Shown piece after piece: positions 1 through 64,000 of a stretch of 64,000 nucleotides of DNA. This DNA is from Margaritifera margaritifera (lineage: Eukaryota; Mollusca; Bivalvia; Unionida; Margaritiferidae): contig JAQPZY010001297.1 in assembly GCA_029931535.1 (NCBI GenBank), positions 62,001-126,000 on the forward strand, in the 5' to 3' direction. The notes under the pieces are model-generated. The model worked only from the letters and a program-made list of their open reading frames with translations, made no database searches and was not told the origin of the DNA. How positions within the stretch are numbered: position 1 is the first letter of the stretch; the number at the start of each line of letters is the position of its first letter. The translations under genes and the position numbers were made by a program.

Positions 1-1766
1 AGATGAATAGGATAACGGACATACGTGAGCATGCTATGAAATAGGGAACTCTCAAGCTTTTCATATAACCAATATCAACGAGAAATGTATTCAGCAAATT
101 GCTGCTAATCTTTAGAGTTTCCATGCTGACCAATCCGCGAAATATATTCCTGTTCAAATAACCAATTTTATTGTTCGACAGATCAAAGTGCTAAAGTGTT
201 TTCAAGTACTTAAATATTCGCCCTCCTTTGTCCTTGGGAATCACGATTCCCAGTAGTTTATTTGACACAAGCGACGTGATAAAACTCAGGAAGTTGTCAA
301 AAAAGTCGAAGGACAGCTCGAAACAATGTTTGTTGGAAAGATCTATGTTAGTCAGGTTATAACAACCGTAGATAGGTCCTGTCCAGTTGTACAACATAGA
401 GTAAGAAACAGCAAAATACTCATGGCTATATTTGCCTACTCCAAAATGTAGGACAGGAAAGCCTAGTTTAGTATAGTTGAAATTAGCTACTTTAAGGTTT
501 TGAGGAATTTAAAGTGGTGTAGCCGTCCAAGCAACCCCTGGAACTGCGGGGAGGGGGTGGGGCAAAATTCCCACGAAATAACTTTTTTACTGTGAAGGGG
601 GTCGCAAAATTAAGTTCTGCGGCGGGGGTGGGGGGTGGGGCAGAATTTGTTGCTACGCCACTGTATCATAGTCATTTGAATCTGAACGGATTTGGTACCT
701 CTTTTCTTATGACGCAATGCTTTAAGTGGTGAGGGAAAACAAAACAAAACAAACCAACAAAAGACTGATAGTAGTCATCCACAAATGTTACATTTTCCAA
801 ACGATTTACGCTCAAAAGATAAATAACCATCACAAATCGGTGGAGGGAGCTTTATGAGATTTATCGGCATGACTCCGAACATTTCATTCTCAATGATTTC
901 CACTGAATTCAATTTCAGTTATGCTGGGATTTCTGAGCATTTCAACGTGCTTCGTTTCGATTCTGACACCTGTACTTAGAGGAGTGTGGATTTCATTAAT
1001 CTTCAACAATCTTATGCTCGTCAACTTCAGCCCATTGAACGTAAAGGAAGCCCCATCGATCATCAGTTTATAATTGTAAGATAAGTCGAGAATATGAAGG
1101 TGCAACAGAGGAGAAAATGTTTGGTCGTTGATTTTTTGGACAGAATACTTCCGGATGATTAATGTTTCTAATTGTTGCACATTTTTAAACATTTCAAAAG
1201 AGATCGTGTCAGTGTTACTGTATCGAATACCTTCTTCTCCAGAGAATACATTGGTAGTTAGATTCGCAAGATTGCGGAACACTGGACCATGAGTGCTGTT
1301 AACTATAGCATCAATGTACAGAGTTTATACCGATTCTATATGTCCTAACGATTTTTTTTTTTTGGGGGGGGGGGGGGGGATAAGTAATATCCGTTTAACC
1401 TGTATTTTCCACGTTGTGGTTGATTTTCAAAACTCCCAGGGAGACAAAATCCTGCATACGTCTAGGAGACAGCGAACTGTTCACGTGTAACTGATTATGA
1501 CTTATATTGATGACCTCTAGTCTATGCCAACCGTCAAAAGCATTTTCCTGAACTTTTTGTTGAGAGGCTTAAGAAATGTCCAGAAATTTAAATCTGGATA
1601 AAACAAAGAATGGACTGTTTTTCAGATCAATTGGGTTGTAAGACAGTTTCAAGAAACCAGTCAAGTTTACATGCGTCATTGGAATCATCGTCATATTCAA
1701 GTTCTTGTTGGAACAGTCAATATGTGATTGGTTGCAGATGTTCCACCCAAAATTTACATATCTCAC
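1..1766 (-). pseudogene. Toll-like-receptor-type LRR ectodomain, decayed; 3' part beyond the window
   Basis: Minus-strand fragments in several frames read as leucine-rich repeats. At 1766-1569 there is a Cys-containing cap with CNQSHIDCSNKNL followed by LKLSYNPIDL. Around 1560-1440 comes LEVINISHNQLHV, and at 1282-890 LHILDLSYNYKL and ITEIEFSGNH. At 397-191 CYNLTNIDLSNKHCFELSF appears, and near 170-1 HFDLSNNKIGYLNRNIFRGL. Their order fits an N-terminal cap plus repeats of a Toll-like receptor, a membrane pattern-recognition receptor. No TIR domain or membrane segment is seen; these would lie left of base 1. Frame changes, stops, a G-run near 1365 and an insertion at 513-662 show that it is broken. 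LRR identity is solid; assignment to Toll receptors rather than another LRR receptor is inferred from the Cys cap and repeat style. Confidence 0.72.
513..662. mobile_element. Small TIR element (MITE-like) inside the LRR pseudogene
   Basis: The left end AGTGGTGTAGC is matched by GCTACGCCACT at the right end, giving 11-bp inverted termini with one mismatch around about 150 bp of G-rich, non-coding sequence. It interrupts the LRR pseudogene, which resumes on both sides. No clear target-site duplication is visible. Confidence 0.45.
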
Positions 1767-1814
1767 AAATATAATGGCAGTAACCTACCCAATATACAAG
1801 CTAATAAGTCGGGT

Positions 1815-1890
1815 CAACTACATTATGAGACGGCAGATCTGGGTCTATGCAGTTTGCACTTGGATCTGACTTATAAGCGAGTATAGACAG
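1815..1890. repeat. Partial copy of the 18.0-kb palindromic element
   Basis: The stretch GGCAGATCTGGGTCTATGCA followed by GTTTGCA is shared with the right arm of the palindrome at 18.1 kb. It is followed by TTATAAGCGAGTATA, resembling the inverted terminus of that element. Only about half of the element is present. Confidence 0.6.
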
Positions 1891-3345
1891 TATCTCTGCT
1901 TCCATCAAACGGAACATAGATATGAAAAATAATCACACATCTCCGTAAAGATTATGAAAATGAAGACAACAGTGTCATGCAAATGCAGGCGCATGTATTG
2001 GTTTTTGTTTTGTTCTCCTTTTACTCTGAAATAATTAGAAACTCATTTATAGTAACAATACTAAATATTGCGCATGAATCCATCACAATTCTAAACAAGT
2101 ATAGACGTGCTTTTGTGTCGGCCGCGGTAGCTTTTTACTTGTAACCTGATAGAAAAATATAAGTGAAAATGTTTGTTCAGGACGACTTCCGCCAACTTCT
2201 CAAAAACGTCCCATCTGTATAGAACGTAAACTATTGTCGCTAATCAGAACAAAAATAATATTTGGACAATTTATCTAGGTATCTGTACAAACAAGTGAAA
2301 ACAAAAAAAAAAAGAGAAACAACAAGGATATTAAGTTAGGTAATAAAGAGAATTCTACGTTTGTGCTTATTTCATATGACTATTTTACAAAAAAGATCTC
2401 CGAATGACATAATGGTTTATTCCTCAACTTTCTCGAAAATATAGATATCGTTAAACTTGTGAGTTCAACTTTTTAAATTAATTTTCATATATGAATTTAG
2501 CACCATGAGCACTCATATAAAATCATCTATCTTTTACTAGAACTCGAAAAAAATCTGATTGTTGAAGAGTTGTACAACTTTCATGTTCCTCGTCCAGTGG
2601 CAGGCTTCGTTCTAACCACGTTCTTGAAAACAAAACTATTACTAATTAACTGTTCTAATCTTCTTGCCAAATACGGAATGACTAGTTGCACCTTCTATGC
2701 ATTGATTAATATCAGGAAATAAATCCGAAAGTTGTTCGCACAATTTATGACATAGACACATGCCGAAGATAAACAATGCTCATAACACTTGAAAAGGAAC
2801 AAGGAAAAAATGTTACTACTGGATTTTCATACCAAATATCTTCAGTACAAAGCAATGAGATGTTAAAAAGGGCTTTTGCGTCCATGTTTTCTTTGATCTG
2901 GTGCCAAAAGATTGGGGAAGGGATATAAGATGAAGCTTAAATTCCAACGTTACCTTGTCCGACTTACTTATCGAACGCTATGTTTACACCTGTTACACCA
3001 GATATATTCAGTTTTAAGTTAGAACAATGAATCACCTATACATTCATTAAATACCAGATATCAGTTTGGAGAGAAAACAATAAAAACGGCTCCACATACG
3101 CACAATCTACTTCAATCGGATATGCTTTATATTTATCAAATGAGAACGCCTTAATATCATCAAAACTTATGTCATTAGGATGTTTTACAGTGCTAAGAAT
3201 GACGCTAAATTAAATTATTTAATCAAATTAAATATGTTTAATACTATTGTTTGGCAAATTATAAATGTTATAAATTTTCAATGCACCGTAGTCAATGCTA
3301 TCATCACTGTTCATCACTGTCTGGAGCCATTAAATTTGGGTTAGT

Positions 3346-3388
<43 letters not shown>

Positions 3389-5351
3389 CTTCCCGTTTCT
3401 CAGCTTTTCCTCCAGGCCTTGGTTCAATTATCTGATGCCCAGCGATGAAAGCCTCCTAATCTGGAGGCTAATATAAAAGCAGAAGCATAATATGTCCTAT
3501 AAATAAATAAAAAAGTACAAAACCATTGTTGACAGAAAATGAAACTATAAACAGTTGAAATGTATATGTTATAAAGCCAAATTGTGTAAGGAGTGAGACC
3601 ACCAATGGACTATGTCGCATTACATTCAGACAATGACAATGAGACAATAGGACCATTCCTCTCATGGCACGACTGTGACAAACGAGGAATACAAATTAAA
3701 CCAAAAGTAGATAAACATGCACGTAACATTGATATCACAGTTTTACAAAGGACTAGTGATGTAGCTACCACCATAGTGTAGTAAATAAGGTGTTCTAATT
3801 CAAAGCAATAAAGTTAAATAGTTGTTACAACATTGTTCAACTAATAATAACAGCCTGAAACATCATACAGAATTTTGTATAGTTTGCATATTACTCAAAG
3901 CATCATTTTATCAGATTGTAACTGTTCTATAAAACAAGATATAAACAAATCAAATATATGATATTATATACATGCTGATTACAAAGATTTCGTTTAACAT
4001 GCAGTTTTTTATTTTATTATATATTAATCGTACGTATAGAATTCAACTTACCAAAAATATACATTCCCAGTATCAATAGAATTTTGAAGTGATAACTCTA
4101 ATAAATTTACCTAACTTTCAAAGTTCAATACGTTTTGAGATAAACAAAGCATTAAAAAGTAATTTATTTGGACTTCTATGATATTTCTCTTTTAGGGTCG
4201 AGTCTTCTTTCAGTTTCAAATAAGACCAATTACATATTTAATGAACTTCATCACCTAAATCATTTTCGTTGCATAATGTACGCAGTCTTTCGTTCATTGG
4301 AATATTTGACCATCTGCCAGTTTCGATTGGTAAACGATGGTTTGAGGTTCTAAATTTGAAATACATAATGCACGAGATTTTGGGTTAAGAAATTAAATAA
4401 TCTTCAAAAGGAAGGTCTGTTTTAAAAAGCCCATAGGTGTTTCATTTGCTAGATATTGTTTTTTTTTTTGCGTTCCATGTCTGAAGATATATGTCCGTTA
4501 GTATGTTATTCATTCTGATGATGAGCCATTGTTTATTAGGAACAGATTGCGAGTACCAAATGTATCCGAATCCACATTCTTAAACAACAAAACAGATTTT
4601 ACTTACCTAATCAAACCACCGATAAATATTAGCATGTGCTTAGTATGTGCTTTTAATATCGTTCAGAATAATATTATATGCGACTTTCGATTATTTGTCA
4701 CTTTTTTCCCTCAGTTTTTCTACATCAATATTTGATGGCGTTCAATTTTACTTGAAGTAGAAAAGATATTTTAGTGCAAAAAGGTTAACTACTCTAAATG
4801 TTAAGGACGGAGGGTACAGTTAGATCTACCAAAAGATATGAGTTTAAAAACTTTTCCGCAAGAAGAACATAGGGAAAAAGGCATAATTGATCGTGTTATA
4901 AATAATATCTCCGGTATTTTTAATCCTTTTATTGTTGCAGTTAAATATAACATCGATCAAGTCATGTTACGTTTCAGACATTGTAACATTGTACCATGTT
5001 CCCGATTTGAACGTGTTTTAATATGCACTTTTGTTTTAACAGTATGACTGATTTAGCACTTCAACAGCACTCTCAACATCTCGAGCATTTCCGCTAGCAA
5101 CCCCCCCCCCCCACCTCGAATGTTATGCATTTAGCGCCAAAGTAGAACTATTTCAAACACGTGACTGAAGTATGGCTGAGCCCTATGTACATACACCATA
5201 CTGCTTAAATTGGTTTTTGGGAAAGGCCCGAACTATTATGACAGACGTTACCTAAGTAAATGGCCAGACAACCGGCTAATGTACAAGCGTTAAACATATT
5301 AATCCATGGTTTTACAATAGAGTGTTACCCTCTCGCGGAAAAGCACTAGAT
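1891..5351. other. AT-rich non-coding stretch; poly-T at about 3346-3388
   Basis: No coding or RNA feature could be supported. The region holds a T-run of roughly 40 bp near 3346-3388 and short A/T or C homopolymers, for example around 2305 and 5101. The small open frames are low-complexity or lack family signatures. Confidence 0.6.
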
Positions 5352-5470
5352 GTTAGTAATATTCAACTGTGGGGCTCCGAAAACACGTTTGTGATCTCAC
5401 AGTCCCTGAACTCGCTTTATGGTCCTGCTCAATCAAAAAGTGTTTTCGGAGACCCCACAATTGAATGCTA
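5352..5470. mobile_element. Hairpin/TIR element of about 115 bp
   Basis: TTCAACTGTGGGGCTCCGAA near 5361 is the inverted counterpart of the GGAGACCCCACAATTGAA block ending near 5463. The arms extend to about 35 bp including flanking TTAGT/ACTAA. The central 40-50 bp is unique and has no coding capacity. This is a foldback MITE structure. Confidence 0.6.
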
Positions 5471-5544
5471 CACTAACTTTTGATACCAAAACTTGCCAGC
5501 GTCCTTACCTTTATATAATCATTTTACACAAAACTACGCTTAGT

Positions 5545-5837
5545 TTCTAATTAGAGAGATCAAATATACTTATATATTATGGCTGAATATTATTTCTAAT
5601 TAGAGAGATCAAATATACTTATATATTATGGCTGAATATTATTTCTAATTAGAGAGATCAAATATACTTATATATTATGGCTGAATATTATTTCTAATTA
5701 GAGAGATCAAATATACTTATATATTATGGCTGAATATTATTTCTAATTAGAGAGATCAAATATACTTATATATTATGGCTGAATATTATTTCTAATTAGA
5801 GAGATCAAATATACTTATATATTATGGCTGAATATTA
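5545..5837. repeat. Tandem repeat, 49-bp unit, 6 copies
   Basis: Units beginning TTCTAATTAGAGAGATCAAA start at 5545, 5594, 5643, 5692, 5741 and 5790. They look identical or nearly so, which suggests recent expansion. The unit contains TATACTTATATATTATGGC and has no conserved open frame. Confidence 0.97.
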
Positions 5838-6680
5838 CAACGCAAACTACAAATGCTATAAGGTAACAGCCCAGCCAGTTATCGCCCCTTGACTTGAAAA
5901 TGAGTACAGACGTATATTTAAAACAAAATCTGCTTCGATATGGACTGGTGTTGCCCCAGGGAGTATTAGTAGGTGTTCCAAAAGGACTGCAGCAAGAAAC
6001 TTTTTCAAGTTTGACTGGAACGAAATGGTCTTTTGAATATGACATGGATCAGCAAAAAGCAAAACCTCCTTACCCCACTTTTTGATTTCAAGAGGCCATA
6101 TAGTATAATTGACCTGAAATCGATATTGGAATAATTTGTTAAGTCGCATTAAATAAAGCAGAAGTCACCTGAATGCTATTCTTTGCTGTCGGCAAGAGTT
6201 GGTGGCTCAGAACTGGCTACGGTTCTTGGCATTTGTCCTTTTGCAACTGCGTGATATTGCCAAAAGAAAGATTAGTACACAGCCACAATATGTAACGTTG
6301 CCGTATCTTTGGGTTACATTACACTGGTCTACAATTTTTTCGAAGTCGTCGGCTTCAGAGATAAAATGTGGTATTTATTAGGGATTTTGATGTGCTGAAT
6401 TCAAATATGACAATTAAAACAACTGATTGGCTACTGTTTCCAAGATATTTAAGTTTTTACATTTTACGTCTATGTATATTGTGTACATAGTAGAGTTTTA
6501 ATCATAAATTGTAAACCTAGGTCTTTTCCTGTGTTTATGGCTGCTTTACATGATAAAATTTCACCTGTCTTGTTTATGTAACACTTTTAAAAAACAGCAA
6601 AAGGGTTATATAAATAAAAAATATATTGAAACAAAAGTAAAAAAAAACTATTATGTAAATATAAGTATATAGTTTAGTCC
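5838..6680. other. No gene recognised
   Basis: Short overlapping open frames on both strands near 5856-6149 show no recognisable motif and are probably chance. AT-rich sequence follows up to the pseudogene stop at 6681. Confidence 0.5.
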
Positions 6681-8363
6681 TTATTCAGTGTCTACTCGGC
6701 GCTTCTTGGCTTGTCTATTGTATTCATTAAATGGAGCATCTCTTGTCACTGTCCAGCAATAGTCTGCAAGCATTGATGGGCTCCATTTGCCCTGATAGCG
6801 TTTCTCCATGCAATGTCCTGGTGAAATCGCTCGCCGTGCTCGTCGCTCACTGCTCCGTAGTTTGGTGGAAAAAAAAATCTAGATGAGAGTGCAAAAAATG
6901 TATCTTTAGTGACATGTTGCAACCAAGGCTTTTGTATGCCTTGAGGAGGTTTTCCACCAACTCCCCGTAGTTGTCTGTCTTGTTGTTTCCGAGAGAATGT
7001 GTTGCCACCAACTGGAAGGCTTTCCATGCCGTCTTTTCCTTGCCACGCAGTGCACGGTGAAATGCATCATCTCAAAGAAGTTCACGAATTTGAGGACCAA
7101 CAAAGAGACCTTCCTTTATTTTACCTTCACTTAACCTTGGAAATTTTCCACGGAGGTACTTGTGTTTTGTCCATGGCCTTGACAAAGTTCTTCATCAGAC
7201 CCAGCTTGATGTGCAAGGGTGGTAACAAAATCTTCCTTGATTCAACAAGTGGTGGATTCTGAACACTTTTCATCCCAGGCTCCAATGACTGTCGGAGTGG
7301 CCAATCTCTCTTGATGTTGTTGGAATCTCTCGCATGACTATCCCATTCGCAGAGAAAACAGCAGTACTTTGTGTATCCAGTCTGCAGACCAAGCAAGAGA
7401 GCAAGAACCTTGAAATCGCCACAAAGCTGTCACTGATGTTGATCATAGCTTATGCACCTCAAAAGTTTTTTCATGTTTTCATAGGTTTCCTTCATATCGA
7501 CTGCATGACCAACTGGAATTGATGGCAACACATTGCCATTATGCAGCAAAACAGCTTTAAGACTCGTCTTCGATGAATCAATGAACAGTCTCCACTCATC
7601 TGGATCATGAACGATGTTGAGGGCTGCCATCACACCATCGATGTTGTTGCAGGCTACAAGATCACCTTCCATGAAGAAGAATGGGACATGATCCTTTTGA
7701 CGGTCACAGAACATGGAAACCCTAACATCACCTGCCAGGAGATTCCACTGCTGTAGTCTGGAGCCCAACAGCTCTGTCTTATTCTTGGGTAGTTCCAAAT
7801 CCCTGACAAGGTCATTCAGTTCACCTTGTCTTATGAGGTGTGGTTCAGAGGAGGAGGATGGGAGAAAATATGGGTCATGTGACATTGATGGTTCAGGAGT
7901 AGAAGTTTCATCCTCTTCCTCTTCCTCGTCTGACTCAAGTGTGAATGATTCTGGTGCATCAGGAACCGGCAGTCCTTCTCTGTGGGGTACTGGGCGTATA
8001 GCTTATTGAATGTTTGGATAATGCACAGTCCACTTTTTCTTCTTTGACACACCTTCCCCAACTGGAGGCACCATGCAGAAGTAAAAATTGCTAATATGAT
8101 CTGTTGGCTCTCTCCAAATCATTGGCACTGCAAAAGGGATAGATTTCCTTTTCCTGTTCAACCACTGGCGAAGATTTGTTGCACAAGTGTTGCAGCATAT
8201 GTGTGGGGCCTACCTCTTGTCCTGATCTCCAATTTTGCAGCCAAAAATAAAGGTGATAGGCTTTCTTAACCATAGTGGTTATACTGCGCTTTTGTGATGC
8301 AAAAGTTACTTCACCACAAACATAGCAGAAGTTATCTGCATTGTTCTCACAAGTACGAGGCAT
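6681..8363 (-). pseudogene. Multi-copy invertebrate protein family with Cys-rich N-terminus, frameshifted copy
   Basis: A long protein family read on the minus strand, broken by several frameshifts. The N-terminus at 8363-8091 starts MPRTCENNADNFCYVCGE; further Cys pairs follow in shifted frames, suggesting a zinc-binding module. An acidic Ser-rich linker and a central domain lie at 7885-7430, with DHVPFFFMEGDLVACNNIDG and DEWRLFIDSSKTSLKAVLLH. The next frame (7396-7127) carries YCCFLCEWDSHARD and LPPLHIKLGLMKNFVKAMD. The C-terminal part has GAVSDEHGERFHQDIA, then a frameshift into a tail ending KKRRVDTE at the TAA complementary to 6681-6683. I recognise this as a repeated, probably transposon-derived animal family but cannot name it or prove a catalytic triad. 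The missing long ORF marks it as dead. Confidence 0.7.
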
Positions 8364-8843
8364 CTCTGCTCACTTTGGCTAAACAGAAATGTGTTCCTTT
8401 GCAAAATCAAACACTGACAAATAAGAGAGCACGACACTGTATGATTTGTAGAGCTGATATAGGGCAACTTCTTCAGCAGAGTGATGTAAGCTTAGTTATG
8501 ATTGCATCATCCATGACTTATAGGAATAACATGATGCAATTCATATCATGTATGACGCAATACCAGCTTCAGATTGCATCATTCATTGTTTTGCCTAAAA
8601 AGCAAGTACTGTCCAAACCCAGTCATAGATTTATTCATAGATCCAGTCAAAGATGTATTTTAGTCATTTCTGGTTTAAATTGAGATCCATTCCCTTTATA
8701 ACTCACTTATCGTCCGCCATTCCCAAGTCAAGGGTCGTATATACTGACCCAGTATCATATCTTTAAAACTAGAGCCAATCAACAATTTTAAGCATCATTT
8801 TCGTTCTCAGTGACCCAAAATTAGTAAAGTGTGACAACATTTA

Positions 8844-9364
8844 TTGCGGAAGCATTTTGGCTGTAGACCATTGTTATCTGATCCAGTCGTCAGAAGATAT
8901 GTTGAGATCATCATGAATGAAAAAGTAGTTGGCAGCGATATCTGCATTCAAGCTCTTGACGATTTTAGATACAGCCCAGATGGCTACATTGTCAGCGACA
9001 ACAAAATTCTGCTGCTAGAATTCAAGTGTCCTTTTACAAGAGACTTTAGTAAGTTGCCAAAATATTAATTGCCGCAGGTCTTGAGGTATCTGTTGGTGCG
9101 TCATATTGTCTGCTTGTCGATACTATATTTCGCAAGTACTCGTTGGAACAACTTGGATTTATCCTGAATACAACAGAAAATTTCATAACAGAGATTACTG
9201 CCGCTATAGCAAGGATTGATCTTGGTGAATCATCTGAAGCTAAGTTTTTATCGTACTTAAAGAAGGATCTGCATAGGGAGCATGAAATGACTTGGCAAGA
9301 ATGTGCTTCTATACACCCAGTTGGAACCATCTACCCAGCACACATTAGAATGCTTAAAACTTAA
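8844..9364 (+). pseudogene. YqaJ-type PD-(D/E)XK exonuclease fragment
   Basis: The frame at 8844-9068 contains YSPDGYIVSDNKILLLEFKCP. The SPDG-(x)n-LLEFKCP arrangement is the signature of YqaJ/lambda-exonuclease-type nucleases: Asp in PDG, then E-x-K. The frame closes at TAA 9066-9068. A second frame (about 9065-9364) continues with AAGLEVSVGASYCLLVDTIF and ends HIRMLKT, so a middle part is lost or frameshifted. GTAAGT at 9049 and CAG at 9075 would bound a 29-bp intron, too short for an animal gene, so a deletion is more likely. Such exonucleases occur in animal transposon- and virus-derived genes. Nuclease fold: good; continuity of both frames: uncertain. Confidence 0.6.
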
Positions 9365-9369
9365 TACTG

Positions 9370-10804
9370 ACTATACATAAAAGTATAGACCTTAAACTTT
9401 CATTTCCAAGAGAAGTCTGTGAAAATCCAATCTGTATGGAGCTATTTAGAGAGACTGCCTTTCTTCCTTTCTTGCTGGTCTTCTGTACCTCATCAAAGAG
9501 ATTAAACATTTCTAATGCGTAACTGCATGTCGAACATATTGCTCTCTCCTGCCACACTAGATCTCTTTATTCTTCATGACTCAGATCCTAGGAGACAAAA
9601 CCATTACACTGTGGGTGTTTGAACTAGTGTTCAGGGATCACAGTATTCCACAGCTGCGCATTTTTTCCTGTGTGCACTAAGTGATATGTGTTTTCTTCTC
9701 CAGATCGGTTAATATCAATAGAAGAAAACATGTTTCATGTCAGAAATGTGTGCTCAGATTTTGAAAGAAGAGCTATTTAGAAAAATAAAATTGCTCTACA
9801 CTTAGTATCAATGGTAGTATTGACTCATTTAACTGTAGATTCAAGTTTGCTGCTTGGTATGCCAAATTAAGGTCTATTACCTCCCCTTTGACTGCAACTG
9901 AGTAATTGCAGGATTTTCATTATGTCTCTGTTTCTGTATAATTTATGCATTTTAATCAGCTTTATCTTGATAGATAAGTAATTTAACACTACTTGCAGTA
10001 GAAAAGTTGGCACAATATTGATTTGGGGGCTTTTTCTTAACTTTTTATTTTTGTGTGGCTAAAAGTAGGTATAGATTTATGTATCGGAGAACTTTAACAT
10101 CTAATTTAATCCTATTGGTTCAATTTACTGAGTATCGTATGCAGTAATAAATTATATCATTGTATGTACCGTGAGTCCTACAAGGGCATGTGTGCGAGCG
10201 CAGCATACGGCAGGGTACCAGTTAAGTTTGAACAGGTAAAAGAGGCAAACTTCATAAGTTCTGGTGATTTTGAAAACCGATCACTTCCATTTAGGCATTA
10301 TGGTATTGCGATCTATACACGCAAGATTTACTTACCTTCGAAATTGAAGAGATTGACAACATGCAAAAACTACGCACCCGAACGTCTTGACAACGAAAGT
10401 GCCCCAATGAGTATGGTCAATTTTACCTTTTGCCAAAACACGTTACACATTTTTACAAAGAATTTTACTTGGCTGAAATTACAGCCAAGACATATATTGG
10501 ACTGACATTAGCAAGTGATCACAACCAAAAAAGTAAAGGGGCTAGTTTGGAACTAGTTTGTTAGACTTTTAACATACATATGTGTCCGCCGAGCTGGACA
10601 GCGTAGGGATAATATATTAAATTGTATAGTAAATCGCCAGATAGCAGAGGCGCTTTCTTGGCAGCGATGGTGCAGCATAGTAAACGAGATATGAAGCTGT
10701 GCATTTCCGGATATATTGCCATATTTTTTTAAAAAAAAATTTTTAAGTAAAGGGTGGATATTACTTTGAATAGTTTTAATAGGTAATTTTAGAATTACAT
10801 GTCA
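9370..10804. other. No supported gene; one orphan open frame
   Basis: The only notable frame is 10164-10505 (plus, 113 codons), which shows no recognisable domain, signal peptide or membrane segment and may be chance. The remainder is AT-rich non-coding DNA. Confidence 0.45.
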
Positions 10805-11095
10805 GGTTTGGTTTGGTTTTGTATTGTGGGTTTAACACCATTTTTCAGCACACAATAGGCCATTTTTAACACCAGTTTTCAGCACACATGGCGGCCAGTA
10901 TATTTGATGGAGGAAGAACGAGGGAAAACCTCGGGCAGAACCTCCGCCCCCCCCCCCCCTTCCGTAAGCTACTAGCAAGCGTTCTCACATACCCACGTTA
11001 GCCGAGACGAGACTCAAACCTTCACGGACAGAGGTGAGATGTCAGTGATCTGCAAAGGCGAGCGCCTTAGACCACTCGGCCACCCTTAGCCCCAA
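10805..11095 (-). mobile_element. tRNA-derived SINE (Ser/Leu-like head), full-length-looking
   Basis: Read on the minus strand, the head at about 11093 has GGTGGCCGAGTGGTCTAAGG (A box) and GGTTTGAGTCTCG (B box), as in a class-II Ser/Leu tRNA. The body continues with GGGTATGTGAGAACG and CTTACGGAAGG. A tail with GTTAAACCCACAATAC follows, ending in AAACCAAACC. These body and tail motifs are characteristic of SINEs widespread in molluscs. Insertion orientation is minus. It was not checked against a named family. Confidence 0.8.
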
Positions 11096-14000
11096 ATTAC
11101 AGTTCAGATTGTTAGCGGAAACAAAATGTATCTTACGTATCTTAATGGAAGAAAAGAAAGTCTCGAAATACTTGCTAACAAAGTTTAAGATTTGATTTAA
11201 AAAGGATTAAGGTTTCTTCTAACTCTGACGTCATTACATGATATATCGCAAACACCCATGAGGGTGAAATTATTGCCCTCCAAAGAATATTGCGGAGGCG
11301 TAAAAATTACAGGTCCAATAAAATGGCAAAAAGATGAAAACGTAAAACATTTTCAAATTTATGGTGACAGTTTCGACTGTGTTTTCATACTTCTGCAAGC
11401 ATTTTAGGCCTCTATCTTTACATGTATGTGCGTGTTGTGTGTATGTGTGTGTTTCGTCATTCTGAAGCCAAGAAAAACTAGCTTCCAGAACGACTGGAAA
11501 AAAACAATCAGAGGGTCATATTAGTATATACAATTTTCCTCCCTGTGTGAATGGAGAAATAGATTGCTTTATGTAATGACCATGTGTGAATGTGTAAACA
11601 CAGCAATGGGTTTTATTTTCAAATACTTCTAAGAAAAAAGTAAATTTTGTATTTAGACTACTCGTCTTATTAAGAAATAATAATAATTGTTAAGAAAGAT
11701 GCCCTTATCAGAAAACATGTATCTGCTTCTTCCTTTATTTCTTCTTCTTCTCATCATCATTTTTGTTACCATCAGTGTTGTATCCATCAAATATACCATC
11801 TCCTGATGATGACCATAATTTTTGAGCCTCGTCTCCCTCTGCGCATAAAAAACACCTTTATATCTAAAAATGACTCATTTGCATACTGATCTTCAATGGC
11901 ATTTTGCTAAAACATAAATGTGTAAATGTGCACATGTGCACATGTTCAAATATGCACACGATACGCACATTTTGCATGAAACTCGCAAGTGAGAGAGTTT
12001 AGTAGTCACCTAGTCACGTATTGATATCAAACAAGAAGATCTCTATGCAAATATCTTATACAGTAGACCATTGTAGATATAAAACCGTGAATGTATTTTT
12101 AGTCATTAATGCTTATGTGCATACTAAAGTAGATGAAATTTGTCTTTTTGTGATAGTTATGGATAATATGTGCAATAGTTATTTATTATAGAACTTACGC
12201 GATTCTCCTCAGGCGGAAGGCTTCGACTAAAATGGCCTCGATATTTTGAACGGAAACTATTAATAAACGATTTTTCCTCTGATTTTCCATAATATCTACG
12301 CAAACTGTAGGTATGGACTTGAATGTAAAGAAGTGAGCCGTTTCCGAAAAATTAGTCACTTAGTCACTTGTAAAGGGAGACAATGTTTTTAGATTTTGAA
12401 GACTCATTTCAATGGTTATAGACTTTTTATGCACAGAATTAAAAACTTATACTGGAGTGTTGGTCGCAAATAGAGAATTTTAGCAAATGGATTTTCGTGG
12501 AATGTATATACAGAACAAGAGAATAGGGAAACTAAAAGTGGGCTTTTTCCCGTTACTTTCCCAACCAGAGGTGCCAATCTTTGAGTGGATAGAACGGCGA
12601 AAAACAAAATTAAAATTGAAATGGTGGGCTTTTTCTTCTTCAGTGTTATATAAACCCGTATTTCCGTTAGGGAGCTCCTCGATATAATCACGACCGACTT
12701 AATCAATAAAGGATTGATATTTTTATTTTAGAAAAATATGCTTTTCAATTGAATCCTTATTCTCATAGGTAGGACGAATATTTGTATAGCTATTCTCTTT
12801 TTTTAAATTTAATCTGCAGGTGCGAGTATCCGACTCTTCATCCATAGGTAAAATGACTGACGGTCTTCATTCAAATTGTGTAAGGTAAAAATGTATGTAA
12901 AAAAAAGAAAGTATTAAAAGGTAATATGGTTTCAAAGATACGCCAAAAAGCTTTGAAGTTTTGACCTTAAGTTGGATTGCCTTCAAAACTGTTAACTTCT
13001 ATACTGCTGTAGATGCCTATAGATTTCTACATCTGCTACGCTTATTTTAGCATCAAAAGTGTTGTATAATTTCCTCATGTCTCGCGAGGCGAAAACATGA
13101 GGCAGGGTGTACTTCAAAACTATCGAGATTTCCACTGGAAAGGGATTTTATTTATTTACTGGTAGTGCAAAGTTAAATGTAATAATGGATCTGTTGTGCG
13201 ATTTGTAGCTTGGAAGGCTATGTGAAGGTTTGTGCATACACACATGAGTTTAGAAGCGCAATATCTTCTCACATCTTGATGTTAGTTCAAATAGGTATTA
13301 TTTGAGAAGTCTGTATGTATGTACTTATAAATGTGCATTCTATCTAGTTTCCGTATGTGCTTAATAGAGTCTCTATATTTCCTTCACAGAGCTTACTTTG
13401 GCTTCAGAATTAAAAAAAAAAAATTGTGGTGATTTTAACAATACTGACAATATCGAAACTATGAAAATTAAAGTTGGACAAACTCGACTTCATGAATGTC
13501 TTTCTTTGCAAAATCATGTTGCACTGTATGAATGTAAACTTGTTATGTAAACATATTCTCGTCTGAAATGCGGGTGACCTTTAGTTCTCTAATCCACTTT
13601 CGGCACGTGAGAGACAACTATGCGAACCCAATGCTCCAATATTATCCGTGAGATTTACACTTGTATCAAAATACGTTACGTTTATGCCTGCAAACTGCTT
13701 ATATGTAGGCATACTTATTGTATAAATCACTAAAACATGAATAATTTGTACATCTCCCTTTCAGCTTGCCACATATTTTGAATTTGTCGGTATGACACTA
13801 ATATTTGTGGCCAGTTTTCACGATAATTGTAAACTTAAGTTTAGAAAACCTAATGACACAACCCTTTCCTGTTTAATTGTTTTTTTTTTCTTTGTTTTTT
13901 TTTTAATTTTTTTATTTTAAAGACATTTATTCAAAAAGAAAACTGATCCACATTGACGCATTATCCACTTGCTGTTGTGTATAGCGATAATAACTACAAC

Positions 14001-14773
14001 TGAGATTGACTTACAGGCAACTACAATGGCCCAAATGAAATTAATTATTTGAACCAGACGTGGCATTGGTCATGATTTTATGAACTGACCCAAAATGAAC
14101 ACACCAATTATATAGGTACCGTGGTCATTATCAATCTATAAGTATTCAAAATTTACAGAAGAAAAAAAAACTGTACCATATATGTTTTTTTGTTTAGGTT
14201 ACATCAACATTATACACTAGTGTACAATTACACGTTTTATTCTTGTTTAATGTAGTTATGTACTTTGTTACTAATATTTGAACATTCCAAATCACTATCT
14301 ACTTATAGTGTTGCCTCTGAATTATTCCACAAATTTAACTGTATGTAACAGCACGTGTCTTCTTGATTGTATAGTTTTTGACAAAGTTGTTAAGAAAGAA
14401 TTTCAAGACAAGAATAAGTCCTTCCATTAAGATAAAGTGGTCCAGAGGAGGAAGATTGATTGATATCTTAATTTCCTCCGAAAATGTTAGGGTCATTAAC
14501 AAATTTAGTCAATGCAAAAAAAGAAACAGTGGGAATGAAAATGACGACAAATATGACAAATATACTTTAGAGTCATTCTCTATAAATATGAAATTTTTTG
14601 AAACAGATACAATGGTATATGTTTTCATTGTTTGATTAAGCTTAAAATTTTGTAAATGATTTGTAACTATTTTGTCTTCATGACAGTCTAGTAACTTACA
14701 TAGAGTAAAATCAGTCCCATCGATTCTTTCAACACAACCTGACACGAGTAGTCGCCCTTTTACATAGCAGCAT
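11096..14773. other. Gene-poor AT-rich sequence
   Basis: No convincing exon, RNA gene or mobile element. There are simple runs (AAAAAAAAAA near 13410, T-rich stretches near 13880-13920). Frames at 12416-12706, 14378-14635 and the reverse frame at 14509-14745 have no domain signature. Confidence 0.5.
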
Positions 14774-15420
14774 ATGCTCTGGTCCCCCTAGACAACACAT
14801 GCTGATGACACCACCACTATTGATAGTAGAGAGAGACTTATGTAATATGCTCTGGTGCCCGTAGACAACACATACTGATTACACCACCACTATTGATAGT
14901 AGAGATATACTTATGAAATATACTCTGGTCCCCCTAGACAACACATACTGATTACACCACCACTATTGATAGTAGAGATAGATTTATGTAATATGCTCTG
15001 GTCCCCCTAGACAACACATACTGATTACACCACCACTATTGATAGTAGAGATAGACTTATGTAATATGCTCTGGTTCCCCTAGACAACACATACTGATTA
15101 CACCACCACTATTGATAGTAGAGAGAGTAGACAACACATACTGATTACACCACCACTATTGATAGTAGAGAGAGTAGACAACACATACTGATTACACCAC
15201 CACTATTGATAGTAGAGAGAGTAGACAACACATACTGATTACACCACCACTATTGATAGTAGAGAGAGTAGACAACACATACTGATTACACCGCCACTAT
15301 TGATAGTAGAGAGAGTAGACAACACATACTGATTACACCGCCACTATTGATAGTAGAGAGAGTAGACAACACATACTGATTACACCACCACTATTGATAG
15401 TAGATATAGACTTATGTAAT
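14774..15420. repeat. Tandem array: 73-bp units followed by a 47-bp deletion derivative
   Basis: Five 73-bp units start at 14774, 14847, 14920, 14993 and 15066 (ATGCTCTGGTCCCCCTAGAC and variants). From 15127 the period drops to 47 bp (starts at 15127, 15174, 15221, 15268, 15315, 15362). The core GACAACACATACTGATTACA is kept but about 26 bp containing the CTCTGGTCCCC part is lost. The last unit reverts to the long-unit ending at about 15400-15420. Confidence 0.95.
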
Positions 15421-15509
15421 ATACTCTTGTGTTCAAGGAAATGCTAAATTTCACACTTTTCTCGAATTTAGGTTTTAAAAAAAAATCATGTTATTTCGTT
15501 TTGTGAGCA

Positions 15510-15675
15510 TTTAACAACAGACTTAGTACAAGCCTAGTCTCAGTATTAATATGAAATAACACAGACACAGATTTTTGGATAATCTGGCCATAGTTTGAGG
15601 AAATCCATTAATTTAATACCGTAGTTCCTAGGAGACCAACTAACATGCTTACACTATGGGAACTGGGCATGCCAT
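15510..15675. repeat. Dispersed repeat, copy 1 (pairs with 16368-16505)
   Basis: Shares blocks such as AGTACAAGCCTA, AATTTAATACCGTAG and ACTAACA..GC.TACACTA with 16368-16505 in the same orientation. The two are diverged by substitutions and small indels. Nature unknown; probably a non-autonomous element. Confidence 0.7.
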
Positions 15676-15785
15676 GTTCACGCACGCAAACTGTTCTAAC
15701 TCTAAAAGTCGAGCGATTAATCAGTATGGAGCAGTCTAAATGTTTCAAAATGTATCCCATTACCATCAGCCAAAGCAGGTCTTAT

Positions 15786-15787
<2 letters not shown>

Positions 15788-15878
<91 letters not shown>
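15788..15878. repeat. (TA)n microsatellite
   Basis: Perfect or near-perfect TA dinucleotide run of about 90 bp, lying between the two copies of the 15.5/16.4-kb repeat. The open frames reading through it encode only alternating Tyr-Ile and are not genes. Confidence 0.97.
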
Positions 15879-15881
<3 letters not shown>

Positions 15882-16367
15882 GCAAAAATCTGGGAACGTA
15901 TGTTCATGTGTATATACAACTAGCTACAGGGTTCAGCTAACGTGGAATTCCGTCTGTAGCTCCAGCTCAAAGCTTCGGTCTCTTCCTCAACATTGTACAA
16001 GAAGGGGCTGAAATTTGTAAATAGAAACAAACATTAGACAAGGCTTCACAGCAGCATGGAAAATTTTAACTTTTATTGTGATAGGGTGGGTGGGTGAGAC
16101 ATTTGTACATGCCTTTCCTAATGATATTGATCACTGGTGATGACCCATGCCGGTCAAGGAAGCGGGATTTGATTCAAGCGGCAGTTTGGATGTAACAGGG
16201 CTACAAGTGCAAAGGTTTATATTGTACGTTGAACAGTGGGTTACCTCCCTTTATATGATTTGTTTTAAAAATAGTGTACATGCACGTTAACAAGTGTTCT
16301 CCAGAACGGACAATATTTATCTTGTCTGTGCCGCACTAAATCCAATTACCATTGATCGGATAATTGT

Positions 16368-16505
16368 TTTTAACAGCAGACCTAGTACAAGCCTATTAGT
16401 AGTATTTTAATCTGGCTACAGCTCGAGGAAGACTGACAATTTAATACCGTAGATTTCGGAAGACGAACTAACAAGCCTACACTAAGGTAACTAGGTATGC
16501 CACCG
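16368..16505. repeat. Dispersed repeat, copy 2
   Basis: Direct, diverged copy of 15510-15675; the shared blocks are given there. The flanking sequences differ. Confidence 0.7.
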
Positions 16506-18023
16506 TCCCGTTGGTGTCAAAGACGACCAGTAGGCCTAGGCCGAAAAGGTCGGAAAGGATCATATATTGATTCTACAACTTATTACATATGCCCATCTCA
16601 ACAACTGCCTCCACAGTTACTCTTTCTTGAGACTAAGATAAGTAGCCACCACAATTCCCTCTGATACTAGAGGTAGACTGGATTCGTTTTTCCACATCAC
16701 TCTTTACCTAGTTGTATACAGGCACGAACAAGTTCAGTTCCATGATCCATAGTAGTCTCTCTGGACAAACCAATCCAGTGTGTTTATACCCTTTTGTAAC
16801 GAGTTAAACGGTAGGAATTCGCTTGAAAGTGTGCTTCGAATATTCAGATATGGCATTTCTTCCATATTCTAACAATGGCACAACCATCTATTTCTGCATC
16901 AAATAATTCTGATTTTGGAATCATATTTTACAATTTTCATAGCCTCTAATAAGTACTCTTCACTAATTATTAGTCAGCCCTAAAAATCTGGAAAACAACT
17001 GTGAAGTAAATGAATCTCATACCCTCTTCGCAATTACATCAATGGCATAACGTGTGAAGTAATTTAAAAAAGCAAAATTGTATCAAATACATACATGTGA
17101 CTGCCAAGTATTTACTAAGATCATGTTACCATTTAAACTAGCGACACTCTACTGTAGTACTGAGGATGGCATCAATTAAACACAGGGTTGTTGTAACTAC
17201 AAATGGACTTTCACTGCTGTGAACTAGCAACATAGTTAGCTTAGACCCCCGTACAAGCCGTCCAAAAGGTATATTACCAAATCACAACAAATACATATTA
17301 ATAATTGTTTCCAAACAGTAACAAACTCATGATAAATCAATAGTCAAAAAGTATAATTTCATATATATTTGAGCTATATTGTGAGGATTTAGCATGTTTA
17401 CAGCAGTGTTGCTTCTCAAAAGGAGGAACGTGGGGGGGGGGGGGGGAGAGGTGGTTACCTAACGATATGTACTGAACATTTTTTCATGAATAATCGGCGA
17501 TTACATTCTTTGACACTGAGTGCTACTAAATCTAATAGTATAAATACCTGCATAGGTTATGTAATTGTCATTTTCTCGCTACAGTTAGCATAGAGTTTCG
17601 CAACCTGTTATAGCATTTTTTTAAATAATATTTCACCACCAAAGAAATTGTGTTCTGTGTGATGTAATTGTTATCTAATGAATATGTATTAGGTTATTGT
17701 AAAAGTTACGTTGTTTTCCATTTAATATTTTTGCTTTCTTGAATGAATTCTGTAGTGAGAATAAGGTTTTCCGTGGCGGTTTTCCGCAGAATTCCGCACG
17801 TCTTACGGGATTTCGTATGGTGTATAAACCAGGGGTTTGGCGGAATAGAGAGGATGGTCCAACAGTTTCGTTAGGGAAGCATTCCAATTTTCGTTATTGT
17901 TGAGTGTTATGAAATTTTTGCAATAAACTGAGGAACATAAAAGCAGAGTTTGGTTATTGAATTACTTTTGGAAAATATAGGCACACACACGCAGTCATTT
18001 GTAAGCAACAGTTACAATCAAAT
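16506..18023. other. No gene recognised
   Basis: AT-rich sequence with a G-run near 17433. The minus frame at 17675-17887 shows no domain signature. Confidence 0.5.
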
Positions 18024-18233
18024 TACCGTATATACTCGCGTATAATTCAATACCAACTGCAAACTTCATAGACCCAGATCTGCCGTCGCATAATGCGCTA
18101 GCAGATCTGGGTCTATGCAGTTTGTAAGGACTAATCAGTAGAACAAACAATATAGACCCTGATCTGCCGGCGCATTATGCGACGGCAGATCAGGGTCTAT
18201 GTTGTTTGCATTTGAACGCGAGTTTAAACGGTA
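18024..18233. mobile_element. TIR element containing two adjacent palindromes
   Basis: The left end TACCGTATATACTCGCGTAT and the right end, read inverted as TACCGTTTAAACTCGCGTTC, form imperfect TIRs of about 22 bp. Inside are two hairpins. The first has arms at 18067-18083 and 18101-18117 (CATAGACCCAGATCTGC and its complement). The second has arms of about 26 nt at 18144-18169 and 18183-18208 around GACCCTGATCTGCC. The two loops are reverse complements of each other (GTCGCATAATGCGC), so the second hairpin is an inverted, diverged copy of the first. A TA target duplication is possible but cannot be proved because TA is palindromic. No coding capacity. Confidence 0.78.
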
Positions 18234-19256
18234 CATACATCCACAGTGTTGACAATCACATATACACACGCTACCGAAGAATGTCACAATCTTACTACCC
18301 CATTCATTGTTTTACACTGATAAAAACACACCCACTTTTACTTGTGCACATCAATGTCATCAATGTTTCAAAATACGCATACTTGGTTATCTGTTAAGCA
18401 GATATGTATCAGATGAAAATTTCATTCTGAATGACAGCAACAATTTACAGTCCTTTTTTAATAGTAGTCATGGGATTTAATAATTCATGTGGCCAACCCG
18501 GGTTCGATTCTCACTAGGGCACGAATTAATAATTTTCTAACCTGTAAGATAGGATTCTCTCTCCATACATAATTTCACTTCATATTATTATGCATCCTCT
18601 TGTAGGTTCGTGGAATTTACCCGTACTGAATTTACATACTCAATAACTGTTTAATAAATTTGGTCGTATTTTGAATATGAATCCATTACCGATAGATGGA
18701 CGAATTATGTATGTAAGAATATAGAATAGAAGAATAGATTGGTTTAGCTTGGCTTATTTATGCATTCTTCTTTACTTTTCTTTTCATTTTTTTTAAAAAA
18801 AATTTGGGTGGGGTCACAGGCTATTTTTTCATATAAAATTTTCGGTTATGCGAGATTTGGATGTCAGAAGCAATGGTATAATTGACGTCGGAACTGAGCA
18901 AGTTATTTGTGTGATGCTGGGCATTCGAGTGCTACAGTATTTGAGTTATAAAGACATCTAACAGTATTTTACTGAAGCCGGTTAGCGACCAATTTTGCAA
19001 TTTCTTGTTAGTATCTCGTAATTAGGACTTAGCTATCTATGTAATATAGATTCTCATTAATTTCACAGCTTCAACAACAGTAATAATATTGATATGTTAA
19101 CAGTAATCATATCGATATGTTAAAAATGATATAATCAACTGTATCGTTTTCTACTATTACAGTAGCATGATTTAAATATTGTAGAGAAGATGTTAACATA
19201 TTTTTCTTAGTGGATCCAGGACGATAGAAAAATTGCTAGGCAATATAGCTATTGCC

Positions 19257-19257
<1 letters not shown>
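18234..19257. other. No gene; possible tRNA-like SINE scrap near 18485-18530
   Basis: CCGGGTTCGATTCTCAC resembles a Pol III B box, but no A box is found nearby, so it is at best a SINE remnant. The rest is non-coding, with a short TATCTCGTAATTAGGA near 19010 resembling the satellite at 24 kb. Confidence 0.35.

Positions 19258-19332
<75 letters not shown>
19258..19332. repeat. (GA)n microsatellite
   Basis: Perfect GA dinucleotide run of about 75 bp. Confidence 0.97.
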
Positions 19333-19336
<4 letters not shown>

Positions 19337-19832
19337 CTTTAATTTTGTTCAATATACAATTTGACAGAAGCTCCAGGTTTTGCTTAGAAATGTAGATACA
19401 TGAATGTACAAAATGTCAATAATGTCAAACTGATCATATAAAATAGACTAGATAGTAATATTGTTCCGATAATATATAATAATAAGAGGAAAGGAAACAT
19501 TGATTAATATTATTATTATTAATATTATTAATGAATTATATTTTCTTTATAATGACAGGCATAGTAAATATCTGTATTTTACATTTTCTTAAATCACTTT
19601 TTTATTTTATTTTCGACCACACGTAAATTCTGTTTTCAAAATATCGGAAAGCAACTAATTTGTTAAAGATTCTTTTTTTTTCCATGCTCTTTGATGAAAT
19701 TATGATTCGAACATTTAAATTTTGCCTGACATTTCCTGAAAGTGTAGAGTATATTAAAAGAGAGATATATTATCTACTGAGATTCTTGGACAATCTTTGT
19801 CCAATCCCAAAAAAGTATAAAGGTTAAGGTTA

Positions 19833-20853
19833 CTGAATATGCAGATGATATTTCATTGATTGACACAATATGCAGCTGATATTTCATTGATTGACACAAT
19901 ATGCAGCTGATATTTCATTGATTGACACAATATGCAGCTGATATTTCATTGATTGACACAATATGCAGATGATACTTCATTGATTGACACAATATGCAGC
20001 TGATATTTCATTGATTGACACAATATGCAGCTGATATTTCATTGATTGACACAATATGCAGATGATATTTCATTGATTGACACAATATGCAGCTGATATT
20101 TCATTGATTGACACAATATGCAGCTGATATTTCATTGATTGACACAATATGCAGATGATACTTCATTGATTGACACAATATGCAGCTGATATTTCATTGA
20201 TTGACACAATATGCAGCTGATATTTCATTGATTGACACAATATGCAGATGATACTTCATTGATTGACACAATATGCAGATCCTTTTTCATTGATTGACAC
20301 AATATGCAGATCCTATTTCATTGATTGAGACAATATGCAGATGATATTTCATTGATTGTCACAATATGCAGATGTTACTTCATTGATTGACACAATATGC
20401 AGATGATACTTCATTGATCGTCACAGTATGCAGATGATATTTCATTGATTGTCACAATATGCAGATGATATTTCAATGATTGGCACAATATGCAGATGAT
20501 ACTTCATTGATTGACACAATATGCAGATAATATTTCATTGATTGTCACAATATGCAGATGATACTTCATAGATTGACACAATATGCAGATGATATGTCAT
20601 TGATTGTCATAATATGCAGATGATACTTCATTGATTGACACAATATGCAGATGATATTTCATTGATGGTCACAATATGCAGATGATACTTCGTTGATTAT
20701 CACAATATGCAGATGATACTTTATTGATTGTCACAATATGCAGACGATATTTCATTGATTGTCACAATATGCAGATGATACTTCATTGGTTGTCACAATA
20801 TGCAGATGATACTTCATTGATTGCCACAATATGCAGATGATACTTCTTTGATT
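19833..20853. repeat. 31-bp minisatellite, about 33 copies, with higher-order pattern
   Basis: The unit is ACAATATGCAGCTGATATTT followed by CATTGATTGAC (31 bp), tandem for about 1 kb. Variant positions are GCT or GAT after TGCA, ATTT or ACTT, and GACAC or GTCAC. In the first third, units run GCT, GCT, GAT repeatedly, giving a 93-bp higher-order period. The second half is dominated by GAT units with more degeneracy. It has no coding potential. Confidence 0.96.
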
Positions 20854-21252
20854 CTTGATGCATCCTAAAAATAATTGCAAGCTTATTTAGAGATACTAAA
20901 GTTCGATGCAAATATCTCCTACTTCTGTATTGTTGAAAGACCAGTGCAGTATGGTTTGGCAAAAAGAAGAATAGAACAGATAAACCTCTGTTTCGAGTAT
21001 TCTTCAAATTGGGAAACAGGAGTTTTAACACTGCTTGGCATAAATTCTCATAAATGTTAAGGAAATGTCAAAAATCAACTTCAAAGATTAAATTTATTAT
21101 ATTAAAATCTACTGTCTCAGTGGTCAAAAGGATTTGTAACACGTTTGGAAAAATGACAGTTGTACAATGTCTTGCGTTTACTGAAAGTAAGCATCTAATT
21201 CCATGGCTTACTAAACTCATCTGAAGTAATATTAAATATATTAAATAAAAAG

Positions 21253-21275
21253 TTTGTTGTTGTTGTTGTTGTTGT
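21253..21275. repeat. (GTT)n microsatellite
   Basis: Short trinucleotide run of about 8 GTT units, flanked by otherwise unremarkable non-coding sequence. Confidence 0.85.
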
Positions 21276-21458
21276 TTTGTTTTGATTATCTGGAATGAAT
21301 GTAATGATAGAATAAAATGGAAAGGGTGTATTCAATATTACTCAAACAGAGGGTTAAAAATGCTTGACGTTAAACATTTCTTTGGGCCTTAAAAGTAACC
21401 TGAATAAGTAGGCTTACACTTAATACTTCCAAATGTAAAGTATTACTATAAGAAATTT

Positions 21459-21582
21459 GGTTAGTACCACGTCAATATCATTTTTTTTTTGTCTGTAAAG
21501 TAGGGCTTAGCTATCTCGTAATTTCGAGTTACTTTTTCGTAATTACGAGATAACAAAATTGATTTTGACGTGGCACTAACCC
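21459..21582. mobile_element. Short TIR element (MITE) with TCGTAATTACGA core
   Basis: The left end GGTTAGTACCACGTCAATAT is matched by the right end, read inverted as GGTTAGTGCCACGTCAAAAT, giving TIRs of about 22 bp. The roughly 80-bp interior contains TATCTCGTAATTTCGAG and TCGTAATTACGAGATAAC, the same palindromic unit that makes up the satellite at 23.85-24.6 kb. No coding capacity. Confidence 0.78.
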
Positions 21583-22255
21583 GCTACCATATTGCTAAGA
21601 TTTATGTCTATAAGTATTTGATATCTTTAACTTTGGGGGTGACTTTGCGAGAAACATAATTAGAAAGTATAACAGTAAGAAATCTCCCCCCCCCCCAAAA
21701 AAAAAAAAATAATAATAAAATAAAATAAAATTAAATTAAACAAAAATAAAAAATAAAAAATATAAAACAATATTTTTGCAAAATTTTATTAAAACTTGGT
21801 GTATCATGTATGAATAAAAAGTAAATCCAAATCATCGCAAACATTCAGTGTGGTTGAATGTTAATATAAAGGTTAGAGGTAACACCGTGTTTTATAGCAG
21901 TTGTATGATATCGGAATTAGTGTAGTTGGTAACTTTGTATATAACAATCAGTCTGTCTCTTTTGATGAGTTGATGAGAATCCATCCATGCAGAAATAACT
22001 TTCTAAAATATCAGGATATCATTTAAGCTATTAAAGTCTCGCAAGAAATGAAAAACTACAGTTACAATTCACTACACTTGAGTGACCATTTATTCCATTA
22101 CCATTATACATATTTTACTCATAATATAAAAGGCTATTCAAATATTGTTAAATGTAATACTGATCCAAAAGTTAATCATAAATATGAACATGATTTTAAT
22201 TTGGATGAAAGTTTTGATTGGAAAGATAGATATTTAACTTTACAAAAAGTTACTT
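21583..22255. other. No gene; C-run/A-run and A-rich tract near 21685-21770
   Basis: CCCCCCCCCC followed by an A-rich simple-sequence tract. The plus frame at 22048-22458 runs into the SINE and shows no family signature. Confidence 0.5.
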
Positions 22256-22442
22256 GTTTGTTTTGTTGGTTTTCATGGCATTTTTACCACATTATTCGCT
22301 ATATCCTTCCGAGGAAATGTGAGCTAAATGACGTTCCCAAGGACACACCGAGTCAGCCGACCAGGGATGGCCTGGGAAGGTATCGAATTCGCGACCCTTG
22401 GATTACGAGTCCGACGCTCTACCAACTGAGCTACCGTGGTTC
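22256..22442 (-). mobile_element. tRNA-derived SINE, second family
   Basis: On the minus strand the head CCACGGTAGCTCAGTTGGTA (A box) runs to GTCGGACTCGTAATCCAAGG, an anticodon-arm-like segment with loop CTCGTAA, then GAATTCGATACC (degenerate B box). The body has GTGTCCTTGGGAACG. It ends in AAAACCAACAAAAC. A second copy in plus orientation lies at 51113-51319. The tRNA-like fold is imperfect, so it is not a functional tRNA gene. Confidence 0.78.
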
Positions 22443-23849
22443 GCAGAGTTACTTGTGATACTAATTTAAAATAGTTCCTGTTTAGAATCTTTCAGGGAAT
22501 ACTGGCCACAAAAGTCTTCTTGTCTAAGATTAAGAGAAGACAGTATTGATTATGTTTATTTTGTAATGAAGAGGATAAAACTCTTGTGCATTTGTTTTCT
22601 TCGAATTCTAGAAAAATTTAGACGTTTTTAGACAAGTTTGTTTTGGCGTCTTAAGAAATTATTTTTTAGATATAGATTTGAATTTATTTAAAGTAGATAT
22701 TATATTACGAACAGACGAACAAAAAAAAGATAGGTGAAATTACTTTATTACTGGGAAAGAAATATATATATATCAATCACGTCTGAAAAATAAAGCACCG
22801 GTTTTGGAAGTTTTTAAAGGATATATCATATCGGTACAAAATAGAGAAGTACATGGCTTATATAAACTGTGAGTGGGAAATATATAATAAACGATGGGGA
22901 TGCATATAAAATGTAATTTTTCTATCTTTAAAGCGAGATAGGAGTAAAACAAGACTATAAATAGATGGATTCTATATATACTAACCGTATTGTGTTTCTT
23001 ATTCTTTGGCAGCAAAGACCGATCCAACCAGGCTTGTTTTAAGTGCTTTAAAGTAGACTGAACTTTTATGTCTTCGTATGTATTTCGTATGTATTTCGTA
23101 TGTTTATAAGTAAAATGTTTCATGACTATAATACAAGTAATGACTCAACAAGGCTGTACAGAGTAAAATATCCAGGATGTCTCTATCTTTCATAAATCTC
23201 TATCTTTTTCCTTCTTCAAAATGGATTTTCCCTGCTCAGTGATTGATCTTATCAATCTTTTGTGTTATCACGTATATATATCGCTGTAAAATAGTATGTG
23301 GAATGGTTCCTCATCCACAGTTATATGTGTACGGGGAATATTTTTTTTTAAATTGACAAGCAAAATCTAAATATAGTACTTGTTTATTTTAACCTGCTTG
23401 GTTACGCATGCTCAGTATTTTAAAAGAGTTTCATAAAATACCTTGATATAGATTCCGAGCAAGTAAATGTTATGGAGAAAGATCGATCATGGTAATTAAT
23501 GCTATCAGCTCGTGAGTTCAGTCTTAAAACACGATTTATACATACTCGAAACAAGGGATAACAGCGGAATAAAGTATCAGATTTAATATAAATTTAATTA
23601 CCTTTGTCAGCCAAGATTTCATTCACAAGCGAATATTTTCATTACATTTTAGGCTATCCCTTGAGAACGTAGATGACAAATAAATGCAGTTGATTGAATG
23701 AATGATTTATTTATCTATCGATTAGATAATTAATAACTAATTCACACATTTGTTCGTTCATTTCTTTATTCAATCATTTCCTATGATGTTTTATCTATTT
23801 CAAAATTATACATGACTTTGATAATAATTTGTAAATCGCGTCACTATCT
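22443..23849. other. No gene recognised
   Basis: AT-rich non-coding sequence with a short ATATATATAT run near 22762. The minus frame at 22773-23123 (116 codons) lacks any domain signature. Confidence 0.5.
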
Positions 23850-24600
23850 TAATTTAGATAGCTAAGTCGTAATCACGTGATAGTAACCCGTAATTACCAG
23901 ATAGCTAAGTCGTATTTAACAGATAGCTAAGTCGTTATTAATGGGTACTAACTCGTAATTGCAAGATCATGGATCGCAATCAAGAGATGCTAGGTCGTAA
24001 TGAAGAGACAGCGATGTCGTAATTACCATATACCAAAGCGTAAAAACGAGATAGCTGGCTGGTAATTACGAGAGAGCTAACTCGTACTTAGGTGACACTA
24101 AGTCGTAATTACAAGATAGCTAGTATTATTTACGAGATACTATTTAGCTAGTTCTATTTAAGAGATATTAACTCGTCCATATCTCTCGTAATTACGAGAT
24201 TGCTAACTCGTTGTGAAAAGACACCAAGTCATAATTGCGAGATAGCCAACTCGTAATTATGAGACACTAAGTCGTAATTACGACATTCTATCTGGCAATG
24301 ACGGCTAGCTAACTCGCAATTACGAGATCCTAAATTGTAATTACGAGATAGGTGACTCCTAATTACGAGACACCAACTCTTAATTACAAGATACTAACTT
24401 GTTATTGCGAGACACTAAGTCGTAATTACGTGATAGCTAACTCGTAATTACAAGGTAAGTAACTCGTAATCACGAGATGATAGGGTGTAATCACGAGATG
24501 CCATCTCGTAATGAAGTTATAACTAACTCGTAATTACAAGATACTAAGTTGTAATTAAGAGGAAACACGAACAAATTGATTACGATGTGGCACTACCCGA
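23850..24600. repeat. Degenerate palindromic satellite (AACTCGTAATTACGAGATA-type units)
   Basis: About 750 bp of imperfect tandem units of roughly 18-22 bp, built on the palindrome TCGTAATTACGA joined by GATAGCTAAC or GATACTAAG linkers. At its right edge, GATTACGATGTGGCACTACC matches the inner and terminal sequence of the MITE at 21.46-21.58 kb. The array therefore looks like the expanded interior of a related element. A left TIR could not be identified. Confidence 0.82.
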
Positions 24601-25516
24601 CTTCTGTAGTACTTGGCTAATATTCAGAATAAATGTAAACAGAGTAACTCGATCATAGATTGCTCAAAAACTTAGCCAGATTCTAAAGGCTTGCTCAGTT
24701 CTGTAAAGTCTTCTATTGTCTTGCAACCTAGAAAATTCGAACAACAAAAATTCCGGCCCGCAGCACATCGAGTTTTCAAAGTGCTATCGTATGTACCAAC
24801 ATATAATACTTAGCATTTTTTGTTTGTAGAATTTTATTAGAAACTGCATATCTTAACTTATGGATTTTCGAAAAACGTGTGAATTCGATGATTTCTCACA
24901 GATCTTTTCTCTTATGAACAGAAAGCCAGTTCTTGCACTAAATTGATTTGTAAAATTGATTACAGTAATTGTTTTGAAAATTGAACTTAAGCTTCCGTGC
25001 CTTCATTTGTATGATAGGAGTATGATAAAATAAAATATCGGCTGTGTGTATTCCCTGAACCAAATTATCCTAGAAATTCACTTCTGTTGGGTAATCACCT
25101 ACTTTGAAAGGCCATTTTTCAAGTTTTCCACAGGTGACTGCGTAGAACAGTTTTGTATGTATGGTATGTGTGACTGTTAGAATATATATTACCTGAATAT
25201 ATTAATGTACCTAAATTTCAAGAAGGTATGTATAGCTGTAATGATACATATGAGTAGAATGAATGAACTGATGGAAGAAAATGCGTCATTTCAAGTAAGT
25301 CAATATGTTAATGTGCATATGTTTGGAATAGACTATTTTGCAAGTATTTCTACAAAAAGTTATGTATAACATAATTAGATCATTGTTAGTGTTTAGAAAT
25401 ATATAAATGCTATCACACATTTAGTAATATGATCATGACAATAGCTACTAATTTTGAGTTTTATATTTTCCATTACTTTCATTTATGGATAACATACACA
25501 TGCATATACCATACCA

Positions 25517-25520
<4 letters not shown>

Positions 25521-25597
<77 letters not shown>
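25521..25597. repeat. (TC)n microsatellite
   Basis: Perfect TC dinucleotide run of about 77 bp. The flanking 24.6-25.5 and 25.6-26.07 kb hold no recognisable gene. Confidence 0.97.
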
Positions 25598-25599
<2 letters not shown>

Positions 25600-26079
25600 A
25601 AAGCTTTAGGTATATGGATTTCCAATAGATACATCCAATGCGTACTTACTTGTTTAATAAAGTTTTCATAATGTATAAAGTACATGCTAGTACTTTCATA
25701 TAGATATAGTTATTGAGCATTTTCATTTTGTAAACGGTGAATACAAGTGCACCCCTAACCATGGCAACGTAGTATGTCTGGAGTAATTGAAAAAAATTAG
25801 TCGCATCAAGTATATAGGAATACACGAAAAGTCAGATACAGGAAATATAACAGCAAAGATATTACTATTTGGTTCCATATGCCTCTATAATAACTTGAAT
25901 CATAACTAAGATTTATAAATAGAACATATGCAAGTATTGTATCGATTAACATTGTGATAGCCCATTAAATTAATAACCTAATTAATCAATCAAATGGTGA
26001 AATAAGAATAAGAACAATGACAGGCATGAACAGATGCCAACGGTGGAAATCCCCATTTTTCCCACTCTTTGAAATGCTT

Positions 26080-26087
26080 TATAAATA
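26080..26087 (+). promoter_or_regulatory. Candidate TATA box for the coiled-coil gene
   Basis: TATAAATA lies 260 bp upstream of the predicted start codon at 26347. If used, it would give a 5' UTR of roughly 230 bp. It is only a sequence match; an initiator was not defined. Confidence 0.3.
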
Positions 26088-26346
26088 CCAGCACGGGTCC
26101 AATAAAATTGGTTTTTCTCGCAGTCCGTGGTCGATCTGCCAATAACTGAATAAACCGCATTTCGGGTATTTGAAACCCGTCTGAACGACAAGAAAAGAGT
26201 TTTCATTTTAAAACAGTAGAGAAAAAGGGAACTTTAAGAGGTCAAGCCGCCCGCAGACGGTATCGAGGCCACTGAGGAATTACTTCCAATCCTGTCTTAG
26301 AAGAATCTTCTTTGAGATTTAAAGTCTTCCGGATCGTGCGAAAACT

Positions 26347-29178
26347 ATGGATTTAGACACGGACAAGAGAGAAGGTATACACTGTACGTAACGTTATGGT
26401 TACTGTTGAGTCACCAGGTTGAACTATCAAATTATATCTAAAAGTTTCATACCTCTCCCTTACAGTTATTTTGAACCGGGTTTTGTATATCAGTCATAAA
26501 TTACTTACATCGTCAGTCCTCTGCCAAGTAGTCACATTGATCATAGATATCTTGCATCACCAGAGATGGTCCCAAAGGTATGAAGATCCTTCTGTCTGAT
26601 TTTGTCGTTGAGTTTTAGATGTAAACATCGCGTTATGAAGACCAATGAATAGCAAATCCACGATGATTTTCGAAAATGTTTCTCAATATATTTTTTCAGG
26701 AATGTTTTTGTGGACATCTTGGAATAAATGCATTTTCAAGGCGTGGTCGTTTCCCAATATCCAAAGGTCCATCGGTTTAATATCCTTTTTCTTTCGAAAT
26801 AGTAACCTCTTTAATTAAAAAATAAAAAAAATATGTAGTTGTCTATTTATCACATTAATAGTCTTGATGGATTGTGTAAATTTTTAACTTCAATATGAAT
26901 ATTACGATATTGACTAATTTGATATGCTTTTAAGAGGTATATGGGATTTTCAAGTGGATTTAACTGCTGAAATTATTTTATTTTGATAAGAAACGTATGT
27001 AGAATATTATATAAAAATAATGTATATTACATATTAAGAAATATAATTACCGTTGCAGATAAAGAAATCGAGTTACTAGTTTCCATATTTGTACGAAAAT
27101 TTTCAATTGTATAGACATATGTAACTCCAATCTAATTATTCTTATTCCTCTGAACAGACAAGAGAGGCAATTTGATTAGTACAAATTTATATGATTATTT
27201 GTAAAATTATTAGTTTACACAATTACGGTATATCAAGTATTTGTATTGTTTGACAGCACATTTATTTGTATTCTATGCTGTTGTCACTTATGTATGTTTA
27301 TATGAATTTGATCTACGCAATGTCTGTAACCTATATTAGATCTTTGGTTGGTGTATAACTTTGCACCAATTGCCAAATACGTATATTTGATCGTTTGAGT
27401 GAAATTGAATTCCACCCGACAAACTTACCATATACTCCTAGATAAACAGGGAATCTAAATAGTCTAATATTTCTTCTTCTTGCTATATTGACTTTGTTTG
27501 GAATACTTGGCGGATTTGCTAAAAAAAATACATTCATATTGCATGGCCATAATGAGCACCAAGGCAAATTATGTTCGAACGCTTCTTTTTTATTTTAGCG
27601 GATCCGACAATTCCATCTGTTGCATCAGGTTTGGAAGGAGCCACCGAAAATGACGAGGTAAGTGATGCATCATTCCCGCAAAAGTCTTGGCAAACACTAG
27701 CCAGAACAAAATCTTCTATTGGGCAGTACATCTTTCAACAGAATTTCTAACTATACATTTGCAAAAATTATGGGACGATGGTATCATCCTAGATACATTT
27801 ATCTGAAATTGGTAGCGCTTGTGCAGTAAATTTCTTCAATATAAGGAGGGGTTTAGAAGCGCTTACCCTCCTTTGGACTCTCTAGCAAATGCGTTTGTAC
27901 GTATTATTTGTTGTTTGCTATTTCCCAATGAATTTTATATTTCAGGTACATCTGTGTTTCATCACTTGATAATTTTGAAAAGTTAAACAACTGAACGAGC
28001 AATATTTTTTATTGTTGCTATTGATCACTTAGGTAGTTGTAGTCGCCATAGATTTACGAGAGGAACGGATCCGAGAATAAAGTAGTGCTTACTCAACGAA
28101 TTTTTTTCCGCATTAGTTCAGAATTACCTGCATAACCGTTTTCAATTTGTAAAATATTCTGACTTGATCGTCATTTATTTTCTGTTATATCACTCTAAAA
28201 ACAGCACCAAATATTATTTTCGCGCTATTAATATTTTGATATGAGATAAAGAAGGCCATAGAACAAAAAATGCGCCTACGTTGAGTCTACAATGTTGATG
28301 TATGTTTGTTTATATATTTTTCAGAGGAGCATAGAAGAAACACAATCTAAAGGAGAGGCATTAAAACTGTTGGAAGACATTAAAAAAGAACAAAGAAAAC
28401 ACACGGAAGAACAAAAAAAGCAAAATAAAGAACAACAGAAACATGCAGATATTTTGATGCAAATGAATGAAAATATTGTCGAGTTAAAGAAAAAACAGGA
28501 AGAGGACAAATTAGAGAACCATCAAACTATGAAAGAAACCCAACTTCAATTGAAGATGCTTCAAGAAAGTATGCAAAGGATGCAGAAGCTTCAAGAGCAG
28601 GCTGAAGAAAATCAGAGGGAATTGACGCACAAATTGACACAGCGAGAAAACGATGTGAACAAAATAAGTGCGGAGTATCAAACTTTAGCGACGAAGTTGA
28701 AGGAAATTAGGAATAATGAGGGTCAGGAACTTCCAAACTCAGATGCGGAATTAGTCAAATTGAGAAATTCCTATGAGGAATTGGAATCAAAATACGAAGA
28801 GATGATTAAGGAACATGACACAGCCATGGAAAATTATAAAAGAAAAATAGGAGATCTGCGACTTAAAATAAGAGCACTGGAAACGAAACTGGAAAACAAA
28901 GTAAAGGAAGCTGAATCTAAACAAAAGGAAAGTGAGTATGAGAAGAAGAAGCTCGGAAAGAAGTTGAGTAACTTGAATCAGAAGTTTGATTCTCAGCAAC
29001 AGAACATGCAGAATCTGATGGATTGGAAACGCCAAGTTCAAATGTACTTAGCAAATGACAAAAGATCCCTAACTGATCCTGATATCACCGTGAAAATTTT
29101 CAACACTAATACTATAGCAATGAAAAACAACCAAGGAAATGCAACCCCACGCAATATTACCCGCAAAGGAAATAAATA

Positions 29179-29179
<1 letters not shown>
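26347..29179 (+). CDS. Three-exon gene model encoding a coiled-coil protein (about 313 aa)
   Basis: Exon 1 is 26347-26374. It starts AACTATGGAT (A at -3, G at +4), encodes MDLDTDKRE plus one base, and is followed by donor GGTATAC. Exon 2 is 27599-27657, with acceptor CTTTTTTATTTTAG before it and donor GAG|GTAAGTG after it. It encodes a Ser/Gly/acidic linker with DPTIPSVASGLEGATENDE. Exon 3 is 28325-29179, with acceptor TATATATTTTTCAG. Intron phases 1 and 0 match across all three exons, and the total of 942 bp is 313 codons plus stop. Each exon stays open in the joined frame, which argues for a real gene. Function is unknown; it is probably cytoplasmic because no signal peptide or membrane segment is seen. 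Exon 1 is the least certain part because it is tiny and its donor is weak. Confidence 0.68.
28325..29179 (+). CDS. Main exon of the coiled-coil protein
   Basis: Encodes 284 residues that are strongly charged and rich in Glu, Lys and Gln, with few prolines and heptad-like hydrophobic spacing over most of the length. Examples are LKLLEDIKKEQRKHTEEQKK early, MKETQLQLKMLQESMQRMQK in the middle, and IGDLRLKIRALETKLENKVK late. A break around NNEGQELPNSDAEL splits it into two coiled-coil segments. The last 45 residues (from MDWKRQVQMYLANDK to ITRKGNK) are non-coiled and basic. This is an architecture of structural or scaffold proteins; without a search it cannot be assigned to a family. If exons 1-2 are not used, the frame is also open from an ATG at 28292, but that start lies inside the acceptor tract and is less likely. 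Confidence 0.8.
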
Positions 29180-29180
<1 letters not shown>

Positions 29181-29220
<40 letters not shown>

Positions 29221-29225
29221 ATCTA

Positions 29226-29257
<32 letters not shown>
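29181..29257. repeat. (GT)n followed by (TA)n in the 3' UTR
   Basis: A GT run at about 29181-29217 starts 2 bp after the stop codon of the coiled-coil gene. After TTTATCTATC, a TA run follows at about 29229-29256. Confidence 0.95.
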
Positions 29258-29258
<1 letters not shown>

Positions 29259-29476
29259 TTTATGCACTGTACAATGTTGTATAAAAAACAAAATTTATTT
29301 ATTTATTTGTCTGTTTGCTGAATAGTTGTTTAAATGTACAGACATATCTATGTAGGAACTTTGTCCATAGCGAAGTGAAAATAATACAACTTTGTACAGG
29401 TTGTTCGTGAATCAACTAATAGGAAACATGTATTCATGGAGTGCTAATAATTACTTATAAGAAAAGTTACCGCATG

Positions 29477-29482
29477 AATAAA
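29477..29482 (+). terminator. Candidate polyadenylation signal
   Basis: AATAAA about 300 bp past the stop codon, a plausible 3' UTR length. Another AATAAA overlaps the stop codon itself (about 29172), too early to be likely. Confidence 0.35.
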
Positions 29483-31540
29483 ATATCAATATACATGGAT
29501 TTTTTTTATCACCATTGCATTATTCAGACTCAACCTTGTAACTTTGATATTATTTAGGTTGAGTTGTCATTTGTGATAGTTTTGATAGCTCTAAGCCAGT
29601 TGAAACAGATTATCTTTGTCTTGATGTAACCGCCTTTATGCTTATATTTCAGGAGTAAGATTTTGACAATTAATCTTTTTAAGCAAGAACAAAAATAATC
29701 AAACAAACAAACAAACACCATTTGGGGTGTGAATCGCATGGGTCCCTTCTTAATAATTTAAAAAAAAAAAAATTTCTGTTTAAGTTAATCACTTTGCCAT
29801 GGGTACTCATTGTATTGCTCTATGTTCATCTTGCATCGTACTTTTCTGGATGCCTTTGTTCTCCAGTTTTCCTTGTTTCCGGATAAATATTGCTGAAAAG
29901 GGTAGACAGAGGTCGCAGAATGTACATTCGTTCATTCAACCATTTCAATCTTGATAAAAAATTTTAAAACTGACACTTGAGTTTAGACCTTGCAAGCTAA
30001 TACAAATTATGATATAAATTGACCTAATTTATTGTAAATTTATATTGAAAATGCTTTGAATACTATTGTCCCAACAGCTCATGATTCATTTCAAACATAT
30101 ACGACATTTGTGCTCTTTCGATGAAGATTCATCAATGGATTAAGAGTAAAATACTTCTAGTTTTGCACACCTGGTTTTAAAGGAGCTAACCATTATTTCT
30201 ATAGGTATTTGTAAGGCACGTTTAGCAGAATTGTATACAGTATATAACACATCGTCTAAGTATTCTTCAGGTAAGTTTGACACGTAACACCATATTTATG
30301 CTGAAAATTAAATTTTGACAAATGAATTTTGTGTAATAAAAGTTCTGCCGATGAAGTAAGGATTGAGGTGGAGAAAAGCAACCACATAGAGGATCGCATA
30401 TAAATAGTTAAAATCTATCGCATTTTACAGATATTTGTTCTTTGCAATGGATATGGATGCGCTTAATGGGCATTTATCTCCACGGGGCCAGTTTTTAAAT
30501 AAGAAAATTTATATGTCAAGAAGACAAAACTTGTTGAGATATTTTACATCAAGTTTTACCTCCGAAAGTTCAAAATAGGATAGAAGAAGTGCCATTGAAT
30601 CACTAATTGAAACTAACTGGAGGATCAAACAAAAATTTTGTTTCATAGTTGAAATTTCTAGGGGATGTCCCGACATTAAAGCAAAAGCTACCACAAAGCA
30701 CATGGTGTACCTTTACAATTATTTCCTCAAAATAATTGTATAATTAAGCCTTATAATTTTTTGCCATAAATTTCGGAGGTACTCAGTTATGCTCTAAATT
30801 GAAAGTTTTTTCAACAAAATATGAAATGCAGTTTCCAACTGGTATTGCTTATATGGTCATAGATCGAACATACCACGCCAAATTTCGTGTTCTGCATAGC
30901 TCATTGGTTACAGCGTGTCAGTGGTATCGGACTCGAAAGGCCGCAAATTTACTTTTTTTATTGTATACTTAAGTGTGAAATATAGAAAATTATTTGTGAA
31001 ATAAATAATTATTTTTTTCATTCCAATATTTGTATATGTGAAAAATATATCCTTATATTTTCATATGTAAAAATACAAGATTTCCCATCATGCCATGTGA
31101 AGCTTGATTGTGTGTGCCTACAAAAATTATACCTGCAGCAAGAAAAACGAACACTTTGTGAGCTAGAACAAATAAATGAAAACTACATTACCTTTCAGAC
31201 ATGGACTTTATTTTTGCTGAATAAATTTGACTCCACGTCGTTCACGTCTCTTTGAAGTTATTTCCCCTTACTACCTTGACAACAATGATAAACCGGCTGT
31301 GATGCAATGCTGGATCGGATTTGCTTTGTGTTCAGATAGAGTAAAATAATGTAAAAATTGTCAAAATGTAATTTACTGCAACATATTAGGTCATCACAAT
31401 CCTGCCACTTCCTTAAATCGCAGATATTTATACAAGCAGCCAATGAAAGTGAGGCGAAATTACGAAGGGAGGGGGGGGGTATACTGAAATGTGAGTTCTA
31501 TCTTCTAAGCTTCAATTCAAAAGCAAGTTTGGTATATATA
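29483..31540. other. No gene; tRNA-like scrap near 30895-30955
   Basis: CATAGCTCATTGGTTACAGC resembles a tRNA A-box region, probably a SINE head remnant, but no clear B box follows. The remainder has A-runs near 29758 and AT-rich non-coding DNA. Confidence 0.4.
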
Positions 31541-31593
31541 ATAAAAAGAACATTTTCTTTTCCTGCGTAAATACCAGATATATTTCATCTTGT

Positions 31594-31636
<43 letters not shown>

Positions 31637-31745
31637 GCGTATATTTTAACACTTAGCTTCGCCACTAGTTAAAATATCATTGTTTTGTACCACACGATAA
31701 AATATAACTGGTATTTACGTAGGAAAAGAAAATATCCTCTATATT
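31541..31745. mobile_element. Foldback element with internal poly-A
   Basis: The left arm (about 31541-31597) contains TTTTCTTTTCCTGCGTAAAT and CATCTTGTGGTA. The right arm (31688-31745) is its inverted copy, with TACCACACGATAAAATATAA and ATTTACGTAGGAAAAGAAAA. The arms are about 50 bp with few mismatches. The centre holds an A-run of about 38 bp and a smaller inverted pair TATTTTAAC/GTTAAAATA. Confidence 0.75.
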
Positions 31746-32331
31746 CTTTTTTTTTTTCTTTCTAACCTGTAATACGATTATGATATTAAAAAGTGTGCTT
31801 AGATACGAGAAGATGAAGTCTGGAGCTGCTCAGGTTGTTTAATTGGGGTTGTTGAACAGTTTACTCCTCATGGCGTTGATTTATCAAATAATAGTAAATT
31901 TCCAGGGACCTCCAAATACTTTCAGACAAAGGTATAAAATATTTTAACATTCTTCTTGCAAATTTCAAAAGTTGTTTTCTTAAATTTTATAAAAAGCTGC
32001 AACTTTTTTTACGCTTTTGTAGCTTTGGTATTTAATTATGCGTTAGACGTTTGGATTCACAAAATATATTCTATGGAGAGAGTTCATAGAAAGTATTTGT
32101 AATATCTTCCTAATGTGAAATGTCAATGTCAAATAAAGCTGTTTATTGTGAACTGGGTGGGTTCCCCATTTTTATTTCATAAAATAGTGTATTGAAAAGA
32201 TTACATACTGTATTGTGTGACGCTGTAAATAAATCAGATGTAAATTGGGTTTACCTTTTAAAAATATGCTGTGCTGCATGGCTTTCCTGATATTTGAATG
32301 TTTCCCAATTTTGCTAATATTGATAGGATTG
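31746..32331. other. No gene recognised
   Basis: AT-rich sequence between the foldback element and the solo LTR; no open frame with a signature. Confidence 0.5.
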
Positions 32332-33208
32332 TGTTACGGAATCATATCTCTTTTCCTTTTATAATGATTTAATTTATTAGTTTATGATCTCTGTTCTTAG
32401 TCTAAACCGCAAATATCATATGAGTATACATACGGTAACTGGATCGATAAATTGTAGCTTTTGGTCACACGCTGGTAGTGTCACGTGATCATCTCGCGCT
32501 CATAACCTAGATTATCTGTACTTTTACTTCATTGAAAACAACATCGTATTGACTGTTAATTCTAGTCTAAAATAGCATTCTTGAGAAAGAAATTGTGTTT
32601 ACTGGAAGTAAATACCTTCTATAGGCTTCCAAAGGCTTCGAATGCTGACGGGAACTACGTAGTGTGTTTATTTGATTCTGCGCACTTAGTGAAGTATAAA
32701 TAGGAAATCCTATAATTATCCTTCTCTACAGTTACTTACAAAGAGAGAGGTCATATTTAATTTGCAGTTCAGTGTGGAATATATCTATATTTATTTGGAG
32801 ATTCATCCAAAATCTATACAATACATTTAGAAGTCAGTATTGTTCTTCATCTGAATTAATCATACAGTTCCGTGGAATTATCTGGAACATTTATAATACT
32901 TGTGAGATTCCAGACTTACAAGGATTATTTGGATTTATTTAGAACTTATCTATATCAGCACAGTGCAGACTTTTCATTCGGAATACTACATCCGGATTAC
33001 TTGGATTAACTTCAGGAAGTGAACTTTAAAACAATTTAGGACTTTTTAGGATATTCTATACTGTAAGTTATTTTTAATTCTTTCACTTTGATTGTTTGTT
33101 GAACTATTTTAATTCTTTTAATACTTTAGAAAATTAAAGATTTGCATTTTAATCTTGAAAGCTTGTTTGTGTCTTTTATCTTGTTACATTACCCCTAGAG
33201 TCGTAACA
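32332..33208 (+). mobile_element. Solo LTR of an LTR retrotransposon (877 bp)
   Basis: Begins TGTTACGGAATCATATCTC and ends CTAGAGTCGTAACA, giving inverted TGTTACG/CGTAACA termini. It is flanked by a direct 4-bp target-site duplication ATTG (32328-32331 and 33209-33212). A TATAAATA box near 32696 and AT-rich termination signals further on fit U3-R-U5 order in plus orientation. There is no internal domain on either side, so it arose by LTR-LTR recombination. The TGTYACGGAAT start resembles that of the Gypsy LTR at 63438. Confidence 0.8.
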
Positions 33209-33739
33209 ATTGATTGGGAGGGGGAGGGGCTGTTTTGAAGCATATTTTCAAAGTTACAGTAACAGTTAACTACTTATCTGAATGTAATACCTTAATATCT
33301 GCTGCTGCAAGGCTTATTTTGTACACATGTGATATCATTTTTATTTTGAACAATATATTTCGTAATTGAATACATACATTTGCTCCTTTTAGACAGCGTG
33401 TTTCTTCAAAACAATTGAGGGTCGAAGTGGGTAGATATGGTGTTAATAGGACTAAACGAAATGAAAGATACTACTTAGTACGTGGTAATGGTGGCACTGA
33501 AGATGAGTATCATTTTTAATTTGGCTGTAAAACTTATGATGGTCTGATGATCTAATAAAGAAGTAAATACAAACAAATATTACTGGAGCAGACCAAATAT
33601 AGTATCTTTTAATGTACTGAATTGACCTCATCAAGAACAAAGAAGTGACTTGTTACTTTGGGATGTATGTGTATGAAAGTTTTAAATGTAGATCAATGCA
33701 TGTAATGCATTCAACGTTCAAAGTAATCGGTCTATTTGC

Positions 33740-33790
33740 CTGCATTTATCTACCTATCTATCTACTAATCTATCTATCTATCCATCTTGC
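33740..33790. repeat. Degenerate (TCTA)n microsatellite
   Basis: Imperfect CTATCTATCTA tract immediately before the dispersed repeat at 33853. Confidence 0.8.
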
Positions 33791-33852
33791 TTATCTTTCA
33801 CTTTATGTTGTACCACCGAGTTCCACTTTGTTGATATTTTGTGACATAGTAT

Positions 33853-33918
33853 TTGCATCATGGGCTGGTAGCATATATTGCCATTACTGGTTGTCATTGT
33901 TCTTGTCATGATCATTTT
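33853..33918 (+). repeat. Short dispersed repeat, copy 1
   Basis: GCATCATGGGCTGGTAGCAT, then ATATTGCCATTACTGG and GTCATGATCATT. It is shared with 34608-34672 (inverted) and 38236-38300 (direct). The tail is TTRTTGTCATGATCATT-like, as in a microsatellite-tailed non-autonomous element. Confidence 0.75.
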
Positions 33919-33944
33919 CGCAAATCAATGTATATCTTGTACTG

Positions 33945-34080
33945 GGTACCGAAATAACTCACTCGGTAGAGCGTTCGACTAGTAGCAAGTAAGTTGCATG
34001 TCTGTGCCTTTTATTTGACTGATTGCATCAAGTACCCTTGTGCAAGGTACCCTGTTTCAGTGAATAAAGGGCTGAATTGA
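33945..34080 (+). mobile_element. SINE-like sequence with tRNA-type A box
   Basis: ATAACTCACTCGGTAGAGCG resembles an A-box arm of tRNA-derived SINEs. It is followed by AGTACCCTTGTGCAAGGTAC and AATAAAGGGCTGAATTG, typical of a SINE body. No good B box is visible, so the assignment is tentative. Confidence 0.45.
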
Positions 34081-34485
34081 ACATAATGAAAATTTCACTT
34101 AGTACATATTGAAATGGGATTCCGAACTCGTATAAATAGAGCAATAAATATATGATACATCTCATACTTACGCGACCAGTCATGCAAAGACCTTTATCAG
34201 ATAAGAATTCTCTTGTTCAAAGTCGGTTACATGTCAGCTATACTTCAAGTTAGGTTCTTTGCCAAAACGTATAAATGAACACAATCATATATACAAGGCA
34301 CAAGTACCGAGGTTTGCGTGTCTATTAACTCATTGCCAGTTGTACATGCGTTTTCAAGATAATATAGATAATTGCTTTAAAATAATACTGATTTGTTTCC
34401 TAGCGAGGCATTTTAAACAACTTATGCCTATCATCAACACCACTTCAGTTCCGTTGTTTTCAGAGTTCGAGGAAAAATGATGATG

Positions 34486-34515
34486 CTGAAAATAATAATA
34501 ATAATAATAATAATA
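34486..34515. repeat. (ATA)n microsatellite
   Basis: Ten or so AAT/ATA trinucleotide units. Confidence 0.9.
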
Positions 34516-34607
34516 AACTTGGTTTCTCAACCAGATCGAAACAACCAGTCGAATAAAAGGTTCAAAGGTGCGACTTACTGGCTACGACTTAGATGTTTTG
34601 TAACAAT

Positions 34608-34672
34608 GACCATGACAATAACAACGAGAACCATAAATGGCAATATATACTACCGGCCCATGGTGTAAATGT
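34608..34672 (-). repeat. Short dispersed repeat, copy 2 (inverted)
   Basis: Reverse complement of the repeat at 33853 and 38236; it includes ATGGCAATATATACTACCGG. Confidence 0.75.
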
Positions 34673-34796
34673 TACATCATCAAATATCTAAAAAGCGGAG
34701 CGCGGTGGTACACCATAAATTGAAAAATAAAATATGTTGAATTTAAACAACACATAGTCAGTGCAGGGTAAGGAAAAAGTTGTTTAAGCGCTACTT

Positions 34797-35130
34797 TTGG
34801 GACAATCTGATTAAAATCAAAATCTTGACATAACGGAGATCTGACAGAGACCGATATGAAGTCATGTTCTGTTGACCTTTTGATTCACCAATCAAATTAC
34901 AGCTTTATATTTATGAAAGGAAAATAGGTCATTTGGAACATAGCATTTCTAAGGATAACATTCCTTAACACAAAATGCAACGCTTTATCTTATAGGTTAC
35001 TAAAAAAAAGTGGACCGGAAATTCCAAAGGCCTATAGAACATTGATCTTTATCTGTCAGATCTACCCATCATAAGTAGATCTACTTATGATAAGTAGATC
35101 TTGATTTTAATCAGATTGCTTTTGGGATTA
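34797..35130. mobile_element. TIR element of about 335 bp
   Basis: CAATCTGATTAAAATCAAAA near 34805 is inverted as GATCTTGATTTTAATCAGAT near 35098. A second inner inverted pair is GGAGATCTGACAGA (about 34845) and TCTGTCAGATCTACC (about 35054). A local palindrome of AAGTAGATCTACTT type lies between. No coding frame. Confidence 0.6.
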
Positions 35131-36209
35131 TATGAGAAACAACGATTCTTGTCAGCAGTACTAATAGCAGCAGTAAACTAGGACAGATGACGATGAGGAT
35201 GAGGATGTATCTGTATGATATGAAGGACTTGCAGAATGCGTCGTTGTTGTCGTTACGGCTACGGTCCAAATGGCACACCGTTGATGTCTTCTGATTTCTG
35301 GAACCACTGTTTCTAAACTTCTAAGTTAGACTTTCGAATTGAAAATTCCGAATGTCATTATTCGTTAATTATATTGAATAAACTTATTTTTGTTTAATTA
35401 AGAAAGAAATCACAAGTACATTTCCAAACAGACAATAACGTTTGTAAGCCGTGCACGGGAGTGACTCTTAGTCGCCTGCCAGTGTTGTGATGTTGTGATT
35501 ATGTCAAACATTGACTAGTACTAGAGCATGTCACTCGAGGGCTCTACGGGGGCCCTGTATTAAATAGGGTCGAAATATTCGAGGGCTTTACGGGAATTTA
35601 ATATAGGTGCCATCTTGGTTCACATGGTTTGTAACAGTGTAGCAAAACCCTATTACGTTATGGGTTTCAACAGGAGCAATCTGTCGGTTTTGTAACAATG
35701 TTGCAAGTGTTTGGAAGGGAAATCGGAGTTTGTTTACCCTGTAAATGAAAGGCTGTAGCGAAGTCCTGTATTAAATATTGTCGACAGTTTATAGAGACAA
35801 ACGGGAAAGAACGTGAGAAAATTAATGGTCGAAAGTTTATGGGGACAAACGGGAAATTCACATGAGGCTGCCATGTTGAAAGGTAGGTTTTTTAAACAGT
35901 GTATTGAAGTTGTGTATCTTAACAGGGGACCTGAACAATGACGGTCGTCTGTATTGATGACATAAATTCCAACGTCTTCAGGTTTCTTATGTGTTGGGTT
36001 CTTCTTTAGTTGTTGTCTATAACAAGAACAGGATAGGATGTAAAAGATGGGGAATAAAATATAATTGAAATCCCTTCACAATAAAACAAACAACCCTAAC
36101 ACTAACCCTAATTTCTACATAAAGTTAACATCTCTACCCTATTATATAATATCTCGAACCCACTCTACCCTCCATTTTTTAGAAACGAAACCTCATAATC
36201 TTTACATAT

Positions 36210-36530
36210 CAATACCCAATTATCTACTACCCACCAGTTAGTTATCTACTATCCAGAATCCCGTTATATATTATCCACTGACCAATTATCTACTATCAAC
36301 ACGCAATGATCTACTATCCACAAACCAGTTATCTACTATCCACCAACCAAATATCTACTATCAATACAAAGTTATCTACTATTCAGCAGACAGTTACCAA
36401 CTATCCATAAATCAATTATTTACTATTCAGAGCCTAGTTATCTAATATCAACACCCAGCTCCCAGTTACCTAATATCCACAAATCAATTATCTACAATCC
36501 AACAACCAGATATCTACTATAATGTCCCTA
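36210..36530. repeat. Degenerate tandem repeat, about 21-22-bp unit
   Basis: Imperfect units of ACCAGTTATCTACTATCCAC type, at least a dozen copies with substitutions and small indels. Confidence 0.85.
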
Positions 36531-37094
36531 CCCTCACATACTCTCCTATTTTTAAAACAAAACAACCAGCCCATGCACACAGGGTATGATTTTGACAGAA
36601 GGGGTATAAATGGTAAAAATTAACCCCACCCCGTCCCCCCAACCCAGCTACAAACCCTCTTATAAATAAAGTAAAAATCTCTATGCCCATCTATAATATT
36701 CCTAATCGTCCATACCCTCCTAGGATCCCTCTTATAAAGTTAAAATCTCTACCCCCTTCTATAATATCCCCACACTACATATAAGGGCCTTTTAAAAAAA
36801 AAACAATCATCCGTACATATCAACACCCACTCATCTAATGACCCCACACCATTAGCTGTAAAAGAAGCATTATAAAACACAGTTGAATCTCTTATCAATA
36901 AAACCAACGTCATTATTTCCCTTACTACCCTTTAGTCCCTATTATAAAGTAAAAATCTCTACCTCCATCTATAATGTCCCTACCCTCACACACTATACTA
37001 TTTTAAACAAAACTATCATCTCATTCGCGTTTGTTTATTTTCAATTTTTTAGTTGCAAAAATCTGAGTTTATCTGCACTCTAAATATATGTTAC

Positions 37095-37270
37095 AACAGG
37101 GATCTACTATCAAGCAACCAAATATATGCAATCGTACACCCAGGGATCTACTTCCAACAACCAGTTATCTTCTATCCAACAACCAGGGATCTACTATCCA
37201 CCAACCAAGAACCTACTATCCAACAACCAGTGACCTACTATCCACCAACAAAGGATCTACTATCCACCAC
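37095..37270. repeat. Second stretch of the same ATCTACTATCCAC-type units
   Basis: About eight units such as CAACCAGGGATCTACTATCC. The open frames across it in two phases are repeat artefacts. Confidence 0.85.
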
Positions 37271-38069
37271 CCTCTTCTCTATCCCTTCTAAATAAAACTA
37301 GCATCACTAACCCCATACCGCCCTATGATCCCTCTTATAAATATGGTAAAAAACATCTCATCCTTTCTATAAGATCCCTTAGTTACCTCCCTTTATAATA
37401 TACCTACTCTATTTCCTTCAGGATCTCCACTACAACCCTACAAAGTAAACCTTACTCAACAGGCTACAGACAATATAAAGCCATTCTAAATAATAACCTT
37501 TAAAAGAAAAGGATATAAATACAACTAATTACACCCACCCCCTCCCCCTACCCTTTACAAGTCCTCTTATAATTTAAGTTATAAAAAAACAACATCTAGC
37601 CTCTTCTATAATGACCCTTAGTTACCTCCCTTTATAATATTCCTAACTTACCCTGTTCTATTTCAAACAAAACGACAATCCCATTCGCGTCTATTTGTTA
37701 TATTTTGGTTGCAAACAAATGTTAGTTTATCTCGACTACACTCTAAATTATATTATTACGAGCTGCTTGTGTCAAATAGGATTCTTAAATATTAAAGCAA
37801 ATTCTCTCTGTTTGTGTTCCAGATCTTAAATACAGTACAATTCTGTTAGCGTACTGGGAGGCCAAAGTTTCATTCATCAAAATTAATACAAAATTACAAC
37901 TGAACGTCTTCACTAGCTATGGTAGATTGATAAATACACTAACCGATTTTTTTTAACCCCAAGGTCAATATAACTGTGACAGTTGGAAATTTTTTAAAAA
38001 CTAGACACAGAGTGTTTTAGCAAAATATAATTTGCTGAAGTTGTGTGTTTCTGTCTGTCTGTGTGTTTT

Positions 38070-38072
<3 letters not shown>

Positions 38073-38141
<69 letters not shown>
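38073..38141. repeat. (GA)n microsatellite
   Basis: Perfect dinucleotide run of about 69 bp. Confidence 0.97.
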
Positions 38142-38142
<1 letters not shown>

Positions 38143-38235
38143 AAAGCATAGCCTACATTCTGTCAATCAAGGGAGTGTACTTTTGTGCATCGATAAAAAA
38201 GATATCATATATCTTTAGATATTTGATGATGAAGC

Positions 38236-38302
38236 ATTGCATCATGGACCGGTAGCATATGTTGCCATTTATGGTTCTCATTGTTATTGTCATGATCATT
38301 AT
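38236..38302 (+). repeat. Short dispersed repeat, copy 3
   Basis: GCATCATGGACCGGTAGCAT followed by ATGTTGCCATTTATGGTTC; same family as 33853 and 34608. Confidence 0.75.
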
Positions 38303-39057
38303 TATAAAACATCTAATTCGTAGAGCCCTCGAGTGACATGGTCTATTACCTTGATTAATCGCAGTAAATCGATGTTTGCTGTTAATTGTGCAGAATCAGG
38401 TGAACAGAGATCACCGACTGTGAGAAAGAAAAAATCGACCACTCTATCCTAACAAAATTCACGAACCTGATACTTGCGTGTAGACTTTGCAACCTTCTCC
38501 AAATGATGCTGAATTATTGTCCTGATTTTAATATCAACCAGCCTTCAAATTACTTTCAACACTATCACCCCAAGAACTTTTTTTTAAAAAAAAAGAGCTG
38601 TTAAGTGAGTATAAATACAATCCTTCTGTTTTTGCTGACATTTAAATAGGATATCCATTCATTCTACATGTGTTTGTAAGGAAAACGTTAAAGATCTTTT
38701 ACAATGCATATAAAAACGTGTTGGTATTGTGCAAATATTGTTGTCATTTAGCATAATATTGCGTATTGATAAGGTATGATACGGAGAATGAAGTTTGGGC
38801 AAATGAAGATTAGGTAAGAAAAGATCTGTTAGTGAGATAGAAACGTCATTGGAGGAGTGTAACAACAAATAGAGTCACATAGTAATACTTATTAACAAAC
38901 CAAAATGCTTCTACCTGTAATACAGTCTTGGGTCCAATACAAATACAGTAATTTTGTTGGTTACATATTAGGCGTCAACTCGCTCAAACTCTTTGCCAAA
39001 GTTTAAAAATAAATCGATACGTGCTTGTATACAATGCGCAGGTATGTATATCTAATC

Positions 39058-39132
39058 GATATGTACAAGTCAATTCTATATGTACAAGTCAATTCTATAT
39101 GTACAAGTCAATTCTATATGTACAAGTCAATT
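39058..39132. repeat. 19-bp tandem repeat, 4 copies
   Basis: Units of TATGTACAAGTCAATTCTA repeated four times; the last is truncated. The surrounding 38.35-39.74 kb shows no gene. Confidence 0.93.
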
Positions 39133-39889
39133 GATCTTTTGTCAAACGTATTATGAATGTAAGGCAATAATTATTAGGAATGTCGTAAAACTATCGAATC
39201 TGACGTGTATGTCTCGTATCTTGTTTGTCATGTCACGCATGTATTCTTGATCTGATAGAATTGAATTAAACTGTGTTAGGCTCGAGTCCAAAAACTAGAA
39301 ATCTGTATAGTTTGTGATTTTCTAAACAGAAACTGCCACATTGTTCCATATCGAAGCAGTAGATGTAAAAGGGACGTTTTGCACTAACCTGTTGGAAGGG
39401 GGGGGGGGCAGCTGTTTGGGGATGCCTGTGGTGAATTTCGGTTATCCGATTGGAGGGTAACCACTAACGTCTGCATGACATCTATTCGCACGTTACGTTT
39501 TTGCATGCGATTTAGTACTGTATTGCCATGATTGCGTGCATATTCATTTTTATAAACGAATAGCTCTTTGTTAGGTCTTGGTTCAGCTGTAAACTCTTGC
39601 AGACTCAGACCAACATATATATATTTTTTTAATCATAATCGTCGTAATTATCTATCCACCTCGGCAGATCCATTGCTTTTTTTTTTTTCTCTCTGAAAAA
39701 AATCTATATTTAAATGAAACGCTAGGGAAAAATATAGGTTGTCAGGCCGGCCGAGCCTGGCGGCGCGGACTTGTTATTGAAAAACCACATCGTATGCTGG
39801 AGGTTCGCTGGGAATATGCCATGATTCAACTGGCTGTAGTTCCAACGGTTCTGTCATTTTTATTGTTCCAACAGACAACACACAGCTTA

Positions 39890-40365
39890 TTAAGAGTTCC
39901 CTGCGCGATTTTGTATGATCTCCTCGTGGGCTTGGACTGTTCCGCGACCTATGGGTTTTGCCACTTCGTCCATAAAAACTGAAGTGTATGCCTTGTCCGA
40001 TGCAGCCCGTATTTCATTTTTCATGGCTATGTATTTGTCGAGTTCATCGAGGATAAGATAGAACCCTACTTCGGAAATGGCGTTGTCGCGTAGCTCCATG
40101 TGGTCTGCGATTGTACTGAGCTTTGACCCAGATTTCATCGCGCATTTTAGCTTCTATGGATAGTAGCCGGCTAGCAAAAAAGCACAGCTGTCGAAAGTAA
40201 GCCCCAGCTTATTGCTGTTATTACCAAGGATAGAACTAGAGAGGCCGCAACGATTGTTGACCATAGACCAACCCAAGGCACTCCAGTGCCCATGGACACA
40301 GTCGCCAGAGTGGCGTGAACTTTATCCACCTCGTTTATTACGCGCTTGTGCTTATATAGCGACAT
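39890..40365 (-). pseudogene. Virus-like membrane protein with helical C-terminus (locus A)
   Basis: Starts at the ATG overlapping the upstream stop (TAATG at 40363-40367). The first frame (40365-40171) encodes a basic N-terminus followed by a long hydrophobic stretch, LWSTIVAASLVLSLVITAIS, probably one membrane helix or hairpin. After a frameshift, 40138-39890 encodes a charged helical segment with LDELDKYIAMKNEIRAASDK. That these form one gene is an inference from spacing and strand. The function is unknown; small membrane proteins are common in this virus group. Confidence 0.45.
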
Positions 40366-40870
40366 TATGATTCCTCTATAAGCAGCGTGATGTGAAAGTT
40401 GAATTGATCTGGAGGGGGTGGGGAGTTAGCTTCCCTGCGGAGACGCTCTCCTAGCATGTCCCCGTGGTTTACTGGCAAGACGGCGATGATGTCAAAGAAA
40501 ACGTCAGTTTTCTTAATATCTTTAGATCCAGAAATGATACGGTCTTCAACACACCCGCTAAAACGATCGCCCAGAGTTACAAATAGCACACATTCTGGTT
40601 GCAGTTTGAGTGATTGTTTTTCTGGCCGATTACTGTGAAGCGGCAGAGCGCTTCTTTTCCAATTATAACTGCTTGTTGGGGCTTTTATCTACCGGTGGGA
40701 CGAGTGATAGAGGGTCCTAATACTCTGAAGGAAAGGTTATCGCCGAGGGTGTTTCGCCTAATACCGCGTTGTCATTGTAGTAGCAATGGCGACGTGAACC
40801 CCCGAGTGCATTATTTTTTGCTGTTGTTCCGACAAAGAAATTGAAATTAACCCTAGCTGCTCACTGTTGG
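40365..40870 (-). pseudogene. Unassigned virus-like gene, C-terminal part readable (locus A)
   Basis: The open part at 40589-40365 encodes 74 residues including DRIISGSKDIKKTDVFFDII and ends FHITLLIEES at a TAA overlapping the next ATG. Upstream (to about 40870) the frame is broken. Its position between the fibre-like genes and the membrane protein, and its beta-rich C-terminus, would fit a minor capsid or attachment protein. No diagnostic motif supports that. Confidence 0.35.
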
Positions 40871-40945
40871 CTTAGAATTCTCTGGGTAACCACAGTGATC
40901 GATGTTCATCTGCTTTGCATCCTCGTTCCACCCCAATCTGAACCG

Positions 40946-42055
40946 CTACGTGTCAACCCCAAGAAGGCGTTTATATTCTCGCACCAGTAGTTTGTATTCA
41001 TTGTCGATGTCATGAACTTTTTGTGCGAGGATTGGCAGGAGGGACCAATAATTTGTGTTCTGATCTATGTCTGGTCGCTCCCCATTACTTAATTTGTGTT
41101 GCCTAAAGCTAAGTATAGCGCGAGTTCTAATTGCGAATGCCAAAGATGGTAAGAGTGTCTGAGAATCCGGACTCTTGTGCTTTGATATTGAGACCGTCAC
41201 AATGGATAATGTCTCCAGCGGGATACAAAGACGCATAGCTCGATGTAAACTTTTCCTGTGAGATGTTTGTCAGAACGACAGGCTGATAACTATTGTCAAT
41301 ATGTGCAAGTACGACTCCGTTTACATAGATTGAAAGCGTTGCCCATGTTCTGACACTACAATTTCCAAGGAGATTATTAAAGGAAAATCCGGCGCCCTGG
41401 ACGGAGATAGTGTCGTGTTGTTGCTGAGAGTTAAACCACTAACGTTATGAAAGTTTTGTGTTGAATCCCAGTGATAGTAACCAGACGTATGTATTGCTAT
41501 ACTCTCGCTGACCGACCATATATTGTCGGCCGTTAAGTACATGATCGCAGGAAAACAACGTTTCCAAAAATAGGATGTTATTACGCACGGCACGGTCGCA
41601 GCATCGTCTGGCAGGTCAGGTACTCTGTTAGTGACGACTTTGTTTCGTAGCAACATCCTGAGAGTCGACAGGATCACGTACCTATATGATTACGTTGTTA
41701 TTCATCACCAGCGCAATGCTTATTGTAGCGCAGGTCTTTGAGACCCAACATCGTCAATATACTTTTTGATATTTTTGATAGATATACGTCCATCGCTTAG
41801 TGTACCATTGTCGCTGACAACTGCAAAGTGCTTGGCTACAACGTCGACTGGTTTAATACGGAGCGCAGATACATCCACGCTCGAGTTTTTAAGGTCCCCC
41901 ATGGCACCAGAAAACACCACAAGGTCATTTGCGTCTGCAATAATAGCTCGACTGGGAAAGGCCGCGAGTTCTGCTTTCGTTGCGCATTCGAAGCGATCAC
42001 CATGTTGGATTCCGACTCCTGAGATAACAGAGCGTCCATAGATGTCTACAAGCAT
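40946..42055 (-). pseudogene. Fibre-like structural protein 2 (locus A)
   Basis: Starts at ATG 42055, preceded by the leader TTGGTGTAAACACAAACC, which is closely similar to the leader of fibre-like gene 1. The intact first 111 codons contain ATKAELAAFPSRAIIADAND and FAVVSDNGTLSDGRISIKN. The GTLSDG-type turn is common in trimeric fibre/tail proteins. The frame then breaks; later pieces include YYHWDSTQN (about 41470) and GDIIHCDGLNIKAQESGFSD (about 41190). A C-terminal helix, VHDIDNEYKLLVREYKRLLG, ends at 40946. The middle and late pieces have counterparts in fragment C (60.93-61.45 kb). The role is inferred: virion spike or fibre. Confidence 0.5.
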
Positions 42056-42152
42056 GGTTTGTGTTTACACCAATTTAAAGGGTCTGTCTCCAATTAACAA
42101 TGGCGCTTTTCGTCAGTGTAAGCGCGGGCAAATCAGAAGTGAGTGTTTATGA

Positions 42153-43192
42153 TTAGACAATATCGTCTATTGTGTAGAGCTGCCAGTATGAAAGGCCAGG
42201 ATTAGTCTTTTCAGAACCCACAATAAATAAGCGGCCAAAGTGGTAGGCCACAGTAGGTAAAGTGTCAATAATACACGTACAGGCCAATAATGGGCTAATC
42301 GGAACATTTGACTCATACTGATCTGTCCACAGTTTATCATCCAGTTTTTCGTATTCAGCCGGATTTCCTTAAAGTCGAAAATGTGTGATGCGTTTTGAAA
42401 TGTCGAGCTGTCCTGTCACGTCGAATTTACGAGGTTTTATTTTGCTGAAAAAAATCACTTGTATCCAATCTTCACTTTTCGAGCGACCATTCTTAAGTTT
42501 CTGGATGAATGACATGAAATCCTGGGTATATGGCGTCGTACTCAGAACTTGCTTTAACTATGAAGCCGTTATCGCTATCATTGGAGAGATGTGTTTGGAC
42601 AAATCCTATGTTGTTTTTGACCATACGGCTATTTGCGTATGCTTTCTTAGTCGCGTTTTGGAACTCGGTGCGGTCTTCCACGGACACGATTTTGTTAAAG
42701 CTTATGTTCAAGATGCCTGTCATGTGGTCGCCGGTCTTGAGAACCCTGAGTGCGTCGTGGCTGTCGATATATCTGTTCGAAGTGGCATTTCGTGGCTGAG
42801 TATCATCAGTCAGGTTAAGAACATAGCCCGGGCAATACTAGCGACTTAAGACCGGCCAATAGGCACAGCACCATCGCTCAATGTACCATGGGCGGCAAAG
42901 ACAGAAATGTTGCCGGTTGCTACATTGGCTGGTTTGGTGAGACGCGTAGAGATGTCTACGACCGAGTGTTTAAGGATAACACTACCAGGTCATTAGAGTC
43001 TGCGTTAATAGAGCGGTTGCTAAAAGCCGCAAGGTGAGGTGTGGTCGAGAAGTTGATGAGATCAAGCGCGCTTATTTTTTCAGCCAAAACGGCAGTAGCA
43101 CGGGAGATGCCAGCGCTTGAAATACTGGAGCATTGTTCGTGTTTACACCATAAAAAAAAAATAAAAAAAAAGAAAGACAGGTATGTCTCCAA
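42153..43192 (-). pseudogene. Fibre-like structural protein 1 (locus A)
   Basis: The leader TGGTGTAAACACGAACA precedes an ATG at 43133, but the first codons are out of frame with the body, and A-runs disrupt the leader. The body reads PHLAAFSNRSINADSNDLVV and NVATGNISVFAAHGTLSDGA. After a frame change comes DDTQPRNATSNRYIDS, then HMTGILNISFNKIVSVEDRT with NATKKAYANS. These two segments resemble the NxxNKIxxVxDPT...ATKxYVDS repeats known from phage-type tail fibres. A readable C-terminus ends LSYWQLYTIDDIV at the stop 42155-42153. It parallels gene 2 in order and N-terminal motif, so the two are probably duplicates. Confidence 0.52.
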
Positions 43193-43221
43193 TTATCGTC
43201 AGTTGATAGATAACACCACAT

Positions 43222-43667
43222 TCATCGATGGTTCGGAGTTGGATTGCGCTCAAGCGCCTTGTACTCCGTGATGGACAGGGGGACTACAAGTCGGCCCGTC
43301 TGTCTTTTTTTAAATCGGGAGTGTAGAGTAGGCCAGCGACAGACTTCGCCCTTCTTTCCTTCTTTTAGACCACTGCTGCCCTTGGTGGTGACGTCAACGA
43401 CTCCCTTGAGAGCAAGACCACCAGCTGTGTCAACCACGCCGCGCGCTGCTGCCATGGCGTTGGCTACCAGAGCCGGAATAGAAAGGGCGGGCAGGATGTC
43501 TTGGTTTTGAGGTGCTTTGTCTGGCCGGTCGATAGCATGATTGGGACAAGCCTATAAATGTTGTCTGAGAATAGCAGGAGGGAGACTCCGTTGCCTGCCT
43601 TTATGGAGTCGGCAACCTTTCCCAGCTGGCCTTTGGAGAGGGACACTAGTTGTTTTTCGTACGGCAT
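43222..43667 (-). pseudogene. pX-like small virion/core protein (locus A)
   Basis: Starts MPYEKQLVSLSKGQLGKVAD at 43667. A SKGQL-type repeat and IKAGNGVSL are followed by SDNIYRLVPIMLSTGQ. After a frameshift near 43510 there is an Ala/Gly-rich hydrophobic segment, AMAAARGVVDTAGGLALKGV, then a basic C-terminus. Short basic proteins with this N-terminal repeat plus a hydrophobic Ala/Gly core sit next to the capsid gene in adintovirus/Polinton-type genomes. The related piece in locus B lies at 55.69-56.08 kb, also directly after the capsid C-terminus. Confidence 0.5.
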
Positions 43668-43787
43668 TGTGTTGTCGTTTCGACTGTTCTAGTACAAAGT
43701 ACCGCAAACGTATGTAGGGTTCGGCTGTGTCGTTTCAATGGAGTTTTCTGTGCTGGCGTCGATGACCTTCATTCACCCGCCGGCGCC

Positions 43788-44993
43788 CTAGAGTAGCAGC
43801 GCTGTATAATTGGTAACTGCGCTCTTTGCGACGCGGGCTTTAAAGTACATGTCCACAATAGACTGTTTGACCAAGTAGAGGTGTTCCAGGTTGAAGTGGC
43901 AGATTGGGTCGAGGCCGGTGAAGTCTTAGTGGCTAATCTGGAGTCCCGAGTTCACGTTTTTGGTCACGTCCCAAGTAGATCAGGATTTGGCGGTAAGCGT
44001 ATGTCATGTTGTTGTTTTCGTGGTCTTAAAGGATTTTTCGGCCGGCTTCTGGTGGCCGTTAAGACACTGGTTTATCTCAGAGACTGAGCTTATCAAATAC
44101 CATCGGGTTGCGCTCTTAATCATTTAGCAGTGTCAGGTTCTGGAAGGCAGCAAATATGTGCCTGGGTGCGGTGATATCCTGCTGGGCTCTGGTTTGCCAG
44201 TAAAACTGGCCGTTGACTTCTCTTTGCGGGGCGTCAGGGTCGCGGCCTGAAAGGCGAGGGTGCTCATGCCCCCATGCATTAGGTTAAGCAGGTTGGTTTT
44301 CGCCACCAGCGACGGCGCTACAGCTGATATCCAAAGGGCGTGCTTTGGGAGCGTAACCTTGCCTTCAACCGCGGCATCGCTACGGAAAATGGCGTCATCT
44401 TCGGTATTTATAAGCTTCAGCGCGATGGTGTGCTTTGAGACATTGCGCGTAAGATGTGGGTTAGCGGTATGGCACAGGAAAAGTAACCGTGCGCGTCCAT
44501 CTGAGCCTTTCGCAACGTGAAGTCTAGATTGAAATTGGGTGGTTGCTTCTCACTATATTCCCGCGGCATTTGTGACCTCTATCAAAGTAAAGTGGCCATC
44601 GTTGACGTGGTCTGCTATGTCCTTTGTAAACATCAAAGATGGACCGGCGCTGCGGGCGTAGTCATCGCTACAGCAAGCAAGGCCGAGGGTTGCAACATCG
44701 ACGTTATCCAGACAGGACTCAACTTCTTTTTTATCGATGAGATAGCGGGCACTTCCGAACCGAGCCATTACAGCGTTGTAGGCAAATGCCACCTTGTCCG
44801 CTGCGGCGTAATCTATCCCGTCTGCCTTTGTGAGTTTGCCGACAAACTCGAACAAGTCTTTGGAGGGTAGAAAGTAGCGCGATATGCCCTGCACATGTAC
44901 CTCCACACGACCTTTTTGATTGGACTCGCGGGCTTCGTACGAGTGGTACTGCAGGTAGCGGATGCTGCGGTCACGGAGCACATGGACCCCCAT
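43788..44993 (-). pseudogene. Major-capsid-like (hexon/double-jelly-roll-type) protein, broken (locus A)
   Basis: The intact N-terminus at 44993-44553 (146 codons) includes LRDRSIRYLQYHSYEARESN, RYFLPSKDLFEFVGKLTKAD and VAFAYNAVMARFGSARYLID. These resemble the start of hexon-like capsid proteins of this virus group. Frameshifts follow. Downstream pieces include HIFAAFQNL (about 44150) and AYRQILIYLGRDQK (about 44000). The C-terminus near 43900-43788 reads FNLEHLYLVKQS before ending YTALLL. The last part matches locus B (FSLEHLDLVKQS at 55.6 kb). At about 400 codons it is shorter than usual for such capsids, suggesting internal deletion. Confidence 0.5.
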
Positions 44994-45211
44994 ACCCTAA
45001 CAATAACCATAAGATTTGGAAAAAATGCCATTGCAAAGGATATGTTGCCTTACGATCATCTTCTAATATGTCTGTAAAACTGGTCACATTGAATGAAAAT
45101 AGATATAGTGTAGTGTCACTGAAATGTGAGATAAGTTTATTTTGACTATATTCTCCATGATAGAACAAACATTTTCTTTCTCCTAAGCCTTTTGTTACAG
45201 TCCATCATCAC

Positions 45212-45674
45212 GGTATCGGACCACTAATTATTTTACAGCCAGGGAACCAGTCTACTGGTGGGGTAAAAAAAATAAAGTACTAAATCTTTTGAGATGCGCC
45301 CATTGGGTAATAATGGGTTCAATTTTGTCCCATTATTAATTTCACAAAGTTCAATCTATGTACTATAGCTGACAAAAAATATTTTCTTTCATTTTAATAT
45401 CGTGTATTTAATTTCCTACTGACAAAATAGCATATGTACTCTTGGTGCGAGGCTATGTTATTAGGTGCAGACCAGCGATCCCCCCTCCCCCCGTATAGCA
45501 TCACGAGATTCGAAAACATGCTGCGGAGCACCTGTTTTTTAAGGCTGAAAAAATTTCTCTAACTTTAATGAATGGATCCATGTGTGGTTTGCATGCCAAG
45601 CTAGTGAAGAATTTTTTTTTTTTGTAATATATTAACATTAAGTTCTATGGGAAATGAATTAGTGGTCCGATCCC
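45212..45674. mobile_element. MITE of 463 bp with TIRs and TCAC target duplication
   Basis: The left terminus GGTATCGGACCACTAATTAT and the right terminus, read inverted as GGGATCGGACCACTAATTCA, form TIRs of about 22 bp. TCAC flanks both sides directly (45208-45211 and 45675-45678). The interior is non-coding with short C- and T-runs. Confidence 0.75.
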
Positions 45675-45689
45675 TCACATATTACTCTA

Positions 45690-46572
45690 TAAATTACAGT
45701 ATTATGGCATTAACGGAGAAATTCTTTAGTGGCTAAGTATGCTCCTTAGCAAATGACATATGCAAATTGTGGCTGATGGTGAGCAATCCGAATCAGTGAC
45801 CGTTGATTCCGGTGTAGCACAGTGCACTGTGCTTCGTCCCATATTTGTGTGCTACATAAATGACCTTCTCCTTACAGTTAAATTACAAGTTCGTCTCCTT
45901 ACGTATTGAAAATCCGAGCTCAAACTTGTATGTGGTTCAGTGCCAAACAAATGCTATCTAAGGATATGCAGTGGAGTTCACACATTGCCAAAATCACCCC
46001 AAAAACAATTGATCCGTAGCGTCTTGAAAAGAAATGTTAAACACTGCCCTCAAAATTGCCGTTAATCGACATCCTTGGCATTAATCTGTCAACATTATAA
46101 TATGGGTCGATTTGTTTTACCGAAACTATTCCTGCGATATAGACCGACATATAAAGATTCAGCGTCAAGCTGTTAAATTCGTCATTTGTGATTATAAATC
46201 CAGAGCTGTGAGCCGTGTAACAGGGATGTTAGAGAACCCATAACTGCCTCCTAACAAAGTAAATGCTGCATAAACAGACTTGTTGTCTTCTACAACGTGG
46301 TTGGAGATTTGCTTCCGGCTATAGATTTTCTAAAAACCTTGACTACATAACGTATTATTAGGACAAAGCAGTTCAGAGATTTCGAAAGTAGAAATATTAT
46401 AGTAAAAAGAGCAATTTGCAATGTCAGAACATTCTATGCAGAACAATGTAACACTGATCAATGTCAAAACTCTTTCTTTGTGAGAACCACTATAGACTTA
46501 AATAACCTTGATGAGAACATCGTGCGTGGAGAAACAGTGGAATACTTCAAGTACAAAATATCTTACTTCTAA
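45690..46572 (+). pseudogene. LINE fragment: RT palm to C-terminus, heavily decayed
   Basis: Broken frames read as the second half of a non-LTR reverse transcriptase ORF. Near 45800 there is VTVDSGVAQCTVLRPIFVCY followed by INDLLLTV, the degenerate VPQGTVLGPLLF motif. Near 46150 IQRQAVKFVI is the thumb-type segment. Near 46460 NSFFVRTTIDLNNLDENIV ends the ORF tail. Many stops and frame changes; no ORF remains. Confidence 0.6.
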
Positions 46573-46599
46573 CATTATTTACTGAAATTGAGATATTAA

Positions 46600-47070
46600 A
46601 TATATCTATACTGTTGACGAAGGACACAAGGCTATTTGAAATCTTAAAAATAATAATGCTGCGGGTCGACATCATTAATGAGTATATACAATCTGCTGAA
46701 CCTATTTTCAACATTTATATAATTCATTTTTATATCAAGCTTTAAACAGTGGCATTTTATTCCATAGTCTAGGTTATATGATTAATACAACCAATATATA
46801 ACAATAAAGGTGATAAAAATCTTCCCTCTACCGACCTATTATACTACTGAGTTGTTTCGGAAAATTGTTCAACTATAATTTTAAAATGCAAGACTTGCGG
46901 ACTTGGAAGAGAATGGTATTTTAAAGGAAAATCAGTCTTGTTTTAGAAAAGGTTATTCCACCTAAGATAATATTTTTCTCTCTACATGCATTTGTAGAAA
47001 TTTTAAAAGCAAGAAAAAAGAATTTATTTTGTGTATTTGTCGTTTTCGAAAAGGCATTCGACGCTGTCTT
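46600..47070 (+). pseudogene. LINE fragment: RT fingers region, decayed
   Basis: Frames contain AAG-type N-terminal finger remnants (about 46660). Near 46930 NQSCFRKGYST is followed by LFCVFVVFEKAFDAV (about 47030), the (F/L)..FEKAFD motif A of non-LTR reverse transcriptases. It lies downstream of the palm fragment, so it is a separate insertion or a rearranged copy. It stops abruptly at about 47070. Confidence 0.6.
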
Positions 47071-47171
47071 TTTAATTTAAACATATTTTATTGCATCATT
47101 AAAGAAGCAATTGGGATTGGCAAAAAGTTCTCCATCATAATAGCACTTAGCATAATAGCATAATACGTAAG

Positions 47172-47224
<53 letters not shown>
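47172..47224. repeat. (GA)n microsatellite
   Basis: GA dinucleotide run of about 52 bp. Confidence 0.95.
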
Positions 47225-47228
<4 letters not shown>

Positions 47229-47358
47229 TGAGTGAAATATATAAATATGTGTGATACATATAATACAATTTACATAGGTATTGTGAGTATTCATTTACGA
47301 ACATATGAAGGAAATCAGATCATCAAAAAATTCGTCAGGTTTCCTTAATACAATCCTA

Positions 47359-47683
47359 AACAGCTTTAAACACTTTACAATTGAGATCATAAGATAGTTG
47401 GGATGAACCTTGAAATAACAGGTCAATCGTCGCATGTAAAACAGCTTTAAACACTTTACAATTGAGATCATAAGATAGTTGGGATGAACCTTGAAATAAT
47501 AGGTCAATCGTCGCATGTAAAACAGCTTTAAACACTTTACAATTGAGATCATAAGATAATTGGGATGAACCTTGAAATAACAGGTCAATCGTCGCATGTA
47601 AAACAGCTTTAAACACTTTACAATTGAGATCATAAGATAATTGGGATGAACCTTGAAATAACAGGTCAATCGTCGCATGTAAA
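47359..47683. repeat. 81-bp tandem repeat, 4 copies, inside the LINE 3' ORF
   Basis: Units begin AACAGCTTTAAACACTTTAC at 47359, 47440, 47521 and 47602. At 81 bp each adds exactly 27 codons, so the minus frame repeats GSSQLSYDLNCKVFKAV four times. Only a few substitutions separate the units. Confidence 0.96.
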
Positions 47684-47737
47684 AAGAGGTGATTAAGATC
47701 TAGAGATATGATTCTGCGTTGATCTCCATAATGGTTA

Positions 47738-47738
<1 letters not shown>

Positions 47739-47784
<46 letters not shown>
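47739..47784. repeat. (CA)n microsatellite
   Basis: CA run of about 46 bp within the LINE remnant. Confidence 0.95.
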
Positions 47785-47789
<5 letters not shown>

Positions 47790-47932
47790 CAAACAAACAA
47801 TGAAATGCAGTTTCAGGTGCCTCTCCACAATTACATAATGATGACTGAATTACTTGGTTAGTAAATAAGTTATTATTTAGAGCACTAAAATTATTTCTAA
47901 TTATTGCATGGATGATAGAATATTTCCTCTCA

Positions 47933-47935
<3 letters not shown>

Positions 47936-48009
<74 letters not shown>
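47936..48009. repeat. (TA)n microsatellite
   Basis: TA run of about 74 bp within the LINE remnant. Confidence 0.96.
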
Positions 48010-48012
<3 letters not shown>

Positions 48013-50290
48013 TAGAGGTGATTCACGTGTTTCATTAGTTAAAATTTGTCTAAATTCACAAAAGAATGGGGTAAGTCTTAGGTAATCAGGAAGATTCCTC
48101 CACAAAGATAAGGTCGAAAACAAAATGACCTCCTTGATATTTCTAATCTAAAATGTGTAATTCCGAAATCAAATCTATTTCTTAGATTATAACGTGTCTG
48201 ATTGGCAGTGAGAGATGGTAGTAGATCATAAGCAGAAAATGGGTACTGACCATCTATAATTTCATACAAGGTACATAATTTATGGAATGTTCGTCTTTCG
48301 CAAAAGTTTTACAACTCGTGCTGCTTCTCAAAGAGTTTGTTTAATCTATCTGATTCTTCTTGTGATCAGCCTTCCCAGACAACATCTGCATACTCCATGC
48401 ATGGTTGTATAAATGACAAGTATATTTTTTTCTAACGACTACAGGTTAAAATTTGATTTTTTCACTGACCTAGGTGATCCTATCATTTTTTATACAGAAT
48501 TACAGAGATCGTGTATATACGATGACCATTTTCCATCACTACTAAGAATTACGCCCACATGTATATGACATCATGTAAAGCAAAGTATGTCGTTCTCAAA
48601 ACCTAGATTTTGGAGGGTAGCTGACAATTTGATAGTAGACAGCATCCCATTTCTTTTGTTGGGAATAAACTTTATTAGTCAGTGATTAGAGCAAGTCAGT
48701 GTTTAAACATATTCAATTTAATCAGCATATGCTAAAGAGCTGTCGTCTGCAAATAATCTCGCGAGACTTTGAAAAGCATCAACAATATCGTTTCACCGTA
48801 ACACTGTTTTGTCTCCGACCGACAGCTTCCAATCAATTCTAAAAGTGGATATCTAATTCCATACGTTCTATATTTGTACAAAAGACCACGATGCCAAACC
48901 CGACCAAAAGTCTTATAGACATTGCAGAAGACTAAACACATATTTTCATTATTGATAATAGCTGCACACATTTGGTGAGAAATATCAATGAGCTGATGAT
49001 TAGTAGGATGACAGGGTAGGAATCCTAACTGGTACTTCTAAAGCATAATTGACAAAGATAATTATATAAGTATTTGAATATGACCCTTTCCATAATTTTC
49101 CCAACACAACCCAAGAGTGATATTGGTCTTACTCCTGTCGCCTTTTTTTCAAAACCAGGCATAACGACTACAGTCTTCCAGATTCTTGGGAAAGAGTGTT
49201 CTCTGAGCTATTTATTAAACAGTAAACACAGTGGCTTACTAACCACCGGCGCTGTGTCCTTGAGCACTCGATGACTAATTCTTTCATCGCTAATAGCTTT
49301 ATGAGTCGGAATATTTTGCATTACGTCCAAAATATCTTATACCAGGATATTCATTAGGTGGATATTTTGATGCATTCAACACTGGAATACTGGCAACTCA
49401 GCCTGGATATCATCAACAGTGGATATCGACGTAAATAAGTTATTGAGACAACTAGCTTTCTCATAATTGGAGAAATGTTTGGTTTCATATCCATTATTGT
49501 GTTTAAGAAGTAATGGAAGAACAGTGGAGAAGAAGGAGGTGTTATTTTTGATCAAGAGTCTTATTAGTTTCCAATATTCATGTGAGTTAGATCCAGAATT
49601 GTCGCTATTTTCATAGCTAGCTATATATTGTTTAGTTTCCATACTTTCTAAGATTGTTGACATAGTTTCTAAGTTGTTTATACCTTTTCTAATGGTAGGG
49701 ACTACCGTTCTTGATACCTTGTTTTTTATACCTTGTTTTTTCATCTGCTAGATTTTCAAATAAGGATGTCATGCATGATTTATCATTTGGCCTTATTCGG
49801 ACATATTTTCTTGGCATACAGAATTTTCATTTAAAAGGGAGGAAAATAGTTCAGCTTCTGATTCCATATCTATAATAAATTCTCTCAGTTAATTTCATTT
49901 AGAATGCTACGTAGTTTATTAAAATTGGGGTGTTTTATGTCCATATTTCTCTCGTATAAGAAACAATTTATAGATAAAGCAATTCCAACAAAATTTAATT
50001 CACGCTGTAGTCACTTATTGCTGCAACGACAGGGATGACTCAGACGCAAGAATATTTAGCGTTTTTTTTGTAACAAAGTCAGGATCAAAAATCGATATTT
50101 TATATTTGTATTAAATTGGTATGAAGATTATTTATCTTCTCAGAAATTGCGAGTATGACATTCGTTACGTCTTTATTTAGTTGACAGACGAGATAAAACA
50201 AAATCGTTGACAAAAGTTTTGACCTGGTACTCGCCATCTGCATTGCTAGTCACACGACTATCTAAATATACCAATGGCATCAGAGGTCCA

Positions 50291-50706
50291 ATAGTCAAGT
50301 GACACCAACAAAACCTCCTTTCCAATGTTGCTGTACAAAAATTCGAAAATATTAAATGAATATCACGTAATGTTTGGATACAAACGAAAGTACGCATAAT
50401 TCTCAATATATTTATTCCGAGAAGAACTACCAGAAACTTATCGTTGTCTCAGCAACCTGGAAAAAGCCAGATTCATGATGTAGAGAGCACATGTGAACAC
50501 GGTAGTCACGTGATACCAACAAAAAAAACCTGTTGACATGTGCTCTCTATTTGATGAATCTGGCTTTCTCCAGGTTGCTGCGGCAGTGAATACATATGCT
50601 GAGAAATTTTTTTCTTTTACAATCATTACGTGACTTCTTTCATTTAATATTTTCGAAGTTTTGTACAAAAACATTGGAAAGGGGGTTTAGTTGGTGTCAC
50701 GTGGAC
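50291..50706. mobile_element. Large foldback element (about 415 bp)
   Basis: The left arm 50291-50495 and right arm about 50530-50706 are inverted copies. The outer part carries GTGACACCAACAAAACCTCC versus GTTTAGTTGGTGTCACGTGG. The middle carries TCGAAAATATTAAATGAA and its complement. The inner part carries AAAGCCAGATTCATGATG versus TGATGAATCTGGCTTTCTCC. Arms match for about 170 bp with moderate divergence around a loop of about 35 bp. Open frames on both strands here are consequences of the palindrome. Confidence 0.8.
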
Positions 50707-51112
50707 AAAAAGTTAGGTGCGGTGAAGTTAGTGTCATTTAATGCTCATCCATTGAGCACTTTATTTGTTTCATTAATAGAAATAAGAAATTTAGAGTGCT
50801 TCCAGTTTCTTTTCTCGGTATCTGATTTTCAGGTTTTTTCCTCGGTACCTGATTTTCAGTTTCTTTCCTCGGTATCTAATTTTCTATCACGAAACCAGCG
50901 CGAGCTACATTGGACAGGAAGGTGGAGCTGTGAAATGGTGGACGACATCCAATCATGAGAGAGAGAGAGAGAGAGGGGACAGTTAAGTTTAGGGCTCGAA
51001 GAAAGAGAAAATATAATTTGAAAAGAACTCATTTAATTTATCATTGTGTTATAAACGTTACAAAGAAACAACAAGACGACAACGCCACCATCGCTATTAC
51101 TACAAAAACTAC

Positions 51113-51319
51113 AACTGCTTAGTTGATAGAGCATAGGACTCGTAATCCAAGGGTCACGGTTTCGATGCTCCCCCCCCCCTCCAGCCAACCCAGGTCAGAT
51201 GCCTCTGTGTGTCTTTGGGAAAGGCACTTGGCTCTCAATTCCTCGGCATGATTAAACCAATAATGTGTTAAAAGTGCTGTTAAAACCAACAAAAAAAAAA
51301 CAAAAACAAAACAAGCAAA
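51113..51319 (+). mobile_element. tRNA-derived SINE, second copy of the 22.3-kb family
   Basis: Plus-orientation head with TAGTTGATAGAGCATAGGAC and TCGTAATCCAAGGGTCACGG, then TTTCGATGC (B box). The body has GTGTGTCTTTGGGAAAGGCA and ends AAAACCAACAAAAA. It shares the CTCGTAATCCAAGGGTC segment and tail with the minus copy at 22256-22442. Confidence 0.78.
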
Positions 51320-53699
51320 AAAGAATTATTTCATGTTTTTGGGTTGTTGTTGTTGTTGTAATCATTCATCTCTTGAATATTAATAAATCGTATATGCATT
51401 GTTGGTTCCAGTGGCTAACTCGCTGAAAGCAGCGTATACAAAAATTATAATCGCTGAGCAACGTTATTAATTTTCCAGAACGCCGAGCATATCTGTTAAA
51501 CTGGCTACCAGTCGACCACACAGTCGTACATTGTCTAAAGAACGTACACTACTTAAATTCAAAAATCAATCAATCGGCCGACCTCTGGTCTCGCTCATTA
51601 CTCGTGTATGGAGCGAGTGAGCGCAGCAGAAGGCCGGATACAAGTTTACATATTACCCAGGTGGTGCTCATACTATACCAAGAACAGTTTTGAAAATAAC
51701 CAGCGATTTAATCTGTGAATGCGATTGAGATATCTGGGGCAGGATTTCCGGGACTTTGATATCAGAGACGTATCCGAGGTATGAGGATTTTTTTAAGTTC
51801 AGCATATATTTTACAGTTTTGGTGCTTCGTACATAAGTAAAATTTCAGATATATAAATATTCAGGAATTATTCAATAATGCAATTTGTTAACTTTTTTTT
51901 AACACGGAGCATTTTCAGTGACAAGTTTTCGTGGTGTAACAGTTTAAGGTTTGTATGGAGTGGACAATTTTTTTTCTGAACTACTAAATGTCTCATGGAA
52001 TATTTTCGTCCCTAATTTGTGAGGAAACAATATATTTGTATACACAAAAGGCACACAAACATGAAATTAAATTTGTCTTAAAAAATCCATCGACGAATTT
52101 TAATTTTTAAACGATCGTTGATGTGATGACACTCTTAATTTTGTAAGTGAAGCTCTAAACTTTGAAACATTAATACTATCTAGGTATGGCTGGAAAGTGA
52201 AAGTTGCAATTTTTTTGTGTAATACGGGTCTTGATGAATATGTCAATGTTGAATTCTAGTTCTGAACAAAATTATTTTTTAAGTTTTTTCTTTCAAAGCA
52301 CAAAGGAAGGTGCACTGGTCGCCTACGCCTACACATACAAAGCAACCCCCCCCCCAAAAAAAACCAAAAAAACAAAGATGATTTAGTTTTGTTAGGAAAC
52401 TATCTATATGTCAGTGTAACACATAACTGAACTACGTTGGAGTTTCCACTGACCGCCAGTAAGTTATTGTTCTTGTTGTGGCTGTTTTTCGTGTTGTTGT
52501 TGTTGTTGTTGATAATGCTAATGTTGCAGTGTTGTTCTTGCTGTTGTGGACATTTTGCACTGACTCGGTTATCCTTCCCAACTGTGCTGGTGTTACAAGA
52601 CCACCTATGCACCAATCGGCCCACCTCACCCCGGGAATATAATTCCCCCCTCCCCTTCTCAAAAATTATGTAAAGTGAGGTTTTCCCGTGGGTAAAATTT
52701 CCTTCTTTAAGAGCGATCCCCGCCCCCCCCCCCCCAACACACACACACACACACACAAAAGCTTTTTTTTTTCGGGGGGGGGGCAAAAACTGATCAAGTA
52801 GTTTTATATGAATAAAATATAGAACTTCATGCATGCTATTAAAACTATATTTATTAGCAATTGGATACATTTCACAACTTGAGCCATATTTAATTGAGTG
52901 TGTTATAGTGTTTAAAACGTTATTTTCATCTTGCAAATGTTGAATCAATAAATATTTTTGTCAGGATTTATATGAAATGTAGTCAAACAAACAATGATTT
53001 TTAAGTAAAAAATAAAAAGATTTGTTATTTGTTTCTGTCAGAATCAATTTGTTTCAATTTTTCATAAAAGATTGTATCATTGTCATATCATTTTTAAGGC
53101 ATACAGAGCCTCTGCCTTCGCATGCAATGATTACATTTTACTATTTTTCCCGTGACTCTATTTATAAAAGTTGGTATTTTTCTTCAAAAACACTTTATAT
53201 ATAAATAAAATTAGCTTAATCGGATCATATGTCTGATCAAATGGAAATATTCGTTACATTTATCAACTAAAGCAATTTCAATTATTAGGTGAATACACAT
53301 TTTAGTTAAGTTTATCAACTTTTTCTAGATAAAAATACTATGTGGCGCACTAGACTTGGCAGGTCGTTTTATTATTTATTCTTTGTTTCACATATGAGAA
53401 ATTCTATTTGACATAGAAGTTTATATATGCGAAATGTGAACTAAGTCTCTATTTTTCATACATATGAAACTAGAGGTGTTTAGCTGTGAGAATAGTATTT
53501 TGTATATATGGTCGCAGCATAAAATTGGTTTGAATTAATCTCAAATCTCTAGTATTAGTAGTAATGCAATAGAGACTTTGGCCCGCCCGTGGTGGCTAGT
53601 ATTAGTGCAAGTCGTCGATAATTTTTGGTGACTACCTATCCTCGTCGTAGAAAACTTTTGGCGACTAGTAATGAGAGTTTGAGATAGGGTATGCATATA
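51320..53699. other. No gene; simple repeats around 52.5-52.8 kb
   Basis: The content is (GTT)n near 51342 and 52492-52514, a C-run followed by (CA)n at 52723-52757, and a T-run/G-run near 52765-52785. Frames across the 52.4-52.95 kb simple repeats are artefacts. At 53.6-53.7 kb, three degenerate GTCGNNGAAAACTTTTGGCGACTAG-like blocks precede locus B and might belong to its edge. Confidence 0.5.
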
Positions 53700-53721
53700 A
53701 ACGTTTTGGCCACTAGCATCG

Positions 53722-54270
53722 ATGTCAGCCACGACGGCTATAGTGGATAACACGCCTAAATCGAAGGCACGCATGTATTTAGTATTGCACCGATTAAACA
53801 TGGTTCGCTTGCGAAAGAATATGTGCGCGTGGCTGAAACTGGGTAGTAAAGAGCTGTGCCAGCACAGGTGTATAAGCAAATATTGCTGTGTCCACGCCTC
53901 GAGCAGCAGGAAAGGAATGGCGATAGCGTCGTGCTGGAAATGCGGGGTTGGTGTTGGCACCGCACACCGCATTTGCCACGCTGTGGGGGTCTTAGAAAAG
54001 CAACGAAACTGAAACGGATAGGTGCCAAGGCGAAGGAACAATTTGCCAATTTTCTTTGCGAGCTGCTTGCGCGGAATTAGGGTTGTGTTTTACCCAACCA
54101 AAACCGCAATAGTGAAACGGAGGGGTGGTTGCACCACTTCTATGAGAGACTACCGCACCCTGGTGCCCACTGCGCATAGCCTTAAAGCCGAAGCAACCGC
54201 CTTTCTTGATGCCGTGGCCACCAAGCGCGCGGGGAACCGTTGGCAGGGAGATGAGCAACCATGGCGGTGT
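53722..54270 (+). pseudogene. Upstream part of locus B, unassigned
   Basis: Frames at 53722-54012 and 54022-54279 are rich in basic residues and Cys (for example CWKCGVGVGTAHRIC near 53935), suggesting a zinc-binding segment ahead of the polymerase. No family is recognised and the frame is broken. It may be the polymerase N-terminal extension or a separate early gene. Confidence 0.3.
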
Positions 54271-55262
54271 GAAGTTTAGCCTTGGCCCAACTCGAGAAAG
54301 CCGCACCAGGCCAGCAGATAGCCGCCCATGTCACAGCCTATTTCCGTTATGCGGCTAGACCAGGTCGAGGTGCTGGTGTCCCAAGCCAACGCCGCGATCC
54401 AAGAGCGCATCGAAAATAACATGCGCGAGGATTCCGGCTGGCACTTCGCGAGGTGTGTGGAAAATGAACTCCGCATTACGAAGTACCGCCATTTGGTGTG
54501 GAAGGAGTTCGGCTGTTAAAACCAGGGAGACTGCCACGACGTCTACCTGCGAACGGAAGTGCTCCTGCTGGCGGACGTGTTCGAGGCCTTCTGCGCCACA
54601 TCGATGACGAACTACGACCTTGACACACTACTACAGCTCTCCAGGGATGAGCTGGAACGCCTTGCTCAAGAGCAGAGGCGCGCAGCTAGAGCTGATCAGT
54701 TGCCGGCACGCGAAGGCAACCCCCCGATATGTGCCGGCCACGATCCCAGCAAACCCAACAGCTGGATAGCCCACATGACACCCACAACCTCTAAGGCTGG
54801 GCCATGATGCAAAGCCTGACGACGGGCGGGTTTTGTTGGGCGGCGCCCAAACAGACGGGCGAGTTGGAAAGAGCTATCAGCGCCATCAATTCCGACTCGC
54901 CAAAGGGCTACATTCTCAAGGTCGACATCGAGTACCAGGATGAGCTCCGCGACGCGAACAGCGAATACCAGCTAATCCCTGAGGCTATGGCCATCCCAGA
55001 AGAGTGGATCATTGGCTATTAGCGCGACCTTGTAGACCAGGCAGTACGCAAGTTCACTGAATGCCCGAAGCTAGTTCCGAATCTGCAGGAAAGAGATCAC
55101 TACGTTGTCAACTACCGCACGAACAGCTTGGCTAGTACCTTACTGAGCTCAAAACAACCCAACGGTACAGATGAGTATCGGGTGGTACCACTTACAGCTC
55201 CTCCCGGACAAAGCGTCCGGAAAGATGGTACACAGAAGGCTGGCCGGGGATGTCGAACCGAT
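54271..55262 (+). pseudogene. Protein-primed-type family B DNA polymerase, partial (locus B)
   Basis: The N-terminal conserved region at 54328-54519 has MRLDQVEVLVSQANAAIQER and DSGWHFARCVENELRITKY. After a stop, 54510-54680 carries CHDVYLRTEVLLLADVFEAF, the exonuclease/early palm-side block of viral protein-primed polymerases. Next come DPSKPNSWIAHM (54745) and DSPKGYILKVDIEYQDELRD (54895). QERDHYVVNYR lies near 55090. The frame contains stops (for example at 55021) and internal deletions. The polymerase catalytic YxDTDS region is absent, because the sequence passes into capsid-type sequence by 55.44 kb. It is therefore non-functional. Confidence 0.68.
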
Positions 55263-55439
55263 CGGTTAGGAGGTATGTTTAAAGCGACCACACGGGGTCA
55301 GTAGTACGGCGCATCCCACTGTCCATCTCCTCACTTGACGTTTCGTTGACATCAAGGACGTGGATGCCTGCCTCGACAACGTTGATGTTGACAGAGCAAT
55401 CCTTTTTGGCAGAAAAAAAAAATTGATCAACTGTCTTTG

Positions 55440-55690
55440 AACGGTCACTAGGAGCCGACCGAGGCAATCCAGCTCGACTATGAAGCCAAAAATGTGGCCC
55501 ACACCTACCGCCAGATTGTAAGCTTAATCAGCCGCGACCAGAAGATTGACATCGGTCTTCAAATCGGGCAGAACGACTTCGCCGGTCTCTGCCCCATCTA
55601 CTACTTCAGCCTGGAGCATCTCGACCTAGTCAAGCAGTCGGCCGTGGACATGTTATCCAAGGCTTCTGTCGCGCGTCATCCTCTCAGACT
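55440..55690 (+). pseudogene. Major-capsid-like C-terminus (locus B)
   Basis: Open in the frame starting near 55494. It includes TYRQIVSLISRDQKIDIGLQ, then NDFAGLCPIYYFSLEHLDLV. It matches, segment by segment, the 3' end of the capsid-like gene in locus A (AYRQIL...GRDQK and FNLEHLYLVKQS). The upstream three quarters of the gene are missing, fused directly after the polymerase remnant. Confidence 0.5.
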
Positions 55691-56085
55691 AAACGCTGCT
55701 GCTGGAGGGGACAGGGAACGAATGAGGGTGGTGGACGCCCACGCAGAAAACACGATTACGAGCTCGTGGTGGCAAGGAAGGCCTACCAGAGTGCCAAGCT
55801 GCGGCTCGGCTCTATCGTCCTTTACAGGCGCCACCCACTCATGCTGACCACCGCCCAGGCCAAACGCCTATGGGTGGCCCGTAATCCAATCGGCTCCATC
55901 CCTGAAAGTTATGCACAAAGAAGGCGGCATCTTTCCCCTGCATGCCCTCCCGCCCTTGCAGCCGTCGTCAAAACCGCGACGCTTGGCGCGGCTGACCACC
56001 TAGTAGCCTAAAACGTTCTCAGGCGCAGCGTTGACTGCAAGCGCCTGCAAACTAAAGGCAAGGGCATCCGCCTGATGCGGCAGTG
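55691..56085 (+). pseudogene. pX-like small virion protein (locus B)
   Basis: Frames after the capsid tail contain YELVVARKAYQSAKLRLGSI and RHPLMLTTAQAKRLWVARN. After a frameshift, an Ala/Pro-rich segment FPLHALPPL and a terminal basic part follow. Position and composition (basic N-terminus with a LTTAQ/LSTGQ-type repeat, hydrophobic core) parallel the locus A gene at 43.2-43.7 kb. Confidence 0.42.
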
Positions 56086-56099
56086 AGGGAGCTCTCCAA

Positions 56100-56350
56100 C
56101 TTCAAACGGCTGCGGCCCGCCCACCCCTGAAGCACATCTCTTGCATCTACATGCGCGACGAGCTGGCGCACCTGCCAGTGTGCGGTGGGAACGAGGCCGG
56201 CAAGGTAAACATTGACACCTCGCAAAATCGCGTGACGCATCTGGTGGCGTTCCGGGCGACGCCTGTCCGATTGCTCTACGTCGACTCGTGCGGCCTCGCG
56301 CCGCCGCCTGAACTTCCGGGGCGGCATCCCTCTACTTCACGCTCACTGTC
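56100..56350 (+). pseudogene. Adenain-like cysteine protease fragment (locus B)
   Basis: The frame at 56151-56384 begins MRDELAHLPVCGGNEAGKVN and continues with IDTSQNRVTHLVAF, then LLYVDSCGLAPPPEL. The order N(I/L)D...(T)H(W/L)VA...(F/V)DS(F/C)G..PP is the His and Asp/Glu region of adenovirus-type (C5) proteases, which cleave capsid precursors. The usual Trp after His is Leu here. No downstream Gln/Cys catalytic block is found, and the frame changes near 56330. There is no counterpart in locus A. Confidence 0.58.
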
Positions 56351-57110
56351 CAGAAAAACTTTAACGTGTCCGTCGAGGCGCTGAATGCGCTGGACAGCAA
56401 CCCGACGTCCGGTGCGCTGCTGTAGACGGCGCAGTCTCTTAGCCGCCGTTTATTGGAAACAGGCGGCCTGTGGACATCTTCGGATATTTGCAGAAAGACT
56501 GCAACCTACCGGGCACCGCGGCGGACCTAGCCCAGTATGTGACCAAGGCCTAGCTCGCAGCTTACAGCAATGCAATCGCGTCGACGCCTCAAACCCGAAT
56601 GACATTGTTTTGTTCAACGACATCGCCGGGAACCTAAAAGGCCCTGGCGTAGACGATTGTTTACAGCTCAGTCTGGGCGGCGTGGAGGCGCCGAGCAACC
56701 TCGCGGATTTTAACGCCGACGACAACCTGCACGACAGCAGCAAGCCGTTCAATAGGGCGGAGGCTGAGAAGGCTGCCTGAGGCTCTTCACAAAGTGGCCA
56801 ATCATGGTCGGCCTCCTGGACATAGCCTCGAACAAGACGCGGTTACAAAAAACTTACGTCGACAGGGTTACACGACCCTCCAACTCTGCAGTCTTCTTTA
56901 TGACAGCTAATATACTTACGCTGACGAGAAATATTCTGGTCCCGTTGATCTCCTTTAGGGAGAATCCTAATTTGGCAAGAGTAGAGGGCCATTACATTCA
57001 TTTACTTGATGCGAGTGATGGGACCGCGCTGAGGCCTACCGTTTTTGAGTCAATGGGTATAGGGTCCTGGATTCTTCAACTGGCAACGAATTTAACATCT
57101 AATAATAATA
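56330..57110 (+). pseudogene. Fibre-like structural protein (locus B)
   Basis: Pieces in three frames: NFNVSVEALNALDSNPTSGA (56370) and CNLPGTAADLAQYVTKA (56500). Then ASNPNDIVLFNDIAGNLKG (56590) and LQKTYVDRVTRPSNSAVFF (56845). The LAQYVTKA...ND(I/L)V(L/V)F...G(N/D)LK arrangement matches both fibre-like genes in locus A. The KTYVD element fits the ATKxYVD-type repeat there. It is interrupted at about 57.1 kb by the LINE 3' tail. Confidence 0.45.
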
Positions 57111-57290
57111 ATAATAATGAGGACTTTGTATAGCGCCTAATCTTTAGAAGCTCTAAGCGCTTTACAACATTAGATAACACCTAAAAAACATATATAATGA
57201 TATGATTACGAAAAACAAACACCATGAAATTAGAAAACAAAAACATGCTGAAAATAGTTAAGGTAACGAAACATTATTAAGTCTCTAGGT

Positions 57291-59405
57291 CTATTCTTGC
57301 AGTCGAAATAGGTGAGTTTTAAGAGCACTCTTGAATGAGATCACTGTGTCTTTGTGTCTAAGTTCAGTGGGCAATTCGTTCCACGTTACTGGGCCCTGGT
57401 ATGCAAAAGAACGTTGTCCGTATGACTTCATTTTGATAGTGGGAATAATGAGAATACGAGTGTCGGAAGAGGAGCGTAAGTATCTTGCTGGTGTGTACAC
57501 ATGGGTGAGGTGAGATAGGTATGTTGGACTGGAGCCAGTCAGTGAAACGTAGCATAGAGAACAAATTTTGTGTTTGATTCTGGATCGAATGGGTAGCCAG
57601 TGTAGGGTACAGAGCAGGGGGGAGGTGTGCTCAGTTCGAGGTACTCTAAGAATGATCCGAGCAGCTGTGTTTTAAACTTTTTGAAGTTTCTGGAGTAGAT
57701 ACTGAGACGAACCAGATAGAATTGAGTTACAATAGTCCAGTCTTGAAAGTATAAAGGAACACACAAGTGTTTTAGTGGCATCAACTGAATGATAATTGCG
57801 AATGGAGCTGATGCGTCTCAGCTCAAGATATGCAGCCTTGCATATGTTCATGACATGTTGGTGCAATGAGAGAGTACTGTCTAGAGTAACACCTAGGTTT
57901 CGTACTGACTGTGTGAATTTAATGTTGGTGTTGCTGATATTTATTGTTTGAGGTAAAGGATGTGAATGAGAAAGTCTTTGTGTTGTAATCAGAATAGCTT
58001 CAGTTTTATCATCATTCATCTGCAGCTTGTTACATGTCATCCATGATTTCACATCGGAAATGCACCTCTCTACACCTTGGAGGGTAGCATCAACTTCAGT
58101 TGGGTGGCTCGATTTGTATATTTGGGTGTCATCAGCGTACAATTGGTGAGACACTGGATGACGATCTATGACACTTGAGAGCGGCTGAGTGTATAGAATG
58201 AAGAGAACAGGTCCAAGAACAGAACCTTGTGGAACACCAAAACATAGATCAACTGGGCTGGAGTGTTTTCCATTTGTGGACACAATTTGTGTCCTGTTGA
58301 CCAAGTAGGACTTGAACCATAGTAAGGCTGTATCGTGAATGCCAAATACATGATGGAGACGGTGAAGTAATATATCATGGTCTATTGTGTCAAATGCTGC
58401 AGACAAGTCAAGGAGGGTGAGGACTGTAATCTTTCCACTATCCAAAGCAGAGAGAAGGTCGGTAACTACTTTCAGAAGGGTAGTTTCGGTACTGTGGCGA
58501 GGGCGATATGCAGACTGTACATTGCTAAAAAGACTGTTTGAATTCAGATGAGATACAAGTTGGGATAGAACAACTTTTTCTAAGATTTTTGACATGAATG
58601 GGAGGTTAGAAACTGGGCGGTAGTTCTTTAAATCGTTATGGTCAAGTTTTGGTTTCTTCAACAGAGGCTTTACAATGGCAGTTTTGAAAAATGATGGGAA
58701 TTCCCCGGATGAGAGAGACGAAATAATAACATCAGTTAGTGAAGGCAATATTGGATCTAAGCACTCAAGCAGCAGTGATGTCGGAATCGGATCAAGTTCA
58801 CATGACTTTGGGGCACTCTTCATCATGATTGTACGTACTAAATCCATAGAGACAGGTTCAAATGCTGCTAACGGTTGCCGCTGAAATTCTGTATTGCAAC
58901 TGTATGGCGACGACGAGTCAATTGAAATTGTGTTGTCAAGCTTTTCTCTAATGGTTTGTACTTTGTCACTGAAGAAATTTGCAAACTGGTTCGGAAGGTC
59001 GACTGAAGAGAAGGTAGTTGGAAGTGGTGTGCATTTGTTCCTTGACATTAGCTTGTTAGTAATCTCGAAGAGCTCTTTGCAGCTGGAACTTTCAGTAATC
59101 TTAGTACTGTAGAGGGCTGATTTCGCTGCATGGACTATGTTTGTAACATTCTTTTTAGCGGCGTCGTAGATTTGCTTGTGAATAGTGAGTCTGGTGGAAA
59201 GCCAAAGCCTCTCAGCCTTACGGCGGTCTCTTTTAGCAGTGCGAAGCTGGTCCCTAACACTGCTATACCACGGAGAACACTTGTGAATTGACACTCGACA
59301 CTTGGTTGCTGAGGCATGTTTGTCAAGCAATGAACGCAGGCAGTTATCAAGTTGTCCTGCTGTAGGAGGTAACAAAGTTGTTAGGATTGCTTGGATGTCA
59401 TGCAT
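57291..59405 (-). pseudogene. LINE reverse transcriptase ORF (CR1/L2 group)
   Basis: The uninterrupted 577-codon frame at 59405-57672 carries the RT blocks in order: LKNYRPVSNLPFMSKILEKV, SAYRPRHSTETTLLKVVTDL, LDLSAAFDTIDHDILLHRL, CFGVPQGSVLGPVLFILYTQ, and the catalytic YADDTQIY. It then has KSWMTCNKLQMNDDKTEAIL and VRNLGVTLDSTLSLHQHV. The frame ends prematurely at 57672. The expected C-terminal region continues in other frames (HWLPI-type segment, then GPVTWNELPTELRHKDTVIS at about 57370) to 57291. It copies element RNA at the nicked target in the nucleus. The RT active site is intact; at least one frameshift disables the tail. Confidence 0.85.
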
Positions 59406-60550
59406 TGCTGGGTTCTATTTGTCATACGGAGGTTTCTCTTAGTAGCAAATAAAGGTGGAGGGTTAGGGACTGATACGTCAAGCTGGCATATAATGCAGAA
59501 GTGATCTGATGCAAGTTCGTGGGACACCAGGGAGGACTGTACAATATTATCATCAGGTCTATGAAGAATCCAGTCTAAAATGTGACCATGTTTATGGGTG
59601 GGTTGGCTAACTGACTGTTTGAGGTTGAAAACGTGAATGGAATCTAGGATTTTCGATGTATATGGGTTTCCAGGAGAGTCAAAGTGAAAGTTGAAATCTC
59701 CAAGTATAATCAGGTTGCCACCTATCGAATTTCCATACTCCAAGAGATTCGGAAACTGCTCCAAAAAGAGCGATTCAGTTAGCTTGTTATTTCTACTAGG
59801 AGGAGGGCGGTAGAGGCAGAAAAAATGGACTGACCTTTGTTCCAGTGTGAGTGTGGTTTGGACTAGTTCAAACGATGTGTGGTAGAAACTGAAGGTTGTA
59901 GTGTGATTAAGACAGTTGATCATGAAGTTCTTTGCGATGATGGCAATTCCACCTCTGCGGGAGTGGCGGGGGAACGACTTGATGGAGTAATCGGGGGGTG
60001 TTAGATCCGAGCACTTGGGCTCAACGTCTGATGTTTTTAGCCATGTTCCTGTCAGGAAAAAGATGTCGATATTCTGATCGTTGATAAAATTAACTATTTC
60101 TGTGCGCTTTTTCAGTGGTCCTACTGATTGGGCATTGAATAATGCGATGCGCAGTGGTATCTCTTGGATAGTTGACACAAAGGTTGATGATTTCAGAGGA
60201 ATTTGAATTAAGTTATTTAAATTAACGGACGGAGTTTTCAAATTGCTGTGCCGGAAATGGTGAAAGGGAGATAACTTGAATTCTTCTTCCTGTTCTACTC
60301 CGGCCAGCTTTGAAACGTCAACGTTCTTTTTTCGCTTTCGTTTACATTTAAGTAATGATGAATGTAGTCCCAGGTCGTTTAGTCTAGTGCACAATGTTGT
60401 GTGGAGAGCCAAGGAGTGGTCATTTAAAGCAATTAATGAGGGTCCATCATAGCATAAACGGGTGGACTGGCGAGTATCACGTGATGGCGGTATATTCAAC
60501 AACAAAGGTAGTTGTAGCAGTGGAGCAAGACGGCTGAGAAAAAGTCTCAA
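59381..60550 (-). pseudogene. LINE apurinic-type endonuclease ORF
   Basis: 389 codons. The N-terminal 145 residues form a variable extension with a basic patch KCKRKRKKNVDVSKL. An APE-type endonuclease follows: IRIALFNAQSVGPLKKR-like start, DIFFLTGTWLKTSD, RRGGIAII, FFCLYRPP, LIILGDFNFH, HILDWILHR and HELASDHFCI. The conserved Glu of the ET(W/R) block is Gly here (LTGTW). It overlaps the RT frame by 25 bp in a different phase, so a single ancestral ORF has suffered a frameshift near 59390. Without the Glu, target nicking is expected to be impaired. Confidence 0.8.
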
Positions 60551-60560
60551 TTATGCGCCG

Positions 60561-60929
60561 TGATAGTGTAAGAGACGATGGCGGCATCATGCTGCTCGCC
60601 CAAAATATATCCCACGAGCTGGTTAAGGTAAATGACAACATTTTCTGTTTTTGCATATGGCGGCTATTAATTCCCTAAACTCGGGTACCAGTTATTGAAT
60701 CAAAGTCGAGCAAACCGTGACAAAAATACGCAAGAACTCAGGCTTTCGCTGCTTATCAAAATACTGGCCTAGTTGATTTACATATACCACCCAGCTACAG
60801 ATTGAAGAGTCTCCCTACAACACCGCCTGAAAAAGATCGGCGATATCAAAGCACAACTCACGTTATACCTGTAGACATCTATGTGCGCTAACAAATAGCT
60901 AGCCCCCTCCCCCCACCCCCCACCCCACG
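60561..60929. other. Junction sequence, unassigned
   Basis: Between the LINE 5' end and clear virus-type sequence. It contains GATGGCGGCATCATGCTGCT near 60578 and a CCCCTCCCCCCACCCCCCAC tract near 60903. It may be LINE 5' leader, viral remnant, or both. Confidence 0.3.
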
Positions 60930-61450
60930 CGATTTGTCCCAGTATGCAAAGAAAGCCGACCTCACGACTTTTGCACCTTAGAAAACGCCAGGCGTTAAGA
61001 TTGTGTTCTTTACAGCCAATGTCGCGGTGGTTGTTGGTTTCTCGGGTTTTTCGCCACTGGGACGCAACGCAGAACATTGGCAGTTTCCTCCTTAGCAAGA
61101 ACGGCGACATTTTCACCGTCCCGGGCGCGGGATTACACATAGTAAACCACCGCGGGGTCACGGCGATGGACCGTGGGAGGCGCATTCGATCCGCGTGAAT
61201 GGGGGCATGTGGATCCAAAACAATAGCACAGCCAAGCAGCAGCGTCGAATACGAAAACTTAACTATGTTCGTCGCAGGGAATGTCATCTGGTGCGAGAGC
61301 CTCAATCTCGACGTGCAGGGAACCGGTGCCTTAGCCGCTTAACCGTTTTCAGCCTCCGAAATTGGAACTTGCACCGTGCAAGCAAAGCTATAACGGAGCT
61401 GCCAGGCAGCACTGACGACGAAGCTTGGGCACAACTAGCAAAACAGGCGC
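60930..61450 (+). pseudogene. Fragment C: second fibre-like gene of the locus B copy
   Basis: Begins with DLSQYAKKADLTTFA, parallel to LAQYVTKA in locus B and ATKAELAAF in locus A gene 2. It continues with HWDATQNIGSFLLSKNGDIF near 61055, corresponding to YYHWDSTQN in locus A. Frameshifted pieces follow: VNGGMWIQNNSTA and LTMFVAGNVIWCESLNLDVQ, corresponding to the GDIIHCDGLNIKAQ block. It is cut off by (TA)n at 61454. This supports a two-fibre-gene arrangement in both viral copies. Confidence 0.48.
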
Positions 61451-61451
61451 C

Positions 61452-61453
<2 letters not shown>

Positions 61454-61515
<62 letters not shown>
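61454..61515. repeat. (TA)n microsatellite at the virus/Gypsy junction
   Basis: TA run of about 62 bp separating fragment C from the truncated Gypsy element. Confidence 0.96.
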
Positions 61516-61517
<2 letters not shown>

Positions 61518-61528
61518 CTTTTGTGTGA

Positions 61529-61786
61529 ATGTGTGTATGCCGGATGGCACGTGATGAACTAATGAAATCGGGGCGCAGATATGCCAAGTACTATAACCTC
61601 AGAGCGCGAAATAGGAAATTTGTTGCAGGAGATCAGATGCAAGTGCTTCTTCCTACTAGCACAAACAAGTTACTAGTTCAGTGGAAAGGTCCTTACGAAG
61701 TTAAAGAAGTCAAAGGTGACATGGACTATAAAATTGACATGAACGGTAATTTAAGAATATTCCATGCTAACATGCTTAAGCTATAA
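61529..61786 (+). pseudogene. Integrase C-terminal (GPY/F-like) module of the Gypsy element
   Basis: The 85-codon frame includes YAKYYNLRARNRKFVAGDQM and LLVQWKGPYEVKEVKGDMDY, ending NLRIFHANMLKL. The (N/R)xxFxxGDxV...W(K/R)GPYxV pattern is the GPY/F module at the end of Gypsy-type integrases. It lies upstream of the RT domain, not downstream. The catalytic core of the integrase is absent (truncation at 61.5 kb). Confidence 0.7.
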
Positions 61787-61861
61787 ATCAAAAGACAGAG
61801 CGACAATGTAGAAAAGGGGTATTAAATGTCGTTTGTACGGCAGTCGTCGACGATGACGTAG

Positions 61862-63316
61862 TTGACCCAGAAATCGAGGTTTCCCTTGAGTGTCCCTTTG
61901 GGTGTTGCGAGGGAAGGGGTAGATCAAGTCAGTGTGAGTGCGGAGTTGACCAAAGATCAGCGTCAACAAATCAACGCGGTCTTGGATAAATACTCAGACG
62001 TATTCACCGACAGACCAGGTTGTACAACCTTGGTAGACCTCACAATTCAACGGAATACGTCTGACCCCATTAGAATCAAAGGTTATCCGGTACCATATAA
62101 CGCACGAGAAGCTGTGGACGAAGAGCTGAGTAAAATATTAGATTTAGGGTGAATGAACCCTCCAACTCGCTATATTCTTCTCCCGTAGTGCTAGTCAGAA
62201 AAAAGACGTGACGAACCGATTCTGTATCGACTTCCGACAGTTAAATAAAATCACGGTGTTCGATGCAGAACCAATGCCAGATATGGAGGGGCTATTTGCG
62301 AAGTTGTCGGGCAACCGATATATTTCCAAATTGGATCTGTCCAAGGATATTGGCAGGTACCCATTGTTTAAGAGTCCCGTGCATTGACAGCATTTGCGAC
62401 TCAGAAAGGATTATATCAGTTCAAGATAATGCCATTCGGGTTAGTAGGTGCCAGTGCCACGTGTTGTCGCTTGATGGGCAAGTTGCTAAAGGGTTTAGCA
62501 AGCGTTGATAGCTTTGTTGATGACATATTTGTGTACACGGATACTTGGAGTGAGCACGTGTACGTTTTGATGGAACTTTTCGATAGACTCCGCAGAGCGA
62601 ACCTCACAGTGAGACCCACTAAATTCAGTTTTGGTTATACAGATTTAGAGTGTTTGGGTCATATGGTCAGTGGTTCGGGACAGTTGAAACCTCACCCGAA
62701 GCAAGTAGAAGCGATTAGAAACGCACCAAAGCCAGACAACAAGACACAAGTTCGTTCGTTTCTAGGTCTAGTAGGATTTTACAGAAAGTTTATACCAAAC
62801 TTTGCAGCCATTGCCAGCCCACTGTCTGATCTAACAAAGAAGGGGCAGCCAAATATATTAGAGTGGGGACCGCCACAAGATAGAGCTTTTTGTGCGCTGA
62901 AAAAGAAAGTAATCAGTGCACCTATATTAAAATTGCCAGATGTTAGCAAGCCCTTTATTTTAAGAACAGATGCCTCTGATACTGTTATTGGAGCAGTTTT
63001 ACTGCAAGAGCAAGATAACAATAAGTTGCCCGTAGCTTATGCGAGTAGGATATTGCAACCTAGGGAGAAAAACTATTCCGTAATTGAGAAAGAGTGTTTG
63101 GACGTAGTGTGGGGGATTGGGAAATATCATGCGTATCTTTTTGGGAGAGATTTCGTTCTCGAGACTGATCACCAACCCCTGTTGTATTTAAACAAGGCCA
63201 AGGTCGCTAACGCTCGATTGATGCGTTGGGCGCTGACACTACAACCTTTTCGCTTCCGTGTAGAGACAATAAAAGGGGTTGAAAATATAGGGACATACTA
63301 CTTGAGTAGGGCATGA
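61862..63316 (+). pseudogene. Gypsy reverse transcriptase-RNase H, frame-broken
   Basis: The RT N-terminus at 61862-62152 reads AELTKDQRQQINAVLDKYSD, then PGCTTLVDLTIQRNTSDPIR. A TGA and frame loss follow; KLDLSK (about 62332) preserves the first catalytic Asp region in another frame. The long frame 62384-63316 carries MPFGLVGASATCCRLMGKLL, the catalytic FVDDIFVYT, FLGLVGFYRKFIPNFAAIAS, and RNase H beginning FILRTDASDTVIGAVLLQ. It includes VIEKECLDVVWGIGKYH and FVLETDHQPLLYLN. It ends GTYYLSRA, where the usual N-x-AD-x-LSR is degraded. Function would be cDNA synthesis; this copy is inactive. Confidence 0.85.
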
Positions 63317-63424
63317 TTGGCAATTTTGATAAATATTTACCCAGTCTATCAAATCAAGATTCGTAATGATTTTTTTCTTTTACCCCTATTCCGTGATTGC
63401 GCAAACTGTGTCCATTTTATTTTT

Positions 63425-63434
63425 AGGGGAGAGG
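63425..63434 (+). promoter_or_regulatory. Polypurine tract of the Gypsy element
   Basis: AGGGGAGAGG, three bases before the TGTCACGG start of the 3' LTR, after a T-rich stretch; the usual position of the plus-strand primer. Confidence 0.75.
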
Positions 63435-63437
63435 TAT

Positions 63438-64000
63438 TGTCACGGAATAATGCAAGAAAATAATTTGGTATTGCATTAAACGATGATAACGTATATTTGA
63501 CTTTGTCGAAGCGTACAGCGTTAACTAGAGTAGCTTGTTTTTCTACCCTGACATATAGTTACTGAATGAGTACATCTCGTTGTAGGTTGTTTGCAGCGTG
63601 ATGCCCATGTTTCTCGACATGCACGGGTACTTTACCCTTGTGTCTTGAACGTCTTGTTTTTCTTTATATAATATAACTAGTAGGTTTTTTTTACTATAAG
63701 CGGTACATCATCGCTTGGATCTTGTCACGGAGTGTCGGTCTTGGAACCACAAAACTACAGCCATAGGGGTAAGTGATAACTGCTAAGATAACTTTGATAC
63801 CCGTGTACATTTATGTTTTTTATGGTGTTCGTATATTCTTATTTTTATCATTATCGTAAATTGGATAAAGCTTCGATATACAAAATAACCACTTTTAACA
63901 GACAATTCACTATTATAATTTATTCTATTTCACGTGTAGGATTCGAGTAGAAAGTTACACGTAGAGTAGAGTGCGGGTTTAATGTATTTTGTATAACTCA
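63438..64000 (+). repeat. 3' LTR of the Gypsy element (start only)
   Basis: Starts TGTCACGGAATAATGCAAGA directly after the polypurine tract and runs at least 563 bp to the window edge. A TATATAATATAA stretch near 63665 may be the LTR promoter. The end of the LTR is outside the window. Confidence 0.7.

What the first reader, a model, noticed from the sequence alone, without database searches (positions are those of the whole stretch)
39745..61450. Two related, oppositely oriented virus-like loci 9 kb apart
Locus A (minus) and loci B/C (plus) share the order capsid C-terminus, pX-like, fibre-like, fibre-like. The protein-level similarity is visible in several separate blocks (for example SLEHLDLVKQS/NLEHLYLVKQS and HWDATQN/HWDSTQN). 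They differ enough, and in gene content enough (protease only in B), to be independent endogenisations or old inverted duplicates of a Polinton/adintovirus-type virus. Both being AT-flanked and GC-rich suggests foreign origin.
Basis: partly seen in the sequence, partly recalled or inferred. Interest (0 to 1): 0.75.

Follow-up and report, generated by a model that had tools for sequence, protein, structure and literature searches.

The report
Two decayed adintovirus-type insertions
Two broken, related virus remains lie about 9 kb apart and in opposite directions in what looks like an animal genome; they come from Polinton/adintovirus-type DNA viruses and both keep traces of phage-like attachment fibres, so they are ordinary in kind but unusual in that fibre cassette.

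Summary
Locus A (minus, 44996-41166) and locus B/C (plus, 53818-61327) share an antiparallel run of homologous protein blocks: capsid, a small block, fibre, fibre tip. B and C are read as one element split by a LINE. Capsid and protease calls are weak. A carries two paralogous fibre genes; their motif matches a virus-like contig with a related PolB and phage tail fibres. The genes seen are broken: a fossil. A and B look like two related viruses rather than an inverted copy of one dead insert (codon pattern z about 2.7; one 223-bp DNA match), but this is not settled. Host and copy number were not tested: the genome search did not complete.

The parts
44556..44996 (-). Locus A: capsid (hexon-like) N-terminal piece
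   Evidence: 16-aa block matches B 55342-55389, 62%, E 1.3e-4; no database hit; nothing of note against the L024 capsid-like ORF
44136..44549 (-). Locus A: capsid middle piece, probable double jelly-roll capsid
   Evidence: only Pfam listing at E<=5 is PF21738 DJR-like_dom, E 0.22, below its cut-off; 24.6 bits to an L024 ORF, reached by 0 of 1000 shuffles; the default two-sequence comparison found nothing; no PDB match
43698..44025 (-). Locus A: capsid C-terminus, in three frame-shifted pieces
   Evidence: three blocks matching B, E 3.6e-7, 1.7e-12, 1.2e-4
43509..43601 (-). Locus A: small conserved block, 'pX-like' (name unconfirmed)
   Evidence: 45% of 31 aa to B 55778-55870, E 2e-4
42496..43192 (-). 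Locus A: fibre gene 1, with YIDSHDALRVLKTGDHMTG motif
   Evidence: 56% of 34 aa to a 965-aa ORF of L005, E 1.7e-8; PHROG tail-fibre family E 2e-4; phage tail fibres, best E 8e-4 among the 15 of 37 records shown
41723..42064 (-). Locus A: fibre gene 2, paralogue of fibre 1
   Evidence: 44% of 39 aa E 7e-9 and 60% of 25 aa E 3e-7 to two pieces of fibre 1 (single comparisons)
41130..41479 (-). Locus A: fibre tip
   Evidence: blocks matching C, E 0.002 and 8.6e-4
53818..53988 (+). Locus B: Cys-rich small gene upstream of PolB
   Evidence: 41% of 58 aa to L020 139-312, E 5e-10, 48.1 bits; 1000 shuffles of the piece reach at most 27.3 bits
54139..55142 (+). [quoted passage not shown]
   Evidence: tblastn E 2.3e-31, 4.8e-29 to L020; first block 54139-54216 weak (E 0.06, 0.004); L020 PolB ORF has PF03175 at 2.2e-15; nucleotide 69.8% over 159 and 77% over 66 to L020
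55168..55329 (-). Locus B: C-terminal remnant of the rve integrase, convergent with PolB
   Evidence: 48% of 58 aa, E 3.2e-10, to L020 4237-5112 minus, which has PF00665 rve at 7.9e-10
55342..55808 (+). Locus B: capsid (hexon-like), internally deleted relative to A
   Evidence: four blocks matching A
55778..55870 (+). Locus B: 'pX-like' block
   Evidence: matches A, E 2e-4
56076..56381 (+). Locus B: possible adenain-type protease remnant
   Evidence: 36 aligned columns to two protease ORFs, hhalign P 0.0023 but probability 12.5%; 2 of 1000 shuffles reach the BLASTP score; no Pfam or PDB hit
56574..56836 (+). Locus B: fibre shaft
   Evidence: E 0.007 and 0.008 to the A fibres, and 0.12 for 56774-56836; 5e-4 as a single comparison
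57672..60550 (-). LINE inserted between fibre shaft and tip (not viral); its 3' part probably starts nearer 57.1 kb
   Evidence: RVT_1 9e-34 in 57672-59414 and Exo_endo_phos 4e-14 in 59381-60550
61049..61327 (+). Locus C: fibre tip, read as the end of locus B behind the LINE
   Evidence: two blocks matching A, E 0.002 and 8.6e-4

Best explanation
Two separate germline insertions of related Polinton/adintovirus-type DNA viruses, both dead. Inferred life of the virus: a protein-primed PolB copied the linear DNA, an rve integrase put it into host chromosomes, a double jelly-roll capsid was matured by an adenain-type protease, and trimeric phage-tail-like fibres (two in A) bound the host cell. Shown here: remains of PolB, the integrase end, a Cys-rich gene, fibre genes and a shared capsid-fibre cassette. 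Inferred: the capsid fold, the protease, and all functions. After insertion each copy decayed by frameshifts, stops and deletions; B was cut by a LINE.
For: PolB: five pieces collinear to database PolBs, many on contigs of 100 kb to several Mb, so probably eukaryotic chromosomes. Integrase C-terminus on the opposite strand, convergent with PolB as in L020. Capsid: PF21738 as the only Pfam listing for one piece, L024 ORF with 0 of 1000 shuffles. Fibres. The cassette order is the same in A and B/C, so the fibres belong to the virus and not to a chance neighbour. Separate viruses: codon differences 50/33/76 at positions 1/2/3 in 145 codons, pS 0.65 against pN 0.28; third-position share 0.478 against 0.397 sd 0.030 in 400 neutral simulations with block picking at the same protein identity; in 39.5-46.5 against 53-62 kb only 223 bp align as DNA, all of it in the capsid.
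Against: No database match for the capsid, none for the protease in Pfam or PDB; comparisons of the capsid C-terminus and N-terminus with L024 failed, and one search did not reproduce the match under default settings. No packaging ATPase found with the ATPase-like ORFs of L024 and L006 among the queries. No terminal inverted repeats: of 63 inverted pairs of 30 nt or more the 25 longest were shown, all AT microsatellite except two local pairs at 50.3-50.7 kb. Fibre blocks in B/C are no better than the control hits when taken one by one. The neutral control is moderate: the maximum of 400 runs (0.493) exceeds the observed share, and at a lower divergence (p 0.21: 0.418 sd 0.036; p 0.12-0.16: 0.44-0.47) the observed value is not unusual, though protein identity in the blocks is then higher (0.60-0.80) than the 0.51 seen. 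Two independent insertions 9 kb apart is a coincidence that needs explaining.
Confidence: 0.72

Rival explanations
1. One insertion, later copied in inverted orientation by the host, both copies then decaying neutrally.
For: Same order of blocks in opposite orientation only 9 kb apart; the neutral simulations do not exclude it.
Against: Third codon positions carry more of the change than most neutral simulations at the same protein identity give; DNA similarity is limited to 223 bp of the capsid; PolB and integrase are seen only in B and a second fibre only in A.
Confidence: 0.15
2. One large element with two divergent virion cassettes (duplicate capsids), the stretch between them being part of it.
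For: Duplicate capsid ORFs in some adintoviruses are stated in PMC11071296 (passages seen).
Against: The 45.3-53.8 kb stretch is AT-rich, holds microsatellites and gave no viral match: none with 120 PolBs at E <= 1e-3, best E 0.36 with ORFs of seven GTDB contigs and L006. Three adintoviruses reported as complete or near-complete are 13.3-14.6 kb (PMC8363768, passages seen).
Confidence: 0.06
3. Misassembly joined two unlinked loci or two haplotypes.
For: Microsatellites and tandem arrays between the loci; no reads were available.
Against: A and B are far too different (about 63% DNA identity in the blocks) to be haplotypes; each locus stands by itself.
Confidence: 0.07

Closest known systems
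Adintoviruses / bona fide Polintons (Mavericks)
   Same: PolB of this group, rve integrase C-terminus convergent with PolB, capsid and protease traces, germline insertion
   Different: Fibre pair behind the capsid. Of three papers on these groups searched for 'fiber' (passages only), two have no occurrence (PMC8097293; PMC11071308) and one has a single one, on adomavirus vaccines (PMC11071296). Here the genes seen are broken; ATPase and penton not seen
Contig L020 (JANQFH010000027.1, titled Oligoflexia MAG, probably misbinned eukaryotic DNA)
   Same: Cys-rich ORF, PolB, convergent rve integrase, in the order seen in B; 70-77% DNA identity in PolB stretches
   Different: Only 5.1 kb; no capsid or fibre match on the contig
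Polinton-like viruses with phage-like fibres (cryptophyte PLVs of PMC12220804; IMG/VR contig L005, which I read as Polinton-like)
   Same: Fibre motif, 56% over 34 aa with L005; phage-like fibres reported for PLVs (passages seen)
   Different: PLVs mostly lack pPolB and rve integrase (PMC11071308, passage seen); B has remains of both. L005 has a PolB
Phage tail fibres
   Same: MTG-type shaft motif, 42% over 50 aa at E 8e-4 in one Roseobacter phage
   Different: Similarity is one short module; capsid and PolB are of the Polinton type

Membership tests
Polinton / adintovirus | protein-primed PolB of this group | tested here: met
   locus B only
Polinton / adintovirus | OTU-like domain at the PolB N-terminus (definition in PMC11071296, passages seen) | not tested
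   only short N-terminal pieces remain
Polinton / adintovirus | rve integrase with a distinctive C-terminal domain | tested here: met
   C-terminus homologous to the L020 integrase, whose core is rve; no trace of the core itself was matched in B, and none in A; that the C-terminus is a chromodomain was not tested
Polinton / adintovirus | hexon recognisable by BLASTp | tested here: inconclusive
   A-B homology clear; outside match weak, none
Polinton / adintovirus | adenain-type cysteine protease | tested here: inconclusive
   weak; none; B only
Polinton / adintovirus | FtsK-type packaging ATPase | tested here: inconclusive
   no match with ATPase-like ORFs of L024 and L006 among the queries, but most of both elements is lost
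Polinton / adintovirus | terminal inverted repeats and target-site duplication | tested here: inconclusive
   none among the 25 of 63 inverted pairs shown; ends cannot be placed
Polinton-like virus (PLV) | mostly no pPolB and no rve integrase | tested here: not met
   B has remains of both
Polinton-like virus (PLV) | phage-like fibre proteins | tested here: met

The most novel reading that the evidence does not exclude
An unrecognised lineage of animal-infecting adintoviruses that carries a capsid / small protein / fibre / fibre cassette with phage-tail-like attachment fibres, kept in order through the split of two virus lineages that each entered this genome. Animal Polintons would then have used exchangeable fibres for entry, as PLVs of protists are thought to do.
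Probability: 0.35. Interest if true: 0.55.

Novelty: new member of a known kind. Interest (0 to 1): 0.4.

Why it matters
Endogenous Polintons and adintoviruses are common, so the remains themselves are expected. What could matter is the fibre pair: it would give a testable answer to how such viruses attached to animal cells, and two fossils of one lineage in one genome would show repeated germline entry.

Tried and rejected
Pfam, NCBIfam and PHROGs on single pieces gave little, PDB sequence searches nothing relevant. Protein searches with A 44553-44996 (21 candidates) and with the B capsid piece (92 candidates) found nothing. Viral-contig scans with window pieces found no relatives; a degenerate PolB pattern gave 4 stretches, of which one (L003) matches the PolB pieces; larger baits returned only the same contig. 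The fibre motif scan gave 6 contigs; only the contig of L003 matches the PolB set, and the ORFs of L008 and L009, the two others I listed, look phage-like by eye. Structure predictions of two pieces had mean pLDDT 41 and 38 and were not searched. A 7-base candidate target-site duplication of the LINE was dropped as expected by chance by my own estimate. A possible phospholipase-like match in B (E 0.02; the label is recalled) was dropped: the same stretch fits the fibre shaft better. Literature searches: for fibres or attachment proteins in adintoviruses or Polintons; more general (no paper). I saw titles and the openings of abstracts there; none describes fibres in animal elements, and one search was swamped by phage papers, so absence from print is not claimed. 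Starrett et al. 2021, which defines adintoviruses, is not held.

Full report
Observation. Locus A on the minus strand and loci B/C on the plus strand share an antiparallel run of homologous protein blocks. In one search, 10 hits at E <= 0.01 were found and all 10 belong to the run; one is an out-of-frame shadow of the main capsid block, and two are the two A fibres hitting the same B fibre shaft. The control, A against 18 chunk-strands of 1-36000, gave 12 hits at E < 0.01 in 8 of 18 comparisons (11 printed, best printed 0.001). The capsid blocks (down to 1.7e-12) are far beyond that; the fibre blocks at 0.002-0.008 are not, taken singly, and count by their place in the run. At the DNA level one inverted match exists, 67.7% over 223 bp, E 2e-13. 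GC is 0.44-0.52 in A, 0.55-0.57 in B and 0.31-0.37 in the DNA between. For 39745-41100 nothing convincing was found; the best match is 40 aa at E 0.002 to contig L016.

B and C as one element. A LINE with reverse transcriptase (9e-34) and endonuclease (4e-14) lies on the minus strand between 57.7 and 60.55 kb, between the fibre shaft in B and the fibre tip in C; in A the shaft and tip lie in the same order without it.

What virus. A PolB pattern scan of viral contigs gave L003, whose PolB matches four window pieces in order. A protein search with that PolB gave 4493 hits among 7990 scored candidates, of which the best 120 are listed, many on contigs of hundreds of kb to Mb. tblastn of these 120 against the whole window at E <= 1e-3 gives hits that start only between 54300 and 54899 on the plus strand, best E 2.3e-31. 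The piece 54322-54516 aligns to PolB residues near 160-240 and the next to residues near 700 and beyond, so much of the gene is deleted. A scan of a collection of 84,980 prokaryote genomes with a PolB alignment gave 12 contigs, by their content probably misbinned eukaryotic DNA. One, L020, matches B over its length: a Cys-rich block (48.1 bits, 1000 shuffles at most 27.3), PolB (E 4.8e-29; 69.8% DNA identity over 159 bp), and the C-terminus of its rve integrase, which in the window lies on the minus strand at 55329-55168 (48% of 58 aa, E 3.2e-10). The L020 integrase has the rve core domain (7.9e-10). PolB together with an rve integrase is what separates Polintons and adintoviruses from most PLVs (PMC11071308 and PMC11071296, passages seen).

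Capsid and protease. These rest on weaker ground. The A piece 44136-44549 has one Pfam listing at E <= 5, the double jelly-roll family PF21738 at 0.22, below its cut-off. It scores 24.6 bits against a capsid-like ORF of L024, which 0 of 1000 shuffles and 0 of 119 other window pieces reach; with the default two-sequence comparison no alignment of note appears, and the capsid reading of the L024 ORF is itself mine, with a weak Pfam listing, PF16903 at 0.26. The A N-terminal piece gave nothing of note against the same ORF. The B piece 56076-56381 matches the L024 protease, itself an adenovirus-type endoprotease (PF00770, 6e-6), with 2 of 1000 shuffles and 0 of 119 window pieces reaching its score and hhalign P 0.0023 at 12.5% probability. 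Profile comparison of the capsid C-terminus failed.

Fibres. The A piece 42496-42837 matches a 965-aa ORF of L005 (56% of 34 aa), a PHROG tail-fibre family (2e-4) and phage records, many annotated as tail fibres (37 of 50,697 at E <= 1, 15 shown, best of these 8e-4). Two pieces of fibre 1 each match the piece 41723-42064, so A has two paralogous fibre genes. Because two diverged elements keep the fibre in the same place behind the capsid, the fibre most likely belongs to the virus lineage. The motif is short and shared with phages, so the source of the module is open.

Duplicate or separate. In 145 aligned codons the differences at positions 1, 2, 3 are 50, 33, 76; pS 0.65, pN 0.28. The blocks were picked for protein similarity, which favours this pattern; 400 neutral simulations with the same picking at the same protein identity gave a third-position share of 0.397, sd 0.030, maximum 0.493, against 0.478 observed. 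At the lower divergence p 0.21 the simulated share is 0.418, sd 0.036, with protein identity 0.60, and at p 0.12-0.16 it is 0.44-0.47. This is moderate evidence that A and B diverged while still working genes, that is, as two viruses. The match in DNA is confined to the capsid, and within 39.5-46.5 and 53-62 kb no flank is shared. Equal neutral decay of one copied insert fits less well but is not excluded.

Host. A leucine-rich-repeat ORF (1e-9), a LINE and a Gypsy element suggest an animal; this is inference. The species is not known to me, and the host genome could not be searched.

Verdict. Two dead endogenous viruses of the Polinton/adintovirus kind, B well supported and A tied to it by shared blocks. 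Ordinary in kind; the fibre pair is the part worth following.

Noticed in passing
window 61529-63316 plus: A Gypsy-type element in which an integrase C-terminal piece (PF22938/PF24626, 3e-5) lies upstream of the reverse transcriptase/RNase H ORF; this order recalls Gmr1-type elements (recalled, not tested), or two fragments lie side by side.
   Followed up: partly
window 50296-50703: Inverted repeat of 65-nt arms, 91% complementary, 278 nt apart, with a second pair inside (50445-50585); perhaps a foldback element.
   Followed up: no
window 53818-53988 and L020 139-312: A Cys-rich small gene just upstream of PolB shared by locus B and L020; function unknown.
   Followed up: partly
window 890-1324 minus: Leucine-rich-repeat ORF, Toll-like by eye; Pfam LRR_8 1e-9.
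   Followed up: partly
window 19836-20853: Tandem array of a 31-bp unit, about 33 copies at 92%.
   Followed up: no
L013-L024: Twelve contigs binned as bacterial or archaeal genomes encode Polinton-type PolBs, so probably misbinned eukaryotic DNA.
   Followed up: partly
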